The notes under the pieces: generated by a model
The model's database searches: none
The model's input: only the letters and a program-made list of their open reading frames with translations
Told to the model about the DNA's origin: nothing
Origin: Planctomycetota bacterium
GTDB lineage: Bacteria > Planctomycetota > JAJSAM01 > JAJVHW01
NCBI GenBank assembly: GCA_024280885.1
Contig: JAJRPF010000061.1
Location: forward strand, 1-64,000
Direction of reading: 5' to 3'
Length of the DNA stretch: 64,000 nt
Translations under genes and position numbers: made by a program
Shown: in pieces, positions 1-64,000 of the stretch
How the letters are laid out: each line of letters starts with the position of its first letter
How positions within the stretch are numbered: the stretch's first letter is position 1

Positions 1-489
1 CGGGATCCGGCCCTCGTCGCATTTGTCGGGGTCGGGATCGAATTGGTTGTCCACGAAGTAGATGATCTGGCCGTGGCTCTCGCCGATGTTGCGAACCCCG
101 TGTGCGACGCCAGGTGGGATGCGCAGAAGTCGGGAGTTGCCGTCGCCCATCACGATTCGGCGGACCTCGTTCTCGGTGGCCGAGCCCTCCCGGGCGTCGC
201 CGAGGACGACCAGCATCTTGCTCGACGGCGGCACGAACCAAACATCCGTCTGGCGGCGATGCAGATGGAACGCCTTGATGACTCCGGGATCCATCACGCT
301 GAAATTCACCTGACAGACGGTGAAGCCTGGGACGTCGCGGTGGATGCCCTCGTTCAGACGGCCCAGTTCGGTCATCGACCCGCCGTCGTCGTTGAAACGC
401 CGCAATTGGACGATCTCGACACCGTCAATCTGCGGCGTTCCGCCGTAGTCCTGGATCGAATAGGCGTCGCGTGCGCGCTCGTTCAGCAT
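1..489 (-). CDS. RmlC-like dTDP-4-dehydrorhamnose 3,5-epimerase family protein (3' end outside window)
   Basis: The first 163 codons of a minus-strand gene that continues past the left edge. The cupin-type core is visible: HLHRRQTDVWFVPPSSK, then a strand ending in VVLGDAREG, then IPPGVAHGVRNIG and a DNQFDPDPDKCDE tail. This matches the RmlC pattern (first His cluster, IPPGxAHG, then a YDP-type segment). RmlC enzymes epimerise C3 and C5 of dTDP-4-keto-6-deoxyglucose in the cytoplasm for rhamnose synthesis; some homologues act on other nucleotide sugars, so the substrate is unproven. The ATG at 489 is preceded by GGAGGA at good spacing. The gene may serve surface polysaccharide synthesis, like the SDR enzyme at 56.4 kb and the O-antigen-ligase-like gene at 48.1 kb. 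Confidence 0.8.
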   Translation of the reverse strand, partial: MLNERARDAYSIQDYGGTPQIDGVEIVQLRRFNDDGGSMTELGRLNEGIHRDVPGFTVCQVNFSVMDPGVIKAFHLHRRQTDVWFVPPSSKMLVVLGDAREGSATENEVRRIVMGDGNSRLLRIPPGVAHGVRNIGESHGQIIYFVDNQFDPDPDKCDEGRIP

Positions 490-722
490 GCTTCCTCCGG
501 GTCTGTGGCGAGGCCGGAACAGGCTCGCTCCACGCTCGAATGACGATTGAATGCGACAGGACGGTCCACGTCCAGCCCGCCTCTCGGGTGATCCGCGAAA
601 ACCGTTCCACGCCGTCGAATGCAAGCAATCTTCGGCAGGTTCTCGGGAAATTCGGAACGAACGCCCGGGCTCATACGTCCATATCAGAGGGCGCCGAGTT
701 TGGGTCGATCCGTGAGAGAACT

Positions 723-974
723 ATGCCGAGAAAGCGAAAGCGCGAACGCCCGGGCCTCCTGCCCGAAGACAAGGAACTCACCGGCACATGGTGGCGGTGC
801 AAGGTACACGCTCTGACGCAGGACCCAATTCTGCTGGGCGGGCTCACCTATTGCCCGGCCGACGACTGCACAGAGTTGGTCGTTCTGGTGCACTCCGCAC
901 TCCAAGACCGCGAGAAGGACCGCCGCGGCTGGAACGACGTGTCGTCCGGCAAGGCCAAGGCCGTCAAGAAGTAG
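723..974 (+). CDS. Small hypothetical protein with paired cysteines
   Basis: An 83-residue protein starting MPRKRKRERPG, so with a very basic N-terminus. It contains WWRCKVH and YCPADDC, which could form a small metal site, and ends in the basic AKAVKK. The ATG at 723 follows GAGAG at plausible spacing; the frame stays open upstream to 471 but that part looks non-coding. I do not recognise a family. A minus-strand frame overlaps it, so coding status is only moderately supported. It points toward the minus-strand membrane protein gene (tail to tail). Confidence 0.45.
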   Translation: MPRKRKRERPGLLPEDKELTGTWWRCKVHALTQDPILLGGLTYCPADDCTELVVLVHSALQDREKDRRGWNDVSSGKAKAVKK

Positions 975-1051
975 CGCACACGACTGGATACGCGCGTTCT
1001 GGCTTAGGCGTGACTCGACGAACGGGCGCGTCGGTGCCGACGTTGTCGGAC

Positions 1052-1732
1052 CTACGCCCGCGTTCGCGTCCGGCTCGCGCACCACGCGCGCACATGCGCC
1101 GTGCCGGTGAACAAGAAGAGCGCCGCGGATGGCAGCGCCGTGAGTACAGCCACGCCCCAGATCGCGCTCCGAACGCCACGCGACGACACGATCGCGGCGA
1201 GAGCTCCGGCGTCGAGCCCCTCACCCGTCAGGCGGAAGAGACCGACAACGTCGTCGCACAGTTGTGCCGTCCATGCGGAAGAGTCGGGGAGCAGCGTGTT
1301 CGACGTATGAACCGCGGCCGCGGCGGCGAGCGCGGCAAGAACGACGAGCGCACCGCGGGTCCAACGCCGTCCGCGCTCGGTGCCACACACGAGCCGCAAC
1401 GCCGAGAACAGCAACACAACGGCGGCGAACGCAATCGCGAGGCTCCAGGGCAGCACCGCAGACGAGAGCCGGTCCGCGACTCCGCCGAGCGACTCGGTGT
1501 ACGCGACGATCAGATCCTCTTCGGTCGTGCCGTCGCCACCGCCAGCCACGAGTTCGACGTGCGCGCCTTGCAATCCGACGCGCACGAAACGCGGAGCGAC
1601 CCAGGCACTACCGGCGATGGCCGCCGAACTCAACAGGACGAGTACGGCCCACGCGACGACCAGAGCGCCGGTCCAGCCGCCCGGACTACGACGGACGAGA
1701 TCCTCGGTGACGGGCCTTGTGGAATCCGTCAC
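1052..1732 (-). CDS. Hypothetical integral membrane protein
   Basis: A 226-residue protein with four clear hydrophobic segments: about residues 20-45 (GALVVAWAVLVLLSSAAIAG), 92-115, 123-143 (GALVVLAALAAAAAVHTSN) and 190-210 (WGVAVLTALPSAALFLFTG). The stretch between the first and second segments, about 50-90, is hydrophilic and probably on the periplasmic side. No known domain is recognised. It lies 48 bp downstream of the exonuclease III gene on the same strand, so the two may be co-transcribed, but nothing in the sequence links their functions. Confidence 0.7.
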   Translation of the reverse strand: MTDSTRPVTEDLVRRSPGGWTGALVVAWAVLVLLSSAAIAGSAWVAPRFVRVGLQGAHVELVAGGGDGTTEEDLIVAYTESLGGVADRLSSAVLPWSLAIAFAAVVLLFSALRLVCGTERGRRWTRGALVVLAALAAAAAVHTSNTLLPDSSAWTAQLCDDVVGLFRLTGEGLDAGALAAIVSSRGVRSAIWGVAVLTALPSAALFLFTGTAHVRAWCASRTRTRA

Positions 1733-1780
1733 GCGCTGATCGTCCGGAATTCGCGGGCGCTCACGACTGCCATGCCTCCG

Positions 1781-2566
1781 TCAACCGAGAACGGCAGCGT
1801 CCAGTTCGACGCCAACGGGACAATGATCCGAACCGAGCACCTCGGTGTCGATGAAGGCGCCGCGGACGTGCTCCATCGCACCCGGCGTCGCCAGCACATA
1901 GTCGATCCGCCAACCGATATTCTTCTCGCGAACGCCACGGCGCTGGCTCCACCACGAGTAGCAAGCGGTCTCCGGCTGGAAGTGACGGTACGTATCCACC
2001 CATCCCGCGCGCAGCCAGCGATCGAGTTCCTCGCGCTCCTCCGGGCAGAACCCGCTCGTCTTCGCGTTCTGCCGCGGTCGCGCCAGATCGATCTCGCGGT
2101 GCGCGGTGTTGAAGTCCCCCATCACGAGCACCGGATCGCCGTCGCTCAGCGCGGACTCGAAGAGCTCGAAGACGCGGGCGTAGAAGTCGAGTTTGAACGG
2201 GATACGCGAGTTGTCGCGGTCCTTTCCCGATCCGTTGGGGAAGTACGCGTTCACGATGCGCAGGCGCCCGAAGCGCAGCATCTGATACCGGCCCTCGGCG
2301 TCGAAGTCCGGGACGCCGAGGGCTTCCACGACCTCGTCGGCCGGACGCCGCGCCAGGAAGCCCACGCCGCTGTAGCCCTTCCGCTCGGCGGCAACCCAAT
2401 ACGCATGGTGCGCGTCGGACTCGCGGATCTCGACCGGGATCTGCTCGGGCAGCGCGCGCACTTCCTGCAACCCCACGAACTCGGCCCCATCGCTCGCCAG
2501 CCACTCGGCGAAGCCCTTGCGGGCGGCGGCACGAATGCCATTGACGTTCCAGGACACCACTCGCAT
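1781..2566 (-). CDS. xthA: Exodeoxyribonuclease III
   Basis: A 261-residue Mg-dependent AP endonuclease/3'-5' exonuclease of the EEP fold, acting in base-excision repair in the cytoplasm. The family motifs appear in order: RVVSWNVNGIRAA at the N-terminus, GLQEVRA (metal-binding Glu), GVGFLAR, NAYFPNGSGKDRDN, GDFNTAHREIDL (Asp/Asn pair), GWRIDYVLA, and the catalytic GSDHCPV near the C-terminus. Length matches the family (about 260-270). The start at 2566 was chosen because GGAGGA precedes it at 5-7 nt and the conserved MRVVSWNVNG begins there; 13 extra codons upstream show no conservation. Confidence 0.95.
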   Translation of the reverse strand: MRVVSWNVNGIRAAARKGFAEWLASDGAEFVGLQEVRALPEQIPVEIRESDAHHAYWVAAERKGYSGVGFLARRPADEVVEALGVPDFDAEGRYQMLRFGRLRIVNAYFPNGSGKDRDNSRIPFKLDFYARVFELFESALSDGDPVLVMGDFNTAHREIDLARPRQNAKTSGFCPEEREELDRWLRAGWVDTYRHFQPETACYSWWSQRRGVREKNIGWRIDYVLATPGAMEHVRGAFIDTEVLGSDHCPVGVELDAAVLG

Positions 2567-2700
2567 CGCGTTCCTCCGGGACAGTTCGGGGCACTTCGGG
2601 TGCATCGAAGCGCGGTGCGAGAGTAGCAGCGCGCCGAAGAACTCCCGCGTGCCAGCCGCATTCCACGGACACGGTGAACGGGCCGCGATAGATTGCCGCC

Positions 2701-3219
2701 ATGCACATGCGACACATCAACGGCGCGTATCTCATGGACACAGCCCGCGTCTACGGCGACGTGACGCTGGGTGAGGACGCGAACCTCTGGTGCGGAACCG
2801 CCATCCGCGGCGACGTGGCCCCCATCACAATCGGCGCGCGGTGCAACCTGCAGGACGGCGTGATCGTCCACTGCGACGACGACATCCCGATCGTGATCGG
2901 CGACGACGTCTCGATGGGCCACGGCGCCATCGTGCACGGCGTAACGGTCGGCGCGGGCTCCCTCATCGCCATCGGCGCCCGCGTCCTGGCCGGCTGCGAG
3001 ATCGGCCGCGGCTGCCTCATCGCCGCCGGAGCGGTCGTACCGCCGCGCACAATCGTGCCCGACGGAATGGTCGTAATGGGCCTACCGGGCCGGATCGTGC
3101 GCCCCGTGACGGAAGCAGAGGCCGCGTACCTGAAGATGATCCCCGGCCGCTACGTCCGGCTGGCGCGACTGCACCATGAACACCCGAACGACGCACGGGC
3201 AAAGCCGTTCGGGGAGTAG
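2701..3219 (+). CDS. Gamma-class carbonic anhydrase family protein (left-handed beta-helix)
   Basis: A 172-residue hexapeptide-repeat protein. Repeats such as ARVYGDVTLGEDANLWCG and IGDDVSMGHGAIVHG run through residues 15-130 and form a left-handed beta-helix. The three zinc-ligand histidines expected for the YrdA/gamma-CA family are at H57 (IVHC), H74 and H79 (MGHGAIVHG), with the normal 17 and 5 spacing. The C-terminus (residues 138-172) is the usual capping helix. The family includes true carbonic anhydrases and relatives of unknown substrate, so catalysis is not certain. It diverges from xthA, with 134 bp between the two starts. Confidence 0.92.
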   Translation: MHMRHINGAYLMDTARVYGDVTLGEDANLWCGTAIRGDVAPITIGARCNLQDGVIVHCDDDIPIVIGDDVSMGHGAIVHGVTVGAGSLIAIGARVLAGCEIGRGCLIAAGAVVPPRTIVPDGMVVMGLPGRIVRPVTEAEAAYLKMIPGRYVRLARLHHEHPNDARAKPFGE

Positions 3220-3301
3220 GGCGGCGCACGACGTCGCTGCGTCAACGGGACGTCCGCGAAGACGGCCCGAGCACCCACTCCCACGACAACGCGGGAAACG
3301 C

Positions 3302-3505
3302 GAGCGAGTGGCGCGGTCTGTGCGCCAGCACAGGGCGTGACACTCGCGGTGAGGTGCAGGGACGGGATTCCGCCAGCGAAACCCGAATTCACGACGGGCT
3401 CAGTTCCACGTTGCGGTCCCTATCCGGGGCGCGTCAACGACTACCGAGCGCGGCCCCGGTTGAAGCTGCCGGAGCCCGGCCCGGAGCCGAACATGCGAGC
3501 GGGAG
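3302..3505 (+). repeat. Dispersed intergenic repeat, copy A, with covarying hairpin
   Basis: This stretch matches, imperfectly but throughout, the reverse complement of 14531-14741. It opens with a long hairpin at 3304-3347: GCGAGTG pairs with CACTCGC, a GCG/TGA internal loop follows, then CGGTCTGTGC pairs mostly with GCACAGGGCG around a GCCA loop. A conserved tail then reads GGTGAGGTGCAGGGACGGGA and later GGTTGAAGC. It sits between the convergent gamma-carbonic anhydrase and anti-sigma genes. The rest of the 3220-3756 gap holds hairpin copy B and a large inverted repeat; no gene is seen. Confidence 0.75.
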
Positions 3506-3541
3506 CGAGCGGGGAGCCGGAGGCGACCCAAACGCAATGAC

Positions 3542-3585
3542 GCGCGTGGCGCGGCTTGTGCGTCAGCACAAGCCGTGACACGCGC
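3542..3585 (+). repeat. Covarying hairpin, copy B
   Basis: Same architecture as the hairpin at 3304-3347 but with different stem bases: GCGCGTG pairs perfectly with CACGCGC, the internal loop GCG/TGA is unchanged, and CGGCTTGTGC pairs perfectly with GCACAAGCCG around a GTCA tetraloop. The conserved tail of copies A and C is absent; here the hairpin runs straight into an 18-bp inverted repeat. Confidence 0.75.
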
Positions 3586-3657
3586 CTCCTGTTTCCCGGG
3601 CCATGAGTCGCGGTTCCGCATCTCGCGACGTCCGGGGCGGGCCCGGGAAACAGGAGG
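3585..3657. repeat. Nested 18-bp inverted repeat between convergent genes
   Basis: CCTCCTGTTTCCCGGGCC at 3585-3602 is the exact reverse complement of 3640-3657. The 37-nt spacer holds a second stem, GTCGCG (3607-3612) with CGCGAC (3624-3629). There is no T-run after either arm, so this is not a standard intrinsic terminator, but it could act as a bidirectional terminator or RNA stabiliser between the convergent genes ending at 3219 and 3757. Confidence 0.7.
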
Positions 3658-3756
3658 GTTCGCGGGAGAGCCGGTGTCCGGCGCTCGTGGATCGAGCGGA
3701 CCATGGGTTCATGTGAACGCCAGTCCTACCTCCCCCGCATTTGGATCCCCCGCTAC

Positions 3757-5139
3757 TCAGTGCACCTCTTTCGAAGTGAACTCGAGTTGCGGGAAACGGC
3801 CCTCGGCCTGCAATGCGTCACGAATGGCGCGTAGGTCGGGCTCGTACGGCGTGCCGGACCAACGCCCGATCGCCGCGTCGAGCAGAGCAAGCCCAGCTAC
3901 GACGTCGGCCTGCGCCGCTTCGTCGGCGTCTCCGATGACGGCCCGAACATCCGCGTCGTGCTGTGCCAATCGGGTGGCGGCGGAGCGGCCGATCGGCCCC
4001 TCGGCATCGTCCGAGTGCAGCGCGTCGAGTTCGCGCCACTCGCGGCCGGCGTCGCCAGCATCGGCAGCCTGAACGGCATCGTTCCAGCGCGAAGCGAGTG
4101 CTCGCATCGGCCCCCACGCGCGTCGCTCCCGCGCGCCGAACTCGGTGAGCGCACCATCGAGATGACGCCGGAACGTGGACGCTTTGGACATGCCGGGGAA
4201 GGCTGCGAATTCTCCCCCGTCGGCGTCCAACGCGCCCAGGTACGGCCAGCCGCGCTCCAGGAAGCCCGCCAGGTCCTCCGGCAACACCATGACGTTCACC
4301 ATCACAGGCACGAACTGCTGCAAGCGCAATTGAACGTCCGCGTCCGTGAACGTCTTAGACTTCAGGTCGAGACAGATCGGGCAGGTCGGATGGTGGATGA
4401 AGAGGAGCACGGGTCGGCCCGTCACGCGCGCCACGGCGCGGCCCTCGTCGAGCGAACCGAGCCATTGCGGCTCGCCGTCGCGCAGGGGTTCGAATGCAGC
4501 CAGCACGCCCGCGGCCGCTTCGACATCTGCGAGCACATCGAGATCCAGCGCTTGCAGCGCGTGTTCCGGAATCGAAGTGACAGTCACCGCACGCGCTGCC
4601 GCGGTGGGGTTCGCGGTCGCGACCTCGCCACTCGAAACAGCCTGCCCGTTTGCCTGCGCTTCCCGATCCTGCGTGTCCCCATCTCTCGGCCCCGCTCCGA
4701 ACGCGCCGAAGTGCGAGGCCGCCAATCCGACACCGAGCAGGAGTAGAGCCGCAGCGGCGAGACGCAACGGAGATCGCCACACCGGGGTCACAACTGGCGC
4801 GGAATCTCCTGCCCGATCCGCGGCGATCCGCGCCTCGACGTCCTCGAAGCTCACGCGACAGGTCGGCGGCTCTTCGTCGGCGACGGCGGTCAATGCGTGC
4901 ACCTCGCGGAACGCCTCCATGAGCTCCCGGTCAGCAGACGATGCCGAGACCTCGAGCAACAGACGCTCTTGCTCCGCTGCGGACAACCGACCGGCTGCGA
5001 GGGCCCGCGCGCGTTCCAGGAGGCCGTCGCGTGGTTCCGCGTCCCGATGCGCGTCGTGCGGCATGCGGCCGTCTTCATGTGAGCTGGCTCCATGCGAGTC
5101 ATCTTCATGTGCGTCGTCGTCGTGCATCGTGTCGTGCAT
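3757..5139 (-). CDS. Transmembrane anti-sigma factor with extracytoplasmic thioredoxin-like domain
   Basis: A 460-residue protein encoded 66 bp downstream of an ECF sigma gene. Residues 1-38 are extremely rich in His and Asp (MHDTMHDDDAHEDD and so on), residues 38-110 form a helical cytoplasmic part typical of anti-sigma factors, residues 124-144 are one transmembrane helix, and residues 225-345 look like a thioredoxin-fold domain with GRPVLLFIHHPTCPICLD (CPIC at 253-256). I infer that it holds the sigma factor at the membrane and that its redox or metal state changes that grip. The zinc-binding ZAS motif HxxxCxxC is absent. The ATG at 5139 was chosen for the strong AAAGGAGG upstream; a second ATG lies at 5127. 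The C-terminal 110 residues are helical and unassigned. Confidence 0.75.
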   Translation of the reverse strand: MHDTMHDDDAHEDDSHGASSHEDGRMPHDAHRDAEPRDGLLERARALAAGRLSAAEQERLLLEVSASSADRELMEAFREVHALTAVADEEPPTCRVSFEDVEARIAADRAGDSAPVVTPVWRSPLRLAAAALLLLGVGLAASHFGAFGAGPRDGDTQDREAQANGQAVSSGEVATANPTAAARAVTVTSIPEHALQALDLDVLADVEAAAGVLAAFEPLRDGEPQWLGSLDEGRAVARVTGRPVLLFIHHPTCPICLDLKSKTFTDADVQLRLQQFVPVMVNVMVLPEDLAGFLERGWPYLGALDADGGEFAAFPGMSKASTFRRHLDGALTEFGARERRAWGPMRALASRWNDAVQAADAGDAGREWRELDALHSDDAEGPIGRSAATRLAQHDADVRAVIGDADEAAQADVVAGLALLDAAIGRWSGTPYEPDLRAIRDALQAEGRFPQLEFTSKEVH

Positions 5140-5205
5140 CGTGTCGTCCTCCTTTCTGCCCTTGCTCTCCGTGGTGTCCGTGGCTCGCGCCACGCTGCCC
5201 GCTCG

Positions 5206-5733
5206 TCACCCTGCCTGCAGGTGGCGATAGCGACCGAGGGCTTCCGCCAGCGCCAGCGTGGCCCTGCGCACCCGCGTCTCAACCGTCTTCACCGGCGTGC
5301 CCGTGGCCTCCGAGATCTCGCGCGCCGTCATGCCTTGGAAGCGAAACAGCTCGAACGCCTGCCGCGACGACTCGGGCAGGGCATCAAGCGCCGTCCGAAC
5401 CTGCGCGAGCAGAAAACCCTGCGCCTCCCGGTCCGCGACCTCGCCCGCCGTGGCTGGAGCTGTCCGTTCGGGCCCCGGCGCTGGAGCCAATTCTCGGCGT
5501 CGTGCTGTCTTCTTCCATTCGTTGAGGAACAGGCGGTAGGCGGTGCTTCGCAGGAACCCGTCGAGGCTGCCGCGGCCGTCGTACACATCGCGCTTACGCC
5601 AGACCGCAGCGAATGCGTCCTGGAGAAGGTCCTCGGCGTCAGCGCGATTCCCAGTCAGCCGGTACAGGAACCGGTAAAGCGGGTCACGTTGACGCTCGAA
5701 GAGATCGCGAAAGTCCTGCCTTGTCAGCCCCAA
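5206..5733 (-). CDS. ECF RNA polymerase sigma factor
   Basis: A 175-residue sigma-70 family protein of standard ECF length. Region 2 covers about residues 10-80: FERQRDPLYRFLYRLTGNRADAEDLLQDAFAAVW, then SLDGFLRSTAYRLFLNEWKK. Region 4 covers about residues 115-165: LPESSRQAFELFRFQGMTAREISEATGTPVKTVETRVRRA, a complete helix-turn-helix. It directs RNA polymerase to its own promoter set. The start is TTG at 5733 with GGAGG just upstream. The downstream membrane gene is the likely anti-sigma factor, giving a conventional ECF/anti-sigma operon, unlike the five fused sigma genes further right. Confidence 0.9.
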   Translation of the reverse strand: MGLTRQDFRDLFERQRDPLYRFLYRLTGNRADAEDLLQDAFAAVWRKRDVYDGRGSLDGFLRSTAYRLFLNEWKKTARRRELAPAPGPERTAPATAGEVADREAQGFLLAQVRTALDALPESSRQAFELFRFQGMTAREISEATGTPVKTVETRVRRATLALAEALGRYRHLQAG

Positions 5734-5886
5734 AGATCCTCCGGCGCGAACCCCCGTCGCCGTACGGCATCAGCCGTCCTCGATCTACAGGACAGTGCCG
5801 CGAGGACAACCCCTTCACCCGAATTCATCTCATGCGAGCTCGGTGCTTGGCTGCCGCGTAGGAGGTACTCCGGGCGGATTGGAGAG

Positions 5887-7554
5887 TCAGCGTGCGGCGG
5901 CGCGCCCGAACGTGGCGACCTCGTCACGAAGCTGCGCGAAGAGGATGTCCTCGAGGTTGTCGCTCTTGACGGCGCCCTCAACGCCGTGCGAAGCGGCGGA
6001 CGCTTCCGGCGTCCCGTACTCGATGAAGATGAACTTCCCGCGCGTGAACTGCGCGATCTGTCGGAAGACGAGCGTGCCGACCGGGTCGAGACCACTGGCG
6101 GCGACAGAGTGGATGCGGATGCCCTTTGCGAGCGCCGCCCGCGCACTCTCGCCGTACGAGACGTCGCCCACGTAGTCCATGTGCGGGGGCGCGTCGGCAA
6201 TCAGGAACGCGACCTTCGCCGCGCCGGGGCGCCAACTGACGCCGTCCACGGCCTGCGCGACCGCCTGATTGAGCGACTCGGGGCCGTCACCGCCACCGGC
6301 CGCGCTCACGCCGCGCAGCGCCTCGTCGAAAGCCTCGATGTCGGCCGTGAAGGCGTGCGTTGCTGTCACGTACTCGTCGCCGATGTCGCGATAGAGGACC
6401 GCTGCGTAGCGAAGATCGAATTCGCGACCGAGTCCGCGCAGCTTCTCGGTGACGCGCAGGAGCGCAGCCTTGATGCTGGCGATCTCATCGCCCATCGAGC
6501 CGGTCGTGTCGATCACGAAGCAGACGTCGAGCTTCACCGGGTCCGCGGTCGCACTCGGTTCCGGAAGCGTGATCTGGATCTCGGTTCCCGTGCCGTCCCA
6601 CGTCACTCGCGCGCCCACGCCGCCGACCGAGTCGCCGCCCGGGCCGACGTCATCACGGACGTAGGCCTCGACGATCAGTTCGCCCCCCTCGCCGGTCGGC
6701 AGCGCCGCAAGGATCGGGTAGACGGGCACGCGCCCATCCCCGTACGTGGTCGCCGTCCAGAGCACGCGATCGGCAGCTTCATCGATGACCGAGACGACCG
6801 CACCCGGTACGGGATCTCCGTTCGCATCCACGACGCGCACGTGGCGACGATCACTCACATCCATTGGATGATAGAGCTGCTGGATTTGCTTCTGGTCCAC
6901 CCACGAGGCGAGGAACTCCAGGTAGGCTTCGTAGTCAGCGTTGTCGTCGGTGGCCCCGGCCTTCAACTGCTGCGCAGGGACGCCGCGAGCTTTGCCCATC
7001 GCGTCGACGGAGCGCGACGCGGCCTCACGCAGGCTCTCGACGTCCGCCGACCCGGAACTGCCCACGTCGGCCCGGGGACGGTCATCATGGACGGCCGCAG
7101 GCTTCGCCGGAGCAACGCGTGCAGGGGCCGCCTCCCGATCTGCGCCCACGCCCGCGCCCGCGCCCGCGCCGTCGGTTGGCATGGAGGTCGATTCCGCGGG
7201 AACGGGCGCACCTGGCGTCGGCTTGCCGAGGGCATCGCCCCCATCCAATTCGGCGTGCGCAGTGAACCGGCTCCCGTCACCGCCGCCGTCGCTCCCGGGC
7301 ACGGCCCTTTCGGCGACGGCGCGTCGGGATGTGGCGGAGACACCGCCCCCGCCGCTCCTGCGCATCACCCACGGTCCACTCGACTCGCTCACGATGTCGC
7401 GACCGCCGAGTTCGTCGCAGAACGCGATGTGCCCAGCCGCGTCCGCTTCCGGGCGCATTTCCACAGGCCCATCGCCCGTCGGCTCCGAGGTCGAGCACCC
7501 GATTCCGACGAGAGCGACGGTGGTGAGGGCGAGAGGGAGCGAAACGCGACGCAT
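5887..7554 (-). CDS. VWA-domain lipoprotein
   Basis: A 555-residue predicted lipoprotein: the signal sequence ends in ALVGIGCST, giving lipidation at about Cys20. Residues 60-190 are low-complexity and rich in Gly, Ala and Pro. Residues 195-340 include a small beta-domain with RRHVRVVDANGDPVPGAVVSVID, a carboxypeptidase-regulatory-like module. A von Willebrand factor A domain follows from about residue 345: LDVCFVIDTTGSMGDEI carries the MIDAS DxTxS motif, then DLRYAAVLYRDIGDEY and KVAFLIADAPPHMDY. It probably binds a protein ligand through Mg in the periplasm or at the outer membrane. AGGAGA precedes the ATG. A 5'-adjacent RraB-like gene lies 270 bp upstream. Confidence 0.85.
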   Translation of the reverse strand: MRRVSLPLALTTVALVGIGCSTSEPTGDGPVEMRPEADAAGHIAFCDELGGRDIVSESSGPWVMRRSGGGGVSATSRRAVAERAVPGSDGGGDGSRFTAHAELDGGDALGKPTPGAPVPAESTSMPTDGAGAGAGVGADREAAPARVAPAKPAAVHDDRPRADVGSSGSADVESLREAASRSVDAMGKARGVPAQQLKAGATDDNADYEAYLEFLASWVDQKQIQQLYHPMDVSDRRHVRVVDANGDPVPGAVVSVIDEAADRVLWTATTYGDGRVPVYPILAALPTGEGGELIVEAYVRDDVGPGGDSVGGVGARVTWDGTGTEIQITLPEPSATADPVKLDVCFVIDTTGSMGDEIASIKAALLRVTEKLRGLGREFDLRYAAVLYRDIGDEYVTATHAFTADIEAFDEALRGVSAAGGGDGPESLNQAVAQAVDGVSWRPGAAKVAFLIADAPPHMDYVGDVSYGESARAALAKGIRIHSVAASGLDPVGTLVFRQIAQFTRGKFIFIEYGTPEASAASHGVEGAVKSDNLEDILFAQLRDEVATFGRAAAR

Positions 7555-7740
7555 GGAAGTCTCCTGGAGTCAGCGGCAACCGGGCCGCACATCCTCAGAC
7601 GCAGTGCGGAGGCGAGAGTTCCCACAGGAGTGCCGTCCGTCGAATCGGGAGCCGAGATCGACGAGATCCGACGAAAACCGAGGCCAAAAGGCGCGAAAAC
7701 AGACCCGGTATGGATCTTGGGCGGGAGCGCCCGGTTGCGC

Positions 7741-7780
7741 ACCGGATTGCACCGGATTGCGCCGAATTGCGCCGAATTGC
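7741..7780. repeat. 10-bp tandem repeat
   Basis: Four 10-bp units in a row: ACCGGATTGC twice, then GCCGAATTGC twice, with partial units on both sides. It lies in the 273-bp gap between the VWA lipoprotein start (7554) and the RraB-like stop (7828), directly next to the 35-bp dispersed repeat. No gene is seen in the gap. Confidence 0.85.
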
Positions 7781-7789
7781 GCCAGCGTT

Positions 7790-7824
7790 GAGGCTATAAG
7801 GCCCCAAGGCCGACCCGGTCTGTG
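7790..7824 (+). repeat. 35-bp dispersed repeat, copy 1
   Basis: Starts GAGGCTATAAGG and ends CCGGTCTGTG. It is identical over 35 bp to the reverse complement of 14783-14817. It lies 3 bp beyond the stop codon of the RraB-like gene. Read in the direction of that gene it contains GGCC-TTGG-GGCC followed by TTATAG, a weak hairpin, so a 3'-end role is possible. Confidence 0.9.
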
Positions 7825-7827
7825 CGG

Positions 7828-8229
7828 CTAGACGCGGGCTCCCCAGCCGTCGAAGACGCAGTCGAAGCGGTAGCCGGCGGTGTACATCCAGTGGACCCAA
7901 CGGCCGAGGCTGGAGGCGGAGAGCCGTGCTGGCTTCGTCACCCCATGAACGATGAAACCATCCTGGTCCGGATCGATATTCACCGTGTACTTCGTCTTCT
8001 CGCGCAGATGTGCCGCGAGGGCCTCGGCAGCCTCCGCCGGGGCACGGCGGTACGCGTAGCGCAGACGCACGGCGCGCTCCTTCTTGTACCCCGACTCGCG
8101 CATCATCATGTAGGTGCCGCGCGTACGCTCCAGCTGCCGGCGGAGGTTCGCCGCGTGCGTCTCTCGACGCGCAGCATCGGTCACAGGCAGATCGGAGTCC
8201 TCGGGCATGCCGGAGAGCCTACCGCGCAT
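7828..8229 (-). CDS. RraB-like (ribonuclease E inhibitor family) protein
   Basis: A 133-residue protein (126 if the ATG at 8208 is used). The C-terminal 60 residues match the RraB pattern: TKYTVNIDPDQDGFIVHGVTKP, then SSLGRWVHWMYTAGYRFDCVFDGWGA, ending with the conserved DGWGA. In E. coli RraB binds RNase E and changes its activity; relatives in other phyla have unproven targets. The N-terminal half is basic and helical (RRETHAANLRRQLERTRG). Neither candidate start has a strong ribosome binding site. Confidence 0.7.
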   Translation of the reverse strand: MRGRLSGMPEDSDLPVTDAARRETHAANLRRQLERTRGTYMMMRESGYKKERAVRLRYAYRRAPAEAAEALAAHLREKTKYTVNIDPDQDGFIVHGVTKPARLSASSLGRWVHWMYTAGYRFDCVFDGWGARV

Positions 8230-8301
8230 CCGTCACGAGATCGCGAGACGAAACATGCGCACACGGGTCGAACTCGCAACGCTCAGCACGGAATTGACGG
8301 A

Positions 8302-10422
8302 ATGACCACCTGCGGCGACGCTCACGGTATGCAAGCGCGTTTCCCCGCCCGTAGCCACACGGTATCGCTCCGTCGATCATTCCGTCGATCGCTCTGTCGA
8401 GTGCGCCTGGTTGCGCTCTTCGCGCTCGCGACGTTGGTCCTGCTCGCGACGACAGCGCGCGCCCACGACCCGGGTGAACATGCGGGACTCGCCCTCGAAG
8501 CGTTGACCGAGGCTGCCGCAGCCGTCGTCGTCGATGATCGGGCGCGCGCGGAAGACGCCCTGGCGCGCGCGGTCGCCGAGGCCACGCTCGCGCAAACAGA
8601 GGTCGACTCCGCCACCGACACGCTCGGACGCGGCAAGGCCAAGACGCGCCGCCGCGCCGAGCGCCTCGTGACGCGCACCGCCGACGCTGAGCGCCTCCTC
8701 GCGGACGAGACCACCCCACGCCTCGCTCTGGTGCGTGCCTGCGAGCGGGCGACGCGCGACGCCTTGCGGCTCCGCTCACGACTCGCCGGGCGTATGGAGG
8801 CCTGCCCCGCGCTCTTCTTGCGGCCGAAGTCCGCCGCAGCAATCCGTCGCACAGGCGGTTCGTTCCGGCTGAAAGCGCTCGCAGTCACAGACGGTGTCGA
8901 AGCGCCCGCGACGGTGCGCATCGGCGCCACGCTCCCAACGGGTGCCGACCTCGTCCCTGACGGGCTCGAGGATCAGGCGCGTGGGCGGTATCGGCTCCGC
9001 GTCACCGGCGGTGTCGGGGCGGTGCGAATCGACGCGGACGCGTGTGGTCAGCGCGCCTCCCTCTGGGTCATCGTGCGCGGATCGAACGGATCGCTCAACG
9101 CACCCCTCACGCAGAACCCGGATCTCACCGGGATCGAGTACGACGACGCAGCGCCCTCGTTCCGGGTCGGGGCGGTCGCCGCCCTCGCAGCTCCGGACAC
9201 CGGCGAGCAAGCACCCGACACGATCGCCATCTCCCCGGGCCTACCCGAAGGACTCGTGTTCGACACGCTGACCGGCGCCATCACGGGCATCCCGACAGCA
9301 ACTCTCCGGACGACCACATTCGTCGTGCGCGCGACCAAGGGCACGTTCGTCCACACGGCGCTGCTCGCGATCGACGTCGCGCCCGCGCTGCCTGCTGGCA
9401 TCATCGAGTTGACCGACGGCTTCGAGGCACAATCATTCCTCACTGATCTCGCCGTGCCTGTCAAGTTGGCGTTCACACCGGACGGACGCCTGCTCTTCAA
9501 TGAGCTCACGACGGGCAACATCCGCATTGTCAGCGCCGCGGGAACACTCGTCACCCAGCCCTTCGCGACGCTCACGATCGTGACGGGTGGCGAACGCGGC
9601 ATCGCGGGGCTCGCCGTCGCCCCCGACTTCGCCACCTCCGGGTTCGTCTTCGCGTACGCGTCGGCCCCCGCGGACGGCGGTCGACCTGAGCGCAACCGAG
9701 TCGTCCGCCTCACCGCGACAGGCGATGTTGGCGACGATCCCACCGTCATCCTCGATGACCTTCCCATCGGCGTACTCCACAACGGCGGGGCGCTCAAGTT
9801 CGGCCCCGATGACCAGCTATACGTAAGCGTCGGCGACGCGACCGTGCCTGCCCTGTCCCAGACCGACGGCGCGCGCGGCGGTCGCGTGTTGCGCATCGCA
9901 GCCGACGGCACGATCCCCGCCGACAATCCGATTCCGAACGACCCGGAGTGGTGCCGGGGACTACGCAACACGTTCGGGATGGCCTTTCATCCACGCACGG
10001 GCGGGCTCTTCCTCTCCGAGAACGGCCCGACTGCCAACGACGAGCTCAATTTCGCGCAGAAGGGCAAGAACTTCGGCTGGGGGCCGGTTCCGCCCGGACT
10101 GCCGGAGTTCCTGATCGGGCTGCGCATCCAGGATTGGACGCCAGTGATCGTGCCGACCGGCATCACATTCGTCGCACCGACGACGTTCGGCGTCGAGTTT
10201 CAGGACGACCTCTTCGTCTGTAGCTACGACCTGGCGGAGGTCCGGCGCGTGCTGCTCTCAGGCTCAGCGCTCACGGATCTCGACGAGGAGATCCCGTTTC
10301 TGCGCTTCGACGACCCCGAGGCGATCGCGAACAAGCCGCTCGACATCATCGAGGGCCCCGGTGGCTGGCTCTACGTCTCCACGTTCACAGGCATCTGGCG
10401 AGTGCGCCGCTGGTCGGATTGA
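8302..10422 (+). CDS. Exported glucose/sorbosone dehydrogenase-like beta-propeller with Ig-like domain
   Basis: A 706-residue exported protein. A signal sequence (residues 35-54, ending ARAHD) is followed by an alanine- and arginine-rich helical stretch (60-160) and an Ig-like He_PIG domain (about 275-355, with GLPEGLVFDTLTGAITGIP). The C-terminal half (370-706) is a PQQ-type propeller of the GSDH family: LAFTPDGRLLFNELTTGNIR, GIAGLAVAPDF, NGGALKFGPDDQLYVSVGD, LRNTFGMAFHPRTGGLFLSENGP and KNFGWG. Such proteins oxidise sugars in the periplasm with PQQ, but many exported homologues are uncharacterised. The ATG at 8302 is one option, 8329 another; neither has a strong ribosome binding site. The two genes downstream on the same strand are also exported. 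Confidence 0.8.
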   Translation: MTTCGDAHGMQARFPARSHTVSLRRSFRRSLCRVRLVALFALATLVLLATTARAHDPGEHAGLALEALTEAAAAVVVDDRARAEDALARAVAEATLAQTEVDSATDTLGRGKAKTRRRAERLVTRTADAERLLADETTPRLALVRACERATRDALRLRSRLAGRMEACPALFLRPKSAAAIRRTGGSFRLKALAVTDGVEAPATVRIGATLPTGADLVPDGLEDQARGRYRLRVTGGVGAVRIDADACGQRASLWVIVRGSNGSLNAPLTQNPDLTGIEYDDAAPSFRVGAVAALAAPDTGEQAPDTIAISPGLPEGLVFDTLTGAITGIPTATLRTTTFVVRATKGTFVHTALLAIDVAPALPAGIIELTDGFEAQSFLTDLAVPVKLAFTPDGRLLFNELTTGNIRIVSAAGTLVTQPFATLTIVTGGERGIAGLAVAPDFATSGFVFAYASAPADGGRPERNRVVRLTATGDVGDDPTVILDDLPIGVLHNGGALKFGPDDQLYVSVGDATVPALSQTDGARGGRVLRIAADGTIPADNPIPNDPEWCRGLRNTFGMAFHPRTGGLFLSENGPTANDELNFAQKGKNFGWGPVPPGLPEFLIGLRIQDWTPVIVPTGITFVAPTTFGVEFQDDLFVCSYDLAEVRRVLLSGSALTDLDEEIPFLRFDDPEAIANKPLDIIEGPGGWLYVSTFTGIWRVRRWSD

Positions 10423-10578
10423 CGTCGCCGTCTCGGATCTGAGATCGCGATCACGGACTATTGGCACGGCGCAAGCCTGCCGAGAACAACCGTGGGTCTA
10501 TACGTAACGCACCGACTTGCGGCTCGGAGCTAGTATGGAGACGCCTTCTCGAACTCGATGGGACCCGGGAGAGACACC

Positions 10579-13071
10579 ATGACGTGGCTGAACCCCACGC
10601 GCGACGCGCGCCTCGGAGGCCGCCGACGCTCTACAACACGAGCCGTCCTCGCAGCCAGCATGCTCGCCGCGCTACCGCTGCTGGCACTACCGCTGCTCCT
10701 TGGGTCCGCGGCGCAATCGGCGCACGCAGCCGAGGGCGACTCGGGTGGCGAGGGCTATGTCTTCGAGGTCGTGCTCGGCCCCGTCTGCATCGATGGCGAC
10801 TTCCCGCTGCGCGTCACAACCGCGTCGGGGACCGTCGACGGAACTCTGCGCCTGACCACCACCGTGAAGGGTGGACTCGTCGGCACGCTCGACATCGGCG
10901 GCGAAACACTGCCGGTCAAGGGCAAGGCCAAGTTCCGCAACACGGGCCACAGCGTGAAGTTGACGGTCAAGCGCGGCAAGAAAGCACGCCTGTCACTGAA
11001 GGGCAGCCTGAACGGCAACGCGTTCGAAGGCACCGCGAAGGACAAGGGCGGGATCGCCGCTGGCGCCACCAGCTTCTCGATGGACGTCTCGAAGGCGGAG
11101 CCGCTCGTCGCACAGTTCTCTGCAATTGTCGCCAAGAAGAAGGCCGGGCGACTCTCCGGCGCGGGAACGGTGCAGGTCTGCGGATCACCCGTCAAGCTGA
11201 AGGTCTCTGGTCGCGAGAAGAAGACACTCAACCTCGTCCTTCGCGGCAAGGGCTTCCGGTTCTCCGGCAAGGGCGATCATGTGCCCGGGAACGCGGCCCT
11301 CTCGTGGGGAGCAAAGGGGTTTGGCGCGACGATCAGCCAGCAAGTCGTGAACATCGACACTATCCTTGCACCGCGCTCGCTGACGTACTCTGACACGAGC
11401 GCGACCTACGAGACCGAGAACGAGATCGCGCCGAACGTGGCCACCACCAAGGGCGACGCCGTGGACTCGTTCGCCATCGCCCCGCCGCTCCCGGCAGGGC
11501 TGGTCTTCGACGTCGCCACCGGCGCCATCTCCGGCACGCCGGGGAGCGTCACCGCCAGCGCGAACTACATTGTCACCGCCACCAACCTCGCTGGCTCGGC
11601 GGAAGCTGAACTCGATCTCAGCGTGCGGCGCAACCGGCGGTACTCCCTCGCAAGCGAGAAGACGCTTGATGCGGGCGAGATCCGGCACTTCCTGAACCGG
11701 ACGCAATGGAGTGTGGACGCGGCCGTAGCGGACGACGTCCGCACGCAGGGTCTGGACGCCTTCATCGACGACATGCTCGACTTCCAGATGGACACCGACT
11801 GGGAGCGCACGGCGAACCAGGAGGAGTTGCAGGACGATAACGACCCTCTCGGCATCGTCCCGAACACCACGCAGGTCACGCGCTGGTGGCAGAACATGAT
11901 GGTCAACTCGGAGACCCCGTTCCAGGAGGTCCTCGCGTTCTTCTGGTCGGATCACTTCGCGGTCGGCAACCAGGACATCAACCGCGGCGCCTACATGGTG
12001 GACTACGTCAACCTGTACCGTCGCGACGGCGCGGGCAACTACCGCGATCTGCTCGTGTCGATGGCGCGCCACTTCGCCATGATCGAGTACCTGAATGGCG
12101 ACCAGAACCGGCGCCAGGCGCCGAACGAGAACTTCGGTCGCGAGTTCTGGGAGCTCTTCACGCTGGGCGTGGACAACGGCTACACGCAGGACGACATCGA
12201 GCAGGCAGCGCGTGCGTTCACAGGTTGGCGTGAGCGTTCGCGACAGATCGAGGACTACCCGTCTGTTGGCAAGAGCGTCACCGAGTACTATATGGAGTTC
12301 GACACGGGTCGTCACGACGAAGAGGACAAGACGTTCCTGGGCGTGACGATCCCCGGGCAGAAGCTGACCGACGACTACGAGTCGGTCGTCGATACGACAC
12401 TGCAGGTCCGCAACCCCGAGGGTTTCATCGCGCGCAAACTCATCGAGTACTTCGCGATGCTCGATCCGCCGCAGGAACTGGTGGACGATCTGGCCGCGGT
12501 ACTCCGCGACTCCGGCTGGGAAATCGCACCGACTCTGAAGACGCTCTTCATGTCGGAAGCGTTCTACTCCGCGCAGGCCCGCGAGGGCTTCGTCAAGAGC
12601 CCGGTCGAGTACGGAATCGGCTTCATTCGCGCGACCGGGCTCCGCATTCGCACGAGCTCGCTCGACTCAGCGCTCAGCGCGCTGGGAATGCGACCGACGC
12701 AGCCGCCCGTCGTGGACGGTTGGCCGTCCGGCGGCGCGTGGTTCTCGGCGCAGTCGATGGTGGACCGCACGAACCTCGTCCTCACGGTGGTGGACGACAC
12801 ACACCGCCAGGAGGAGGCGGGGATCGATGTGCTCGACATCCTCCCGCCACCAGCAAACCGCTCCGCGGCGGAGATCGTGGACTCGCTCTCCGACCGACTC
12901 CAGGTCGAACTCTCCGCGCAAGACCGCCAGGACCTCATCGACTACATGGTCACGGAGCGCCAGAGTGACGGCAGTTCCGATCCGTCGCCGCTGACGGGCG
13001 AGAACATGGACGAGCGCGTGCGCGGCGTCCTCTACGTCCTGGCCCAGCACCCCACGTACCACGTCCGCTAG
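10579..13071 (+). CDS. Exported DUF1800 protein with Ig-like domain
   Basis: An 830-residue protein with a signal sequence ending near residue 50 (GSAAQSAHA-A). Residues 60-270 are a beta-rich, lysine-rich region. An Ig-like He_PIG domain follows (about 285-345, PPLPAGLVFDVATGAISGTPG). The DUF1800 domain runs from about 360 to the end: HFLNRTQWSVD, VLAFFWSDHFAVGNQDINR, NENFGREFWELFTLGVDNGYTQDDIEQAARAFTGWR, and a C-terminal VRGVLYVLAQHPTYHVR. Its biochemical role is unknown; DUF1800 genes almost always sit next to DUF1501 genes, as here (9-bp gap). The ATG at 10579 follows GGGAGAG. The He_PIG domain resembles that of the preceding gene. Confidence 0.9.
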   Translation: MTWLNPTRDARLGGRRRSTTRAVLAASMLAALPLLALPLLLGSAAQSAHAAEGDSGGEGYVFEVVLGPVCIDGDFPLRVTTASGTVDGTLRLTTTVKGGLVGTLDIGGETLPVKGKAKFRNTGHSVKLTVKRGKKARLSLKGSLNGNAFEGTAKDKGGIAAGATSFSMDVSKAEPLVAQFSAIVAKKKAGRLSGAGTVQVCGSPVKLKVSGREKKTLNLVLRGKGFRFSGKGDHVPGNAALSWGAKGFGATISQQVVNIDTILAPRSLTYSDTSATYETENEIAPNVATTKGDAVDSFAIAPPLPAGLVFDVATGAISGTPGSVTASANYIVTATNLAGSAEAELDLSVRRNRRYSLASEKTLDAGEIRHFLNRTQWSVDAAVADDVRTQGLDAFIDDMLDFQMDTDWERTANQEELQDDNDPLGIVPNTTQVTRWWQNMMVNSETPFQEVLAFFWSDHFAVGNQDINRGAYMVDYVNLYRRDGAGNYRDLLVSMARHFAMIEYLNGDQNRRQAPNENFGREFWELFTLGVDNGYTQDDIEQAARAFTGWRERSRQIEDYPSVGKSVTEYYMEFDTGRHDEEDKTFLGVTIPGQKLTDDYESVVDTTLQVRNPEGFIARKLIEYFAMLDPPQELVDDLAAVLRDSGWEIAPTLKTLFMSEAFYSAQAREGFVKSPVEYGIGFIRATGLRIRTSSLDSALSALGMRPTQPPVVDGWPSGGAWFSAQSMVDRTNLVLTVVDDTHRQEEAGIDVLDILPPPANRSAAEIVDSLSDRLQVELSAQDRQDLIDYMVTERQSDGSSDPSPLTGENMDERVRGVLYVLAQHPTYHVR

Positions 13072-13080
13072 GAGCCTCCT

Positions 13081-14424
13081 ATGTGCAACTCCCATCCCGC
13101 GCAGCACGGCCAGTCCCCGAAGCTCCCCTGGGTCTCGAAACATGGCCATCTTCCGAAGGGCGTCTCGCGCCGAGACGTGCTGAAGCTGACGGCCGCCGCT
13201 GCCGGCGTCGTCGCCATGGGCCCGTTCAAGGGTGTGGTGCCGATCGCCACGGGCGCTCCTCTGCAGAAGAAGCGCATGGTGGTCATCAACCTCTTCGGTG
13301 GCCACGACACGCTCAACATGTGCATCCCGCAGAACGTGCAGCCCTACTTCGAGCGGCGTTCCGCGATGGCAATCCAACCCGAGGACGCGCTGTCGCTGGC
13401 AGGCGGTCCGGGCAATACCGCGTACCGCGTGCATCCGAGTTTCACACGCATCCAATCGCTCTGGAACGACGGCGACGTCGCGTTCGTTCAGCGCACGGGC
13501 TATCCGAACGCCAACCTCAGCCACTTCACGAGCCAGGACATCTTCAGCCGTGGCGTGCGCTCTGACTTCCCCTCCGGCATCCCGCGCAGCGGATGGATCG
13601 CGCGCTACGCCGACCGCAACGCCCCGACGCCACTCGGCGCGGTCTCCATCGGCGTCGGTCGCCCGTTCGATTTCGTCGGTGGATCGTCAAAGCCCTTCCT
13701 CGTCCAGAACCTCAGTGGCTTCAAACTGAGAGGCGGCACGGGTCGCTCGCATCTCCACCGCGCCGGTGCCGCGCAGGGCATCCTGGAGCGTTTCTCAGGC
13801 GGCACGGGCAATACGTCGGATGCGCGCGACGCACTCGACCAGGCGTACCAGTTGGCCGACCAGATCCAGCAGTCGGTCACCGACTACTCGAGCACCGTCG
13901 ACTACTCGTACGACGACCCGACCCGCAATCGCACCTACACCGCGGCCGTCGGCTCCCGACTGCGCGACATGGCGAAGCTGATCCAATCCGGCTTCGAGTC
14001 ATCCATCTTCTTCACGGGCTACGGCGGCCTCGACACGCACGGCAACCAACTCCCGCGCCACGCCGATCTGATGCGCCAACTCGACCGCTCCATCGGCGCG
14101 TTCTCCGACGACATGAAGGCAATGGGCCTCTGGGAGGACATGGTGATCTGCGTCGTCACCGAGTTCGGTCGCCGCAACTTCGTGAACGGCTCTGACGGCA
14201 CCGACCACGGCCACGCGTATTGCACGCTGCTCGTCGGCGGCGGCGTCCGCGGCGGCATGTACGGCCCCGACCTCACGGAAGCCGACCTGAACCGGAACTA
14301 CCCGCTGCACGCAGTGGACTTCCGCGACATCTACCACGAGATCCTGCGCGACCACATGGGCGCAGGCGACATGGACTACGTCTTCCCGGAGACCAACCTG
14401 CCAAACCCCCTCGGCATCGTGTAG
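13081..14424 (+). CDS. DUF1501 protein with Tat signal
   Basis: A 447-residue protein beginning 9 bp after the DUF1800 stop, so probably translationally coupled. SRRDVLKL at residues 29-36 is a twin-arginine motif followed by an Ala-rich hydrophobic stretch, so export of a folded protein through Tat is likely. DUF1501 belongs to the alkaline-phosphatase/sulfatase-like fold: VVINLFGGHDTLNMCIPQ, LSHFTSQDIFSRG, FFTGYGGLDTHGNQL and VVTEFGRRNFVNGSDGTDHGHA, the last two holding likely metal ligands. The substrate is unknown. The stop codon is part of a strong hairpin that probably ends the three-gene run. Confidence 0.92.
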   Translation: MCNSHPAQHGQSPKLPWVSKHGHLPKGVSRRDVLKLTAAAAGVVAMGPFKGVVPIATGAPLQKKRMVVINLFGGHDTLNMCIPQNVQPYFERRSAMAIQPEDALSLAGGPGNTAYRVHPSFTRIQSLWNDGDVAFVQRTGYPNANLSHFTSQDIFSRGVRSDFPSGIPRSGWIARYADRNAPTPLGAVSIGVGRPFDFVGGSSKPFLVQNLSGFKLRGGTGRSHLHRAGAAQGILERFSGGTGNTSDARDALDQAYQLADQIQQSVTDYSSTVDYSYDDPTRNRTYTAAVGSRLRDMAKLIQSGFESSIFFTGYGGLDTHGNQLPRHADLMRQLDRSIGAFSDDMKAMGLWEDMVICVVTEFGRRNFVNGSDGTDHGHAYCTLLVGGGVRGGMYGPDLTEADLNRNYPLHAVDFRDIYHEILRDHMGAGDMDYVFPETNLPNPLGIV

Positions 14425-14465
14425 GAGGGGATCCCGTGTGCTCCGCACACGGTCAGCCCCTCCTA
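14422..14465 (+). terminator. Two-tier hairpin overlapping the DUF1501 stop codon
   Basis: TAGGAGGGG (14422-14430, containing the stop codon) pairs perfectly with CCCCTCCTA (14457-14465). Inside it, CCGTGTG pairs with CACACGG around CTCCG. There is no T-tract, so termination is inferred from strength and position, not from a canonical motif. Confidence 0.6.
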
Positions 14466-14478
14466 CCTGTTGCGCTTG

Positions 14479-14528
14479 TGGCGACTCCGTCGCCACCGCT
14501 GTGTTGTGTTTGCGGCGACTCCGTCGCC
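14479..14528 (+). repeat. Duplicated small hairpin
   Basis: GGCGACTCCGTCGCC occurs twice (centred near 14487 and 14521), each a 6-7 bp stem with a TCC loop, about 34 bp apart with similar flanks (TGTGGCGACT and TGCGGCGACT). It lies between the DUF1501 terminator-like hairpin and repeat copy C. Confidence 0.7.
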
Positions 14529-14530
14529 AC

Positions 14531-14741
14531 CCCTCGCCTTCGCTCGGGTGTTCGACTACGGGACGGGTTCCCGTGGCTTCAACCGGGCCTGCGCTCGGCG
14601 TTCATTGCCCCGCATCGGAGTCGGCTCCACGACGTGGAGAGACGGACGTCGCGAGGGCGGGTTTCGCCAGCGGAGTCCCCTCCCTGCGCCTCACCGCGAG
14701 CGTCACGGTGCGTGCGAAACGCACCCACCGCGCCACTCGCT
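14531..14741 (-). repeat. Dispersed intergenic repeat, copy C, with covarying hairpin
   Basis: The reverse complement of this stretch aligns with 3302-3505 from end to end. Its hairpin is at 14696-14740; read on the minus strand it is GCGAGTG with CGCTCGC, an internal loop GCG/TGA, and CGGTGGGTGC with GCACGCACCG around a five-base loop. The tail GGTGAGGCGCAGGGAGGGGA and GGTTGAAGCC match copy A. It lies in the 456-bp gap between the convergent DUF1501 and dihydroorotase genes. No gene is seen in this gap. Confidence 0.75.
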
Positions 14742-14782
14742 CGCTGGCTCGTAAGCCCGCCGCCCACGGCGTCGCATAACCC

Positions 14783-14817
14783 CACAGACCGGGTCGGCCT
14801 TGGGGCCTTATAGCCTC
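14783..14817 (-). repeat. 35-bp dispersed repeat, copy 2
   Basis: Exact reverse complement of 7790-7824. It lies 42 bp beyond repeat copy C, between the convergent DUF1501 and dihydroorotase genes. Relative to the DUF1501 gene it has the same orientation as copy 1 has relative to the RraB-like gene. Confidence 0.9.
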
Positions 14818-14880
14818 CACGAGAGAAGCCATGGACGGCCAAGTCGGCTCCGGTACGCGGCCCCAGGCAACGCCGGCGGG

Positions 14881-16221
14881 CTATGCCCCGAACGTCAGTG
14901 GTTGCCCGAGCGGGGTGCCGACTGAGCGGTGGTCCTGATACACGACGTTGCCACGCACCACCGTGGTCTCTGGCCAGCCCTCGAGGCGCATGCCGACGTA
15001 TGGGCTGTATCCCGCCCGCGAGCGGAGCCACTCCAAGCGCAGCGGACCGCGTTCGTTCGGGTTCACGACAACGAGGTCGCCGTGGCTCCCTGGCGCGAGC
15101 ACGCCCTTGCCTTCCATCCCGTAGACTCGCGCAGCGGCACCGCACGCGACGCGCGCGACGTCCGGCAGCGTCAGCCAGCCCTCGCGCACGGCCGTCAACA
15201 ACAGCGGCAGGATCGTCTGCACGCCCGGGATGCCCGATGGCGTTTGCGGATACGGGCGTTCCTTCTCCTCCATGGAATGCGGCGCGTGGTCGCTGCCAAT
15301 GCACGTCAGCACGCCCTCCGCCAGCCCCTGACGCAGCACGTCCTGATGACGTCGGTCGCGGACGGGCGGGTTCATCTGCACCAACCCGCCCCACCGCTCG
15401 TAGCAGTCCGGCGCTTGGAGGAAGAGATGGTTCGGCGTGACCTCCGCCGTGACGAGGTCGCCGAGGTCGCGCTCCCACAGCAACTCCACTTCTTCGGCGG
15501 TGCTGACATGCAAGAGATGCACGCGTCGACCCGTCTTCTCGACGAGATGGAGCAAGCGCTTCGTCGCGATCAGCGCCGCCTCGACATCGCGTACCATCGG
15601 ATGCGACGTATGCGTGGCGTCGTCTTCGATCGCCGCGTAACGCTCGCGCAAGCGTGGCTCGTGTTCGGAGTGCACGGCAACCCGACGCGAGCCGGACCGC
15701 AGCACGCGCTCAAGCGTCTCATCGTCGTCAACGAGCAAGCTACCGGTGGACGAGCCCATGAAGACCTTCACACCCGCGCAGCCAGGCGTCTGCTCCAACT
15801 CGCCCAAGCGGCCCGCGTTCTCCGGCGTCGCGCCGACGAAGAACGCGTGGTCACACCACATCCGTCCGGCCGCACGCGCGAACTTATCCTCGATCGCGGC
15901 GACGTTCGTGGTCGGCGGCTTGGTATTCGGCATCTCCATCACGGTGGTGACGCCCCCCGCAACGGCTGTCAGACTCCCCGACGCGAGGGCTTCCTTGTGC
16001 TCGTTTCCGGGCTCGCGGAAGTGCACCTGCGGATCGACGAGACCGGGAAAGACGAGTTTGCCGGCTGCGTCGATCACCGCGCAGCCGTCGGGGGCGGCGA
16101 GCCCCCCTTCAACGCTGACCACGACGCCGCTCTTCACGAGGACATCGGCTCGACGAACTCCGTCCTCGGCGACGACGTCGCCGCCACGCACCAGCAGATT
16201 CCCACCCATCGCATCGCTCAT
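14881..16221 (-). CDS. pyrC: Dihydroorotase
   Basis: A 446-residue amidohydrolase-fold enzyme that closes carbamoyl-aspartate to dihydroorotate in pyrimidine synthesis. GLVDPQVHFREPGNEHKE at about residues 60-77 is the N-terminal metal site, AGVKVFMGSSTGS holds the lysine expected to be carbamylated, VHSEHEPR and LLHVSTAEE supply further histidines, and GSDHAPHSMEEK holds the catalytic Asp. The first site reads D-P-Q-V-H where many family members have D-x-H-x-H. I recall DPQVHFREPG forms as common in one dihydroorotase subgroup, so this is probably not a defect. A related allantoinase or hydantoinase role cannot be excluded. The ATG at 16221 follows GAGGGA. The 160 bp upstream of it, before the repeat at 16381, show no gene. 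Confidence 0.85.
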   Translation of the reverse strand: MSDAMGGNLLVRGGDVVAEDGVRRADVLVKSGVVVSVEGGLAAPDGCAVIDAAGKLVFPGLVDPQVHFREPGNEHKEALASGSLTAVAGGVTTVMEMPNTKPPTTNVAAIEDKFARAAGRMWCDHAFFVGATPENAGRLGELEQTPGCAGVKVFMGSSTGSLLVDDDETLERVLRSGSRRVAVHSEHEPRLRERYAAIEDDATHTSHPMVRDVEAALIATKRLLHLVEKTGRRVHLLHVSTAEEVELLWERDLGDLVTAEVTPNHLFLQAPDCYERWGGLVQMNPPVRDRRHQDVLRQGLAEGVLTCIGSDHAPHSMEEKERPYPQTPSGIPGVQTILPLLLTAVREGWLTLPDVARVACGAAARVYGMEGKGVLAPGSHGDLVVVNPNERGPLRLEWLRSRAGYSPYVGMRLEGWPETTVVRGNVVYQDHRSVGTPLGQPLTFGA

Positions 16222-16380
16222 CTGTCGTCCCTCATGCCCGGTCGTCGGCGAACGCCGATCGTGTGAGCGCAGATCGTCGCCCGTCCGCCTTCGTGTGAAA
16301 CGGGATTCTCGAAGGGGCGGCTCGCGTTTCGGGTTCGATCCAGCCCGCGCAGCCTGGAATCGTACTCGACGTCGGCCGAC

Positions 16381-16582
16381 GAGGAGAGAGCCCCGGGGCT
16401 CGGATCGTACCCGGGCGTCTGCGGGCCACCTGGCCCCGACAAGAGAGCTCATCGCTCCGCAGCCGACCGGGGACGGCGAGGCGTTCTCTCGAGTACGCCC
16501 CGCGGTCCCCGTCGAGCGGCGGACCGAGGGCGTCGCCGTAGCCGAGCCAGATCGACCGCCCCTCGCCGGGTACCATCCAAGC
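16381..16582. repeat. GC-rich structured intergenic repeat, copy R1
   Basis: One of four related elements (others at 27459, 31379, 40488). It begins with the perfect palindrome GAGCCCCGGGGCTC followed by GGATCGTACCCGGGCG, then GGCCCCGACAAGAG, then the stem-forming GACCGGGGACGGCG, and ends GGTACCATCCAAG. The last 60 bp are shared only with the copy at 40488. It sits 3' of the minus-strand FG-GAP gene and 5' of dihydroorotase. Confidence 0.8.
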
Positions 16583-16675
16583 CCGGCGCCCAAGCTCATG
16601 AGAGTCAGTCTGAAGCGAGCCGAGTCTCCCCAGGAGTCGGCACGTCTCCGCGGACCCGCGACTTGGCGGGGCGCG

Positions 16676-19600
16676 CTACTGGTCCGTTGTGATCGCGCGC
16701 GTCTCTCGGCCAGCGCCCGACGGGGCGCTCCGCGTGATCAGGAACTCGTTCGCGCCGTCGCCGTCGAGGTCACCGATCACGAGCGCGATGCCGTCGTACG
16801 TCTCACCGTCCACAACGAGCGGCGCGATGAGGTCGCCGTAGTCGTCCCGCAGCACCCGCGACGCACCGTCGACTGTGTTGCGCAAGACGCGGAAGGCCGA
16901 CGTCCCCACCTCCGGCGCGGTGTCGGCCAGCAGCACGAGGTCCTGGTCACCGTCGCGGTCGATGTCGATCGCGCGTAGGACGCCGGCCTGCCACACCTCT
17001 CCGCCCACCGTCGCAGGCAAGCGCGCGTCCGAGATATCCTCGAACGAACCGGCGCCACCCCCGTCCCCCGGTGGAACGAATCGGAAGAGCCGCAGCGCGG
17101 GTCCGCCCCCGAGTGGCGCCGCGCGCGTCGTCGTCACGATGGTCCCATAAGGATTGACGTCGGGATCTTCGAGGTACGCGACAACCGCCGCGTCGGCGCG
17201 CGTCTCCCCACCGAGCGCGTGGATCTCCGCTGTCACGTCGGTGACGAGCGATCCCTCGTTCCAGTTGAAGAAGTTCAGCCCCACTTGGATCGAAGACGTC
17301 GGCTGCCCCTTCTTCGTCACGGGCTCATCCGACACCACAACGACGTCCGGCTTCCCATCGCCATCGAGATCGGCGACCGAGATAGTGTGCCCGGTGAAGG
17401 GAGTGAACGTGCCACGACAGGGCGTCGCTGTGTTGCAAGCCGTAATGACCACACCTGGCGGAGCATTGGAGATCGGCACCGTGACGCCCGCCTTGCGCGG
17501 GAAGAAGACGTACTGGAATCGGTACTGCCCTTGACCACTGCGCGCGCGCGAGTCCCACTCGAACGCACGGCTGCCACCCCAGTAGAAGCTATACGCGTAC
17601 GAAGGACCCGTGGAGTTGGTGTACCCGCCGAAGACGTTCTGCTCTTCCTTGAGGTCCTTGTGGGTGATCAGGATCTCCGATCGCCCGTCTGGAGCACGAT
17701 CCACATCGCCCACCCACATGTCGAGTCCGCGCCAGTTGTCGCCATCGGTATTGCTGACCCCGCTCTTTCCGACGCGCGGAGGCGCCATCAGATCCAGCGT
17801 CCGATCCACGAACACACGATCGTCAACGGGCCCCGCGATAGACCGCTGCGTACTCACGAGAATGCGCGTGTGACTCGCGTTCGCTGCCGGAACGCTTTTC
17901 GAATTCGTCGTGATCAAGACATCGGCAAAGCCATCCTGCGTGACGTCCGTCAGCCAGATCCGATCCGCGCGCCAGTCGTCAGTCGCCGACGGAACCGGCC
18001 AGCGAAGTTCGGAAACGTCCGTGAGCGCGCCCCGTCCGTCGTTCTCCAACACGCGAACCTGCGACTCCGTCGCGCGCGCCCCGGACCCGCGGCGCGCGAC
18101 GAAGAGGTCGGTATCGCCGTCGAAGTCGCCGAGCGCCGTCGTCCAGGCGCCGATCTCCGCGCCGTCACCGAGTTGCTCCGTGAAGTCGGCGAACTCGAAG
18201 TAGTCGATCGTTCCCGAGACAGGCGAGCGTTCCAGGTCCTCGCTCTCGACGTAGATCTGATAGCGGCCCTTCGGACGGATCGGGGCGACGAACTCCGCCA
18301 GACCGAAGCTGCGGAACGTGCTCTGCGTGGCGGTGATCTCCTCGAACGCGCCGGGAGTCCCGGTCTCGAGGAACACGCGATCGGTCGCCGCAAAATTGGA
18401 TCCGCGCAGTCGAACGACCTCGCCGCCGAGGAGCGGAACGAGACCCGGACGCACGCTCGCAATCGTGGGAGCGGAGACGTACTCGAACGACTGGAACGGC
18501 ATCTGTGCAACGAGATCAGTCTCGGTGTCGAGAAGACCAAAGCGCACGGTGCCGCGCGCGTTCGGGGGAGCGAGAAAACGCACGGACGTCGTGGTTGCCT
18601 CGAGGATCGTGGCCGCCGCGGGCGCTCCGTCGATGAGTACCGAGAGGTTGCCCGGGCGCAGGTTCTCGCCCGTGAGCGTGACCTCGAACCCGCCGACGAC
18701 GGAACCGACATCCGGTTCGATGCGCGCGAGCGTCGGCGATGCGACGCGCTCGAACCCACCCACCGCGACCGCGACCTGTCCGCGCCCCGTCCGGACGACG
18801 ACGTCGTGCACTCCGAAGGGCAGTTCACTCGGAGTCGAGAAGCGGAGCGTCGCGGCACCTGTCCCGGCCGACGGGGTCACCTGGACGCCCTCGATCGTGT
18901 AGCGCCCCAAACTGAGCGACGGCGGCGCGTCGGGATCGTTCTCGTCGAAAGCGTTCGCGACCACGACCGCGACGCCCGTCCCCGTCCCCCCGATGCTCGG
19001 CAGCACGTCCCCGACGATGATCGGTTCGGCGGGCGAGAGGCGTCCCTTCAACTTCCCGCCGCCCTTCGGCTTCTTGACGGTGAACGAGAGCCGCGGACGC
19101 TCCAGCCACGGGAACCAAGGACCTGGGCTGGCGGTAGCGAACTCAATCTCGTACTTCCCGATCGGCAGCGCGGGATCGAGTACGAGGCGCCGGACGGACG
19201 TCGAGCGACCGCGACGGAAACGCAGCTTCTCGTCAAGCGCCTCAGCGGCGACGCGCGAACCATCGGGCGCGCGCAATGCGACGACGTACGCCGACGCATC
19301 GAACATCGCCCGGTAGCGCAACGCAAACGAGATGCTCGCGCCGCCCTGAGCCGAGACCCGGAACACGTAGCGCTCGCGCCCGACAAGATCGTCCTCGCCC
19401 AGACGGACTCTCGGCGGCGCCGAGTAACGCGTGGAGAGCTGATACTCACCCCGTATTGCATCGTCTGGCGCTCCGGCGGGAACACGGACCCGCAGCGTCC
19501 ACACTCCCGTCTGATCGAGTCGATACCGGAGTTTCCGCACCTGCGCGACCGCGCGCGACTCCAGTGAAACGAGACCGGTATTCGGATCCTGCACCGGCAC

Positions 19601-19945
19601 GAACGTGTCGATTGAGCGCCCGGCCTTGAACTTCGCGCCGACATCGTCCACCGACACCACCGTGCCATCCGGCCGGATCAGTGAGAGGTTCAGATCCTGT
19701 TCGAGCTTCTTGTCGAGCCGGAGAGCCGCGCGAACCGTCATCCCAGCGTAGCCATCGATGACGTAGTCATCCACGTCGTCGGCGTCGATCGAAGTCGTCA
19801 CGCGCGATCCGCTCGGCAACTCGACTCCGTAGCCAGGAGGCAACTCCTGCGCCGCGGCGATACCGGCGGTCGAGCCGAGGAGGAACGTCACAGCGACGAC
19901 GCGCAACGTCGTGCGCCATCGCGTCCGGAAATCAGGGCAAGTCAC
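16676..19945 (-). CDS. Large exported TIG/FG-GAP repeat protein
   Basis: A 1089-residue exported protein. The GTG at 19945 was chosen because it starts just before the signal sequence (TTLRVVAVTFLLGSTAGIAAA) with GGGAGAG upstream. Residues 30-380 are beta-rich with two PPC-like segments. Two IPT/TIG domains follow (near 405-490 and 500-590; ARIEPDVGSVVGGFEVTLTGENL, ASVRPGLVPLLGGEVVRLRGSNF). The C-terminal half carries FG-GAP/VCBS calcium-type repeats: GDFDGDTDLFVARRG, DVTQDGFADVLITT, DLDGDGKPDVVVVS, DIDRDGDQDLVLLAD and DLDGDGANEFLITR. This is the layout of a surface or periplasmic adhesion or carbohydrate-binding protein; the ligand is unknown. Confidence 0.8.
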   Translation of the reverse strand: MTCPDFRTRWRTTLRVVAVTFLLGSTAGIAAAQELPPGYGVELPSGSRVTTSIDADDVDDYVIDGYAGMTVRAALRLDKKLEQDLNLSLIRPDGTVVSVDDVGAKFKAGRSIDTFVPVQDPNTGLVSLESRAVAQVRKLRYRLDQTGVWTLRVRVPAGAPDDAIRGEYQLSTRYSAPPRVRLGEDDLVGRERYVFRVSAQGGASISFALRYRAMFDASAYVVALRAPDGSRVAAEALDEKLRFRRGRSTSVRRLVLDPALPIGKYEIEFATASPGPWFPWLERPRLSFTVKKPKGGGKLKGRLSPAEPIIVGDVLPSIGGTGTGVAVVVANAFDENDPDAPPSLSLGRYTIEGVQVTPSAGTGAATLRFSTPSELPFGVHDVVVRTGRGQVAVAVGGFERVASPTLARIEPDVGSVVGGFEVTLTGENLRPGNLSVLIDGAPAAATILEATTTSVRFLAPPNARGTVRFGLLDTETDLVAQMPFQSFEYVSAPTIASVRPGLVPLLGGEVVRLRGSNFAATDRVFLETGTPGAFEEITATQSTFRSFGLAEFVAPIRPKGRYQIYVESEDLERSPVSGTIDYFEFADFTEQLGDGAEIGAWTTALGDFDGDTDLFVARRGSGARATESQVRVLENDGRGALTDVSELRWPVPSATDDWRADRIWLTDVTQDGFADVLITTNSKSVPAANASHTRILVSTQRSIAGPVDDRVFVDRTLDLMAPPRVGKSGVSNTDGDNWRGLDMWVGDVDRAPDGRSEILITHKDLKEEQNVFGGYTNSTGPSYAYSFYWGGSRAFEWDSRARSGQGQYRFQYVFFPRKAGVTVPISNAPPGVVITACNTATPCRGTFTPFTGHTISVADLDGDGKPDVVVVSDEPVTKKGQPTSSIQVGLNFFNWNEGSLVTDVTAEIHALGGETRADAAVVAYLEDPDVNPYGTIVTTTRAAPLGGGPALRLFRFVPPGDGGGAGSFEDISDARLPATVGGEVWQAGVLRAIDIDRDGDQDLVLLADTAPEVGTSAFRVLRNTVDGASRVLRDDYGDLIAPLVVDGETYDGIALVIGDLDGDGANEFLITRSAPSGAGRETRAITTDQ

Positions 19946-20394
19946 GCGCTGCGCTCTCCCATCGCTACGACGCCCTCCATCCACAATCCGCCCGTGTGGT
20001 CCAACCTGATCCCTTGGAGGATAGCAGGCCGAGTCAGAGCCGCCATCGGGAGATCCGTATCGGAGCCTCGTCCTGGACACCGCGAGGTGCCGCTCGCGTC
20101 ATCGAGAGCACGCTCCCCCCCCGAGGCGGACTCCCATCATATTCTCAGAGATGCCGTGATTGCCGCCTGCTCCGAGACGATCACCACACGGGGCCCGCCC
20201 GCGTCGTCTCCACGTCCGGTGCCCGGCTCGCTTTCTTCGCCCCCTGCGCCCAGACTGTTGATTCCGCCCGCAGCAGAGAGAAGGGGCGCCTCCGCGATCG
20301 TTCAGAACCCGACGATCGCCGCCGCGTGGCTTGTACTTCTCTCAAGATCCGGGAGCGCATGGCGGCCGGAAGCGTCCACACTCTCGGAAGGAAA
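19946..20394. other. 449-bp intergenic region between divergent genes
   Basis: Lies between the starts of the FG-GAP protein (minus) and the first sigma-sensor fusion (plus), so it must hold both promoters. Open frames extend from the sigma gene into it, but they show none of the conserved sigma sequence. It contains a run of seven C near 20114. I could not identify specific promoter boxes. Confidence 0.5.
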
Positions 20395-22998
20395 ATGAAC
20401 GACGACGCATCCCCCGTCCGGATCGAGGACCTGCTGCAGCATGCGGAGTGGGCCCGGGGGCTTGCACGTAGCCTGTTGCGCGATCCGTCGCGTGCCGACG
20501 ACATCGTGCAGGATGCGTGGCTGGCGGCGTTGCGTGCACCTCCGCAGGACCCGCGTCGGATTCGCGGTTGGCTCTCGCGAGTGATCCGCAATCGGGTTAT
20601 CGAACTGTACAGGTACGACCGGATCCGGAAGCACGACGACCTCATCGATGAGCCGCTCGACGCGCGTCAGGATGTGGCGGGGGCGGTTGCGCGCACCGAG
20701 CAAACGCGACTCGTTGCCGAGATGGTGCTCGAACTTCCGGACGCATACCGCGACGTGCTCGTGTTGCGCTACATCGACGACCTTTCCACGAACGTCGTTG
20801 CCACGAAGCTTGGCATCCCGGAAGCGACAGTGCGCAGCCGGACCTTCCGCGCCCTGGAGCAGATTCGCGGCCGACTGGACCGGCGCTGCGCTCGTTCCGG
20901 GAAGGACTGGCGCGCGGGTATGGCGGTGCTTGCGCTCGGCATCCGTGGCGCGGACGGGGCGGCCACCGCGCCGCGTCACACTCCCCGTTCCGTCCCGTCA
21001 CGTCGCCTGCGGCACGTAGCCGTCATGACCGGTGCGACGCTCGTACTCGGGACGTGTACGCTTCTCGCCTGGATGGTCCTGTTTGACGCAAGCGACACCG
21101 CGCCGCCGAGCGGCAGCGCAACTCTCATGGGCGAAGACAGAGCGGGCCGCGCAGACGCGCCGCGCCGCGTGCACGCGAACGGCGGATCGTCCGCATCGCA
21201 GCTGGCCCCCATCGTGACGCGGCATGACGTCGGACCGGAGGCGGCATCGCCGTCGTCGGTTCTCCGTGTGCACGGAACCGTGATCGGCGACGTGCCCGAC
21301 GTGGGTATCGACGTGCGGTTGAGCTGCCGCGTTCTGGACGTCCACGTGCGCGACCAACTCGACGTTTCGTTCATCGGACGGGCTCGACACGACGGATACG
21401 AGGTCGAGATCGATACGTCGATGCTGGATCCAAAGCGAGCGCTCGAACTCGAGATCAAGGTGAGCGATCCGGAACACGTCGTCACAACGATGCAGGTGGC
21501 TCTGCCACAGCCGTCCGCAGACGTCCGGGACTTCGAGGCACCGGCACTGCGCCTCGTCCGCGCGGCGATGTTCTGGGGTTCTCTCTTCGACGAGCACGGG
21601 GCGCCCATCGTCGGCGCGGAGTGTGCTCTCTACCGATTGTATGGCGACTGGCCGAGTCCGATCACCGAGGACGCCGCCGAGACAAACTGGGACGGGTACT
21701 ACGACCTGCGGCTACAGCCCGGAGCAGAGTACGTCATCGTGCTCGACGCCGCGGGGTACGTTCCGGGAATGACGGCGATGACCTGGAAGACGGCCGAAGA
21801 GACGCCACAGTGGCGCATCGAACTCGGGCGTGGCGAAGATCTGCGTGGCAGCGTGCACACACCGCCGGGATACGACGCGTCGCGCACATCCGTCCTTCTG
21901 CGTCGGCCGGCGTTGCCGAAGCCGGTCGGCGCACCAGCCGGGAACGCGATCGCCTTCTGCGACGGCGGGGTCGCGCGCTCCAGGGTGCTCATACCTGTGG
22001 AGGGAGACGGGACGTTCGCATTCGACGGGTTGCGAGCACTCGACGCGGTCATCTCCGTCGCGTGTGACGATGCGATGAGGTCCGTGCTACGAGCAAGTCG
22101 GAGGGCGGTCACGTTCCCGGCGTCGGTACAGCAGCTTCGCGTAGACGCCGGCGTCGTGCGCTTTCGGATTACCGCGGGCGATCGTGAAGTAGCGAACGCG
22201 GAGATCGAAGTCCACGACGCCGACGACCGGCTGTTGCTCACGACCGATGCCGCGGGCCGCGCGTTCCTCCTCGCCGTTCCGGGAGCGTCCTACGAGGCAA
22301 CGGTCCGGGCACCGGGTCACTCGACGTCGCAGCACACGTTCACGGCACCCGACCGGAACGCCACGGAGGATGTGACGATCCCGCTCCAGCCGCTAGTGAT
22401 GGACGCGGTGTGGCGCATGCGACTGCGCGCCCCCAACGGTGCCACCGTGCGGCGAGTCGGAGTTCAGATCCAGGCGCTCGCGTCGGATGTGCAGGCTCCA
22501 GGCGCACCATTCGAATTCGACATCGATGCCGACGCGCGCGGCCTGCTGGTGCTGCCGCCGATCCCGCCAGGGACCTACGAGGCCGTCATTCGGCCAGGCG
22601 GCGGTTGGAACGACCCGCGCTCTCCGTACCTAGAGGTTCGCACGTCGATCGTGCTCGAGTCGGGCATCTCCGACGTTGAAGACCTCGACGCGATGGCAGG
22701 TGGGCGGCTGCGTGTGCGCGCTGACTTGCGAGGGCGCGACGAGGGGGCAGTCCAGGTGCGGGTGCTCGACGCCGCGGGAAATCGCGTGGACGTGCAGTTT
22801 CGCCGTGCCGACACCGGGGCGCGCGACCCGTTGATCCTCTATAGCGGTCGCGAGACCTGGGTCGAGCCGGCGTTGCCGCCGGGCGTCTACCAACTCGACT
22901 TCTCGGACGACTCGCTCGACACGGGACTCGTTCCGTTCGAGATCCAGTCGGGCGAGGTCACGTTCACCATCGTCCCGTTGCGCGCTCGCCCCGAGTAG
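20395..22998 (+). CDS. ECF sigma factor fused to membrane anchor and extracytoplasmic domains (fusion 1)
   Basis: An 867-residue fusion. Sigma region 2 spans residues 12-80 (DDIVQDAWLAAL, IRGWLSRVIRNRVIELYR); sigma region 4 spans 112-162 (LPDAYRDVLVLRYIDDLSTNVVATKLGIPEATVRSRTFRAL). A basic linker leads to one transmembrane helix at 208-230. The remaining 637 residues would be outside the cytoplasm and contain at least three carboxypeptidase-regulatory-like beta modules (SLFDEHGAPIVGAECALY, ITAGDREVANAEIEVHD, LRAPNGATVRRVGVQI), with FRADTGA-type strands near the end. ECF sigma factors are normally about 180 residues, so the tail is a true addition. The ATG at 20395 follows GGAAGGAAA and matches the N-terminus of the paralogues. 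No anti-sigma gene is adjacent. I infer direct signal sensing by the tail; release of the sigma part would need proteolysis or action at the membrane. Confidence 0.85.
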   Translation: MNDDASPVRIEDLLQHAEWARGLARSLLRDPSRADDIVQDAWLAALRAPPQDPRRIRGWLSRVIRNRVIELYRYDRIRKHDDLIDEPLDARQDVAGAVARTEQTRLVAEMVLELPDAYRDVLVLRYIDDLSTNVVATKLGIPEATVRSRTFRALEQIRGRLDRRCARSGKDWRAGMAVLALGIRGADGAATAPRHTPRSVPSRRLRHVAVMTGATLVLGTCTLLAWMVLFDASDTAPPSGSATLMGEDRAGRADAPRRVHANGGSSASQLAPIVTRHDVGPEAASPSSVLRVHGTVIGDVPDVGIDVRLSCRVLDVHVRDQLDVSFIGRARHDGYEVEIDTSMLDPKRALELEIKVSDPEHVVTTMQVALPQPSADVRDFEAPALRLVRAAMFWGSLFDEHGAPIVGAECALYRLYGDWPSPITEDAAETNWDGYYDLRLQPGAEYVIVLDAAGYVPGMTAMTWKTAEETPQWRIELGRGEDLRGSVHTPPGYDASRTSVLLRRPALPKPVGAPAGNAIAFCDGGVARSRVLIPVEGDGTFAFDGLRALDAVISVACDDAMRSVLRASRRAVTFPASVQQLRVDAGVVRFRITAGDREVANAEIEVHDADDRLLLTTDAAGRAFLLAVPGASYEATVRAPGHSTSQHTFTAPDRNATEDVTIPLQPLVMDAVWRMRLRAPNGATVRRVGVQIQALASDVQAPGAPFEFDIDADARGLLVLPPIPPGTYEAVIRPGGGWNDPRSPYLEVRTSIVLESGISDVEDLDAMAGGRLRVRADLRGRDEGAVQVRVLDAAGNRVDVQFRRADTGARDPLILYSGRETWVEPALPPGVYQLDFSDDSLDTGLVPFEIQSGEVTFTIVPLRARPE

Positions 22999-23349
22999 CG
23001 CGCCGACCGCCGACGCCGCCGACGGCGAGCGCAATGCGCCCGTTGGCGGTCCCCACTCTCTACCGACACTCGTCCTCACGTGAACAGATGGCGAGCCACA
23101 CCGCGGCGTTTCCGGATTCCGCGGATTTTCTTGGAGTGCGGATCGCCGCCGAGGGGTGCGGCCAGGAGCCCCTGTGGATAGCCGGACGTGTTCGCGTGGA
23201 ACGGCTGTCGTGGGTGACAGGCAACTCGACTCCGGAGAGTCTCCGAATCTGTCAGCCGCAGCAGACGGCCCGCTCGGGCGCGGTGGATGCTCCGCACGTC
23301 GACCGGATACCGCACGGTCACCGGCGCCCCGGAGTTGCTGGCCGGGCCC
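22999..23349. other. 351-bp gap between convergent genes, no gene recognised
   Basis: Between the stop of sigma fusion 1 and the stop of the minus-strand exported protein. It starts with a GC-rich CGCCGACGCCGCCGACGGCG stretch that can fold weakly. A minus-strand open frame (23076-23375) overlaps the gene end but has no ribosome binding site and no recognisable domain, so I do not call it. Confidence 0.4.
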
Positions 23350-24651
23350 CTACTTCCAGTCCCGCGCCCACGCATGAAAGCCGGTCGTCATGTCATCTGG
23401 ATCGACGTTGTCGAATGCCTTCAAAGCGGCGTCCGGATCGCCCTTCGTGCGTAGTAACTCAAGGTAGGCGGCGAACGCAGAGCCGGCGAGATCGTTCGCG
23501 GCCACCTCGCCCAGGTAGTAGTGCCACGCCCACAACTCGTAGAGGAGATCGGGATTCGCGGTGAGTTCGTACGTTGTCTTCTTCACGAGTTCCGCGAACG
23601 GCGTCGTCATCGCGGCGATGGCTTTCTTCGCGTTCTTGATGTCGCCGGTGCTTGGCTTCGTGAACTTCCCGCGGCGATCGGCCTCGATCAAGGCGCGTTG
23701 CGCGATCCCCCACTCCACCCATGCGGGCGCCGGTCCCCCGACGAAGCGCCGGGCGTAGGCGAGCCCGCCGTAGCGTTGCAGGACGGACTTGTAGATCGTC
23801 TTCTTCTTCGCGTCCGCGAGCGTCATCACAATCGTCCATCGATCCAACTCCGGAATTCCGTAGCCGGGTATGGGACCTCTCACGGAGTCACGCACCAATT
23901 TCTCGTACGACTCCGCGTCGGCACAGAAGACCACGCGTGCGGGGAGCTTCGCGGCTGGCGCCCCGGCGAGGACCGTTCTTCCGATCTCCCAGCCGCGCAA
24001 GAACGTCAGCGCCGCGTTCTTGACGAGCTTCGCCTTCTTCGCGGGCGCATTCGTCCACACCTGCACGCCATCGACGACCGAGGCGCGGTAACCGTCCGGC
24101 CACGGCTTCTCCGGGCGCTTGCCGACGACGGCGAAGGTGTCGAAGAGAGCGTCGATATGCCGGTGCACGTGCGGGAACATCTTCTGGTGGGCGTAAGCGA
24201 TCAGTTCAAAGACGCCCTGATCGGAGACGACGAGTCGCGTGACGAACACCGTGTCATTCGCTTCGTTATGCCACCGATCCTGAATCCACCCCTCGCCCGT
24301 GCGGTGGAACTCGTCAAGTCGCTTGCCGAAGCGAGGGTCCGCGACGCCGTGGAAGTACCGGAGCAGCCACGCGTTGCGATAGCCACTCTCGATCTCGCAT
24401 TCGATCCGCAGATCGGGCGCGTCAGTCACTGTTGGCTGGATCCACCCGGCCCAGCGTTCAAGGGACTGATCGATGTCGCCCTTTCCCTGCGCGCTCCACG
24501 TCCGCGGCAACTGGATCGAGACGATGCCCCCCGGATCCTCATGCGTCGTCATCTCGCGTAACGGAGGATTGAGCGGGCCGTCGTCCGCGTGAGCAGGCGC
24601 AGATCCAGCGACCACGACGAGTAGGACAGCCGTCATCAACAGACTTCGCAT
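23350..24651 (-). CDS. Exported protein, possibly degenerate DUF1570/peptidase-MA-like
   Basis: A 433-residue protein with a signal peptide (MRSLLMTAVLLVVVAGSAPAHA). Residues 30-170 resemble a lipoprotein-type beta-sandwich often seen before peptidase domains (GIVSIQLPRTWSAQGKGD). Residues 180-430 are mixed: ARVVFCADAESYEKLV, then RYGGLAYARRFVGGPAPAWVEWGIAQRALIEA, which resembles the PAWxxEGxA segment of DUF1570/MA-clan peptidases. The HExxH motif expected just before it is not present, so it is probably not an active metalloprotease. The start at 24651 was chosen over the ATG at 24660 because GGAGG abuts the latter. Function unknown. Confidence 0.65.
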   Translation of the reverse strand: MRSLLMTAVLLVVVAGSAPAHADDGPLNPPLREMTTHEDPGGIVSIQLPRTWSAQGKGDIDQSLERWAGWIQPTVTDAPDLRIECEIESGYRNAWLLRYFHGVADPRFGKRLDEFHRTGEGWIQDRWHNEANDTVFVTRLVVSDQGVFELIAYAHQKMFPHVHRHIDALFDTFAVVGKRPEKPWPDGYRASVVDGVQVWTNAPAKKAKLVKNAALTFLRGWEIGRTVLAGAPAAKLPARVVFCADAESYEKLVRDSVRGPIPGYGIPELDRWTIVMTLADAKKKTIYKSVLQRYGGLAYARRFVGGPAPAWVEWGIAQRALIEADRRGKFTKPSTGDIKNAKKAIAAMTTPFAELVKKTTYELTANPDLLYELWAWHYYLGEVAANDLAGSAFAAYLELLRTKGDPDAALKAFDNVDPDDMTTGFHAWARDWK

Positions 24652-24981
24652 CGCACGCATCCTCCCGGGCCCATCCCGAGCCAGCGATGCTACGCGTCCG
24701 TCGGCGGCGGCAGCGCTCTACTTTCAGGAGGAGTACGGGGAGAGTACGGGATCGAGTCCGAGCTACCGTCGCGAGATCCATCTCCGAGCGCGTCCGCCTC
24801 CGCACGGGCGCCCCCCTTTGCCCCGTGCCCTCGTGAGCACTACACTCAGCACTGCGCGGCACATCGCAGAGATCCTGCGCGCATCGACGCGGCGTTCGCG
24901 CGCGCGTGCTGCGGCGAGGATCGAGCGACGCTGCGCACAACGATCGACGAGCCCGCTCGGCCATCACAGTTCATCTGACCA
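24652..24981. other. 330-bp intergenic region, nothing recognised
   Basis: Upstream of the exported protein at 24651 and downstream of the helical repeat protein stop (24982). It should hold the promoter of the exported protein. GGAGTACGGGGAGAGTACGGG near 24729-24749 is a short imperfect direct repeat. No gene or RNA was recognised. Confidence 0.4.
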
Positions 24982-27024
24982 TCAGTCGTCGTCGAGCATG
25001 GCGAGGGCAGCGTGGCAATCGCGCATACAAGCCAGCTCAGTGGACATCGCGTCGGTCTCGGCGCGATCCGTTCGCCCGTTCGCCCCGTCCTGTGCAGACA
25101 TGAGCCGTTCGAGCCGTGCGATGGCCGTGTTCACACACGCCGCGGCGCTGTGGCGCAGCGTACCCATCGCCCGGCAGTGCGCCGCGTCGCTGTGAACATC
25201 ATCTTCGATCGCCAGGCTGACCATGGAAGCGACCCACAGCGACATCATCTGCGCGTTCGGCGCGTCGTGCCGAGCGACGACGTCGCCCATGCGAACCACT
25301 GCGTCCAGTCGGGCATCGACGTCCTGCTCGTTGATGAACAGGTGGTGCAGAGTGTTCACCCACACGCCGTCGAGCCGCTTCGAGGGCGGGTCGTGCCTTC
25401 GCGCGATCACCGCGACCCGACCGACGATCGACGCGCTACAACCGTCGTCCGCAGACTCCAGAGGTACGCGTTCCAGGACTCCGATGAGCAGTTCGTCGAT
25501 CTCCGCATTCCGCGGTTCGTGGCGCTCCGACACCTCCTCGAGACACCCAATCACATCGAGACACCAGTTGCGATCGCGAGAGTCCGCGGCGGCGCTCCAG
25601 AGGCTCCACGCCCAGCGCACGTCAATGTCCAGTCTCGGCGGATCGTGGCGGATCGCAAGCTCGCCAGCCCGGACAGCGTGCCGCAGGGACACCGCGCGAT
25701 CCGTTTGCACTTCGGCGGCGCGCATCAGGGCGTGTGCCGCGGTGACGTCGACGTCCGCACTCGGTGGGTCCTGACTCACTGCGAGATGGAACGTCAGCTC
25801 GGCGGACGCGCGGCACGCTTCCGGGTCGGCCTCCACGAGGGTCGCCTGAAGTAGTGCGCGCACCCATAGACCGTCCAATAGGTCGTCCATTCGAGCGTGC
25901 CGCTGCGCGATCTCGCCCACCTGCTCGGCAATCCGCCGACTATCGATCGCGTCCTCGGCGTGCTCCTGGAGCAGAAGGAGAGCGTGCGCCCACTGCAGGT
26001 CGATGGACAACTCCGGCGGGACATGAAGGTTCGAAATCTCCTCGATACGCTCCACCGCCGCGCGACACACAGACAACGACGCGTCCAGGCGAGCCGCAAT
26101 CTCAAGCGCGGCAGCGAGCAGCGTCCCGAGGCCGGGATCGGCGGGCGTGTGGCGACTGTGGAGGGCGCTCAGTTGCGCGGCCACTTGCTGCACGACCGCG
26201 CAGTCGCGTGAGATGCGCGCCGCGTAGTGGAGCGACTCGGCCCACTCCCAGTCGATCGAGAGAACGGCGGGATCGTGACGTGCCGCGACGGCGGCGATTT
26301 CCTCCGAGATCCCGAGCCGCGTGATGACGTCCTCGGCGAGTGAACATGCGTGGCCGAGCGTGCGCGCCAGGTGTGCGTCGATGATGCCGCACCGCGGGTC
26401 ATGGCGCGCGGCGATCTCCGCAATTCGCGCGGCCGCCTCCCGGCATCGCTCGACGTCCGAGCCCGTGCATGCCCACGTCTCGAGCGTCCCTGCCCAGGAG
26501 CTGTCGAGGGGTGCCTCCGGGGCGATGTTGCGCGCCGCGATCAGCTCTGCTCGGGCCAAGATCTCCCGGCCCGCGGCGTCGTCCTCTACGTGATGCAGCA
26601 ACCGCGCGAACCCCTCGATGCACGTGACGTCCAGCGGTACGTCGGCGCCCGGGTGTCGATCGGCGACCGAGGACAGCAAGCCAGCGAGACGCGTGGCCTC
26701 CTTGCCTCGTGCTGTCCCCACGCTGTTCGCAAGCCCCCGCGCCCATGAGCGGTCGAGGCTCAGGTTCGGGGGCGTGTGGCGCATGGACAATGCCTCGAGT
26801 CGCTCGAGGATCAGTCGTCGCTCGTCCTCGGAGAGTCTTGCGTAGGTCGCGACGGAGAGCGACCACGCGAGGATCGTCTCGATCGACGCCGCCGGTGGAC
26901 TGTGACCGTCGAGGACTTCGGCAATGCGTGCTGCCACCGCCAGACAATCCACCGCCTGCGGCTCGTCCCCGGTCGCACGGAAGAGCGCAAGCGCGCGGAC
27001 GGCATCTCGCTCGGCGTCAGTCAC
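24982..27024 (-). CDS. Helical repeat protein of unrecognised type (about 13 repeats of 41-50 residues)
   Basis: A 680-residue protein built almost wholly of one repeat. The marker is RHxPPxxxIDxxWAxxL, seen as RHTPPNLSLDRSWARGL, RHDPAVLSIDWEWAESL, LHVPPELSIDLQWAHAL, RHDPPRLDIDVRWAWSL, RHDPPSKRLDGVWVNTL and others, spaced about 41-50 residues from about residue 40 to 620. Each unit appears to be a helix starting WAxxL, a short link with conserved acidic and Arg/Cys residues, and a helix such as RIAEIAARHDP leading into the next. I do not recognise it as TPR, Sel1 or HEAT. No signal peptide, so probably a cytoplasmic scaffold. The start is a GTG at 27024 without a ribosome binding site; the preceding in-frame codons read R-H-P, so the gene may be 5'-truncated. 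It is divergent from sigma fusion 2. Confidence 0.7.
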   Translation of the reverse strand: MTDAERDAVRALALFRATGDEPQAVDCLAVAARIAEVLDGHSPPAASIETILAWSLSVATYARLSEDERRLILERLEALSMRHTPPNLSLDRSWARGLANSVGTARGKEATRLAGLLSSVADRHPGADVPLDVTCIEGFARLLHHVEDDAAGREILARAELIAARNIAPEAPLDSSWAGTLETWACTGSDVERCREAAARIAEIAARHDPRCGIIDAHLARTLGHACSLAEDVITRLGISEEIAAVAARHDPAVLSIDWEWAESLHYAARISRDCAVVQQVAAQLSALHSRHTPADPGLGTLLAAALEIAARLDASLSVCRAAVERIEEISNLHVPPELSIDLQWAHALLLLQEHAEDAIDSRRIAEQVGEIAQRHARMDDLLDGLWVRALLQATLVEADPEACRASAELTFHLAVSQDPPSADVDVTAAHALMRAAEVQTDRAVSLRHAVRAGELAIRHDPPRLDIDVRWAWSLWSAAADSRDRNWCLDVIGCLEEVSERHEPRNAEIDELLIGVLERVPLESADDGCSASIVGRVAVIARRHDPPSKRLDGVWVNTLHHLFINEQDVDARLDAVVRMGDVVARHDAPNAQMMSLWVASMVSLAIEDDVHSDAAHCRAMGTLRHSAAACVNTAIARLERLMSAQDGANGRTDRAETDAMSTELACMRDCHAALAMLDDD

Positions 27025-27458
27025 GGGGTGACGTGCGCGGAGCGACGGACGCGGCGATCGACTGGGAGTCGGAGTGGCGACTGACGTCCATGTGGCTCAC
27101 GTCGCTCATCATCCATGACGGACGCGTAGCCGCAAGGGCGTGTCCGCCCGACAGATCCGCTCCAGCGCTCCGGCGGTCGCGATGACGAGCGCGCGCCGCG
27201 TGAGATCGGCACAGTCCGCCCCTCGATCTCCTCCACGAGCACGCGCTACTGGCGATCACGTCGGCAAGGGAGTCGTCACTCGGCACCTGCGTCACTACAT
27301 GCGCACTCGAATAGACGCCGAGTCGCCGCGACGTCGCTCCGGCTGGCGGGGTCGAGATCGGCGACATTCGCGAGCGGTTGATCCATGCGAGGTTCCCCTG
27401 GCCTCACAGCGGAAGCTCCGCCCCCGCAGCCTGAGCATCAGCGACACCGAAGATCGAT
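27025..27458. other. Upstream region of the helical repeat gene, no gene recognised
   Basis: 434 bp between the GTG at 27024 and repeat R2. Minus-strand open frames cross it but show no domain. In the frame of the repeat protein a stop lies about 75 bp upstream of the GTG. Confidence 0.4.
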
Positions 27459-27612
27459 GAGGAGAGAGCCCCGGGGCTCGGATCGTACCCGGGCGTCGGC
27501 GGGCAACTTGGCCCCGACAAGAAAACCCGTCGATCCGCCGCTGACCGGGGACGGCGGACCGGTGTCTGGAATTCGGCGGAGCCCCGAACCGCACCGCAGT
27601 CCCCGAGCGCGA
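27459..27612. repeat. GC-rich structured intergenic repeat, copy R2
   Basis: Shares with R1 the start GAGGAGAGAGCCCCGGGGCTCG, GATCGTACCCGGGCG, GGCCCCGACAAGA and GACCGGGGACGGCGG. Here CCGCCG and CGGCGG flank the GACCGGGGA loop as a perfect stem. It lies between divergent genes, 65 bp before the start of sigma fusion 2. This differs from R1, R3 and R4, which lie 3' of genes. Confidence 0.8.
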
Positions 27613-27676
27613 GCTCATCGACTATTCGTCCGCGTTCCTGCACCCTCCGTCGCGTGTACGGTGTTCTCGAATCACG

Positions 27677-30600
27677 ATGACTTTCCCACAGACGCCCATC
27701 GCGATCGAGGACCTGCTTGCGCACCAGGCCTGGGTGCAACAGCTGGCGCGCACATTGGTCGAGGACGCCGCGTCCGCCGACGACCTGATCCAGGACGCAT
27801 GGCTGGCAGCACTACGGCGACCGCCACACGACGGACGATCACCGCGCGGTTGGCTCGCCACGGTTCTACGCAATCTCGCGCGCAATCGTCGCCGAGACGC
27901 CTATCGCCGCGACCGACACGAGTTCGGCGCCGCGTCTGCATCGACGGCGTCGAAGACCACCGCGACAACGGCAGCCGACCTCGTCGCCCGGGCCGATCTC
28001 GGAGCAACCGTCGCCCGGGCCGTCACCGCCCTTCCCGAGCCCTATCGGGCGACGATCCTGCGGCGCTACTTCGACGATCTCTCCCCGAGCGAGATCGCCC
28101 GCGTAACGGGTGCGCCGATCGACACTGTGAAGTCGCGCTTGAAACGTGGATTGGCGCTTCTCCGCGAGAGCCTCCGCGATGGCGACGACGACCGGCGCGC
28201 GTGGGCGCTCGCGCTCTTCCCTCTCGCAGCACTCTCGACGACGGGCAACACGACGCCGCCGCGTTCATCCTCGCCGACGCCCCTCGGACTACCTCTCGGA
28301 GGGTCGGCGATCTCTGCGACGACGAAGACTGTCGCCATGGTCGCGGCGGTACTCCTGATCGCCCTCGCATGGAACGTCATGGCCCCCGATCTGGGTCAGC
28401 CCGGCGACACAGAGCACGCGACAGAGGCCACCGGTCGGGAAGGTGGGCCGGAGACCCGAACGCGAGAGCACGTGGCAACCGACACCGCAGGCATGGCAAG
28501 CTCGGACAGCCCGACCGATCCTACGGCCACCGGGATCATCGTCGTCGGTGTGAAGTCGACGGATGACAAGCCCATCCCGAACGCCACGGTCCGCGTCTGG
28601 CCGTGGCGCACCAAGTTCGCCGGGGCGCCGGTGGCGCAGCGCGTCGGGCACCTCGAGACCGAACGCGATGACGTGACCGCCGAAGTCGAGTGCGACGCGA
28701 ACGGTGCGGCGACGATCACCGGAGTCCCGCCCGGCACGTACGAGCTCGACGTGCGCGCGGAAGGTCGCGCTGGCGAGTGGCCGCGCGTCACTATCCGAGA
28801 AGGCGTCACGGTGGAGTTGACTGTCCTCCTACAGGAGTCGGTCGAACTCGCGTGCCGGGTCATCGACGTATCCGGTCGGTCCGTGGAAGGTGCGTCAGTC
28901 GTCGTCGCTCCGATCGGTGCGGACGAACGGAGTACAGCCGCGCGTCTCGTGTCTCTCACGGACGCCGACGGACGCTGCACGGTCCGCGGGCTCGCGCGCG
29001 GTCGTCACTTCGTACGGGTGCGCACGTCCGCCAGCGTGACGTGGTCCGGCGGGACTGTGGACGCGGGTGCGGTACGACGCCACGTTGTACGCCTTGGCGC
29101 CACGGGGACGCTGACCGGTCGGATCGTGTCCGGACCAGCAGACAGCCCCGTCGCCGGAGCAATCGTCGGGGTCCGCGTGGAAGAGCCTTTCGACGCGCTT
29201 TCGCGCGGTCGTGCGCGATTCGGCGCCGAGACGGAGACCACGACCGACGTGACCGGGGCGTTCCGGATCGACGGCCTGCCGTTGGCGTCCGTCACCGTAG
29301 TAACAGTTCACGCTTCCGACTACGTGCCGTACGTCGAACACGCTTTCCCGATTCTCGCACCGCGGGTCGAACCCGGCGGCGGCCCGTCACTCCACGTGAC
29401 GCTGACGCGCACAGGATCGCTCCGCGGTACCGTCGCGGACGGCGCGGGAGAACCCATCGTAGGTGCACGTGTGCTGGCCTCTACGCGCGGCAGGAGTAAC
29501 TCCGTGGCGGGACGGACGTCCGCCGTTCTGTCGGGCGGCGACGGCACCTTTGTGCTGACGAATGTGGTCCCCGGCAACGTCACCGTGACGGTGGGCGCTC
29601 ACGGTTACTTCGCGCCGAGGCCGACGGCAATTGAGCTCGCTCCCGGCAGTACCGCACAGGTATCTGTCACCCTGCTCCGCGGAGGCACGGTCGCGGGCGT
29701 CGTCCGCGACGAGGCCGGAGACCCCGTCTCGGAGGCGACCGTCTACATCGCGCCGGCGAGCCGGCCGATCGGCGGACCCTCTGCGGTCACCGACAGCGAT
29801 GGAGCGTTTCGGGTCGAAGGCGTGCGACCGGGAGAGGTACTCGTCGCCACTGCCTCGTCGCCGCGTGGGTTTGGCCAGTCCGCGCGGTTCACGATCGAAG
29901 GTCGAGCGACGATCGGAGCCATCGGTATCGTCGTCGCCGACAAGCGCGGCTCGATCGAAGGCGTCGTCGTACGGGCGGACGGTCGACCGGTGGGCGGGAC
30001 GCGGGTTCGCGTGACGCGCGGGCCGATCGATCTCGCGCAACCTTGGATCCGACAGAGGGGCGATCAGGTCGTGGGCAGCGACGGGGCGTTCCGCTTCCCT
30101 GCCTTGGGACGTGGAACGTTCACGTTGGCGGCCTGGCTCCCCGGACTCCCTGTCGCAACCGGCGGGCCGATCCGACTTGCGGACCGCGCGAACGTGACCG
30201 GCGTGCGCATCGAGCTACCGCTGGCGGCCGAGATCCATGGGCGGGTTCTCGACGCCGAGGGAAGCCCGCTCGCGGGAGCCGCGATCGCCCACATGGCGGA
30301 CGGATGGCCGCAGCCGGGAAACGTCTCTGCGATCACGGATGCCGCCGGAGGCTTCACGATCGGAGGCGTCCGGCCGGGAGCGTTCAATCTCGTCGTGCTC
30401 GCAGCGGGCTACGTCGAAGCGCGCATGGAGGCCGTTGCCGGCGGTGGCGAGGCGCTTGTAACGCTGCGCCGCGGCGCGGCAATCGAGGGACACATCGAGA
30501 CCCAGGATGGTTCCACCCCGGCGCCTGTTCCAAGCTGGGTCGTCGTGTCCGGCGAGAACTCAAGCTCGTGGGCCCACGTCGCGGTCCGGCGCGACGGCTC

Positions 30601-31306
30601 CTTCCGCACGTTCCCGTTGGACCCGGAGGAGACCTACTCGCTCTACGCGTTCTACGCACCCACGTCGACGGGGCGCCGCGACTACCTTTCCGATCTTACC
30701 GAGAACGTGCGCACCGGCGCGACGAACGTCGTCGTGCGGATGCTCCCCACGGCCAGGATCACCGGGCGCGTCGTGGACGAACGCGGCGTGTCGGTCAGGA
30801 AGGGAGTTCCAGTCACGGGTATTGCCTACGGCGAGGAAGTCGGGGCACGCGGAGCGCGTTGGTCCACGCGCACGGCGGCCGACGGGAGCTTCGAGGCGGT
30901 CGCCCTGTCGGGGAAGAGGTACGGGATCATCGTCGGTGGCGGCCGGTCGGACTTCGTTCCGCGGGTGGCGGCGGACGACGTGGGCGCAGGGAGCACATCG
31001 CTCGCTCTGACCGTGCGGCGCGGAGTCACGATCGCGGGGCGAGTCGTCGGTACCGACGGAAGCGGGGTCAAGGGCGTGTCGGTGGGAGTGATCTTCGACG
31101 GCGATGCGCCGGCATCTCCGCTGCAGCGGGCCCTCGCGGGAGCACGGGGATGCGACACGACCGATTCGCGCGGCCGCTTCTCGTTACGAGGCGTCCCACG
31201 TGGAACGGTCGCGTTGTCGGTCTACGACGCCAGCAAGCGCAAGTGGGTCGGCGGGGGTGCACATCTGGCACCGTCAGCCGACGTGGAGATCCGCCTTCCG
31301 GAGTGA
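27677..31306 (+). CDS. ECF sigma factor fused to membrane anchor and ten carboxypeptidase-regulatory-like modules (fusion 2)
   Basis: A 1209-residue fusion. Sigma region 2 is at 12-82 (DDLIQDAWLAAL, PRGWLATVLRNLARNRRRDAYR); region 4 is at 117-167 (LPEPYRATILRRYFDDLSPSEIARVTGAPIDTVKSRLKRGL). RRAWALALFPLAAL (173-186) is a linker motif shared with fusions 3 and 5. One transmembrane helix lies at 217-235. The tail holds about ten beta-sandwich modules with the pattern hxGxVxDxxGxPhxGAxVxh, for example LRGTVADGAGEPIVGARV, VAGVVRDEAGDPVSEATV, IEGVVVRADGRPVGGTRV, IHGRVLDAEGSPLAGAAI and IAGRVVGTDGSGVKGVSV. Such modules usually bind carbohydrate or act as spacers. There is no clear ribosome binding site at the ATG; the start matches the paralogues. 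The gene is tail-to-tail with the TPR gene. Confidence 0.85.
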   Translation: MTFPQTPIAIEDLLAHQAWVQQLARTLVEDAASADDLIQDAWLAALRRPPHDGRSPRGWLATVLRNLARNRRRDAYRRDRHEFGAASASTASKTTATTAADLVARADLGATVARAVTALPEPYRATILRRYFDDLSPSEIARVTGAPIDTVKSRLKRGLALLRESLRDGDDDRRAWALALFPLAALSTTGNTTPPRSSSPTPLGLPLGGSAISATTKTVAMVAAVLLIALAWNVMAPDLGQPGDTEHATEATGREGGPETRTREHVATDTAGMASSDSPTDPTATGIIVVGVKSTDDKPIPNATVRVWPWRTKFAGAPVAQRVGHLETERDDVTAEVECDANGAATITGVPPGTYELDVRAEGRAGEWPRVTIREGVTVELTVLLQESVELACRVIDVSGRSVEGASVVVAPIGADERSTAARLVSLTDADGRCTVRGLARGRHFVRVRTSASVTWSGGTVDAGAVRRHVVRLGATGTLTGRIVSGPADSPVAGAIVGVRVEEPFDALSRGRARFGAETETTTDVTGAFRIDGLPLASVTVVTVHASDYVPYVEHAFPILAPRVEPGGGPSLHVTLTRTGSLRGTVADGAGEPIVGARVLASTRGRSNSVAGRTSAVLSGGDGTFVLTNVVPGNVTVTVGAHGYFAPRPTAIELAPGSTAQVSVTLLRGGTVAGVVRDEAGDPVSEATVYIAPASRPIGGPSAVTDSDGAFRVEGVRPGEVLVATASSPRGFGQSARFTIEGRATIGAIGIVVADKRGSIEGVVVRADGRPVGGTRVRVTRGPIDLAQPWIRQRGDQVVGSDGAFRFPALGRGTFTLAAWLPGLPVATGGPIRLADRANVTGVRIELPLAAEIHGRVLDAEGSPLAGAAIAHMADGWPQPGNVSAITDAAGGFTIGGVRPGAFNLVVLAAGYVEARMEAVAGGGEALVTLRRGAAIEGHIETQDGSTPAPVPSWVVVSGENSSSWAHVAVRRDGSFRTFPLDPEETYSLYAFYAPTSTGRRDYLSDLTENVRTGATNVVVRMLPTARITGRVVDERGVSVRKGVPVTGIAYGEEVGARGARWSTRTAADGSFEAVALSGKRYGIIVGGGRSDFVPRVAADDVGAGSTSLALTVRRGVTIAGRVVGTDGSGVKGVSVGVIFDGDAPASPLQRALAGARGCDTTDSRGRFSLRGVPRGTVALSVYDASKRKWVGGGAHLAPSADVEIRLPE

Positions 31307-31378
31307 CTCGAGGCGATCCCGAACGCGCGGGTCCTGCCGGAACCGCAGCACGTGCCCGGATGTGCCATCGCTTCGTTT

Positions 31379-31497
31379 CGCGGATCGTACCCGGGCGTCG
31401 GCGGGCGACCTGGCCCCGACAAGAGACATCGTAGCTCCGCCGCCGACCGGGGACGGCGGGGCGTTGTCGCGAGTCCGGCGGAGTTCGGCACACCGAC
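31379..31497. repeat. GC-rich structured intergenic repeat, copy R3 (truncated)
   Basis: Starts at CGCGGATCGTACCCGGGCG, lacking the GAGCCCCGGGGCTC palindrome of the other copies, then GGCCCCGACAAGAG and CCGCCG-ACCGGGGA-CGGCGG, a perfect 6-bp stem. It lies in the 221-bp gap between convergent sigma fusion 2 and the TPR gene. Confidence 0.8.
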
Positions 31498-31527
31498 ACT
31501 CCAGAGTTCCACCGCCTCGGCGCACGA

Positions 31528-34500
31528 CTATCGCGACAGGATCTTGCTTGCGCGGGACGACTCGGGGCCGTGGGGGGCGAGCTTCAGCGAAAGTGCCGCG
31601 GCCTCGCGGGCGGGTCTGCGACGGCCGAGGTCTGCGAGGGTTTCGGCGCGCTCGGCGGCCATGCGCGCTCGTGCGGCGACGGCGTTCGCCGTGGTGGCTG
31701 ACGTGGAGGATGCGACGTCGTCCGCCGCGCCGTCCGCGCCGTCGGAGGCTTCCGCGAGCAGGCCCTCCGCGCGTTCCCAACTTGCCGCTGCGGCGTCCCA
31801 CAGGCCCGAGCCGCGCTCGCAGAGAGCCCGCGTGTCCCAATAGGTCCAGAGCGCCGGCGCCATCGTGGTCGCGCGCACGGCGAGGTCGAGCGCGAGTGTC
31901 GATTCGGGGGAAGTCGCGACGATGCACCATGCGGCATTATTCGCAGCGGCATGGTTCGAGCTATCGAGACGCGCCACGCGAAGAAAGAGCTCGGCAGCGA
32001 TCTCTATCCGACCGGTCCGAACGGCCACAAGACCCATCACGAAACGGACGCGTGGTTCGATGCGCGCGTCGTCCGCCGTCTGCGGGCGATCGTCCTTCCA
32101 ACCGCGCTGGAGCTCGTCGCAGATGGCCCCCGCCTCGGACGTTCGTCCGAGTTCGGCGAGGCTCTCGGCGACGACGATCCGCGCCGCAAGGCGAGCCGCT
32201 GCCGACACCCCCGGATCGTTCACGACCACGCGGGCGCGCTCCAAACCGCGCGCGGGCTCACCGACCAGTTGGGTCAGCGTCTCGGCCGCAAGTGCTTCCA
32301 GGACCCCGCGCCCCGGTGCGCCATCACGCGGTGTATCCGTCTCACGCAGCGTGTCGGTCGCGCTCGGCCGTCCGGTCGCGGCGGTCACATCGTCACCCGC
32401 GCGAGCGATAGCCCTCTCCACCGCGTCCAGTGCCGCGCGCCCCTCCCCATGAATGCCCAGTACCCACACAAGTTGGCGTACCGCGCCGACGTCGCGCGCG
32501 TCGCGTTCGACCGCGCCACGCGCCTCGCGCAGCGCCGACGCGCCCAGTCCGAGGCGGACCATCGAGCGCGTGACAACACGCGAGAGCGCAGTGTCGCCGG
32601 GTCGTTCCATCAAGCGCGCCGATACGAACTCGTGAACCTCCTCGACCTCGGCCATCCGGAGCAGCGCTTCTGTCAGTCCGAGTGCGGCGAGTAGATCGCT
32701 CGGATCGCTCTGGATCGCTGCCCGGAAAAAGGGGATCGCCTTCGCCGCTCGATCGCCCTGCAACAGCACGAGGCCGCGCGTTGTATCCGCGCGTTCGATC
32801 TCGTCGCCCGTCCCCTCGAGCGCATCGAGATGACGGGCCGCCAGCCCGGAATCTCCCGTCTCGACACGCGCTGCCAACGCGATCCGGAGCAGTCCGGCGG
32901 TGGACGGATCGCGTGGCGGCAAGGCAGCGAGCGTCACCTCGGCAACCTCAGCGGCTTCCGCCCAAGCGCCGCGCGTGATCAACGCCTTCGCGAGCGTCTC
33001 GGCAGCCGGTACGAGCGCGACGTTCGCACGCAACGCGTCCGCGAGTAGCCGTTCACGCAGCGCGGGGTCGCCGGTCGCCATCGCAATCTCGAAGAGACGC
33101 GCGGCGATCATCACACCGTGCGTCTCGCGTCCCCCGGGCAGCCACGCGGCCGCGCGATAGCGTTCGGCGGCACGCGGCAGATCCTGCGTGGCGAGCAGCG
33201 TCTCCGCGAACTCGAATTGCGCCCCCGTATCCCACGGCATCATCTCCGCGGCGCGGCGCAACGGTGCGAGCGCGGCTTCTGCGTCGCCACCGGCCGCGAG
33301 TAAGCGCCCCTCCAGTAGCACGGCCATCGCCTCGCCGCCCGCGCGACCGAGTTGCGTCGCCACGGCCTCGGCCTCACGCATTCGCTCGTCGCGCGTCATC
33401 CCCGGGATCTCGGCACCGGTCAGGATGAAGACAAGCGCCCGCGCGGCGGAGGTGTCGCGCGGGTCAGCGTCGATCGCGGAGCGCAGCGCAGCGACTGCGA
33501 GTCCGATCTCCCCGGCGCGCACGTGGAAGATGGCGCGCGCCGGCGCGGACTCGAATGACTCCGGCGCCTCCGTGGAGAACGATTCGTGCGACGCGAGGAC
33601 GAACTCGACCGCACGCCTCACCGAGGGATCCGTCGTGTCCCGCAACAACGCGAGAGCGCGTTCGCCGTGCCCGGTCCGCACGTATGCGTCGGCCAACTGC
33701 ATGCGCACCATGACTGAGCCGTCGCCCAGATCCATCGCACGCTCCAGATCGGCGACCGCCGCCGTCCACTCCCGCCGTCGAATGCGCGAGTCGGCGCGCA
33801 GCCGCAAGATCTCAACGTCGTCCGCCGTGCGCGAGAGGAAGATCGATGCGCACGAGATGGCGTCCAGGTCGTCGCCCGCCCGCGCAAACGCGCGCGTCGC
33901 CGCCGCGACGATCCTCCGATCGAACGGTCGAATGCGCGCGGCCTCGCGTGCGGCATCAGCGGCACGCACTCCCGCCGTCGGATCGAACCCCGACGTTGCC
34001 CGCCTTGCCTCGGAGAGCAAGAGCCACGTCTCGGGTGACCAGGGACGCCGGGCCAGAACCCGCTCGAGATGCCGCACCGCATCCATCGGTCGTTCGGCGG
34101 CGAGACACGCATCGGCGAGAGCCAGCTCGACCGGTACAGCGCCCTCGTACGTTTCCAGCATGGTCGCCAGACGTTCGATCGCCCGCTCTGCGACCGACAC
34201 CTTGCCATCGGCCTCGATCCGCGCCGGGTCGTGCAGTTCGAGCATCGCCAATCGGATCTCGGCCGACACGGTGTCGCCGCCTCCGGAAAGGACAGCGCCG
34301 TATTCGCGAGCCGCGTCGTCGTAACGTCCGGCGTCACGATGAATGTCTCCCGCGAGAATGCGGTACGCACGTGCACTCGGCGCCGCCGCCATCGCGCGCT
34401 GCGCGAAACGCAGCGCCTCATCGAGTTCTCCCGCCGCGCGCGCCTGATCCGCCAGCGCCGCGTGGACCGTGCCGCTCTCGTCGGCGTCCGCCACGTCTCG

Positions 34501-35706
34501 GAGCAGGTCGGCTGCACGGTCGAGCATCGCCGCCAGCGTCAGGACTGTCGTCACGCGATCGACGATCTCCGGCGCCGTGGACGAAGTCAGTGCCGCATGG
34601 AACTCGTCGATCGCCTGCGCCGCATCTCCGCGCGCAAGGGCGATCCGCCCCGCAACGACGTGCAGTCGCCCCGCGACAAGCGACGCATCGACCTCCGGGA
34701 GGTTGTCCAACCCCTTCACGGCGGCGAGCCACGCGTCGTCGAGGCGTCCATCCGCAAACGCCACTTCGGCCTCGAACCAATGCGCGAGTCCCGCGTCGGC
34801 GGAGCGCCCCAAGAGCACGAGCGCATCGTGCGCGCGCTGCAACGCGATCGTAAGCTCAGCGGGGTAGCGCTCCGGAGCCACCACGCCGACGAGGTTGAGT
34901 CGCACAAGCGCCGCGCGAACCGTCAGGACAGGATCGCGTACACCGCGCGCGTAGCCCCTTTCGAACAACTCGAGCGCCCGCTCGAGATCGGGTCGAACGC
35001 GCGCGAGCTCCAACTCGCCCGCAAGCCGCCAAACTCCGTCGGGAACTTGCGACCATTCGAGCGCAACGTTCGCGTGCTCGCGCGCTTCGGCGACGTCGCC
35101 AAGCCGAGCGAGTTCCGCCGCGAGGAAGAAGCTCGCGGGTCCGTGCGTCGGATCGTGCCGAACGGCTTCGCGCGCCTCCTGGATCAGGACGCGCGCGTGC
35201 ATGCCGAGCTTGCGTCCCGTGAACGCCAACATGAACCAGCCGTTCGCATTATCCGAGTCCATGTCCACGAGTTGGCGCGCGTAGACCCGCGCGGACGCCC
35301 AATCGCGCTTCGCAGCGGCAGCATCCAACGCCCCGCCGACCTGCCACCGGTCCACTCGCGATCGTCGCGCGTACTTGTAGAGCACCACGGCAGTCGGAAC
35401 GCCCAGCAAGATGGTCGCGGCGAGCGCGATCTTCAGGACACGGGCGACCGTCTCGCGCGCGGGCCATGGCGACCAACACGGATGATCGAGGTCTGCGCCA
35501 CAGTCTCCACACGTGTCGTCGAACACACTGACATTCGCGCTGCACGAACACATCCGCGCGAAGAGAACGCCACACCGAGCGCAATGCGAAGCACTGACGC
35601 GCTGTCGGAGTCCGCACGACGGACAGCGATCACGCCGTTCGACGACGTCCGTGTCTTCAGACGTATCCTCGGACGCCGCGGAGTTCCCGTCGTTCGCTGT
35701 GGTCAC
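31528..35706 (-). CDS. Zinc-ribbon, membrane-anchored giant TPR protein
   Basis: A 1392-residue protein. The N-terminus has two Cys-rich knuckles: CPSCGLRQ and HCARCG (28-46), then CSCS and CGDCGADLDHPC (53-77), a zinc-ribbon pattern. A transmembrane helix lies at 89-110. The rest is a long solenoid of TPR-like helix pairs, for example ARVYARQLVDMDSDNANGWF, EALRFAQRAMAAAPSARAYR, AVRHLERVLARRPWSPETW, AVADLERAMDLGDGS and RAIFHVRAGEIGLAVAAL. Such proteins act as scaffolds for complexes, here on the far side of the membrane if the zinc ribbon is cytoplasmic. The GTG at 35706 starts 13 bp after the eboC stop, so it is the third gene of an eboA-eboC-TPR operon. Frames upstream of this GTG only shadow eboC. 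Confidence 0.8.
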   Translation of the reverse strand: MTTANDGNSAASEDTSEDTDVVERRDRCPSCGLRQRVSASHCARCGVLFARMCSCSANVSVFDDTCGDCGADLDHPCWSPWPARETVARVLKIALAATILLGVPTAVVLYKYARRSRVDRWQVGGALDAAAAKRDWASARVYARQLVDMDSDNANGWFMLAFTGRKLGMHARVLIQEAREAVRHDPTHGPASFFLAAELARLGDVAEAREHANVALEWSQVPDGVWRLAGELELARVRPDLERALELFERGYARGVRDPVLTVRAALVRLNLVGVVAPERYPAELTIALQRAHDALVLLGRSADAGLAHWFEAEVAFADGRLDDAWLAAVKGLDNLPEVDASLVAGRLHVVAGRIALARGDAAQAIDEFHAALTSSTAPEIVDRVTTVLTLAAMLDRAADLLRDVADADESGTVHAALADQARAAGELDEALRFAQRAMAAAPSARAYRILAGDIHRDAGRYDDAAREYGAVLSGGGDTVSAEIRLAMLELHDPARIEADGKVSVAERAIERLATMLETYEGAVPVELALADACLAAERPMDAVRHLERVLARRPWSPETWLLLSEARRATSGFDPTAGVRAADAAREAARIRPFDRRIVAAATRAFARAGDDLDAISCASIFLSRTADDVEILRLRADSRIRRREWTAAVADLERAMDLGDGSVMVRMQLADAYVRTGHGERALALLRDTTDPSVRRAVEFVLASHESFSTEAPESFESAPARAIFHVRAGEIGLAVAALRSAIDADPRDTSAARALVFILTGAEIPGMTRDERMREAEAVATQLGRAGGEAMAVLLEGRLLAAGGDAEAALAPLRRAAEMMPWDTGAQFEFAETLLATQDLPRAAERYRAAAWLPGGRETHGVMIAARLFEIAMATGDPALRERLLADALRANVALVPAAETLAKALITRGAWAEAAEVAEVTLAALPPRDPSTAGLLRIALAARVETGDSGLAARHLDALEGTGDEIERADTTRGLVLLQGDRAAKAIPFFRAAIQSDPSDLLAALGLTEALLRMAEVEEVHEFVSARLMERPGDTALSRVVTRSMVRLGLGASALREARGAVERDARDVGAVRQLVWVLGIHGEGRAALDAVERAIARAGDDVTAATGRPSATDTLRETDTPRDGAPGRGVLEALAAETLTQLVGEPARGLERARVVVNDPGVSAAARLAARIVVAESLAELGRTSEAGAICDELQRGWKDDRPQTADDARIEPRVRFVMGLVAVRTGRIEIAAELFLRVARLDSSNHAAANNAAWCIVATSPESTLALDLAVRATTMAPALWTYWDTRALCERGSGLWDAAAASWERAEGLLAEASDGADGAADDVASSTSATTANAVAARARMAAERAETLADLGRRRPAREAAALSLKLAPHGPESSRASKILSR

Positions 35707-35719
35707 GTGTCTCTGCGAG

Positions 35720-36601
35720 TCAGTAGCGACCGGGGTCCTGGCCGCGAAGAACGCTGTTGCCGTCGAACGTCTCTCGACGATCGACGTTCGGCGGACGTTC
35801 GAGATCCGCCGGGTCGAAGCGACCGCTCTGCGCGAAGAAGCCGACGGGGTTACGCCAGACGAGTTGTTCGATGACGTCGCGCTCGACACCCGCGAGTTCC
35901 AGTGCAAGACATGTGCGCGGAACACGCAGCGGGTCGGAGACCCCCCAGTCCGCGGCGCTGTTGATCATCATGCCCTCGACGCCGTATTGCTGGACGATCG
36001 TGACCATCCGGTCGACATCCATCTTCGTGTGGGGATAGATCGAGAACCCGGCCCAACACCCGCTGTCACGCGTGATCTTGATCGTCTCCTCGTTGCCGTG
36101 ATCGAGAAGCACGCGCTCCAGTGCAATCCCCGACTCCTTGACGATGGCGAGCGAACGCTCAAAGCCGCGCTTCTTGTCGCGATGCGGCGTGTGGACGAGG
36201 ACCGGCAGCTCGTGTTTGCGCGCGAGCTCGAGCTGCGCCGAGAAACACTCCTCTTCGATGGGCGTGATATCGTCGAGACCGATCTCGCCGACGCAGATCA
36301 CGCTGTCCTTCTCGAGGTAGCGCGGCAGGATCTCCAGCACGTCCTTGTTCACGCGCGGATCGTTCGCCTCGCGCGGGTTGAGCGCCATGCCACAGAAGTG
36401 GTGGATGCCCCACTGCCGCGCGCGGAAGCGTTCCCATCCGACGAGCGTGTCGAAGTAGTCGATGAACGAGCCGACGGACGTGCGGTTCTGCCCGAGCCAG
36501 AAGGCGGGTTCCAGGATCGCGCGGACGCCAGAAAGCGCCATGCGCTCGTAGTCATCCGTGATCCGGCTGAACATATGCGCGTGGGGTTCGAAGATCCTCA
36601 T
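35720..36601 (-). CDS. eboC: EboC, TatD-family hydrolase of the ebo cluster
   Basis: A 293-residue TIM-barrel metallohydrolase related to TatD. Likely ligands are H7 and H9 (EPHAHM), E106 (CVGEIGLD), H137 (VLVHTPH), H168 (LLDHGNEET) and D218 (NSAADWG). The ATG at 36601 overlaps the eboA stop by 4 bp (ATGA), showing translational coupling, and this neighbour supports the EboC assignment over a generic TatD nuclease. In cyanobacteria the ebo genes help move a scytonemin precursor to the periplasm; in other bacteria their product is unknown. The other usual members (UbiA-type EboB, EboD, EboE, EboF) are not in this window. Confidence 0.85.
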   Translation of the reverse strand: MRIFEPHAHMFSRITDDYERMALSGVRAILEPAFWLGQNRTSVGSFIDYFDTLVGWERFRARQWGIHHFCGMALNPREANDPRVNKDVLEILPRYLEKDSVICVGEIGLDDITPIEEECFSAQLELARKHELPVLVHTPHRDKKRGFERSLAIVKESGIALERVLLDHGNEETIKITRDSGCWAGFSIYPHTKMDVDRMVTIVQQYGVEGMMINSAADWGVSDPLRVPRTCLALELAGVERDVIEQLVWRNPVGFFAQSGRFDPADLERPPNVDRRETFDGNSVLRGQDPGRY

Positions 36602-37485
36602 GAGCCCTTCCACTTCCCTGCTAGTTGCGTGAGCTGCGCGCGGATCGCGTCCACACGCTCGCGAGCTATCCTATCCTCGATCAGGGGCAAGAGATCCGGC
36701 GCAGATTGACGCGCCAACGCCTCGGCCGCGCGCAGACGCCGTCCGTCGGAGCCGTGCTCCAACCCGCCCAAGAGCCGCAAGAGGGTTCCCCGGGTCGGTG
36801 CCAACCCGACCAGCCGATCGGTGTCCTGCCAGACGGTCCGTCCGGCGGCCTCGCGCTCTGTCGCGAGATCCTGCAGCATGCGCGAGAGCTCGGCATTCGC
36901 GTGCTCTTCGACCCCGAACATGCGCGCGAGCGGCAGATCCATGAACGCGGCCTTCACGACCATGCGGTTGACGTCGTCGATGCCGAAGTCGGCAACTCCG
37001 CACGCGCGTGCCGGCAGGTTGTGGTCGCAGCAGAGCGCCTCGAAGTGCGTGCTGGTATTCGTGCGCTGCGCCTCTCCGAAGAGCGCGATCGTTCCGGGAT
37101 CGACGGGCCGCAGCGCATGAGCCCGCATCACGATGGTGCGTTCCTCGAAGTCGCCGTGCAGGAAGAGATCCACGGCCTGCTCGGACGTGATCGCGGTGCA
37201 GGCGCGCAGGAGCACGAAACCCGCCGCGTCGCAGACCCGCCAGACGTCGAGATCGACGAGCACCTCACCGCCAGTCGCGTCCGGCGAGGGCTCCGCCGTC
37301 CGTCCGCCACCAATGAGTCCGCGCCCGAGTCGCCGGGCCAGCGCTGGGAAGAGCACCGGCAATGCAGCCGCGCCCTCACGCGTTGCCCGGTCTAGGGCCT
37401 CGCGCCACCATCCGTTGTCCGCAGTCGCTTCGGCCAACCGCCGCTCGACAACCGCGATCGCATTCGCATTCGCACCGTCCGCCAT
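36598..37485 (-). CDS. eboA: EboA-domain protein
   Basis: A 295-residue, mostly helical protein without signal peptide or membrane segment. The EboA signature is clear in the C-terminal half: RTNTSTHFEALCCDHNLPAR, then NRMVVKAAFMDLPLARMFG, NAELSRMLQDLATEREAAGR and VWQDTDRLVGL. The start at 37485 was chosen for the strong GGGAGGTG upstream; ATGs at 37509 and 37524 lack one. The molecular role of EboA is unknown. It is the first gene of the unit eboA-eboC-TPR; the 170 bp before it should hold the promoter. Confidence 0.85.
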   Translation of the reverse strand: MADGANANAIAVVERRLAEATADNGWWREALDRATREGAAALPVLFPALARRLGRGLIGGGRTAEPSPDATGGEVLVDLDVWRVCDAAGFVLLRACTAITSEQAVDLFLHGDFEERTIVMRAHALRPVDPGTIALFGEAQRTNTSTHFEALCCDHNLPARACGVADFGIDDVNRMVVKAAFMDLPLARMFGVEEHANAELSRMLQDLATEREAAGRTVWQDTDRLVGLAPTRGTLLRLLGGLEHGSDGRRLRAAEALARQSAPDLLPLIEDRIARERVDAIRAQLTQLAGKWKGS

Positions 37486-37655
37486 CGACACCTCCCGGGC
37501 CGCGCTCATCGCTGCTCCGTGCACGCCCTGATGGTCTCCCTTTTGAGCGTGAACGCACGAGAAAGGCGGAGGGTTCGCTCAGCAGGCATCACCGACCGTG
37601 ACAGAAGTGTGGTGACGGGCGCTCCAGCGCACTCGCGAGGCTCCCCCACCGAGAC

Positions 37656-40466
37656 CTACGTCGCTGGGCTTTCGCCTCGAACGGCAGCCTCCAGCACGAG
37701 ATGGGCAATCGACGTGTAGGTCCGCCCGGAGTGACGCTCCAGCGCGATCTCGCACGTCCGGCTCGACGAGTACCCCGTCTGACAAGCTCGCGGGAGCGCC
37801 CGATCCAGGCCGTCCAGGGCCGCCGCCGGAAGCTCCGGGTACCGAAACCCGCGATCTCCGGCCTGGCCGCAGCAAACGACATCGGGCGTCGGGATGACGG
37901 TCCTCGCGCAGGCTCGTGCGACGTCGAGAAACGCCTCGTCCAGCCCACTCGTATGCCCGCTGCACGGGACGTGGACGGTCACGGTCCGATCGAGCGGCGC
38001 GAGCGGGACGGACGTGATCACGTCGCGCCGCAACCACTCCGCCACATCGAGCACTTCCAGCCCGCCGTCACGCCCGAACTCTGGCCCAATCTCTGGCACA
38101 GCGTCGCGCAGATGCCGCGCACACGGGCTGGCGTCGACGACGATCGGCCGCCCGCCACGCGCCGCGTGGGACAGCGCAGCGATGGCCGCCCGCCGCACTT
38201 CGTCGCCCAAATCCGCGCGTCCCTGGCTCTCGAATGCGAGCCCGCAACAGAGCGAGTCCGGCTCGGCGGGCCGCGCGACCTCGAGTCCCACGCGCCCGGC
38301 GAGGGCGCTGATCACCGCGTCGAGGGGCGTCGCCTCCGCGTATCCGAAGACACGCCCGGGACACGCCGAGAAGTGTACGATCGCGGGGCCCGTCGGCGAC
38401 GCCACCGACGGGGACCGCCCGGCAGAGGGCATGTCGCGTCGCCATGCGGGGAGTCCGAGACGACCACCGACGCGGCTCCACCGCTCGACGCGCTCGTCTC
38501 CGAAGATCCGCGCCGCCACACCCGCCGCCCGCAGACCGGTCCGCGCAGCGCGACACGTTCCGGCGAAGTGCCGCGCCGCGAACTCCAGCAATCGTGGAGC
38601 ATCCGCCGCCCGTCGCGCCTTGATGATCCGCCCCGTATCGATCGCCACGGGACACGCCACGGCACAGACGCCGTCGGTCGCACACGTTGCATCGCCAGCG
38701 TATGCAAACGCACTCTCCATCGCCGCACGCCGCGCCCCATCCGCCCCTGCCATCTCGCGCAGCGCGACGATCCGCTGCCGCGGCGTCAGCGTCAGATCTC
38801 GCGACGGGCACACCGGCTCGCAGAACCCGCACTCGATGCACGGATCGAGCGCCGGATCGACCAGAGGGCGCGACTTCAGATCGCGCAGATGAACACGCGG
38901 ATCGTCGTTCAGGATGACACCCGGGTTGAGCAAGTCATCGGGATCGAACGCCGCCTTGATCTCGCGCATGACCGCCGTCGCCGCACGTCCCCACTCGCGC
39001 TCGACAAACGGCGCCATGTTGCGCCCGGTGCCATGCTCGGCCTTCAACGACCCGCCGAGACGGTCCGCGACGAGCGCCGCCACGTCGTCGAGCAACGCCG
39101 CGTAGCGTTCGATCTCTGCGTCAGTGTCGAAACGCTGCGCTACGACGTAGTGGAGATTGCCCGCGAGCGCATGCCCGAACACGATCGCCTCGCCATAGCC
39201 GCGCCGCTCGAAGATCTCCCGCAACCCGCGCACACATGCCGCCAGGTGCTCCCTCGGCACGGCGACATCCTCGATGATGATGCTCGTCCCGAGCGGCCGC
39301 GCGGCCCCCACCGACGCCGCGAGTCCCTTCCGCACGCGCCAGAGGGCGGTGTACGCCACGCCACCCCGTTGCTCGAAGCGCGGCGGATCAAGTGGACGGT
39401 GCTCTGCGATTACGCCGAGCACGTCTTGCTCGCTCTGCGCGCGCGTGTTCGCATCCCCCGCGCGCACTTCGACAAGCAGCGCGGCGGCTCCGTCGGGCAC
39501 CCCTGCGATCCACTCGGGAACACCCCGGGCCGACTCGACCGCGCGCAACGACGCACGATCCATCAACTCCGCCGCACTCACGGGCAGGTCTACGAGCGAC
39601 GTCGCTGCCCGACAGGCCGTCTCGACATCCGCAAAGACGGCCAACACACACGCGCGCTGCGGCGGGTCCTCCACCGTGCGCAACGTGACCTCCGACACGA
39701 ACGCGAGCGTGCCCTCGGAACCGACTAGGAGATGCTGCAGCACGTCGATTGGGTCGTGGTGATCGATCAGTGCGTTCAGCGCGTACCCGACCGTGTTCTT
39801 GATCCGGAACTTGCGCCGGATCATCTCGCAGAGAGCAGCATCCTCGCGAACGCGCCCGGCAATCGCAGCGAGCCGCGCGAGAAGGTCCGGTCGCGCCCGC
39901 CGGAGCGCCTCCCGCGCCGACGAGACCCCCGTATCGAAGACCGTCCCATCGGCCAATACGCCGCGCAGCGAGAGCAGCGTGTGATACGAGTCCTCGGCCG
40001 GCCCGCAGCACATGCCGCTGGCGTTGTTGACAACGATCCCGCCAATGCGCGCGACCGAGAGCGACGCCGGATCCGGCCCGATCCGGCGCATGTGCGCCGC
40101 CAACGCATCGTTCGCCTCCGCCCCGACGACACCCGGCCCCAGCCGAATGGCCACGCCGTCGCGCAGGACCTCAAGCGCACGAAACGAACGCGGCTCCTGC
40201 ATGACCAGCACCGAGTCGGTGACCGCCTGCCCCGAGAGGCTCGTCCCACCCGCCCGAAACGTCACCGGCGTGGCGAGATCTGCGGCCGCCGCGAGCACTT
40301 GCGCTACTTCCGCTTCGTCCGCCACGCGCACGACGACCCGCGGGATCATCCGGTAGACGCTGGCGTCCGCACCCCAGACGGCCAGGTGAAGCGGATCCGT
40401 AAAGACCCGCCCAGCGGGAAGAGTCCGGCGCAGGACAGCAGCGAGTTGCTCGTGGGCGTCGGACAT
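37656..40466 (-). CDS. FAD-linked and 4Fe-4S oxidoreductase, D-lactate dehydrogenase/GlcD-GlcF type
   Basis: A 936-residue fusion of two modules. The N-terminal half is an FAD-binding type-4 oxidase: PVTFRAGGTSLSGQAVTDSVLV (near 70-90), RIGGIVVNNASGMCCG, then an FAD-oxidase C-domain (KNTVGYALNALIDHHDPIDVL, and HALAGNLHYVVAQRFD). The C-terminal half has two Fe-S clusters, CIECGFCEPVCP (about 541-552) and CATDGVCAVACP (about 590-601), and two CCG domains (DSLCCGLAFESQG near 740, VVCCGQAGDRGF near 864). The family oxidises D-2-hydroxy acids such as D-lactate or glycolate and passes electrons to the quinone pool. The ATG at 40466 follows AAGGTGG. The acceptor and exact substrate cannot be read from sequence. 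Confidence 0.9.
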   Translation of the reverse strand: MSDAHEQLAAVLRRTLPAGRVFTDPLHLAVWGADASVYRMIPRVVVRVADEAEVAQVLAAAADLATPVTFRAGGTSLSGQAVTDSVLVMQEPRSFRALEVLRDGVAIRLGPGVVGAEANDALAAHMRRIGPDPASLSVARIGGIVVNNASGMCCGPAEDSYHTLLSLRGVLADGTVFDTGVSSAREALRRARPDLLARLAAIAGRVREDAALCEMIRRKFRIKNTVGYALNALIDHHDPIDVLQHLLVGSEGTLAFVSEVTLRTVEDPPQRACVLAVFADVETACRAATSLVDLPVSAAELMDRASLRAVESARGVPEWIAGVPDGAAALLVEVRAGDANTRAQSEQDVLGVIAEHRPLDPPRFEQRGGVAYTALWRVRKGLAASVGAARPLGTSIIIEDVAVPREHLAACVRGLREIFERRGYGEAIVFGHALAGNLHYVVAQRFDTDAEIERYAALLDDVAALVADRLGGSLKAEHGTGRNMAPFVEREWGRAATAVMREIKAAFDPDDLLNPGVILNDDPRVHLRDLKSRPLVDPALDPCIECGFCEPVCPSRDLTLTPRQRIVALREMAGADGARRAAMESAFAYAGDATCATDGVCAVACPVAIDTGRIIKARRAADAPRLLEFAARHFAGTCRAARTGLRAAGVAARIFGDERVERWSRVGGRLGLPAWRRDMPSAGRSPSVASPTGPAIVHFSACPGRVFGYAEATPLDAVISALAGRVGLEVARPAEPDSLCCGLAFESQGRADLGDEVRRAAIAALSHAARGGRPIVVDASPCARHLRDAVPEIGPEFGRDGGLEVLDVAEWLRRDVITSVPLAPLDRTVTVHVPCSGHTSGLDEAFLDVARACARTVIPTPDVVCCGQAGDRGFRYPELPAAALDGLDRALPRACQTGYSSSRTCEIALERHSGRTYTSIAHLVLEAAVRGESPAT

Positions 40467-40487
40467 GGACGGCCACCTTACGTCCGA

Positions 40488-40692
40488 CAGAGCCCCGGGG
40501 CTCGGATCGTACCCTCCGGGGGCATCGGCGGGCTGCCGGGCCTCAAGAAGAGACATCGGTGCGTCGCCGACCGGGGACGGCGGGGCGGCGTCTTGAATTC
40601 GAAGGAGCCCCGAGGTGCCCGGTGTCTGGCGGACCGAGGGCGTCGCGATGGCCGAGGCGGTCGGGCCGCCCGTCACCGGGCACCATCCAAGG
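40488..40692. repeat. GC-rich structured intergenic repeat, copy R4
   Basis: Starts with AGAGCCCCGGGGCTCGGATC, has an insertion after GTACCC, then GAAGAGACATCGG and CGCCGACCGGGGACGGCG, and ends GGGCACCATCCAAGG. Its last 60 bp match R1. It ends 17 bp from the stop of the minus-strand chagasin-like gene and begins 22 bp from the oxidoreductase start. Confidence 0.8.
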
Positions 40693-40708
40693 AAACGGTC
40701 CGCCGTTG

Positions 40709-41197
40709 CTACCGAGCGCCGCGGGCGCCGCCGACCACGACGGTGACCTGGAAGACGAGAAGGCCGCCGCCGTCTTGTGGCCGCTTCTGGAGCGTCATGC
40801 GGAGGAGTGTCGTGCCGGGGCCCATCGCCTTGAAGAGCATCTTCTCGTGGCCCGCAGCGCCGCCGATCATGCCGCCGCGAGTACGCGGGCCGATGGTCCG
40901 GGTTCCGGAACTGCGCACCAGAACGGCGGCGTCGGTCGGGTCGGGGGTCCAGCGGCGCGACGAGCCGACCTTGTTCGGGAGGACGACGGCCAACGTCTGC
41001 CCCACCGCCAACTGCACGGTCTGGCCGTTGCGTTCCTTCGTGACGTGATAGACGGGGATGCCGTCGATTGTGGGCACGACATCGGCGGCGGGAACCTCTT
41101 CCGAGGAGACGCACGCGGGGGTCGAGAACACGGTGGAGACAAGAAGGAGCGCGGCCATGAGGCGAGGGACGGTTCGCATGCGCAGACGGTATCGCAT
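40709..41197 (-). CDS. Lipoprotein with chagasin-like (peptidase inhibitor I42) fold
   Basis: A 162-residue predicted lipoprotein (hydrophobic core 12-25, lipobox STPAC, Cys29). The mature part has the layout of the I42 cysteine-protease inhibitor family: VQLAVGQTLAVVLPNKVGSSRRW for the first loop and strand, a central GGMIGGAAGHEKMLFKAMGPGTTLLRMTL for the GxxG loop and following strand, and KRPQ for the third loop. The first loop lacks the NPTTGY signature, so inhibitory function is uncertain. No strong ribosome binding site is seen; an ATG at 41179 is an alternative. It sits between the oxidoreductase and the peptide transporter on the same strand. Confidence 0.6.
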   Translation of the reverse strand: MRYRLRMRTVPRLMAALLLVSTVFSTPACVSSEEVPAADVVPTIDGIPVYHVTKERNGQTVQLAVGQTLAVVLPNKVGSSRRWTPDPTDAAVLVRSSGTRTIGPRTRGGMIGGAAGHEKMLFKAMGPGTTLLRMTLQKRPQDGGGLLVFQVTVVVGGARGAR

Positions 41198-41255
41198 GCC
41201 GACCGCGCTGCGGTGAGATGCTCGTCCGTGCGTGGCCCGACAGAGTGCGCAGCGG

Positions 41256-42176
41256 TCAGTGGCGGAGACGTGGGTCCAACGCGTCGCGCAGCGCGTCGCC
41301 GAACACCTGGAACGCGAGCACGATGGCGAAGAGGGCGAGACTCGTGAACGCCATCTGCCACCAATGGCCCTTCGTGAGCTCCGCGGTAGCGTCCTGGATC
41401 ATCAGGCCCCACGACGGCAGGTCCACGACGCCGACTCCGAGGAACGAGATCACAACCTCGGCCTTGATCGCCTGCACGAAGAGCAACGTGAAGCTGATGA
41501 TGACGAGATGCATCACGTTCGGCATGACGTGCTGGAAGATGATGCGCCCGTCGCTCAGTCCGAGGGCGCGCGCCGCGAGCACATAGTCGTTGCCCTTCAG
41601 CTTGAGGACTTCACCGCGGACGATGCGACAGACACCGACCCAATACGTGCAGCCCATCGCGATGATGACGGCATGCGTGCCTTCGCCGATCACAAACGAG
41701 AGCCCGATGATCAACAAGATCCCCGGGATCGAAGCGACGGTGCTGTAGAGCCAGACGATGACATCGTCAACGGCCTTCCCGTACCACCCGGCGATCGCGC
41801 CGAGGGTGCCGCCGATGAGCGTCGCGATCACGCCGGTGATCAGGCCGACACCGATCGCGATCCGCGTGCCGTACGCAACGCGTGACATGACGTCGCGTCC
41901 GAAGTCGTCGGTCCCGAAGAGATGCGCCCACGACGGATACGCGTTCGGAGCGTCGGCGTTGTGCTGATCGAACGGCTGGAAGACGTGGAGGTCGAAGCGA
42001 CCGAGAAACGACGTGTCTGCGAGAGCTGCGACGGCGACGAAGCCGACGATGGTCGCGAGGCAGAGCATCGCGAAGCGGTCCTTCGAGAGGCGTCGACGCG
42101 CGTCGGTCCACAGCGACTCGGGGGCGCGTTCGACGGCGTTCTCTGGCGCGGCGGTAGTCATGGTGGCGCTACTCAT
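41256..42176 (-). CDS. Peptide ABC transporter permease, DppC/OppC type
   Basis: A 306-residue inner-membrane permease with about six transmembrane helices. It shows the OppC N-terminal motif (hydrophobic helix near 36-55, then FGTDDFGRDVMSRVAYGTRI) and the EAA loop that contacts the ATPase (ARALGLSDGRIIFQHVMPN). Its ATG overlaps the stop of the upstream permease by 4 bp (ATGA), so it is the third gene of a coupled operon. ATPase genes do not follow. Confidence 0.93.
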   Translation of the reverse strand: MSSATMTTAAPENAVERAPESLWTDARRRLSKDRFAMLCLATIVGFVAVAALADTSFLGRFDLHVFQPFDQHNADAPNAYPSWAHLFGTDDFGRDVMSRVAYGTRIAIGVGLITGVIATLIGGTLGAIAGWYGKAVDDVIVWLYSTVASIPGILLIIGLSFVIGEGTHAVIIAMGCTYWVGVCRIVRGEVLKLKGNDYVLAARALGLSDGRIIFQHVMPNVMHLVIISFTLLFVQAIKAEVVISFLGVGVVDLPSWGLMIQDATAELTKGHWWQMAFTSLALFAIVLAFQVFGDALRDALDPRLRH

Positions 42177-43108
42177 GCGAGGCGCACCCGGGGATCGACG
42201 ATCGTATAGAGAATATCCGTCAGCAGGTTGGCGACGATGTAGAGGATCGCGGAGATGAACGTGATCGCCCGGATGACCGGCATGTCATCGCGCAGAACGC
42301 CGTCGACGATCATTCCGCCGAGCCCGGGAATAGAGAAGTACATCTCCAGAAGCAGCGCGCCGGTGAAGAGGAACGGCAACACGACGACCACGCGCGTGAG
42401 CACCGGGATCATCGCATTGCGCAGCACATGCTTGAAGAGAACGACGTTCGCGCTGACGCCCTTCGCCTTCGCCGTACGCACGTAGTCCTGGCGCACCTCT
42501 TCGAGCATTGCCGTGCGATAGAAACGCAGGTCGGGGCCAATCGTCAGCGCAATGAACATGAGGATGGGGAGCGCGACGAATGCCACGGCCCCGGGACCGC
42601 GCTCGTAGCCGGAGATCGGGAACATTCCTGCCTTGTAGGCGAGCAGGTACTGTCCGATCACAACATAGACGAGTGACGAGATACTCATGAGTCCGATCGC
42701 CGTCACGAGCAAGAAACGATCGACGAATTTGCCGCGGAAAGCGGCGCAGAAGAGCGCGAGCGAGACGGCGATGAGCGTCGCGATCGCGAACGCCGGCACG
42801 GTCAGCGAGAGCGATGGCCCCATGCCGCGGACGATCATCTCGATGATGTTGACCTTGTAGTTACGCGATCGGCCGAAATCGAGTGTGACGTTCTTCCACA
42901 GGAAGTTCCCGAAGCGCACGTAGGCCGGATCGTTGTAGCCGAGCTGTTCGTGCAGGCGGGCGATGCTCTCCGGAGTCGCCGCCTTGCCGAGTTGGGTCGC
43001 GGCCGGGTCGCCCAACACACCGGAATCGAAGATCGCCCAGACGATGAGCGAGACGCCGATGACGAGCGGGATCGTGTAGATCAGGCGGCGGATGATGTAC
43101 GCGGTCAT
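42173..43108 (-). CDS. Peptide ABC transporter permease, DppB/OppB type
   Basis: A 311-residue permease with about six transmembrane helices, starting MTAYIIRRLIYTIPLVIGVSLIVWAIFD, the typical OppB/DppB N-terminus. The periplasmic loop (residues 30-100) and the EAA motif (RTAKAKGVSANVVLFKHVLRNAMIPVLT) are intact. It overlaps the binding-protein gene upstream by 4 bp and the second permease gene downstream by 4 bp. Confidence 0.93.
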   Translation of the reverse strand: MTAYIIRRLIYTIPLVIGVSLIVWAIFDSGVLGDPAATQLGKAATPESIARLHEQLGYNDPAYVRFGNFLWKNVTLDFGRSRNYKVNIIEMIVRGMGPSLSLTVPAFAIATLIAVSLALFCAAFRGKFVDRFLLVTAIGLMSISSLVYVVIGQYLLAYKAGMFPISGYERGPGAVAFVALPILMFIALTIGPDLRFYRTAMLEEVRQDYVRTAKAKGVSANVVLFKHVLRNAMIPVLTRVVVVLPFLFTGALLLEMYFSIPGLGGMIVDGVLRDDMPVIRAITFISAILYIVANLLTDILYTIVDPRVRLA

Positions 43109-44961
43109 TTCGCGGAAGGCTCCGACAGTCCGAGGCGGCGTGCCTTCTCGGCGCGATCAACGTCGTAGTACTTGAACGCCCAGAAGTTGAACTGCAGGTA
43201 CTTGAAGTTGCGCAACCACGGTTGGGTGTACGTGTACTGAATGCGGTAGTCGGTGAAGCTCCACGGGCAGTCCTCGTAGAGAACGGTGAGCATCTCTCTC
43301 ACGACATCGTTGCGCTCGGGGCCCATGGGCATCACGGCGAACTGTTCGAAGAGCGCGTCGTACTCGGGGCTTGCGTAGTTGGAGTTGTTCGGACCCGGTG
43401 ATCCGTTCGGCCCATAGAAGAGCTGGAGGAAGTTCTCCGCATCGGGGTAGTCGGCGTTCCACGCCATCCCGAAGAGCTGCGCCTTCTTCTGCCGCACCTT
43501 GTTCAGGAACTGGTCCCACGTCTGCCCGTTGAGGTTCACGTCGATGCCGATTTCGCGCATGCTCTGCTTGAAGATTTCGGCGCCCTTGCGGCTCGTCGTA
43601 CTGACTCCGCTCAGCTCGTACTCGAGTGGCGCCAGCCCCTTCCCGCCCGGGTAGCCCGCCTCGATCAGGAGTTGCTTGGCGCGCTCAACATCCCGCCCCG
43701 CGTAGGGCGACGGCTCATCGACGAACCCCTGGACACTCGGCGGCAGCGGGCCGAACGCAGGCGTCGCCCAGAACCCGTTGCGCATGACCTTGATCCACTG
43801 CCCCTGGTCATACGCGAGACAGATCGCCTGGCGCAGCTTGCGGCCGCGTTCACCAGCCGGTTCGCCGAGCGTCTCGTCCTCCATATTGAATGCGAAGTAC
43901 GCGATGTCGGCCTTCGTCGCCACCGACACGCGGATGCCCTGCTCCTTGAGCTCGGGCCGCAGTTGATCGGTGCCGCGTTGCATGGCCTCTTGCCAGATGT
44001 CCTGCTCCGTTTCGACACGATCGATGTCCCCGCTGACGAAGCGCAGCCAGCGTGGCTGGGGTGCCTCGATCACGACAAACTCGACGCGGTCGAGGAACGG
44101 CATGGGGCGACCGGCATAGTCCAGAAGGCCCAATTCGTCGTCGCCGGGCGCGCCCTCGGTCGGGTACGCCTCGCCGCGAAACGTGGGGTTGCGCTCGAAG
44201 AGGATCTTCTTGTCGGGCGGCCAATACTCCTCGACGCGATATGGCCCGGTCCCGACCGGGTGCAGGTGCATCGTCATCCCGTAGTAGTCGAGGGCCTCGT
44301 GCGGGTAGACGGCCGTGTACGACATCGCGAGTGTGTAGAGAAACTGCGGGAACGGCTTGGTCAGCGTGAACTGGATCGTGAAGTCATCGAGAACTCGCAG
44401 ACCGGCGACCTCTTCATCGCGCAGTTCCGCCATCTCGGGGTGCTCGAATGGGTAGTACTCGTTGACGGCGTCGAAGAGCTCTCCCAGCTCTTCGCCGCAG
44501 CGCTCCCCCCACGCGTCGAGCCCCACGATCCGATCCTCGAGGAGCCACCTTCCCGTGGATGTCGGGACGCCCATGAAGCGCTTGATGCAGTAGACGACGT
44601 CGTGGGCGGTCATCCGTCGCCCCTTACCGCCGTCGAAGCACGCGTTGTCCTGGAAGAAGACGTCCTGGCGGACCTTCACGGTGAAGACGAGGCCGTCCTC
44701 GCTCACCGCCGGCATCTCCTCGGCGAGACACGGCGTCAATTCGACGGGACGCTTGAGATAGTGGTACTGCAGCAGCCCTTCGTAGACCTGGGACTGCGCT
44801 CCCCCCGAATACATGTCGCCCGAATCGATGGGGTCGAAGCCCTTGATCGCTCCGACGGAGACGAAGCGCGCATCTGCAGGCGGCGGACGCTCACAGCCCA
44901 CCAGCGGCATGACCATCACGCACACGAATGCGAGCGCCCAGCCACGAAGTTTCGAGTGCAT
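43105..44961 (-). CDS. Peptide ABC transporter substrate-binding lipoprotein (SBP family 5)
   Basis: A 618-residue lipoprotein (lipobox MPLVGC, Cys23) of the OppA/DppA family. Typical segments are GAKGF-type start SVGAIKGFDPIDSGDMYSGG, RQDVFFQDNACFDGGKGRRMTAHDVVYCIKRF, LHPVGTGPYRVEEYWP, LRQAICLAYDQGQWI and NADYPDAENFLQLFYGPNGSPGPNNSNY. It probably binds di- or oligopeptides in the periplasm and delivers them to the two permeases. GGGAGG precedes the ATG. The lack of ATPase genes means these must be supplied from elsewhere. Confidence 0.92.
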   Translation of the reverse strand: MHSKLRGWALAFVCVMVMPLVGCERPPPADARFVSVGAIKGFDPIDSGDMYSGGAQSQVYEGLLQYHYLKRPVELTPCLAEEMPAVSEDGLVFTVKVRQDVFFQDNACFDGGKGRRMTAHDVVYCIKRFMGVPTSTGRWLLEDRIVGLDAWGERCGEELGELFDAVNEYYPFEHPEMAELRDEEVAGLRVLDDFTIQFTLTKPFPQFLYTLAMSYTAVYPHEALDYYGMTMHLHPVGTGPYRVEEYWPPDKKILFERNPTFRGEAYPTEGAPGDDELGLLDYAGRPMPFLDRVEFVVIEAPQPRWLRFVSGDIDRVETEQDIWQEAMQRGTDQLRPELKEQGIRVSVATKADIAYFAFNMEDETLGEPAGERGRKLRQAICLAYDQGQWIKVMRNGFWATPAFGPLPPSVQGFVDEPSPYAGRDVERAKQLLIEAGYPGGKGLAPLEYELSGVSTTSRKGAEIFKQSMREIGIDVNLNGQTWDQFLNKVRQKKAQLFGMAWNADYPDAENFLQLFYGPNGSPGPNNSNYASPEYDALFEQFAVMPMGPERNDVVREMLTVLYEDCPWSFTDYRIQYTYTQPWLRNFKYLQFNFWAFKYYDVDRAEKARRLGLSEPSAK

Positions 44962-45109
44962 TCAGCCTCCCACGCGCGCCGCTGCGTACCCGGCACCGAC
45001 GCGCGGCGGGATGGTAGCAGACCCACGCCCTGGCCTGCCCCTCCGCGAGGCAGCATTTCCCGCTGCGCCCCGGGCTTCGGTGCCGCGAGCCCACTGCCGA
45101 TGAGAAGAC

Positions 45110-46108
45110 GTGAACGTCCGGACCCCCTCAGAGACCGATCTGCCCCGGATCGAGGGTGCAATTCCCGAGCCTCCACGGCGCGTCCTCGCGAGTCACGAGC
45201 CTCGCAGCAAGACCACTGTCCACGGCGCACCGGCCGCCCTGTTCGGGTCGATCTTCGTGGCCGCAGGCGCGCTGATCGTGCTCTGCGCGCTCAACGTCAT
45301 CCCGACCGACGACGCGGACTTCAATGTCTCGCGGGAACTGGTCGCCGTCATTGGGGGGACGTTCTTCGCGCTCCCCGGCGCCTCGCTCGTCCTCCACGGA
45401 CTGGTGGGGATCGTCGCGCAGCGTCGCCGCGATCGGGCACGCGTCGTGGAGGCGCCGTGGCGGTGGGATCACGCCTGGTCGCAGGACGGCGAGCAACACT
45501 CCGGGTTCGGTCCCTTTCGGAGCCGCGTACTCGGTATCGTCGGGATCAGTCTATTCCTCGTGCCATTCCACTGGCTGGGCTTCGAGATCGACTGGCCGTG
45601 GCCGCTTCGGATCGGCCTCGGGTTCTTCGACATGATCATCGCGGTCGCGATCGGAGACGCTTTCCTACGCCTGGCGCGTGCGCTGCGCTATGGATCGAGC
45701 AGTCTGCGCTACGACCACTTCCCCTACCATCCGGGCGACTCGATCGGCCTGCGCTTCTCGCTCGCGCGACCACGTGAATTCGGGTCGTTGCGCTTCACAC
45801 TGCGCTACGTCGAGGAGGCCTACGAGACGCACGGAACCGGCCAGAATCGCACGCAGCGCGTCGTCCGCTACGCGGCGCACGAGCAGGTCCACGTGCTCAA
45901 TCGCGAAGAGGCGTCGTGGGTCCGCGGATCTGACGTCGCCGTGGCGTTCAGCATTCCGCCTGACGCCCCAGGGACGGCGCTCTCGGAGCGTCCGCCGCGC
46001 TACTGGGAGGTCCACGTCAGCGGGGAGACGATCGGGCCAGATCTCGATGAGGTGTTCCTGGTCCCGATCTACGCGCGCAGCCCTGTAGTCGGTCCGCGTC
46101 GCAACTGA
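45110..46108 (+). CDS. Hypothetical membrane protein
   Basis: A 332-residue protein with hydrophobic helices near 38-63, 78-100 (VIGGTFFALPGASLVLHGLVGIV), 142-160 and 165-190 (WPLRIGLGFFDMIIAVAIGDAFL). The last 130 residues are soluble and beta-rich (GDSIGLRFSLARPREFGSLRFTL, VHVLNREEASW, VAVAFSIPPDAPGTALSERPPRYWEVHVSGE), resembling an Ig-like domain. The PRYWEVHV segment near the end resembles part of a domain seen in other bacterial four-helix membrane proteins, but I cannot name the family. The start is GTG at 45110 with GAGAAG upstream. It diverges from the transporter operon. Confidence 0.75.
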   Translation: MNVRTPSETDLPRIEGAIPEPPRRVLASHEPRSKTTVHGAPAALFGSIFVAAGALIVLCALNVIPTDDADFNVSRELVAVIGGTFFALPGASLVLHGLVGIVAQRRRDRARVVEAPWRWDHAWSQDGEQHSGFGPFRSRVLGIVGISLFLVPFHWLGFEIDWPWPLRIGLGFFDMIIAVAIGDAFLRLARALRYGSSSLRYDHFPYHPGDSIGLRFSLARPREFGSLRFTLRYVEEAYETHGTGQNRTQRVVRYAAHEQVHVLNREEASWVRGSDVAVAFSIPPDAPGTALSERPPRYWEVHVSGETIGPDLDEVFLVPIYARSPVVGPRRN

Positions 46109-46234
46109 CCCGCGGACCGTCTACGATCGCGCGACGGCTCGGGAACATCCCCGGTGAGCCATGGGTTCTCGGTGCATGGACCGGGCTCGGGAACGCGCAC
46201 CGGATCGAGCCGCGACAGAGGAAGAGCACACGCG

Positions 46235-47125
46235 ATGAAACGGAAGCCGCTGATCGGAGCGTTGGTGCTCGCTGCCGCAGCGTTGCTCTCGTGGGGTTGT
46301 GCCCTCCTCGCCGGGCGGCACGTCACCGAGGTCAGCGCGACGCCTCCGGCCGACTTCCCCGAAACGGGCTTCTCACACGCTTCGTTCGAGGGTCTGTTGC
46401 GTACATACGTTGGCCCGGAAGGCGGCGTGAACTACGAGTCGTGGCATGCGGACAGGGACGCGCTCGCCGAACTCGACTCCTACCTCGCAGCGATCGCTCT
46501 CTACAGCCCGGACGCGACGCCACAGCGCTTCGCCGGCGCCAACGACGCATTCGTGTACTGGGTCCACGCCTACAACGCGTTCGTCATCAAGGCGGTGCTC
46601 GATCGCTGGCCGCTAGAGAGCGTCACGGACGTCACCGCGACGATCGAGATCACGCGCGGTTTCGGGTTCTTCTACGGTCTCAAGTTCGTGGCCGGTGGCA
46701 CGCCCATCAACCTCTACGACCTCGAGCACGACAAGCTGATCCGCGACGACGTGGACGCGCGCGTACACTTCGTCCTGAATTGCGGCAGCGGTGGCTGTCC
46801 TGTGCTGCGCCCGGAGTTGCCAACCGGCGACGAATTGGAGCCGGTCCTCGCGGCGGCTGCGCGCGACTTCGTCGCCGATCCACAGAACGTGTCGATCGAC
46901 GCTGACGCCCGCGTCCTCCGTCTCTCGACGATCTTCGAGTGGTACGAGGACGACTTCCTGAACGACCTGCGGCGACGCGGGCTCGCCGCCGACCGAGGGA
47001 TCGTGGATTACCTGATCCACATTGCGCCACCGAAGTTGCGCGACGAACTCGAGCACGCGGCCACGTACGACGTCGAGTACGTCGAATACGACTGGTCCGT
47101 CAACGCATTCGAGAGCGACGGGTAA
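46235..47125 (+). CDS. DUF547 lipoprotein
   Basis: A 296-residue lipoprotein (lipobox ALLSWGCALL, Cys about 22). The DUF547 domain covers residues 55-255: FEGLLRTYVGPEGGVNYESW, NDAFVYWVHAYNAFVIKAVLDRWP, INLYDLEHDKLIRDDVDARVHFVLNCGSGGCPVLRPE and RLSTIFEWYEDDF. DUF547 has a papain-like fold; the CGSGGCP and VHFVLNC segments hold the likely Cys site, but activity is unproven. The ATG at 46235 was chosen because the signal sequence starts there, with AGGAAGAG upstream. Confidence 0.9.
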   Translation: MKRKPLIGALVLAAAALLSWGCALLAGRHVTEVSATPPADFPETGFSHASFEGLLRTYVGPEGGVNYESWHADRDALAELDSYLAAIALYSPDATPQRFAGANDAFVYWVHAYNAFVIKAVLDRWPLESVTDVTATIEITRGFGFFYGLKFVAGGTPINLYDLEHDKLIRDDVDARVHFVLNCGSGGCPVLRPELPTGDELEPVLAAAARDFVADPQNVSIDADARVLRLSTIFEWYEDDFLNDLRRRGLAADRGIVDYLIHIAPPKLRDELEHAATYDVEYVEYDWSVNAFESDG

Positions 47126-47358
47126 CAGACGCCTCGAACGGATTAATCGGAGACGAGGGCGTGCCGGGAGCGGTCTTGCGAGATCACTCCATCCCAAGAG
47201 CTCACTCCCCCGCCCCCAAGAACACGGTCTCGCCCACAGTTCCGGCTCACAGCGGGCTCGTCAAGGGGTTCCGTCCGTGTTGATTGGAGGATACTCTTCT
47301 CATATCGCAGTCAGCATGCGTTCGATCTCAGCATGCCTTCGAGTCAGGGAGTCCCTTC

Positions 47359-48051
47359 ATGCGCCTCGCAAAGTACACAGCCGGATCGCTTGCCGTTGCT
47401 GGCATCAGCGCCACCGCCGCCTACGCGTTCTTCTCGATCCAGTTTCTCATCATCGTTTTCTTCGTGTTCATCCTCAAGGGGACCGCCCCGTTCACGCCCA
47501 GCGCGAAGGACGCGAAGCGGGACAAGGTGATACAGAAGGTCTCGCTGCAGATGAAGACCGGCACGGGGTTCATCCGCCGTGGCTTCTCGTCTGGTCCCGA
47601 CTCGCTTGAGTTGAGCGGCGACCTCACCGTGACGAAGTCCAAGCCGACGGCCACGATCACGACGATCCCCGACATGATGATCGCGTTTCCGATCACGAAA
47701 ACGAACAGCGCGGAGACGAAGGGCTCGCTCAAAGCGGGCGACGAAGAGCTCTCCGGGTTCCGGGGCGGAATCGACAATCTGCTGACCGTCGTCGCGAACC
47801 TCGGCGGGCTGTCCGTCACGGACAGCACCGGCAGCCCTGGCAAGACGCGCCGGGACTTCGTCGGAGGCTCCATCCAGTCGTCTAGCTCGAAGCAGTCGGG
47901 CAGTGTGAAGGTCGACACCAAGACGTTCAGCCGGCTCGCGGGCAAGGTCGCGCTCAAGGGTAGTGCCTTCGTGAGCGGTGGTCCGAACGACGGCTACGAC
48001 GTGAAGTACAAGATCAAGGTGAAGTTCAAGCCGCGCAAGGCGGAATTCTGA
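47359..48051 (+). CDS. Hypothetical exported or membrane-anchored protein
   Basis: A 230-residue protein with a strong hydrophobic N-terminus (residues 6-42, including FFSIQFLIIVFFVFILKG). The remainder is Ser-, Lys- and Thr-rich and beta-like (LELSGDLTVTKSKPTATITT, SVKVDTKTFSRLAGKVALKG), ending YDVKYKIKVKFKPRKAEF. It resembles the Lys-rich beta region of the DUF1800 protein in composition only. AGGGAG lies upstream of the ATG. A perfect 14-bp hairpin lies 21 bp after its stop. No family recognised. Confidence 0.7.
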   Translation: MRLAKYTAGSLAVAGISATAAYAFFSIQFLIIVFFVFILKGTAPFTPSAKDAKRDKVIQKVSLQMKTGTGFIRRGFSSGPDSLELSGDLTVTKSKPTATITTIPDMMIAFPITKTNSAETKGSLKAGDEELSGFRGGIDNLLTVVANLGGLSVTDSTGSPGKTRRDFVGGSIQSSSSKQSGSVKVDTKTFSRLAGKVALKGSAFVSGGPNDGYDVKYKIKVKFKPRKAEF

Positions 48052-48072
48052 AGCCGGACGAAGCCGATCTTC

Positions 48073-48106
48073 CGCGAGGCCACGACGCCGAAGTCGTGGC
48101 CTCGCG
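48073..48106 (+). terminator. Perfect 14-bp stem hairpin
   Basis: CGCGAGGCCACGAC (48073-48086) pairs perfectly with GTCGTGGCCTCGCG (48093-48106) around GCCGAA. It follows the stop at 48051. There is no T-run. The predicted GTG start of the next gene (48096) lies within the right arm, so it could also limit ribosome access. Confidence 0.6.
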
Positions 48107-49967
48107 TGCGTTCCGAGCGGCCCTCGCGCTCGCACTTGCGACTCCACTCCTCGCGCTTCCGCACGTCGGCGACGTGCCGCGCGCGCTCGGCTTGCGCGGT
48201 GCGGCCGCTCTGCTCGGTGCGCTCTTGGTGTGGCGTCTACCGCGCGGCGCAGGCCGGCTCATCGCCGCGGGTGCGGGCCTCTGGGTGGCCTCCCACGCAC
48301 TATCGGCGATCGCCGCAATCGACACGACGGCAGCGATCTGGGGCTCTCCCGAGGGTCGGCTGGGTCTCGCCACGGCCATCGCTGCGGCGCTTCTGATCCC
48401 CGCCGTGGCGGCGCTGCCAGGGCGCGCGCTGCGTTGGTGCGCGAGCGCGTGCGTCGCGACGGCTTTCGCATCACTCGCGGTCGACATACTCCCGAGCGAA
48501 GCTGCCCTCGGTTGGGTTGCGCTCTGCGGAGCGGGCCTCGGGGGCTGGATCGCGGCGCGGGAACGACGCGCGTCATGGGCTCTCGTTGCTGCCGCTTGCG
48601 CGCTGATCGCCCTCTTCCGCGGCGGCGCGAGCGGTATTGCGGGCTTCTGGTTCGGCGGGATCGTGGCGCTGGCGGTATTCCGCGACGAGGGCGGACTGGG
48701 CGTCCACGCACGTCGTCTCGTCACGTTGGCGTTCGTGCTGTCGATCGTGGTGCCGACCACGGTCCTCATCGTGCAACACTTCGAATTTCTCCGCCTTGTG
48801 TTCTCGGGCCCCAGTTTCGTCGATGCGCTCGCCACGAAGCCGCGCGTCTTCGAGTTGGGCGCACGCTGGTCCGCCGCGCTGGAAGCGGGCCGCAGCCGTC
48901 CGCTGCTCGGCGCAGGAGCCGGAAGCTTCCCCTACGCCTGGGACTATTTCTTCCCGGCCGGAGTCTTCGACGTGGCCCCGGCTGCGCGCGACGCCCGCGA
49001 CGCGGGAAGCACGTTCCTGAACGCGTTCGCCGAACGCGGCGCACTTGGACCGATCTCGGAGTTGCTCTTGCTCGTGGCGGGATTCGCGACCGTCTCGGTG
49101 CGCCGACAGCGCGGCGAACTGGGAGCGGCCGCGGCGACGGCTCTCGCCGCGCTCCTCGTCGCTCGTGGCGCCCATGGCCTCTTCGCCGGGCCCGACGTGG
49201 CAGGTCTCGCGATGCTCTCAGTGATCCTCGGCCTCTGCGTCGGCAACGGGCGCGCAACTGGGCGCGTCGATGGGCGCGGGTCCCCCGGCGCTCCCACTGA
49301 TCGCCTCACCCATGCACCCGTGCAGACACCCGTTCGCGTAACGCCCGCGCGCCTCGCGGTCGGGCTCATCCTGGCCGCATTCGCCGTGATCCCGCCAGCC
49401 ACGACCGCCGCGTTCGCGGCTCGCGGCGCAGCGACTCTGCCCGCGCTCCCACCGGTCACACTGGACCCGCTTGCGAGTCACGTACGCGCCAACCTGGCGG
49501 CCCAGGTTCCCGATGTGCTGGACGCAGCGAGCGCCGACCGCCTGATCGACGCAGCGAGCGACGCGCTGATCGACCGCCTCGACGCCTCGGAGCGCGATGT
49601 GCGCGCGGCGCGCGCTCTCGCGCGGCTCGCCGTAGCGGCACACGAGCGCTGCGGTCGTGACGATCTTCTTGCGCCTGCACGCGAGCGTCTCGAGGACGTC
49701 ATCGGTTGGGCCCCGACACGCGCCGATCTCTCCATCGCGCTCCATGATCTGTACCGCGCAGAGGGGCGCCCGGACGAGGCCCTCGAATGGGCCGAAGACG
49801 CGTGGACACTCGCGCAGACTTGGCCCGAGGCGGTCTGGCGCTACGCGGAGGCCCTCGCGGCCACCGGTACACCGGGCGAAGCACGCGATCTACTCGATCA
49901 AGCCGAAGCCGACGGCATCACCTTCACCGGCCGCGGCCTCGACGTCGTGCGCACACTCCGCGAGTAG
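48096..49967 (+). CDS. O-antigen ligase-like membrane protein with C-terminal TPR region
   Basis: A 623-residue protein with about ten transmembrane helices in residues 5-345. The Wzy_C-type periplasmic loop and following helix are recognisable: LLGAGAGSFPYAWDYFFP (about 268-285) and DAGSTFLNAFAERGALGPISELLLL. After a further helix (about 415-440) the C-terminus is helical and TPR-like (LHDLYRAEGRPDEALEWAEDAWTLAQTWPEAVWRYAEALAATG). Family members polymerise or ligate glycans on the periplasmic face. The start is uncertain: GTG at 48096 lies inside a hairpin and has no ribosome binding site, while the frame stays open back to the previous stop (48051) and could begin there with a non-ATG codon. 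Confidence 0.7.
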   Translation: MASRAFRAALALALATPLLALPHVGDVPRALGLRGAAALLGALLVWRLPRGAGRLIAAGAGLWVASHALSAIAAIDTTAAIWGSPEGRLGLATAIAAALLIPAVAALPGRALRWCASACVATAFASLAVDILPSEAALGWVALCGAGLGGWIAARERRASWALVAAACALIALFRGGASGIAGFWFGGIVALAVFRDEGGLGVHARRLVTLAFVLSIVVPTTVLIVQHFEFLRLVFSGPSFVDALATKPRVFELGARWSAALEAGRSRPLLGAGAGSFPYAWDYFFPAGVFDVAPAARDARDAGSTFLNAFAERGALGPISELLLLVAGFATVSVRRQRGELGAAAATALAALLVARGAHGLFAGPDVAGLAMLSVILGLCVGNGRATGRVDGRGSPGAPTDRLTHAPVQTPVRVTPARLAVGLILAAFAVIPPATTAAFAARGAATLPALPPVTLDPLASHVRANLAAQVPDVLDAASADRLIDAASDALIDRLDASERDVRAARALARLAVAAHERCGRDDLLAPARERLEDVIGWAPTRADLSIALHDLYRAEGRPDEALEWAEDAWTLAQTWPEAVWRYAEALAATGTPGEARDLLDQAEADGITFTGRGLDVVRTLRE

Positions 49968-50120
49968 CGAAGAGAGCCGGGCACGCTCGGCAACTCGGCA
50001 CCTGCGCGCTCGCGCCGCCTCATGCGAGAATGGCACGACTTGAACCGGATTCGCGGCGGCGCGGATTTCATTCTCAGGATGAGTGCCGAACGCGAACCGT
50101 TGACCACCGGAACCGACCGG

Positions 50121-53100
50121 ATGAGCCGAATCGAAAGGCTGCTTGAGCACCGCGAGTGGCTGCGCGACCTGTCGCGCCGTCTCGTCGTCGATGCCAACCT
50201 CGCCGATGATCTCGTGCAGAAGACCTGGCTCGCAGCGGTCGAGAGACCTCCGCATCACACGCAGCGCCCCCGAGCTTGGCTCGCGACCGTGATGCGTAAC
50301 TGGCTCCGCCGCGAGTGGCGTGACGAGGCAGTGAAACGTCGTCACGAACAGGCTGCGGCGCGGCCGGAGAGCATCGCCGGTCCCGACGAGTTGGTTGTGC
50401 GCGCAGAGGAGATGCGAGTCGTTGTCGGGGCCGTCTTGGCCCTGGACGATCCGTATCGAACGACGTTGCTCTACCGCCATCACGAGGGTCTCGCGCCGCG
50501 GCATATCGCCGAGCGCATGGGCATCCCCGTCGAGACGGTGCGCACACGGTTGAAGCGTGGCATGGCGATGGTCCGGCGCGACCTCGACGCGCACCACGGC
50601 GGCGATGGCCGTACGTGGGCGCTGGCACTCCTCCCTCTGACCACCATGCCCGTCAGTCCCGCGTCCGTCGGCGCTCAAGCGAGCGCTGCAGCGCGCGGCG
50701 GTGACGCAACAGGGTACGCCCTGGGAGAACTTCTCGTGAAAGCCACGCTCAACAAGGCCGCCGTCGTCACCGTCCTACTCGTGCTCGCTCTCTTCGGCGG
50801 AGGGGCCGCGCTGCTCGCCGCGCAGGAGGGCGGCTCCGGCGACGTTGCAGCCGAAGGCGACCAACGCGAAGCCGACACCGGGCCGCGACGAACCCGCGTT
50901 GGGGAAGAGGCTTCAGCCACCGACGATGGCGACGATGGTCCAGCGCGCGCCGGAGTTGGGGACGGCGAGCCCGCTGCGTCGAGCGCTGCCGGACACGCGC
51001 TCGGCGTGACCGTGCTGGATGTCGACGGCGCACCGCTCGGCGGCGCACGCGTGGAGTGGTATCGGCAGCCGAGCATCTTCCCGCTCTTCGGCGCTTGGGA
51101 GAAAGGGCGGCGTCTTCTGCGCGGAGTAGCGCCTGTCGCGGCAGCCGTGACAGGCGACGACGGGATCGCCACGGCCACGCTTCCTGGCGACGGCCCGTGG
51201 ACGATGATCACGCGCGCTGCCGGACACGCGACGGGCTTTCGATGGTCCGTCAACTCGCCGCTTGGGGCCGACCGCTCCGCGCCTCTGGTCGAACGACTCT
51301 TGACCGGGTACGCCATCGACGGATGCATCCTGAGCCGTGACGGCTCTCCCGCTGCGGGGATCGAGCTTCTCGCTGACAGCATCGGAATGAGCGGCACCGT
51401 CATCCGCGGCTCTCGCACGGTGACGGCGGCAGACGGGACGTTCCGCCTCGACGGACTGCGGCCCGGCGAGGCGCATCTCTTCGCTGGCGGCGTACGCCTA
51501 GCGCGACTGCGGGTTCCGACCACCTCGCCTGTCACGCTGACCCTCGGCGGGAACGTCATCCGTGGCCGCGTTACCCGCGCGGAAGGCGGCGCACCGATCG
51601 GCGGCGTCGCCGTCTTCGCTCAGTTGATCCGTGAAACGCTCGGCGTGGTCCGAACCACGACAGACGCGGACGGACGCTACGAACTCGACACGCTGGTTCC
51701 GGCTTTCGTCAGCGAGATACGACTGGAACGAGAGGGGCTCGTCGATACGCGGACGACGATGTCGATCGACGGCGGCGTTGGGTTCGACGCGCTCGGTCAC
51801 GGCCGCATGGATTTCACGATGTCAGAGAGCGCGAGTCTCACTGGCATCGTCCGGACGGACGGCGTCCCCATCGCTGACGTCGGCGTCGCAGTCGTGTTGC
51901 GCGACTGGCGTTCGTTCGCCACGCGAACGGATGCGAACGGCCGCTACGTCCTGACGACCGTGCCACCAGGAAGCGTCGTCGTGATCGTGGACGCGCAACG
52001 CACGACGTTCTATCAGGCGGAGCTGCCCGCAAACTGGCTCGACGCACACCGTCGCGGCAAGGACATCAAGGGCTGGAGCGTCTCATTGACCGCTGGAGTC
52101 ACGACCGAACACGATCTCTCGCTGACCAACGGCGTCACTGTGCGAGGGACTGTCCGTCACCCGGACGGATCGCCTGCCGAAGGTGCCCGGGTCACGTTCG
52201 GATCGGGCACTACGCCTGTCTCCGACGCCGCCGGGCATTTCGTCTCACGCGGAGTCAGACCGGCGGCCGGGGCCACTGTCTTCGCGAGTCTGCCGGGTGC
52301 CCGCGCGTTCCAGCAGGTGAACCTTCTCGACGAGTCGGCACGAACCGGACTGGACATCGTCATGCAGCCAGCGACGCGGATCGTCGGTCGCGTGACGAAC
52401 CGACGAGGCGAGTCCGTTCGGGGTGCGTTCGTGCAGATCTTCGCTTCGCGGCGACGCCTCGCTGAGAGAGCGTCCGTATCCGACGACGGATCGTTCGAGT
52501 TGCTCACCCTGGAGCGCGGCACCGTATCGCTGCGTGCATTCGCCCCCGGCCACAGTCCGGCGGAACCACTCAAGCTCGACGCGACACCAGGCGCGGAACT
52601 CGGCAACGTCCGCTTCCTCCTCGACGCGGCCGTTTCCATCAGCGGCACGGCGCGCACGTCGCGCGGCGTCCCGATCGAGGGGGCACGAGTCGCACTCATC
52701 GAGGGCGGTACGCGCACCAGGAACACTGAGGATCGTGACCTGCTCACCGCCGCGGTCACGAACGCCAAGGGTCGCTTCGTCATACCCGACGTGGCGCAGG
52801 GATCGTGGACTCTCGTTCTCGTCGGAGACGAGATCGTGCGCTGGGAGCGCGCACTCGACGTCGCCGCGCCGATGACGATTGATGTGACCTGCACGCGTGC
52901 CCGCACGATCTCCGGAGTCATACAGCATCCCGGAACAGCGCCGCTGACGGGTGTATCAGTGATCGCGTATCGCCAGGGCGCGCGGACAGGCGAACCAGGA
53001 TACCGGGTGTCAGTGAATTGCGCGGCCGACGGGACGTTCGTGCTGACCGGCCTTCGTGACGGCGTGTACGACATCAAGACGTTCGTGTGGAAGAGGGTCA

Positions 53101-54281
53101 AAAAGAGTCTGCTCAACGTTGAGATGAAGGGCATCGCCGCGGGCGCCGAGGATCTCGTCATCGACATGCGCCCGGCCGGAGAGATCCACGGTGTGGTCGT
53201 CGACCCGGACGGCCGCGGGATCGCGCACGCCCGTGTTCAGGCGTTCTCGGAGTCCGGACATCGCGGCACGCCGAGTGGCGCGACCGACGCGGACGGGTCG
53301 TTTCAGATCACGGGCATCGACCCCGCGCACGGTCCCTACACTCTGCGCATCAAGCCCCCGGAACCGCAGCGCCTTCCGCGTTTCGAGGTACTCGGTCCCT
53401 ACACCACGGCAACGATCGAGGGCGTCCAGGTCGGTCAGTCGGGCATTCGGGTCGTGATCCCAATCGGCAACGTCATCGAGGGCGTCATCGTCGACTCAGC
53501 AGGCAAGCCGCAGCCCGGCGTATGGGTCAAGGCCGAGTGCGTCACGCACGACAAGCTGAGTCCGCACGAGCGGACGTGGCTGCGTGGTCCGGGCACGCAG
53601 GCGGGTGAAGACGGCCACTTCCGGTTCCAAGGGCTTCCCGACGCCGCGTTCGCTCTCTTCCTGATGCCGAACCCGTACAGCGATCCGAATGGGCAGCCGC
53701 GCGCACTCGCCGGCGCGGAACATGTCACCGCCGGCACGACGGGACTGACGCTCCGGACTGCCGCGGTCGGCAGTGTGACGGGTGTGGTCGTCGATGACGA
53801 TGGGACGCCCGTCGCGAACACGCGCGTCACCGCGATGCCGGAAGGAACGGAGATTCTCTCGGCCCGCGTGACGGCGAAGACCGACTCCAACGGACACTTC
53901 ACGCTCGCGGCGCTGGTCGTGGGTCGGGCCTACGCGGCGACCGTGTCGGTCCCTGACCGTGTCCGCACGACCGTTCTGGATGTACGCGCCGGAGGAGGCC
54001 TGCTGCGTATCGAACTCTCGCGCGGCGAGTCAATCTCCGGGCGACTCATCGTCCCCGAGGGGCAGTCGGCGAAGCGCCGTTTCCTCCGGCTCTACCACAG
54101 CGACGGCGACTACGAGACCGGCCTCAGCACGAACGACAACGGCGCCTTCGAACGCAACGCCCTGCTGCCCGGCACGTATCGCGTCGAGGTCCAGACGAAC
54201 CCAGGGGAGTGGCCGGCTGCGATGCAGTCCGTCGGGACGATCACCACGGGAACAAACGACATCGTCATCCGCCTCGAGTAG
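50121..54281 (+). CDS. ECF sigma factor fused to membrane anchor and about twelve carboxypeptidase-regulatory-like modules (fusion 3)
   Basis: A 1386-residue fusion, the longest of the five. Sigma region 2 is at 5-75 (ADDLVQKTWLAAVERPP, PRAWLATVMRNWLRREWRDEAVKRR), region 4 at 107-155 (LDDPYRTTLLYRHHEGLAPRHIAERMGIPVETVRTRLKRGM). The linker motif GRTWALALLPLTTM is at 163-176 and one transmembrane helix at 213-234. The tail carries about twelve modules of the pattern hxGxVxxxxGxPhxGAxV, for example IRGRVTRAEGGAPIGGVAV, VRGTVRHPDGSPAEGARV, IVGRVTNRRGESVRGAFV, IHGVVVDPDGRGIAHARV, IEGVIVDSAGKPQPGVWV and VTGVVVDDDGTPVANTRV. Starts at 50121 and 50079 are both possible; neither has a strong ribosome binding site. 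It is tail-to-tail with fusion 4, 43 bp apart. Confidence 0.85.
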   Translation: MSRIERLLEHREWLRDLSRRLVVDANLADDLVQKTWLAAVERPPHHTQRPRAWLATVMRNWLRREWRDEAVKRRHEQAAARPESIAGPDELVVRAEEMRVVVGAVLALDDPYRTTLLYRHHEGLAPRHIAERMGIPVETVRTRLKRGMAMVRRDLDAHHGGDGRTWALALLPLTTMPVSPASVGAQASAAARGGDATGYALGELLVKATLNKAAVVTVLLVLALFGGGAALLAAQEGGSGDVAAEGDQREADTGPRRTRVGEEASATDDGDDGPARAGVGDGEPAASSAAGHALGVTVLDVDGAPLGGARVEWYRQPSIFPLFGAWEKGRRLLRGVAPVAAAVTGDDGIATATLPGDGPWTMITRAAGHATGFRWSVNSPLGADRSAPLVERLLTGYAIDGCILSRDGSPAAGIELLADSIGMSGTVIRGSRTVTAADGTFRLDGLRPGEAHLFAGGVRLARLRVPTTSPVTLTLGGNVIRGRVTRAEGGAPIGGVAVFAQLIRETLGVVRTTTDADGRYELDTLVPAFVSEIRLEREGLVDTRTTMSIDGGVGFDALGHGRMDFTMSESASLTGIVRTDGVPIADVGVAVVLRDWRSFATRTDANGRYVLTTVPPGSVVVIVDAQRTTFYQAELPANWLDAHRRGKDIKGWSVSLTAGVTTEHDLSLTNGVTVRGTVRHPDGSPAEGARVTFGSGTTPVSDAAGHFVSRGVRPAAGATVFASLPGARAFQQVNLLDESARTGLDIVMQPATRIVGRVTNRRGESVRGAFVQIFASRRRLAERASVSDDGSFELLTLERGTVSLRAFAPGHSPAEPLKLDATPGAELGNVRFLLDAAVSISGTARTSRGVPIEGARVALIEGGTRTRNTEDRDLLTAAVTNAKGRFVIPDVAQGSWTLVLVGDEIVRWERALDVAAPMTIDVTCTRARTISGVIQHPGTAPLTGVSVIAYRQGARTGEPGYRVSVNCAADGTFVLTGLRDGVYDIKTFVWKRVKKSLLNVEMKGIAAGAEDLVIDMRPAGEIHGVVVDPDGRGIAHARVQAFSESGHRGTPSGATDADGSFQITGIDPAHGPYTLRIKPPEPQRLPRFEVLGPYTTATIEGVQVGQSGIRVVIPIGNVIEGVIVDSAGKPQPGVWVKAECVTHDKLSPHERTWLRGPGTQAGEDGHFRFQGLPDAAFALFLMPNPYSDPNGQPRALAGAEHVTAGTTGLTLRTAAVGSVTGVVVDDDGTPVANTRVTAMPEGTEILSARVTAKTDSNGHFTLAALVVGRAYAATVSVPDRVRTTVLDVRAGGGLLRIELSRGESISGRLIVPEGQSAKRRFLRLYHSDGDYETGLSTNDNGAFERNALLPGTYRVEVQTNPGEWPAAMQSVGTITTGTNDIVIRLE

Positions 54282-54324
54282 GCGCAATCGGCGTCTGGAT
54301 CGGAACGCGCTACATGCAGGGGAA

Positions 54325-56331
54325 TCATTCCTCGAAGAGAATCACGGTGTCACCTCGAACCTTCCACTTCAACGAGTGGCCGCTCGCCAGACAGATCGCA
54401 CGCAGCGCGCCCTCGATCGTGTCATCCGCGACGCGCAGCGAGACCGTCACACCGAAGACGTCGCCGGGCGTACCGGAAGCGAAGGTCACCTGGAGCGCGC
54501 TCTCTCTGCGAATGCGCGCGAGCAATCGGTTGAGGGGTTCGTCGGTGACGTCGAACGAGATCCTCTCGTCTCGCAGTCGATCGGCGACGTCGGCCTTGCG
54601 AAGCTCGACATCCATCTCGGAGACGCTGCCCGCGATGATCTCGATCACGCGTGCCTCGCGCACGTGTCCACGCGCGGAGACCGTCAGTTCAATCTCTCCC
54701 TCGGGAAGGTAATCGATCGTCGCGGGTTCTCCGTCGCGGCTCGAGGCCGACGCTCCCGCGACAGTCGGCTCCGGGATCTCCGGGACGCTCGCGGTGTCGA
54801 TCGATGGGGGAACCATCCAACGAAACCGCACACGGGCCGACTTCACGACCTCGCCTGAACTACTTGTCACACGAATGACCGCGGTCCCCGCCGGACCTCC
54901 CATCACCAACGCAACCTCCACCTCGTCTCCGTAGCGCCCGCTCACGCGGAAGATATTCGAGCGCTGCAACCCGCCCTTGCGCGCGAAGAGTGACCCGAAC
55001 TGCTTCTTCAGCTCCGCCGAGAACGCGCCGTGCTCGTCCGTGGTCGCCACCAGGCCCGAGTGATAGATGGAAGCCCCGGGAACGCCGATCCCGCTCGGGT
55101 CCACGACAGTTCCGCGCACGACGAGGGATTGCGGCGCGTTCGGATCGCGAGAAGCAGGCTCGATGACCTCGGTCGCCATTCCAGCCGACCACTCATCCGA
55201 TCCAGAGTGGAGGACCACGCGATCAGCTTCCACCGCCAACCGCAGTCCGCACACCCTCACGAGAGTCTTGAGTGCCACGACGGCGGTGACGTCAGAGAAC
55301 TGCATCGTCATCGGCATGGAGTCGAGTGACGCCGCCGAGCGCACATCAGCATGGATCGCGATCCCGGTGATGTCTGAGATCTCCGCAAAGACGGTGCGAG
55401 CTGTGTCACTCGCGAAGCGCAGAACGTCGATCCGCTCCTGAAGCAGCTCAGCGACGGTTCGAGTGTCTTCCTTGGACATTTCCGCCACGTCGAGTCGCTC
55501 GTCGGCTGGCGGCGGTCGGACTCGCACACGGTTCGATCGCGGCGATCGCGCGACGGACGCCACCGACTCGACCTCGGGTGCTGCTGCAATCTCGGGATCA
55601 ACGGAATGTGCGTCGGCATCGGCGCGATTCAGTGCGTTCTCTCCGCCACTGAGCCCCCACCACGCCCCGCCCAAGAGAGCGAGCCCCAAGACGATCCCAC
55701 CTGCGAGTTTCCATGCCATCGCCAATCCCCCCACGGCCACGGTGGCCGCTCCTCCGACTGCCGCATTCACTGTGTCGCGATCGAGCAGCGGTAACAGCAC
55801 CACCGCCAGCGGACGACCGCGTCCGACGTCGCGCTCCAACCGCCCTCGTAGCTGCTCCCGGCCCCGTCGCAGGCGCGCCCGCGTCGTCTCGAGTGGCGCG
55901 CCCATCTGCGTCGCGACCTCCGCGACGGCGAGACCCTCGAGGTAGCGCAGAAGCAACGCCTGCCGGTACGGTTCGGGGAGCGCGACGACAGCGGTCGCGA
56001 CCTGCGCGTGAGCGTCAGCCCGCGCAGCGAGATCCGCCGGATCGCTCACGGAACTCGCTTCCCCGCGCGCGACGGCCTTCTCGCGCGCACGCCGTCGCCG
56101 CCGAGAGCGTCCCTGTTTGCGCGCCGCGTTGCGAGCCACGGTAGTCAACCATCCGCGCGGTGACTCACCGGTTGACGGCGGACTCGTCATCGCCGCGAGC
56201 CACGTCTGCTGCTCGACGTCGTCGGCCTCGTTCTCGTCGCGCGTCAACGCGAGCGCGAGCGTCCGCACCCACTCCCGGTGCGCGAGCAGGAGATCGAGGT
56301 GAACGGCGGGATCCGGTGCGATGCCCATCAT
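54325..56331 (-). CDS. ECF sigma factor fused to membrane anchor and two STN-like domains (fusion 4)
   Basis: A 668-residue fusion. Sigma region 2 is at 13-80 (ADDVEQQTWLAAM, PRGWLTTVARNAARKQGRSRRRRR), region 4 at 117-167 (LPEPYRQALLLRYLEGLAVAEVATQMGAPLETTRARLRRGR). A shorter linker motif (RPLAVVLLPLLD) and one transmembrane helix (208-227) follow. The tail differs from fusions 1-3: an STN-like domain at about 300-376 (TARTVFAEISDITGIAIHADV, MTMQFSDVTAVVALKTLVRV, RVVLHSG), one carboxypeptidase-regulatory-like module at 404-445 (VVRGTVVDPSGIGVPGASIYH), and a second STN-like domain at 590-668 (ISFDVTDEPLNRLLARIRRES, VTVSLRVADDTIEGALRAI, DTVILFEE). STN domains occur at the N-termini of secretins and signalling TonB receptors and interact with periplasmic partners. 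Either of two adjacent ATGs (56331, 56328) may be used, after GTAGGG. Confidence 0.85.
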   Translation of the reverse strand: MMGIAPDPAVHLDLLLAHREWVRTLALALTRDENEADDVEQQTWLAAMTSPPSTGESPRGWLTTVARNAARKQGRSRRRRRAREKAVARGEASSVSDPADLAARADAHAQVATAVVALPEPYRQALLLRYLEGLAVAEVATQMGAPLETTRARLRRGREQLRGRLERDVGRGRPLAVVLLPLLDRDTVNAAVGGAATVAVGGLAMAWKLAGGIVLGLALLGGAWWGLSGGENALNRADADAHSVDPEIAAAPEVESVASVARSPRSNRVRVRPPPADERLDVAEMSKEDTRTVAELLQERIDVLRFASDTARTVFAEISDITGIAIHADVRSAASLDSMPMTMQFSDVTAVVALKTLVRVCGLRLAVEADRVVLHSGSDEWSAGMATEVIEPASRDPNAPQSLVVRGTVVDPSGIGVPGASIYHSGLVATTDEHGAFSAELKKQFGSLFARKGGLQRSNIFRVSGRYGDEVEVALVMGGPAGTAVIRVTSSSGEVVKSARVRFRWMVPPSIDTASVPEIPEPTVAGASASSRDGEPATIDYLPEGEIELTVSARGHVREARVIEIIAGSVSEMDVELRKADVADRLRDERISFDVTDEPLNRLLARIRRESALQVTFASGTPGDVFGVTVSLRVADDTIEGALRAICLASGHSLKWKVRGDTVILFEE

Positions 56332-56425
56332 CCCTACAATCCCAGGAGGTGCGGCGGAGGGTGCAACTCTCGCTCAGAATTTTCTGCGTGGTGCGTGGAG
56401 CATCTCGTGACCCCGGCTCGTCGCG

Positions 56426-57406
56426 CTACTGCGCCTCTCCGCTGCGTCGCGTCCGCTGATCCTCGAGGACGTCATCGACAATCTGCTCAAGCGTCGTCTC
56501 GTAGCGGAAGCCGGTGACGCGGGCCAGTTTCTCGACGTCGGGCACGCGCCGCGGCATGTCCTCGAATCCGGCGCCGTAGGCTTCTGCGTAGGGCACGAGG
56601 ACGATCTCGGAGGCGCTGCCGGCGCGCTCCTTGACCATCTCTGCGAGGCCGCGGATGGAGATCTCGCGCTCGGAGCCGACGTTGAAGACCTGGCCGACCG
56701 TGTCGGGAGAATCGAGCAGGTGCAGGAGCGCCTGCACCGAGTCGTTGACATGTCCGAAGCAACGCGCCTGCTCCCCCGTCCCGTACACGGTGATCGGTTC
56801 CCCAGTGAGCGCCTGCCGCGCGAAGTTCGGGAGCACCATCCCGTAGCGCCCCACTTGCCGCGGCCCGACCGTGTTGAAGAGACGTGCGATGATGACCGGC
56901 ACGCGTTTCTCGGCGTGATAGGCAAGCGCCAGCCACTCGTCGAGAGCCTTCGAGCATGCGTACGCCCAGCGCGAGCGCGTAGTGGCGCCCAGGTTGAGGT
57001 CGTCATCCTCCGCGAACGGCATCTTGGTGCCCTTCCCGTAGACCTCGGATGTGGACGCAATCAACGTGCGGCGGCCCTTGCGCGCGGCGGCGTCCAGGAC
57101 GACCTCGGTCGCCTTCACGTTCGTCTCGATTGTGTGGACCGGGCGCTCCACGATCAGGCGGACACCAACCGCCGCCGCGAGATGAACGGTGCAGTCGGCG
57201 CGATCCACCAACTCGACGACCAGAGGGCTATCGAGCGCGGATCCGATGCGATACATGAACCCTGGGCGGTCCACGAGGTGCTCGATATTCGACATGCTGC
57301 CGGTCGAGAGATCGTCGAGCACGATGACCTCGTCGCCGCGCGCCAGCAGCTGCTCCGCCATGTGAGAGCCGATAAACCCGGCTCCACCAGTGATGAGTAC
57401 CCTCAC
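56426..57406 (-). CDS. NAD-dependent epimerase/dehydratase (extended SDR, nucleotide-sugar enzyme)
   Basis: A 326-residue extended SDR. The N-terminus has the NAD-binding VLITGGAGFIGSHMAEQLLARGDEVIVLDDLSTG. The catalytic region is intact: IASTSEVYGKG and WAYACSKALDEWLA give the Ser/Thr and the YxxxK pair. VPVIIARLFNTVGPRQ, DSVQALLHLLDSP and VFNVGSEREISI are typical of the UDP-glucose 4-epimerase/UDP-glucuronate decarboxylase group. The exact sugar is not determined. The GTG at 57406 was chosen because the Rossmann strand begins immediately; GGAG lies 12 nt upstream. It is followed by a 93-bp gap before fusion 4. Confidence 0.9.
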   Translation of the reverse strand: MRVLITGGAGFIGSHMAEQLLARGDEVIVLDDLSTGSMSNIEHLVDRPGFMYRIGSALDSPLVVELVDRADCTVHLAAAVGVRLIVERPVHTIETNVKATEVVLDAAARKGRRTLIASTSEVYGKGTKMPFAEDDDLNLGATTRSRWAYACSKALDEWLALAYHAEKRVPVIIARLFNTVGPRQVGRYGMVLPNFARQALTGEPITVYGTGEQARCFGHVNDSVQALLHLLDSPDTVGQVFNVGSEREISIRGLAEMVKERAGSASEIVLVPYAEAYGAGFEDMPRRVPDVEKLARVTGFRYETTLEQIVDDVLEDQRTRRSGEAQ

Positions 57407-57546
57407 GCGGTCATCTGCTCCATCGGTGCGCGAAATGCGGAGCTCTTTCGAGCTCGCTCGTCGTGATCCCAAGCGACCACTTGGCGCACCGTAGCAAGAA
57501 CCTCGCCCACGACGGACTCCTTGCGAGCCCGGGCGATCCGGCTGGA

Positions 57547-57752
57547 CTAGCAGTCTGTCGGAGTAGTCCGTCGAGGACCGGATTCGTCCAGGGGCGTCGT
57601 CCGTCGTGCTTGACGGGCGAAGTCCCTGCCGAAGCAACATCGAGCCTGGCAAGTGCGGCGGACGGCGTTCCTGGGCGGAGTTGACGGTTCGCAAGCACGA
57701 ATTGCTACGGCCCATTCGCCGGTTCCGATGGACTACTCCGACAGGCTGCTAG
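57547..57752. mobile_element. 206-bp MITE-like element with 23-bp terminal inverted repeats
   Basis: CTAGCAGTCTGTCGGAGTAG at 57547 (continuing TCC to 57569) and the reverse complement of 57730-57752 match at 22 of 23 positions. The outermost CTAG at both ends is palindromic, so it may be a 4-bp target duplication (or TA), leaving 19-bp inverted repeats. There is no room for a transposase gene, so this would be a non-autonomous element. It lies between the SDR gene start and the stop of sigma fusion 5; the TAG stop of that gene (57749-57751) is inside the terminal CTAG. Confidence 0.8.
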
Positions 57753-59575
57753 AGCTTGAGGAAGATGGGAGGCGCCGAGATCGCCCGCAGCCGTCCCCGG
57801 GCCTCGTCGGTCAGTGGCACGACGCGCAAGATCGAGTCGTAGAGGCGGAGAGCCTCCGCCGAGCTACGCGTGACCTGATCCCCGTCGAACATCAGCAGCG
57901 CGGCGAGCCCGTCACGCTCGCTCTCGAGCAGCGTCTCCGAGAGTCCCTCGGCCCACTCGTGCGCGAGTTGCTCGATTTCCGCCTCGCGCTCCTTCGCCGG
58001 CCTCACCAGCCGCCCAAGGTCTTTCAGCATCCCCTTCGCGACCGACGCGCGCGTGCCATCGTGCTTGACGAGTCTGACCGCCTGCCCCCATTGAATAGCG
58101 GAGCTGAAGAGATCGAGGTTGGAGACGTCGCGCACACTGTCGGGCCGGAGGAGCGTATTCTGTTCGGCCGTCAGGAGCGCCGTCACCGCGTCGAAGAACT
58201 TCGTGCGCGAAACGACGTCGTCGTGGAGTTTCTGCAATTCGAGCGTCTCGGCCCCGTACGTGGCGACGCGCTGCTTCTCGCGCGCGATCTGCGCGTTCGC
58301 GATCCGATCGAGTTCCCGCTCCTGTGTCGTCGTCAACGGAGTACCGGCGGCTCGCAATGTGGCCGCGATCAGGTTGGACATGAACGGCGGACTCGCATAC
58401 GGCCCGTTGGTGCCGATCCCCGGGAGACTCCCGGCGATGCGGGCCGCAGCAGCGATCAGCGGCGCGTTCTTGTTCTGGATCCCGGTGATGACCTCCGGGG
58501 GCAGTTCCTCGCCCGCGTCAATCGCTGACCGCAACGACACCAAGAGTTGGACGAGTTCGCCGGTGGCGAGCCCCACCTGGTCCCAGTCGATCTCGTCCAG
58601 CACATCGTCGTACGCGCCAAACGAGATCGGCGCGCCATCCCTGCTCGTGTCGGCGCTGGCCATCGCGTCGGACAACGAGATGCCGAGCTCGGCAACCTCG
58701 GCTTCGAGTCCTGCACTGTGCTCTCTCGACTGGGCGAGTTCCTGCTCGAGTGCGCGGATACGCGCGTCACGTTTCCCGAGGCTCCCCGAGAGTGTCTCCG
58801 CGCGTCCGCGCTCCGTGTCGAGGGCACGCGTCGCACCAACCAGCGCTGCCTCGTGCGCCTCCCCATCGTCGCCCACCGCGGGAGCTGCGATCCATCCGCC
58901 GCTCAGTCCGAGCACCAGAGCCGCCGCGGCAACCAATCCGAACTTCGTGTTGGCAGTCATCAGAGCAACTCCTGTGATGGTTCCGGCACCGCCCGCGGTC
59001 GCTGCCGCGCCGCGATCCAGTCGGGCCAGGGGAACGAGGGCGAGGGCCCATGCGCGGCGATCCCCGGCGTGCTGCGTATCCAGCTCGGCACGCAGTCGTT
59101 CGAGCGCCCGCCGCGTACGCGTACGCACCGTCTCGACGGGACAGCCGAGGCGACGCGCGACTTCGCGCGGCGGCAGCCCCTCGAAGAATCGCAGCACGAG
59201 AACGTCGCGATAGTTCGCGTCGAGTTGCAGCACGAGTTCGGAGACACGTCGGTGCGACTCCGCGTCGGCGACCGACTCAGCGACCGACGGAACGGCCTTC
59301 GCCGCCTCGCCGCGCGCCTCGTGCACGGCCCTGGACTGCGCCGCGCGGGACTGCGCAGCGCGACCACTGTCGGCCGCCTTGCTGCGAACCACCTTCGACA
59401 GCCACCCGCGCACACTCTCTGCATGTCGCGGCGGAGTGCGCAACGACGCCAGCCAGGTCTCCTGCATGACATCCTGCGCGACGTCGTCGTCGTGTACGAG
59501 CCGACGTGCCAGCGCGTGCATCCACGTGGAGTGCTCGAGGAGCGTCTCGATCGGCAGAGGTACGGGCGCGGTCAT
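57749..59575 (-). CDS. ECF sigma factor fused to membrane anchor and coiled-coil/helical extracytoplasmic region (fusion 5)
   Basis: A 608-residue fusion. Sigma region 2 is at 11-72 (VAQDVMQETWLASLRTPP, VRGWLSKVVRSKAADS) and region 4 at 118-165 (LDANYRDVLVLRFFEGLPPREVARRLGCPVETVRTRTRRAL). The loop between them has a small repeat (RAAQ, SRAAQ, SRAVH, residues 72-85). The linker motif DRRAWALALVPLARLD (172-187) matches fusions 2 and 3. One transmembrane helix is at 209-231. The tail has no beta modules: a coiled coil at about 245-300 (LDTERGRAETLSGSLGKRDA, ALEQELAQSREHSAG) and a helical domain to the end. The ATG at 59575 follows GGTGAG. The stop codon lies in the end of the MITE-like element. 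Confidence 0.85.
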   Translation of the reverse strand: MTAPVPLPIETLLEHSTWMHALARRLVHDDDVAQDVMQETWLASLRTPPRHAESVRGWLSKVVRSKAADSGRAAQSRAAQSRAVHEARGEAAKAVPSVAESVADAESHRRVSELVLQLDANYRDVLVLRFFEGLPPREVARRLGCPVETVRTRTRRALERLRAELDTQHAGDRRAWALALVPLARLDRGAAATAGGAGTITGVALMTANTKFGLVAAAALVLGLSGGWIAAPAVGDDGEAHEAALVGATRALDTERGRAETLSGSLGKRDARIRALEQELAQSREHSAGLEAEVAELGISLSDAMASADTSRDGAPISFGAYDDVLDEIDWDQVGLATGELVQLLVSLRSAIDAGEELPPEVITGIQNKNAPLIAAAARIAGSLPGIGTNGPYASPPFMSNLIAATLRAAGTPLTTTQERELDRIANAQIAREKQRVATYGAETLELQKLHDDVVSRTKFFDAVTALLTAEQNTLLRPDSVRDVSNLDLFSSAIQWGQAVRLVKHDGTRASVAKGMLKDLGRLVRPAKEREAEIEQLAHEWAEGLSETLLESERDGLAALLMFDGDQVTRSSAEALRLYDSILRVVPLTDEARGRLRAISAPPIFLKL

Positions 59576-59741
59576 GGTCTCACCGGTATACACGGACGGG
59601 CGGCCGGAATCGGTTCACGAGAAGTTCCGAGGCGGGCGACGGAGGCAAGACGACGGAAGTCGCTTAGACTGGCCCGGTGTCTCCGAGGTCTTCCCGCGCG
59701 CGATGTTGTCACCGACCCGGCCCATGCACAGGTCAACGCGG

Positions 59742-61220
59742 ATGAGGCGCGGGAAGGTCTCGGAGAGTGACTTCTCGATCGACGCGGGTTCGGCTCCAAC
59801 CACCACACGTGGGCCTCCGGCGAGATTCTCGCTCGCGGGCTCTGCGCTCTCGATCGCACTCGTTCTCGGGACCATCTGGCTGCTCATCGGCGGGATCGCC
59901 GTCGGGTTCCCCCAGGCCGCGACGGGGCTCCGCATCTCGCCGACCGCGGCATGGGCACTCGTCACGGCGGGGGCGCTGGCGCTCGGAGTGGCCTGGCCGC
60001 TGGCGCGCGTCGCCGGACGCAAGGAGGCGCAGGCGCGCGGCGCCCCCACCGGCGCGTCCAAGATGCAGATCTTCCCCGGCGTCGCCATGCGCACTTCCGG
60101 TGTCCCGCGCACGGCGACGGTCGAGATCGACGGCGCCTCCGTGGCCGTGCGAGCGATGGAACTCCGCCCGTGGAGGATGGCGTTCGTGATAATCGGCATC
60201 CTGGCGTATGGCGTACTGATCAGCGTGTTCGGGACAGGCGCACGCGGTCCGGGGGGAATTCCATGGCACCTATTCCTGTTCATCGGAATCCCGCAAGTGA
60301 TAGGCTCGATCCGACGCCCGATTCCGATCAGCAAGATCACCGCCATCACGGCGAGTGATCGGATCATCACGATCTACCGCCGCGACGAAGGACCGACCGA
60401 GCTCGCGACCAAGTCGTGGCAGTTCGTGCGGATGGAAGCGGCGCTCCGCAACGTGGTACCGGCTGCGTTCGACGCCGAGATTCCAGCGTCCGCGACGGCA
60501 GAGAAGAGCGACGTAGGGCAGGCTGTCAGCGCACTGAGCGAGTTCGTCCCGGAGGGACGCGACATGCGCGCGACGTTTGCGGGCGGGGCGTTGATCGCGA
60601 TCTCGCTCGCACTCGGAGCAGTGAACCGGCTCGGCGTCACGTCCGGTTTCCCGATCGAAGCGGTGATCGCGACAGCGATCGCCGTCGCCATCTGGATGGC
60701 GGACTTCATGCGAACCGCGAGCGCCACGGAGGCCGCCCGCCACTTCGACGCGAACGCGAAACCGGTGATCGTCGCGATCGAGCGGAAACGCGGCGATGTC
60801 TTCGCGCTCTTGCATCCGTGGCGCCAATGGATCGTCACCCAGGAGCGCGACCGCATCGTCCTGACGCACGAGAGCCGCGATGAATTCGACGCGCTCGCGC
60901 TGATCGGGTTGGCGTGCCTTGGCGGCTACCTGGTGTTCGATGCGATCAGTCCGCTGCGCGCGGGGGTGTACTGGCTTCTGCTACGTGCGTCGGGATATCC
61001 CCGCCCGCGCGGCCTGCGCGAGGAGATCCTCGTGGACCACGTGCGGGAGCTCCACGATCAAGGCAGCCGCGCCACGCTGCTCGTCGACGACGAGGATGGT
61101 CCCCGCGAGATCTCCCTGCGCTTTGGCTCCGGCAACGGACCTCGGTTCGCGGCGCTCGTCCACGAGGCGTGCCCGGACGCGCGGATGCACGAGCCTCTGT
61201 GGCGCTCCAAGACGTCCTGA
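59742..61220 (+). CDS. Hypothetical multi-pass membrane protein
   Basis: A 492-residue protein (start uncertain; ATGs at 59724 and 59742, neither with a strong ribosome binding site). Hydrophobic helices lie near 30-55 (LAGSALSIALVLGTIWLLIGGIAVG), 67-88, 147-165 (MAFVIIGILAYGVLISVFG), 170-190, 280-300 (GGALIAISLALGAVN), 308-325 and 393-420. Between them are short beta-rich soluble segments (ASDRIITIYRRDEGPTELATKSWQFVRM; IVTQERDRIVLTHESRDEF). The C-terminus is cytoplasmic or periplasmic and beta-rich (ATLLVDDEDGPREISLRFGSG). No family recognised. It diverges from sigma fusion 5, with 166 bp between the starts. Confidence 0.7.
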   Translation: MRRGKVSESDFSIDAGSAPTTTRGPPARFSLAGSALSIALVLGTIWLLIGGIAVGFPQAATGLRISPTAAWALVTAGALALGVAWPLARVAGRKEAQARGAPTGASKMQIFPGVAMRTSGVPRTATVEIDGASVAVRAMELRPWRMAFVIIGILAYGVLISVFGTGARGPGGIPWHLFLFIGIPQVIGSIRRPIPISKITAITASDRIITIYRRDEGPTELATKSWQFVRMEAALRNVVPAAFDAEIPASATAEKSDVGQAVSALSEFVPEGRDMRATFAGGALIAISLALGAVNRLGVTSGFPIEAVIATAIAVAIWMADFMRTASATEAARHFDANAKPVIVAIERKRGDVFALLHPWRQWIVTQERDRIVLTHESRDEFDALALIGLACLGGYLVFDAISPLRAGVYWLLLRASGYPRPRGLREEILVDHVRELHDQGSRATLLVDDEDGPREISLRFGSGNGPRFAALVHEACPDARMHEPLWRSKTS

Positions 61221-61338
61221 GAGGCGCGGGAGAGCGCACCGGACGCGACACGGCACTTGCGACGTCTCGGCCGGGAGGGCATCCTCGGTTCGCGGCGTCC
61301 GGACGGCGCCGAGGTTTGGACTCCCAGGGAGGTGACGC

Positions 61339-62460
61339 GTGCAACGACGAATAGCGACACGAGCGATGCGGCTATCGACCACTCTGGCCGTCGCGGCAGT
61401 GATCGCACTCGGGGGCACCGCCTCTGCGGAGACGATCCGCGTTCCTAAGGACGCCGGCTCTATTCAGGCGGCGGTGGACACTGCACGCAGCGGCGACGTG
61501 ATCCTCATCGCGTCCGGCACCTACGATGAGAATGTCGTCATCGATCTGAAGTCCGACCTGGAACTCCGGGGCAAGGGCAAGGTCGTCATCAATGGAGACG
61601 TGAACGGCTCAGCGCTCGCGATCCTGGACTCGGACGCGATCTCGATCAGCGGTCTGCGCGTAGCCAATTCGCGCGGAGGCCCGGCGATCCGAATCGCGAA
61701 CGCAAGCGATATCGTCCTCACCAAGTGCCAGGTGCTGCGCTCGTCCGCAGAGGGCATCCGCACCGACGCGTGTGAACGCATCGAGATCTCGCGTTGCCGC
61801 ATTCAGAACACTGGCGACGACGGGATCGGGATGTCGGTCGGTAACGGACCCGGCCCGACGAACAACTCGCTCATCACGAAATGCGTCTTCACGAACTGCG
61901 GCGACGACGCGGTTGATCTGCACGGCGACGACAACGTCATTTCAAAGTGCAAGGTCATCAGCACGGACGAGGACGGCTTCGAGATCGACAGCGACACGGG
62001 CGGGCAGCGCAACCAATTCATCCAGTGCAAGGTGTCGGGAGTCCCGGGTGTCGGTTTCTCGATCAATGGCGAGAGCAACACGCTGATCAAGTGCTCGGTG
62101 AAGAAGAGTGGCGACGATGCGTTCGCGATCCGGGGCAGCTTCAATCGGTTGGAGAATTGCAAGGCCATCGCGCCGAGCTTCGACGGCTTTTACGTCCCCA
62201 GCGACGACAACGAGCTCATCGGGTGCGTCGCGAAGAAGCCGGGTGACGATGGGTTCGACATCGAGGGGGCGGGCAACGCGCTCCAGGACAACGTCGTCAA
62301 GAAGGCGCGCGACAACGGCTTCGAAGTGAGTGGGCGCGGAAACTCCTTCGCGCGCGACAAGGCCTCGAAGAGCGGAGCCTTCGACCTCGATGACACGGCG
62401 TCAGGAAACTCGTACAGCGAGACCCGCTTTGGAAACGAGAGGATCGCCGACGGAAAGTGA
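61339..62460 (+). CDS. Exported right-handed parallel beta-helix protein
   Basis: A 373-residue exported protein with a signal peptide (LSTTLAVAAVIALGGTASA). The start SIQAAVDTARSGDVILIASGTYDENVVI is the usual entry into a NosD/pectate-lyase type beta-helix. PbH1-like rungs of about 23 residues follow, with D-D-G turns (NTGDDGIGMSV, NCGDDAVDLHGDDNVISKCKVI, STDEDGFEIDSD, KSGDDAFAIRG, KPGDDGFDIEG). Acidic GDDG turns suggest calcium or sugar binding. No catalytic residues of polysaccharide lyases are evident, so binding is more likely than cleavage. The GTG at 61339 follows GGGAGG. Confidence 0.85.
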   Translation: MQRRIATRAMRLSTTLAVAAVIALGGTASAETIRVPKDAGSIQAAVDTARSGDVILIASGTYDENVVIDLKSDLELRGKGKVVINGDVNGSALAILDSDAISISGLRVANSRGGPAIRIANASDIVLTKCQVLRSSAEGIRTDACERIEISRCRIQNTGDDGIGMSVGNGPGPTNNSLITKCVFTNCGDDAVDLHGDDNVISKCKVISTDEDGFEIDSDTGGQRNQFIQCKVSGVPGVGFSINGESNTLIKCSVKKSGDDAFAIRGSFNRLENCKAIAPSFDGFYVPSDDNELIGCVAKKPGDDGFDIEGAGNALQDNVVKKARDNGFEVSGRGNSFARDKASKSGAFDLDDTASGNSYSETRFGNERIADGK

Positions 62461-62480
62461 GTCGGCAGACGGTCCGTGTC

Positions 62481-64000
62481 TCAGGCGGCGTCGCCGACAT
62501 CTCGCACTTCGGCGAGTCCCGCGCGGATCGCTCCAAGAACGGCTGCACCTGTCTCGGCAGCGCGCAACTCGTCTACGACACGTGTCTTCAGCACGAGTTC
62601 CGCAAACTTCGCCAGCACGAGCAGGTGTGACTGACGATCTCTCGGTGGCCCGAGCGACGCGAACACGACATCGATCGGCGCCCCGTCGGGCCGTCCGTAG
62701 TCGATGGGCGCCGCGAGCGTGACCACCGCCACGAACGTACGGTCGGTACCCGGGATCGTCGCGTGCGGGAATGCGAGTCCTTCGCCGATCCCCGTGTGCT
62801 GGGTCTTCTCGCGTGCCGACAGTGCGTCCAGGATCTCCCGGGCATCGTGGTTCTCAGTGACCCGAGCAAGTTGCCCGGCCAAGTGCTGAAAGAGAGCCGA
62901 CTTGTCTTTCACCGAAACGCGTGCGTCCACGCACGACTCGTCGAGGAGACGCAAGAGATCGAAGTCTGCGGCATCGCCATGCGAGGCCGTCGGCTCGGCC
63001 GGCACCCGATGCGTGCGCCCCGGCGGCGTCTTGAGCATCAGCACCGAGCAGGCGGCCTCTTCGATGATGCGCTCCTTGTCGGTGCCGCGGAACTGCTCGA
63101 TCGTCGAATTCCAGGGCGGTGCTCCCGTGACCATGAGATCGAATGACGCGGTCAATTCGATCAGCGACCGAATGCGATCGTCGCCACGCACCAGCAAGGC
63201 GTCGGAGGGTTGTTCACACAGTCCGCCGAGTTGCTCCAGGTACGCCATGCGACCGATCGCTTCGTCGGCCGCGGCAGCCGGCGACAGGTAGCGCACGAAC
63301 GTGAGCCGGGCGCCGTGGAGAGCAGCGAGATGATCCGCCGTGCTGACGACGAGCGCATCGTCCGGACCAGGCTCCGCATACACGAGGATCTTGCGGATGT
63401 AGCGGACACCGGCGTCGCGGAAGATCGCGAGATTGCTGTCGAGGTGATTGACCAACCAGCCGAGCGGACTCGTGAAGAAGAAGCGATAGCGCGCGCGACG
63501 ACCTCGCCACGCGATGACGAGCCACTCGCACGCGAAGCGCGTCGTGATGTCGTGCGCGGTGTGGACCAGATCGTGCGTCACGACGGCATCGAAGTGCAGG
63601 TCGAGTTCGCGCTCACGAGCCATCGCGCGAATGCGCCGACGCAACGAGCGGACCACAGCCGGATGAGCATCGCCACTCGAGAGCGGCATCTGCGCAGGCA
63701 GTTCGTTCAGTCGCACGACCTCGATCTCGCGCCCGTCGGCCAGCGCAGCGCCAACATCGACGAGCGCCTCGGGCGACCGCTCCCACCCCATCAACGCGAC
63801 CGCGACGGCCGCTCGATCATGACCGTGCTCTTCGTCGGCCGCGTCCTCGACCACGCCAGTGCGGGCCGCCAGTTTCGTCACGACCCCGGTGCGGTCAGTG
63901 CGCTTCCGTCCGAATGCGGAGTAGAGCAGCGCGCCGGGCACGACGATGGCGAGCGTTGCCCAGACCGACGTCAGCCCCAACACGGCGAGCAACACCATAC
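62481..64000 (-). CDS. APC permease-universal stress protein-PTS EIIA fusion (N-terminus outside window)
   Basis: The last 506 codons of a longer gene. Residues 1-30 of the visible part are the final transmembrane helix of a permease (LLAVLGLTSVWATLAIVVPGALLYSAFG). A universal-stress-like region follows (AAVAVALMGWERSPEALVDVGAALADG; LMVTGAPPWNSTIEQFRGTDKERIIEEAACSVLMLKTPPG). The C-terminal 150 residues are a PTS EIIA type-2 domain: GEGLAFPHATIPGTDRTFVAV with the phosphorylatable His, then PIDVVFASLGPPRDRQSHLLVLAKFAEL. Amino-acid permease plus USP fusions are known in several phyla. EIIA addition suggests control by a nitrogen-type PTS. The full permease part must be checked outside this window. 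Confidence 0.85.
   Translation of the reverse strand, partial: MVLLAVLGLTSVWATLAIVVPGALLYSAFGRKRTDRTGVVTKLAARTGVVEDAADEEHGHDRAAVAVALMGWERSPEALVDVGAALADGREIEVVRLNELPAQMPLSSGDAHPAVVRSLRRRIRAMARERELDLHFDAVVTHDLVHTAHDITTRFACEWLVIAWRGRRARYRFFFTSPLGWLVNHLDSNLAIFRDAGVRYIRKILVYAEPGPDDALVVSTADHLAALHGARLTFVRYLSPAAAADEAIGRMAYLEQLGGLCEQPSDALLVRGDDRIRSLIELTASFDLMVTGAPPWNSTIEQFRGTDKERIIEEAACSVLMLKTPPGRTHRVPAEPTASHGDAADFDLLRLLDESCVDARVSVKDKSALFQHLAGQLARVTENHDAREILDALSAREKTQHTGIGEGLAFPHATIPGTDRTFVAVVTLAAPIDYGRPDGAPIDVVFASLGPPRDRQSHLLVLAKFAELVLKTRVVDELRAAETGAAVLGAIRAGLAEVRDVGDAA

What the first reader, a model, noticed from the sequence alone, without database searches (positions are those of the whole stretch)
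3304..3347. Three-copy hairpin supported by compensatory base changes
Seen: copies at 3304-3347, 3542-3585 and 14696-14740 (reverse) all read 7-bp stem, GCG/TGA internal loop, 10-bp stem with constant GTGC/GCAC, and 4-5 nt loop. Outer stem position 4 is A-T in copy A and C-G in copy B, and the three central pairs of the inner stem are TCT/AGG, CTT/AAG and TGG/GCA. These are paired changes that keep pairing (with a few wobbles or mismatches). Such covariation indicates selection for structure. All copies lie between convergent genes. Inference: an RNA 3'-end element, or a protein-binding or mobile palindromic repeat.
Basis: seen in the sequence. Interest (0 to 1): 0.6.

Follow-up and report, generated by a model that had tools for sequence, protein, structure and literature searches.

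The report
Gene-end hairpin repeat copying host sequence
The three hairpins belong to a roughly 240-base structured repeat, about 90 full copies in this one bacterium and none found in its relatives, that sits just behind genes and carries a hairpin whose outer arm looks like a reversed copy of the neighbouring gene's own end, which suggests an unusual way for a repeat to insert or settle in a genome.

Summary
Observation confirmed and far larger than reported. Copies A, B and C belong to a 238-240 bp repeat unit: hairpin HP1, GTGAGG, long-range helix P2, small hairpin HP2, CAACA. The genome (6.3 Mb, 74 contigs) holds about 90 full HP1s; 83 arrays of 1-4 segments were examined. A 28-copy alignment supports one 52-pair fold (97.7% of cells paired; covariation above all 500 shuffles). 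No copy was found in 391 other genomes of the phylum, same genus included. New: the CAACA side faces the 3' end of the next gene in 67 of 72 cases. There a locus-specific hairpin (stem about 20 bp, up to 33) runs into the gene's stop codon. Its inner core resembles HP1; its outer arms are unique. Seven gene ends compared with the sister species are empty there. In three, the gene-side arm is conserved coding sequence, so the other arm looks like an inverted copy of the host gene's end. Best reading: a non-autonomous, replication-coupled mobile element, perhaps terminator-like, whose junction hairpin is rebuilt from the target by template switching. The mobilising enzyme is unknown. It is not a REP, MITE, group II intron or Rfam family by the tests run. 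New variant of a known kind; copying mechanism inferred.

The parts
3304..3347 (+). HP1 hairpin, copy A (finding)
3301..3539 (+). Full repeat unit A: HP1, GTGAGG (3349-3354), P2 helix, variable middle, HP2, CAATG end
   Evidence: nhmmer hmm 2-238, E 8e-64; alignment A2
3368..3383 (+). P2 helix 5' strand TTCCGCCAGCGAAACC
   Evidence: fold of 28 copies
3458..3474 (+). P2 helix 3' strand GGTTGAAGCTGCCGGAG
3511..3529 (+). HP2 small hairpin; G-C/U-A and C-G/A-U double changes across copies
   Evidence: helix 10
3542..3585 (+). Terminal hairpin, copy B, keeps the HP1 sequence type; an exception in that no stop codon abuts it
3585..3657 (.). Separate 18-bp inverted repeat just right of copy B (CCTCCTGTTTCCCGGGCC / GGCCCGGGAAACAGGAGG)
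   Evidence: read from sequence
14505..14742 (-). Full repeat unit C
   Evidence: nhmmer hmm 2-238, E 6e-52
14696..14740 (-). HP1 hairpin, copy C (finding)
14478..14496 (-). Extra tail fragment with a second HP2-type hairpin
14421..14466 (+). Gene-junction hairpin overlapping the TAG stop (14422-14424) of the DUF1501 gene 13081-14424; 10-bp outer and 8-bp inner stem
   Evidence: fold -34.5 kcal/mol, z -5.2; for DUF1501

Best explanation
The finding is part of a species-specific, non-autonomous mobile repeat, a bacterial analogue of a SINE or MITE, that settles directly downstream of genes. Read in the sense of the host gene the order is: stop codon, junction hairpin, T/G-rich GTGTTGCGTTTGTG, HP2', body', ...CCTCAC; long copies continue with HP1 and a ~35-45 nt leader. 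The element folds on the strand opposite to the gene. Shown: copy number, near-exact ends, fold, fixed orientation to the gene, empty sites in the sister species, and a junction hairpin of ~20 bp whose inner core resembles the element's own HP1 cores while its outer gene-side arm is native gene end. Inferred: (1) insertion is coupled to DNA replication through hairpin (single-strand) recognition; (2) at or after insertion, DNA synthesis switches template on the hairpin and copies the gene's last bases into the other arm, making the palindrome; (3) the hairpin plus T/G-rich tract then serves the host gene as a 3'-end or terminator-like structure. The mobilising enzyme is not identified.
For: About 90 full HP1 matches in G000. 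83 arrays in 1.2 Mb; the gene at the CAACA side faces the element with its 3' end in 67 of 72. 52-pair fold, 97.7% paired, 81 double-change cells against 30 +/- 5 shuffled. G.U:A.C is 46:2 in HP1 on the forward strand, 18:2 without the near-invariant G.U pair. 50 junction hairpins, stem mode 20 bp; 22 begin inside the coding sequence and 19 in the stop codon. Such hairpins are absent at 678 genes away from the element (mean longest perfect stem 4.3 against 4.1 in shuffles; 8.5 near it) and rare elsewhere. Identical inner 6-mers in 42 pairs of loci against 1 for outer 6-mers, of 946; 10 of 44 inner 7-mers also occur as HP1 cores, 0 of 44 outer. Seven sister-species (G001) gene ends lack both element and palindrome; in L116+7155, L064 and L085 the gene-side arm is conserved coding sequence. 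Orientation follows replication strand (skew p 6e-4; permutation p 0.0013). Eight short copies start at GTGAG after unrelated bases.
Against: No enzyme found with the element: the single RT is retron-like and the two Y1 transposases are flanked by other repeats. No target duplication seen (6 sites). Copies are only 81% identical, so no recent insertion is seen directly. The T/G-rich tract is a weak terminator tail. Intergenic sequence of G001 is too diverged to show exactly where native sequence ends, so slow compensatory evolution of the arm is not excluded. The strand preference of junction hairpins (gene-sense GT:AC 22:9, p 0.03) is opposite to that of HP1. The excess of shared inner 7-mers alone is within the range of column shuffles (12 against mean 4.2, maximum 22).
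Confidence: 0.55

Rival explanations
1. Transcription terminators shaped by selection: gene-end hairpins are needed as terminators, and the arm in the intergenic space co-evolves to pair with the constrained gene-end arm; the repeat spreads passively.
For: Hairpin length is held near 20 bp; GT exceeds AC on the mRNA strand (22:9); position immediately after stop codons; a T/G-rich tract follows.
Against: Perfect stems of 19-27 bp reaching into coding sequence are much more than termination needs; 678 genes away from the element do without such hairpins; the tail is T-poor.
Confidence: 0.2
2. Retrotransposition by target-primed reverse transcription of a forward-strand RNA, with 5' truncation at RNA structure (just after HP1, within P2).
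For: Segments beginning at model position 48-50 or ~162-197 with intact 3' ends; forward-strand G.U bias; truncated copies often lie nearest the gene.
Against: The 5' ends at GTGAG are nearly exact rather than scattered; truncated units also occur in other array positions; the only RT in the genome is retron-like, with no element nearby.
Confidence: 0.15
3. ssDNA transposition by a HUH (RAYT-like) tyrosine transposase acting on the hairpins, as for REPs (a specific form of the best explanation).
For: Two RAYT-like genes in the genome; the repeats of one (type c) lie on the leader side of the element in 20 of 25 cases; replication-strand bias; no target duplication.
Against: Both RAYT genes are flanked by other repeat families, not by this element; no GTAG/CGTC tag at the hairpin foot; the strand preference of HP1 is opposite to the gene-sense strand.
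Confidence: 0.3

Closest known systems
REP / REPIN elements with RAYT transposases (PMC3733652)
   Same: Extragenic, high copy, hairpin-based, species-specific; RAYT-like genes are present in this genome
   Different: 238-bp unit with a long-range fold, direct tandem arrays, no GTAG/CGTC tag, fixed orientation to a host gene, gene-derived palindrome; the RAYT genes here are flanked by other repeats
Group IIC introns (PMC10190682)
   Same: Sit next to a DNA stem-loop and exploit the replication fork's lagging strand
   Different: No maturase-type RT found in the genome, no ribozyme match, too short; the stem-loop here is partly made of host gene sequence
BOX-type modular repeats (from memory, not tested)
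   Same: Modular intergenic repeat with stem-loops and variable tandem number
   Different: Unrelated sequence; a fixed stop-codon junction is not known for BOX to my knowledge
Template-switch-generated hairpins (PMC8794818)
   Same: Reverse-complement copying in replication produces perfect stems and paired changes
   Different: Described as single mutation events in RNA genes; here it would recur at the junction of one repeat family

Membership tests
Any Rfam RNA family | Score at or above a gathering threshold | tested here: not met
   0 in the window; weak chance matches only in E-value mode
REP (GTAG/CGTC superfamilies) | Short 20-40 bp palindrome with unpaired GTAG or CGTC tag at one end | tested here: not met
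   Unit 238-240 bp; HP1 flanks are AGA/ACA and GGTGAGG; definition from PMC3733652
REP (GTAG/CGTC superfamilies) | Copies flanking a RAYT gene | tested here: not met
   Two Y1_Tnp genes found; no element in the 20 kb around either
MITE of a DDE transposon | Terminal inverted repeats | tested here: not met
   Ends GTGAGG... and ...CAACA are not inverted copies
MITE of a DDE transposon | Target-site duplication | tested here: not met
   No excess of shared 4-6-mers at 6 short-form sites (small sample)
Group II intron (IIC) | Intron-encoded RT/maturase in the genome | tested here: not met
   Only RVT_1 hit is retron-like; assembly 91.5% complete
Group II intron (IIC) | Ribozyme core / domain V | tested here: not met
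   No Rfam group II match in the window; unit ~240 nt
Group II intron (IIC) | Insertion beside a stem-loop, replication-strand bias | tested here: met
   a resemblance in behaviour, not membership
Integron cassette attC | GTTRRRY/RYYYAAC boxes and IntI integrase | not tested
   Inspection shows AAC upstream but no GTT downstream of HP1; integrase not searched
Intrinsic terminator | Stem-loop followed by a U-tract, at transcript 3' ends | tested here: inconclusive
   Stable stems, T/G-rich tail, but no consensus T-tract at the one site scanned; no RNA data

The most novel reading that the evidence does not exclude
A class of mobile element whose insertion builds its own boundary: the element brings an inner hairpin core, joins the 3' end of a gene, and replication copies the gene's last 7-25 bases, stop codon included, into the opposite arm, so that every copy carries a palindromic imprint of its host gene.
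Probability: 0.3. Interest if true: 0.82.

Novelty: new variant of a known kind. Interest (0 to 1): 0.62.

Why it matters
If the inverted copy of the gene end is made during insertion, it records each event in the sequence and gives a natural, many-fold replicated record of template switching and hairpin-guided insertion in a bacterium. It would also be a repeat that turns gene ends without hairpins into gene ends with strong ones, which could change transcript ends at dozens of loci in one species. It is also a caution that covariation within a repeat need not mean RNA function alone, because template switching can produce paired changes in one step.

Tried and rejected
Known Rfam RNA: no match. 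tRNA: none. Coding: every frame is interrupted in part of the copies, length not a multiple of three, no codon periodicity. Terminal-inverted-repeat MITE: no inverted ends, no duplications. Presence in relatives: 59 genomes by blastn gave only trivial short hits; the covariance model found none in 148 relatives or in 391 other phylum genomes (the two sets overlap); exact-pattern scans of the GTDB genome and viral collections gave none, so the organism could not be named. Autonomous copy carrying a gene: none in the ~1.26 Mb examined. Four paper searches found nothing relevant.

Full report
Observation. They are not a three-copy family. A blastn search of the window's own genome (G000, 6.3 Mb, 74 contigs, unnamed) with 3290-3600 returned 66 matches at 74% identity or more. 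A covariance model of HP1 plus 36 nt returned 146 matches, about 90 of them full length. Many contigs end inside arrays, as expected of true repeats.

Anatomy. A profile search of 1.2 Mb taken from around the copies found 139 segments in 83 arrays. The unit is 238-240 nt: HP1 (44 nt), GTGAGG, the 5' strand of a long-range helix P2, a variable middle, the 3' strand of P2, HP2 and CAACA. Copies are 81% identical on average (72-94%). On 28 copies a 52-pair fold keeps 97.7% of cells paired, with 14 doubly changing pairs, 81 double-change cells and no shuffle as good; sliding the partner destroys it. HP1 alone: 97.4%, 48 double-change cells. Departures are G.U rather than A.C on the forward strand (46:2; 18:2 when the near-invariant G.U pair is left out), so the forward strand is the one that folds, as RNA or single-stranded DNA. 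Long copies have a conserved ~35-45 nt leader before HP1; eight first-position short copies start at GTGAG after unrelated bases; some copies are tails only. A second body type with the same hairpin class and CAACGCAACA end forms a 169-bp tandem on C50, and a third body follows one junction hairpin in L075. The unit has no conserved open frame.

Position. With genes called by a simple codon-usage method of mine, the gene at the CAACA side points its 3' end at the element in 67 of 72 cases, against half of background intergenic regions; 39 of 67 two-sided arrays are convergent against 100 of 537. Between that gene and the element lies a hairpin specific to the locus: 50 scored cases, stem mode 20 bp, mostly triloops closed by C-G, mismatches clustered about 7-12 pairs from the loop. 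The outer end falls in the stop codon in 19, inside the coding sequence in 22 and after it in 9. Genes elsewhere have nothing of the kind, nor does the sister genome in the 0.39 Mb scanned. In the window, unit C shows it at 14421-14466, overlapping the stop of the DUF1501 gene; array A/B is an exception, its last hairpin keeping the HP1 sequence with no stop codon abutting it.

Where the hairpin comes from. Inner cores repeat between loci (42 pairs of loci share the inner 6-mer against 1 for outer 6-mers) and 10 of 44 inner 7-mers also occur as HP1 cores; no outer 7-mer does. Part of the inner sharing reflects the restricted composition of the cores: for 7-mers the observed 12 identical pairs lie within the range of column shuffles (mean 4.2, maximum 22). 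A few junction hairpins still show HP1 signatures (L089, L098, L107). Outer arms match the gene. Seven gene ends could be compared with the sister species G001; all are empty there, without element or stop-codon palindrome; at one of them G001 has an ordinary hairpin about 80 nt further on. In L116+7155 (..RYR*), L064 (..YFR* / ..YFK*) and L085 (a protein ending RIDGLTIA.., conserved in G001 and G004) the gene-side arm lies in conserved coding sequence. The other arm is therefore most simply an inverted copy of the gene end. Template switching in replication is a proposed source of such perfect stems (PMC8794818). Stepwise compensation cannot be excluded because intergenic sequence is too diverged.

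Mobility. Restriction to one genome, empty sites, near-exact ends and orientation bias along contigs favour mobility. Forward orientation goes with the C-richer strand (p 6e-4), and same-contig arrays agree in orientation more than their genes would predict (113 against 36 pairs; permutation p 0.0013), as for elements that use single-stranded DNA at the fork. Caveat: the contigs are unordered, skew is weak, and arrays on one contig are not fully independent. No target duplication was seen. One RT (retron-like) and two RAYT-like transposases exist. The RAYTs are flanked by other repeats that also occur in the window. One of those repeats, and further repeat types, lie almost only on the leader side of the element. 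The mobilising enzyme remains open.

Function. For the host gene the junction hairpin followed by GTGTTGCGTTTGTG resembles an intrinsic terminator with a poor T-tract; GT exceeds AC on the mRNA strand (22:9). This step is inferred; no transcript data exist here.

Known kinds. It works somewhat like REPs (hairpin, RAYT candidates) and like group IIC introns (stem-loop neighbour, lagging strand; PMC10190682), but fails defining tests of both and of MITEs and Rfam families. I file it as a new variant of structured interspersed repeats, with the gene-copied palindrome as the feature that could make it new in kind.

Noticed in passing
window 7786-7830 and 14777-14821; L143 about 1360-1405 and 2500-2540: Repeat GAGGCTATAAGGCCCCAAGGCCGACCCGGTCTGTG, in opposite orientations in the window, also flanks a RAYT-like gene (C6) on both sides: apparently the REP family of that transposase.
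   Followed up: partly
window 16377-16581, 27455-27587, 31357-31489, 40544-40691; L144 around 1300 and 2100: A second repeat family (CCGTCCCCGGTCGGCGGCGGAGC) flanks the second RAYT-like gene (C10) on both sides.
   Followed up: partly
L142 1267-2277 (G000 C59:523725): Single retron-like reverse transcriptase (St85-type but below the NCBIfam cut-off; PADLOC RT_XIII and RT_X best), with CCCCGCTGTGTGC tandem repeats upstream.
   Followed up: partly
L121 9996-10385 (G000 C50): Tandem 169-bp units with an HP1-like hairpin and CAACGCAACA end but a different body.
   Followed up: partly
Leader side of the arrays, e.g. L069 near 1850-2050: Long palindromic repeat with arms GTGCCAGGCTCAATT...AATTGAGCCAGGCAC, found almost only upstream of this element (59 motif hits upstream, 4 far).
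   Followed up: partly
window 19996-22998, 54325-56331, 57749-59593: Three large proteins with sigma-70 region 2/4 domains, two of them fused to carboxypeptidase-regulatory-like domains.
   Followed up: no
window 3585-3657: 18-bp inverted repeat with a 37-nt spacer directly beside hairpin B, of a different type from the gene-junction hairpins.
   Followed up: no

Follow-up and report, generated by a model that had tools for sequence, protein, structure and literature searches.

A conserved putative internal start site at the membrane helix of tethered ECF sigma factors in Planctomycetota

Results

Five genes in a 64,000-nucleotide stretch of Planctomycetota DNA (hereafter the window) encode membrane-tethered ECF sigma factors of a large family found in planctomycetes, and we consider it reasonably likely that most members of this family encode two in-frame proteins that work in the manner proposed below. 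Most members share a conserved putative internal start at the membrane helix, a site whose presence is established statistically and in which GGAG is followed after 8 nt by ATG or GTG and then by a Lys-containing signal anchor.

Architecture of the five window genes

The first-pass annotation had described five ORFs that join an N-terminal ECF sigma unit to one transmembrane (TM) helix and to different tails, and all five are present where it had placed them:

W1, 20395..22998, + strand: ECF sigma, one TM helix and a CarboxypepD_reg-type tail (Pfam, hydropathy)
W2, 27677..31306, + strand: ECF sigma, one TM helix and about 8–10 CarboxypepD_reg modules (Pfam, DNA)
W3, 50079..54281, + strand: ECF sigma, one TM helix and about 9–12 CarboxypepD_reg modules (Pfam, ORF, promoter geometry)
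W4, 54325..56331, − strand: ECF sigma, one TM helix and an STN-like / beta-sandwich / STN-like tail (Pfam, model, fold search)
W5, 57749..59575, − strand: ECF sigma, one TM helix, a coiled coil and a helical domain (Pfam, model)

Sigma70_r2 and Sigma70_r4_2 score above the Pfam cut-off in all five, and this combination of sigma2 and sigma4 with no sigma3 is that of the ECF (group 4) sigma factors. Among the NCBIfam models listed for the window proteins, every equivalog and subfamily model scored below its cut-off. Beyond sigma4 each of the five has one hydrophobic helix, about 180–230 residues past the start of the sigma domain, as judged by Kyte-Doolittle hydropathy and structure models rather than by a dedicated topology predictor. 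In the model of W5 the helix spans residues 211–228, and a fold search with this model matched the N-terminus to ECF sigma structures only. The domain order can be read directly from the sequence, and it suggests a topology with the sigma unit inside and the sensor outside. Elsewhere in the window, positions 41256–44961 hold an oligopeptide ABC transporter operon (SBP_bac_5 and two permeases, with 4-base gene overlaps).

Size and distribution of the family

The source genome (6.3 Mb in 74 contigs) contains 87 matches to sigma region 4, and 47 of these, the window five among them, fall in long ECF–TM–tail ORFs; with 47 such ORFs in one genome, the five-ORF pattern is far beyond chance. Sigma70_r2 and Sigma70_r4_2 are present by Pfam in 47/47, and by hydropathy every long member has a helix following sigma4. 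A search for the same chassis in other genomes, which the annotation had proposed, found it in 60 of 294 sampled Planctomycetota genomes and 49 of 209 genera (scored at E below 1e-45). With 78 protein-kinase matches in addition to the 87 for sigma region 4, the source genome has a signalling repertoire that is very large for its 6.3 Mb.

The data do not support sigma and tail as separate overlapping genes: all 132 sampled members, which were chosen for long ORFs, have an uninterrupted in-frame linker, while stops occur in the other two linker frames in 48 and 37 of the 132. Chassis searches run without length selection listed mostly long open frames, and many of the shortest hits were at contig ends. 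One sigma ORF of the chassis type (L060, 2549–3472) stops soon after sigma4 and appears decayed, with no recognisable TM–tail found downstream of it in any frame.

Variable tails on a common chassis

The annotation had read the tails as swapped onto a common chassis, a view that holds up: in the source genome only 9 of the 47 members have a nearest sigma paralog from the same tail cluster, a figure that singleton tails inflate toward exchange but that still supports it. CarboxypepD_reg is present in 34 of the 47 chassis proteins. The module type assigned to W1, W2 and W3 was correct, but the claimed counts of 3, 10 and 12 were not reproduced by Pfam, which gave 2, 8 and 9 significant modules under a strict threshold that undercounts them. 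Similarly, the two STN-like domains proposed for W4 reappear as a repeated topology in the model, at residues 300–376 and 590–667, but have no Pfam STN match; in this model (mean pLDDT 68) they form alpha/beta domains flanking beta-sandwich domains, and a fold search returned a weak structural match to 4m0h, a putative anti-sigma factor. The tail of W5 was modelled as the coiled coil (238–308) and helical domain that had been proposed (mean pLDDT 87). A fold search with this model found nothing clear for the tail, and weak TnpB matches in a sequence search against solved structures were treated as chance.

Homologs of the W5 tail also exist as free-standing proteins with an N-terminal helix and no sigma:

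C55:14372-15553: free-standing W5-type tail gene directly after a fused gene
C14:17447-18661 (L044): free-standing W5-type tail gene, AGGAGGT before its ATG, adjoining a fused gene
C59:535929-537116 (L078): free-standing W5-type tail gene adjoining a fused gene

Since tail-only proteins are encoded in their own right, a mixed population of fused and tail-only proteins is plausible. A free-standing sensor-tail gene without sigma, adjoining a sigma-fused paralog, was seen at L065 (3358–4593).

A putative start site inside the reading frame

Directly before many of the helices the linker reads M-x-x-K, and in the DNA a GGAG lies about 8 nt ahead of that Met, as in W5 (acaggagttgctctg-ATG) and in L076 (gtaggagccctcctc-ATG). 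The first-pass annotation had not described such sites. The 3' end of the 16S rRNA carries CACCTCCTTT, an intact anti-Shine-Dalgarno. The sites and predicted products in the window are as follows:

W3, 50724..50727, + strand: internal Shine-Dalgarno GGAG
W3, 50736..54281, + strand: predicted tail-only product from internal GTG 50736 (1181 aa, VKATLNKAAVVTVLLVLALF...)
W4, 55749..55755, − strand: internal Shine-Dalgarno GGAGGAG, serving GTG 55740
W4, 55726-55732, − strand: second, weaker GGGGGGA, preceding ATG 55719
W4, 54325..55740, − strand: predicted tail-only product from GTG 55740 (471 aa) or ATG 55719 (464 aa)
W5, 58969..58973, − strand: internal Shine-Dalgarno AGGAG
W5, 57749..58960, − strand: predicted tail-only product from internal ATG 58960 (403 aa, MTANTKFGLVAAAALVLGLSGGW...)

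The homolog L134 has a strong GGAGG-ATG at the position matching W4 ATG 55719, and the W5-type product has homologous free-standing genes. No internal Shine-Dalgarno and start were found in W1, and the W2 site is degenerate, with GGAGG ahead of the TM helix followed by ATC in place of ATG.

Across the source genome, an ATG or GTG with a Shine-Dalgarno of at least 4 bases occurs in the TM zone of 27 of the 47 members, compared with 10.3 ± 2.3 in synonymous shuffles, and relatives gave a similar picture (65 of 85, against 25 ± 3.8 in synonymous-codon shuffles). When the first Met near the helix was picked from the protein alone (90 of 132), so that the DNA did not guide the choice, codon −4 was Gly in 66 of 90 cases; this Gly was encoded by GGA in 53 of the 66, against a background of 17% (p 8e-29), and GGAG stood at exactly −12 in 50 of the 90. 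Read from the other side, the codon at +4 after an in-zone GGA followed by G is ATG, GTG or TTG in 61% of cases (6.6% elsewhere), and the neighbouring codons +2, +3, +5 and +6 are start codons in 10–15%. Where Val occupies +4 it is encoded by GTG in 19 of 25 instances, compared with 38% in the background (p 1e-4), and Lys or Arg follows within 6 residues after 92% of the sites. The predicted RNA structure is weaker at the site than at other internal Mets (−10.1 versus −14.2 kcal/mol, p 2e-14), a difference in openness that is not separated from GC content, which is also lower in the site windows.

The bias recurred in 40 held-out proteins from further genomes and other genera (GGA in 15 of 19, against 16%; p 2.8e-9). 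Among ten distinct ortholog-like pairs, the site is present in both partners in nine (13 of the 15 rows listed) and absent from both in the tenth, and in the aligned pairs the Gly of the site is GGA or GGG, never GGC or GGT. A clear site is absent from about 40% of members (54 of 132 by a GG[AG]G rule), including W1 and effectively W2, so the site is not essential to the chassis; on the sigma tree its presence clusters weakly (34 changes, versus 41 when shuffled).

A chance origin of the site is rejected by the synonymous shuffles, by the contrast with start codons elsewhere inside the ORFs and by the held-out set, and a protein-level motif as sole cause by the position of the bias in synonymous codons (GGA, GTG). 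Nor is the site a general trait of cytoplasm-to-TM fusions, since it occurs in none of the kinase–TM ORFs of the source genome, of which only nine were usable. A tail-only product is thus what this statistically defined site would predict.

A shared promoter box close to the sigma start

The sigma-start Met lacks a Shine-Dalgarno of at least 4 bases in 76 of 92 genes. The hexamer TGAACC is found in 46 of 129 upstream regions, and about 32 of these copies lie 35–44 nt before the sigma start, where approximately 0.2 would be expected (an estimate from the rate in the window, 19 in 64 kb on both strands). By eye, a CGTCTA-like −10 element follows about 16–18 nt past TGAACC in many of them. In the held-out set the box was less frequent, with 7 of 35 at 30–49 nt even under the looser pattern TGAAC. 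Two copies lie in the window:

50041..50046, + strand: TGAACC, ECF-like −35 box of W3, 38 nt upstream of ATG 50079
59612..59617, − strand: TGAACC, ECF-like −35 box of W5, 42 nt upstream of the sigma start and conserved in the homolog L139

For W3, ATG 50079 is probably the sigma start in preference to 50121, because this choice puts the box at 50041 at a distance of 38 nt, in keeping with the paralogs. The shared box suggests a common ECF promoter across the paralogs, and its geometry implies a very short or absent mRNA leader; a leaderless or near-leaderless sigma start is thus probable, as is autoregulation.

The linker and the missing anti-sigma domain

Neither a zinc-finger nor a FecR-type anti-sigma domain was found by Pfam in the five window proteins, nor, respectively, among the 25 commonest families or the families listed for the 47. 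As no such domain lies between sigma4 and the helix, the tail or the linker plausibly stands in for the anti-sigma factor. The annotation had gone further, proposing that the tail replaces the anti-sigma factor and that these are one-protein sensors; the lack of a recognised anti-sigma domain agrees with the first part, but a single product is probably too simple a description, given that a conserved internal Shine-Dalgarno and start codon predict a separate tail product. Between sigma4 and the helix, a (GDRR)xW..AL.PL motif recurs in about 64% of members (84–85 of 132) and is a candidate intramolecular inhibitor; in the W5 model it forms a helix (173–179). In many short ECFs, the downstream gene begins within a few bases.

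Discussion

The usual account of ECF regulation pairs a sigma factor with a separate anti-sigma protein, an arrangement that this lineage seems to have swapped for dozens of one-gene receptors per genome. In our proposal, the full-length form would place sigma2–sigma4 in the cytoplasm, followed by the (GDRR)xW..AL.PL motif, a low-complexity linker, the signal-anchor helix and a variable sensor outside. Translation from a second ribosome binding site, placed where the helix begins, would allow the helix and sensor to be made independently, without sigma. The sensor-only copies would outnumber the sigma-bearing ones, co-assemble or compete with them, and in this way may set the signalling threshold; a signal on the sensor would free or activate the tethered sigma, with release possibly by intramembrane proteolysis, by analogy with IutY. 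We give about an even chance to the more specific reading that a single ORF constitutes a built-in dosage device in a phylum-level family, whose leaderless start would yield the tethered sigma sensor and whose Shine-Dalgarno-led helix start would yield the sensor alone. If this is true, the balance between signalling and silent receptors would be fixed by two different modes of translation initiation. The genes look built for two products in a set ratio, half of which automatic annotation would hide, and the codon-level signal makes the two-product model testable through one Gly codon.

Three other explanations deserve consideration. The proteins could be single-product tethered sigma factors in which GGAG-ATG is a relic of an ancient fusion between a sigma gene and a downstream signal-anchor gene. 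Such an origin fits the occurrence, beside fused genes, of free-standing tail genes, one of which has a Shine-Dalgarno of its own, and some members have decayed sites, such as the GGAGG-ATC of W2. A relic would however be expected to lose its synonymous GGA, which has been kept in 53 of 66 cases across proteins at about 35% identity, and also in homologs at 35–72% tail identity and in other genera of the held-out set; we therefore find this explanation unlikely. We think it very unlikely that GGAG acts not as part of a start but as a programmed translational pause that helps to direct the internal helix to the membrane during translation. In E. coli, pausing at Shine-Dalgarno-like sequences has been proposed to occur near membrane segments, and the GGAG does sit directly ahead of the sole membrane helix, but a pause would not account for the enrichment of start codons at exactly +4 and not at its neighbours, for Val sites that use GTG and not GTC, for open RNA at the site, or for the lack of GGAG sites in the kinase–TM proteins of the same genome.

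The remaining alternative inverts the roles of the two products: the short one would be the main structural output, for example an extracytoplasmic adhesin or an envelope protein, and the sigma form a minor export read-out feeding back on its own promoter. The stronger Shine-Dalgarno at the internal site than at the sigma start, the resemblance of the tails to surface beta-sandwich repeats (among them the widespread CarboxypepD_reg) and the ECF-like promoter box just upstream all fit this arrangement. Against it, the diversity of the tails and the expansion of the sigma unit to 47 copies are more sensor-like, and leaderless initiation can be efficient; we regard this alternative as improbable.

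Relation to known systems

Membrane-tethered ECF fusions are known in ECF48, ECF52, ECF53 and IutY (PMC8999054, PMC5826349). The annotation had noted C-terminally extended ECFs in planctomycetes, for which ECF57 is a precedent, but membrane-tethered ECFs are not confined to that group, as ECF48/52/53 and IutY illustrate (PMC8999054). Like ECF48, ECF52 and ECF53, the chassis fuses an ECF sigma to a TM helix and then to an extracytoplasmic domain; those groups, however, are actinobacterial, and in them a zinc-finger anti-sigma domain separates sigma from the TM helix. The chassis has a short motif and linker in that place; it also differs in the internal start, in its varied tails and in the dozens of paralogs present in a genome. 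For SCO4117 of Streptomyces coelicolor (ECF52), positive autoregulation has been suggested, and release by proteolysis has been put forward (PMC8999054, PMC5826349). In Pseudomonas putida, IutY (ECF243), which sets a precedent for Prc- and RseP-dependent release (PMC8999054), likewise holds sigma and a membrane-spanning regulator within one polypeptide, but its anti-sigma domain is of the iron-starvation cell-surface-signalling type, which Pfam does not find in the chassis; only the W4 tail, with its STN-like domains and weak match to 4m0h, comes near it. The planctomycete ECF57 has a large C-terminal extension with WD40-like repeats and paired cysteines (PMC8999054). The chassis shares the large extension and the planctomycete host with ECF57 and other C-terminally extended ECFs, but has one TM helix and Ig-like or STN-like tails, and no WD40 match was found by Pfam in the five window proteins or among the families listed for the 47.

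In its tethering the family adds a new branch to a known type of protein, and the conserved internal start appears new. We found neither the combination of a tethered ECF with an internal start nor a planctomycete family with these tails in the open-access literature, and an earlier mention of the tethered family may exist elsewhere. For CheA (short form), IF2 beta and CcmM (short form), a second start lets a single ORF specify both a long protein and an N-terminally truncated version (PMC11005335), and the chassis resembles these cases in carrying a conserved Shine-Dalgarno and putative start codon within its reading frame. Those, however, are single genes, whereas the putative device of the chassis recurs at one domain boundary throughout a large paralogous family in many genera, and sits beside a first start that is probably leaderless.
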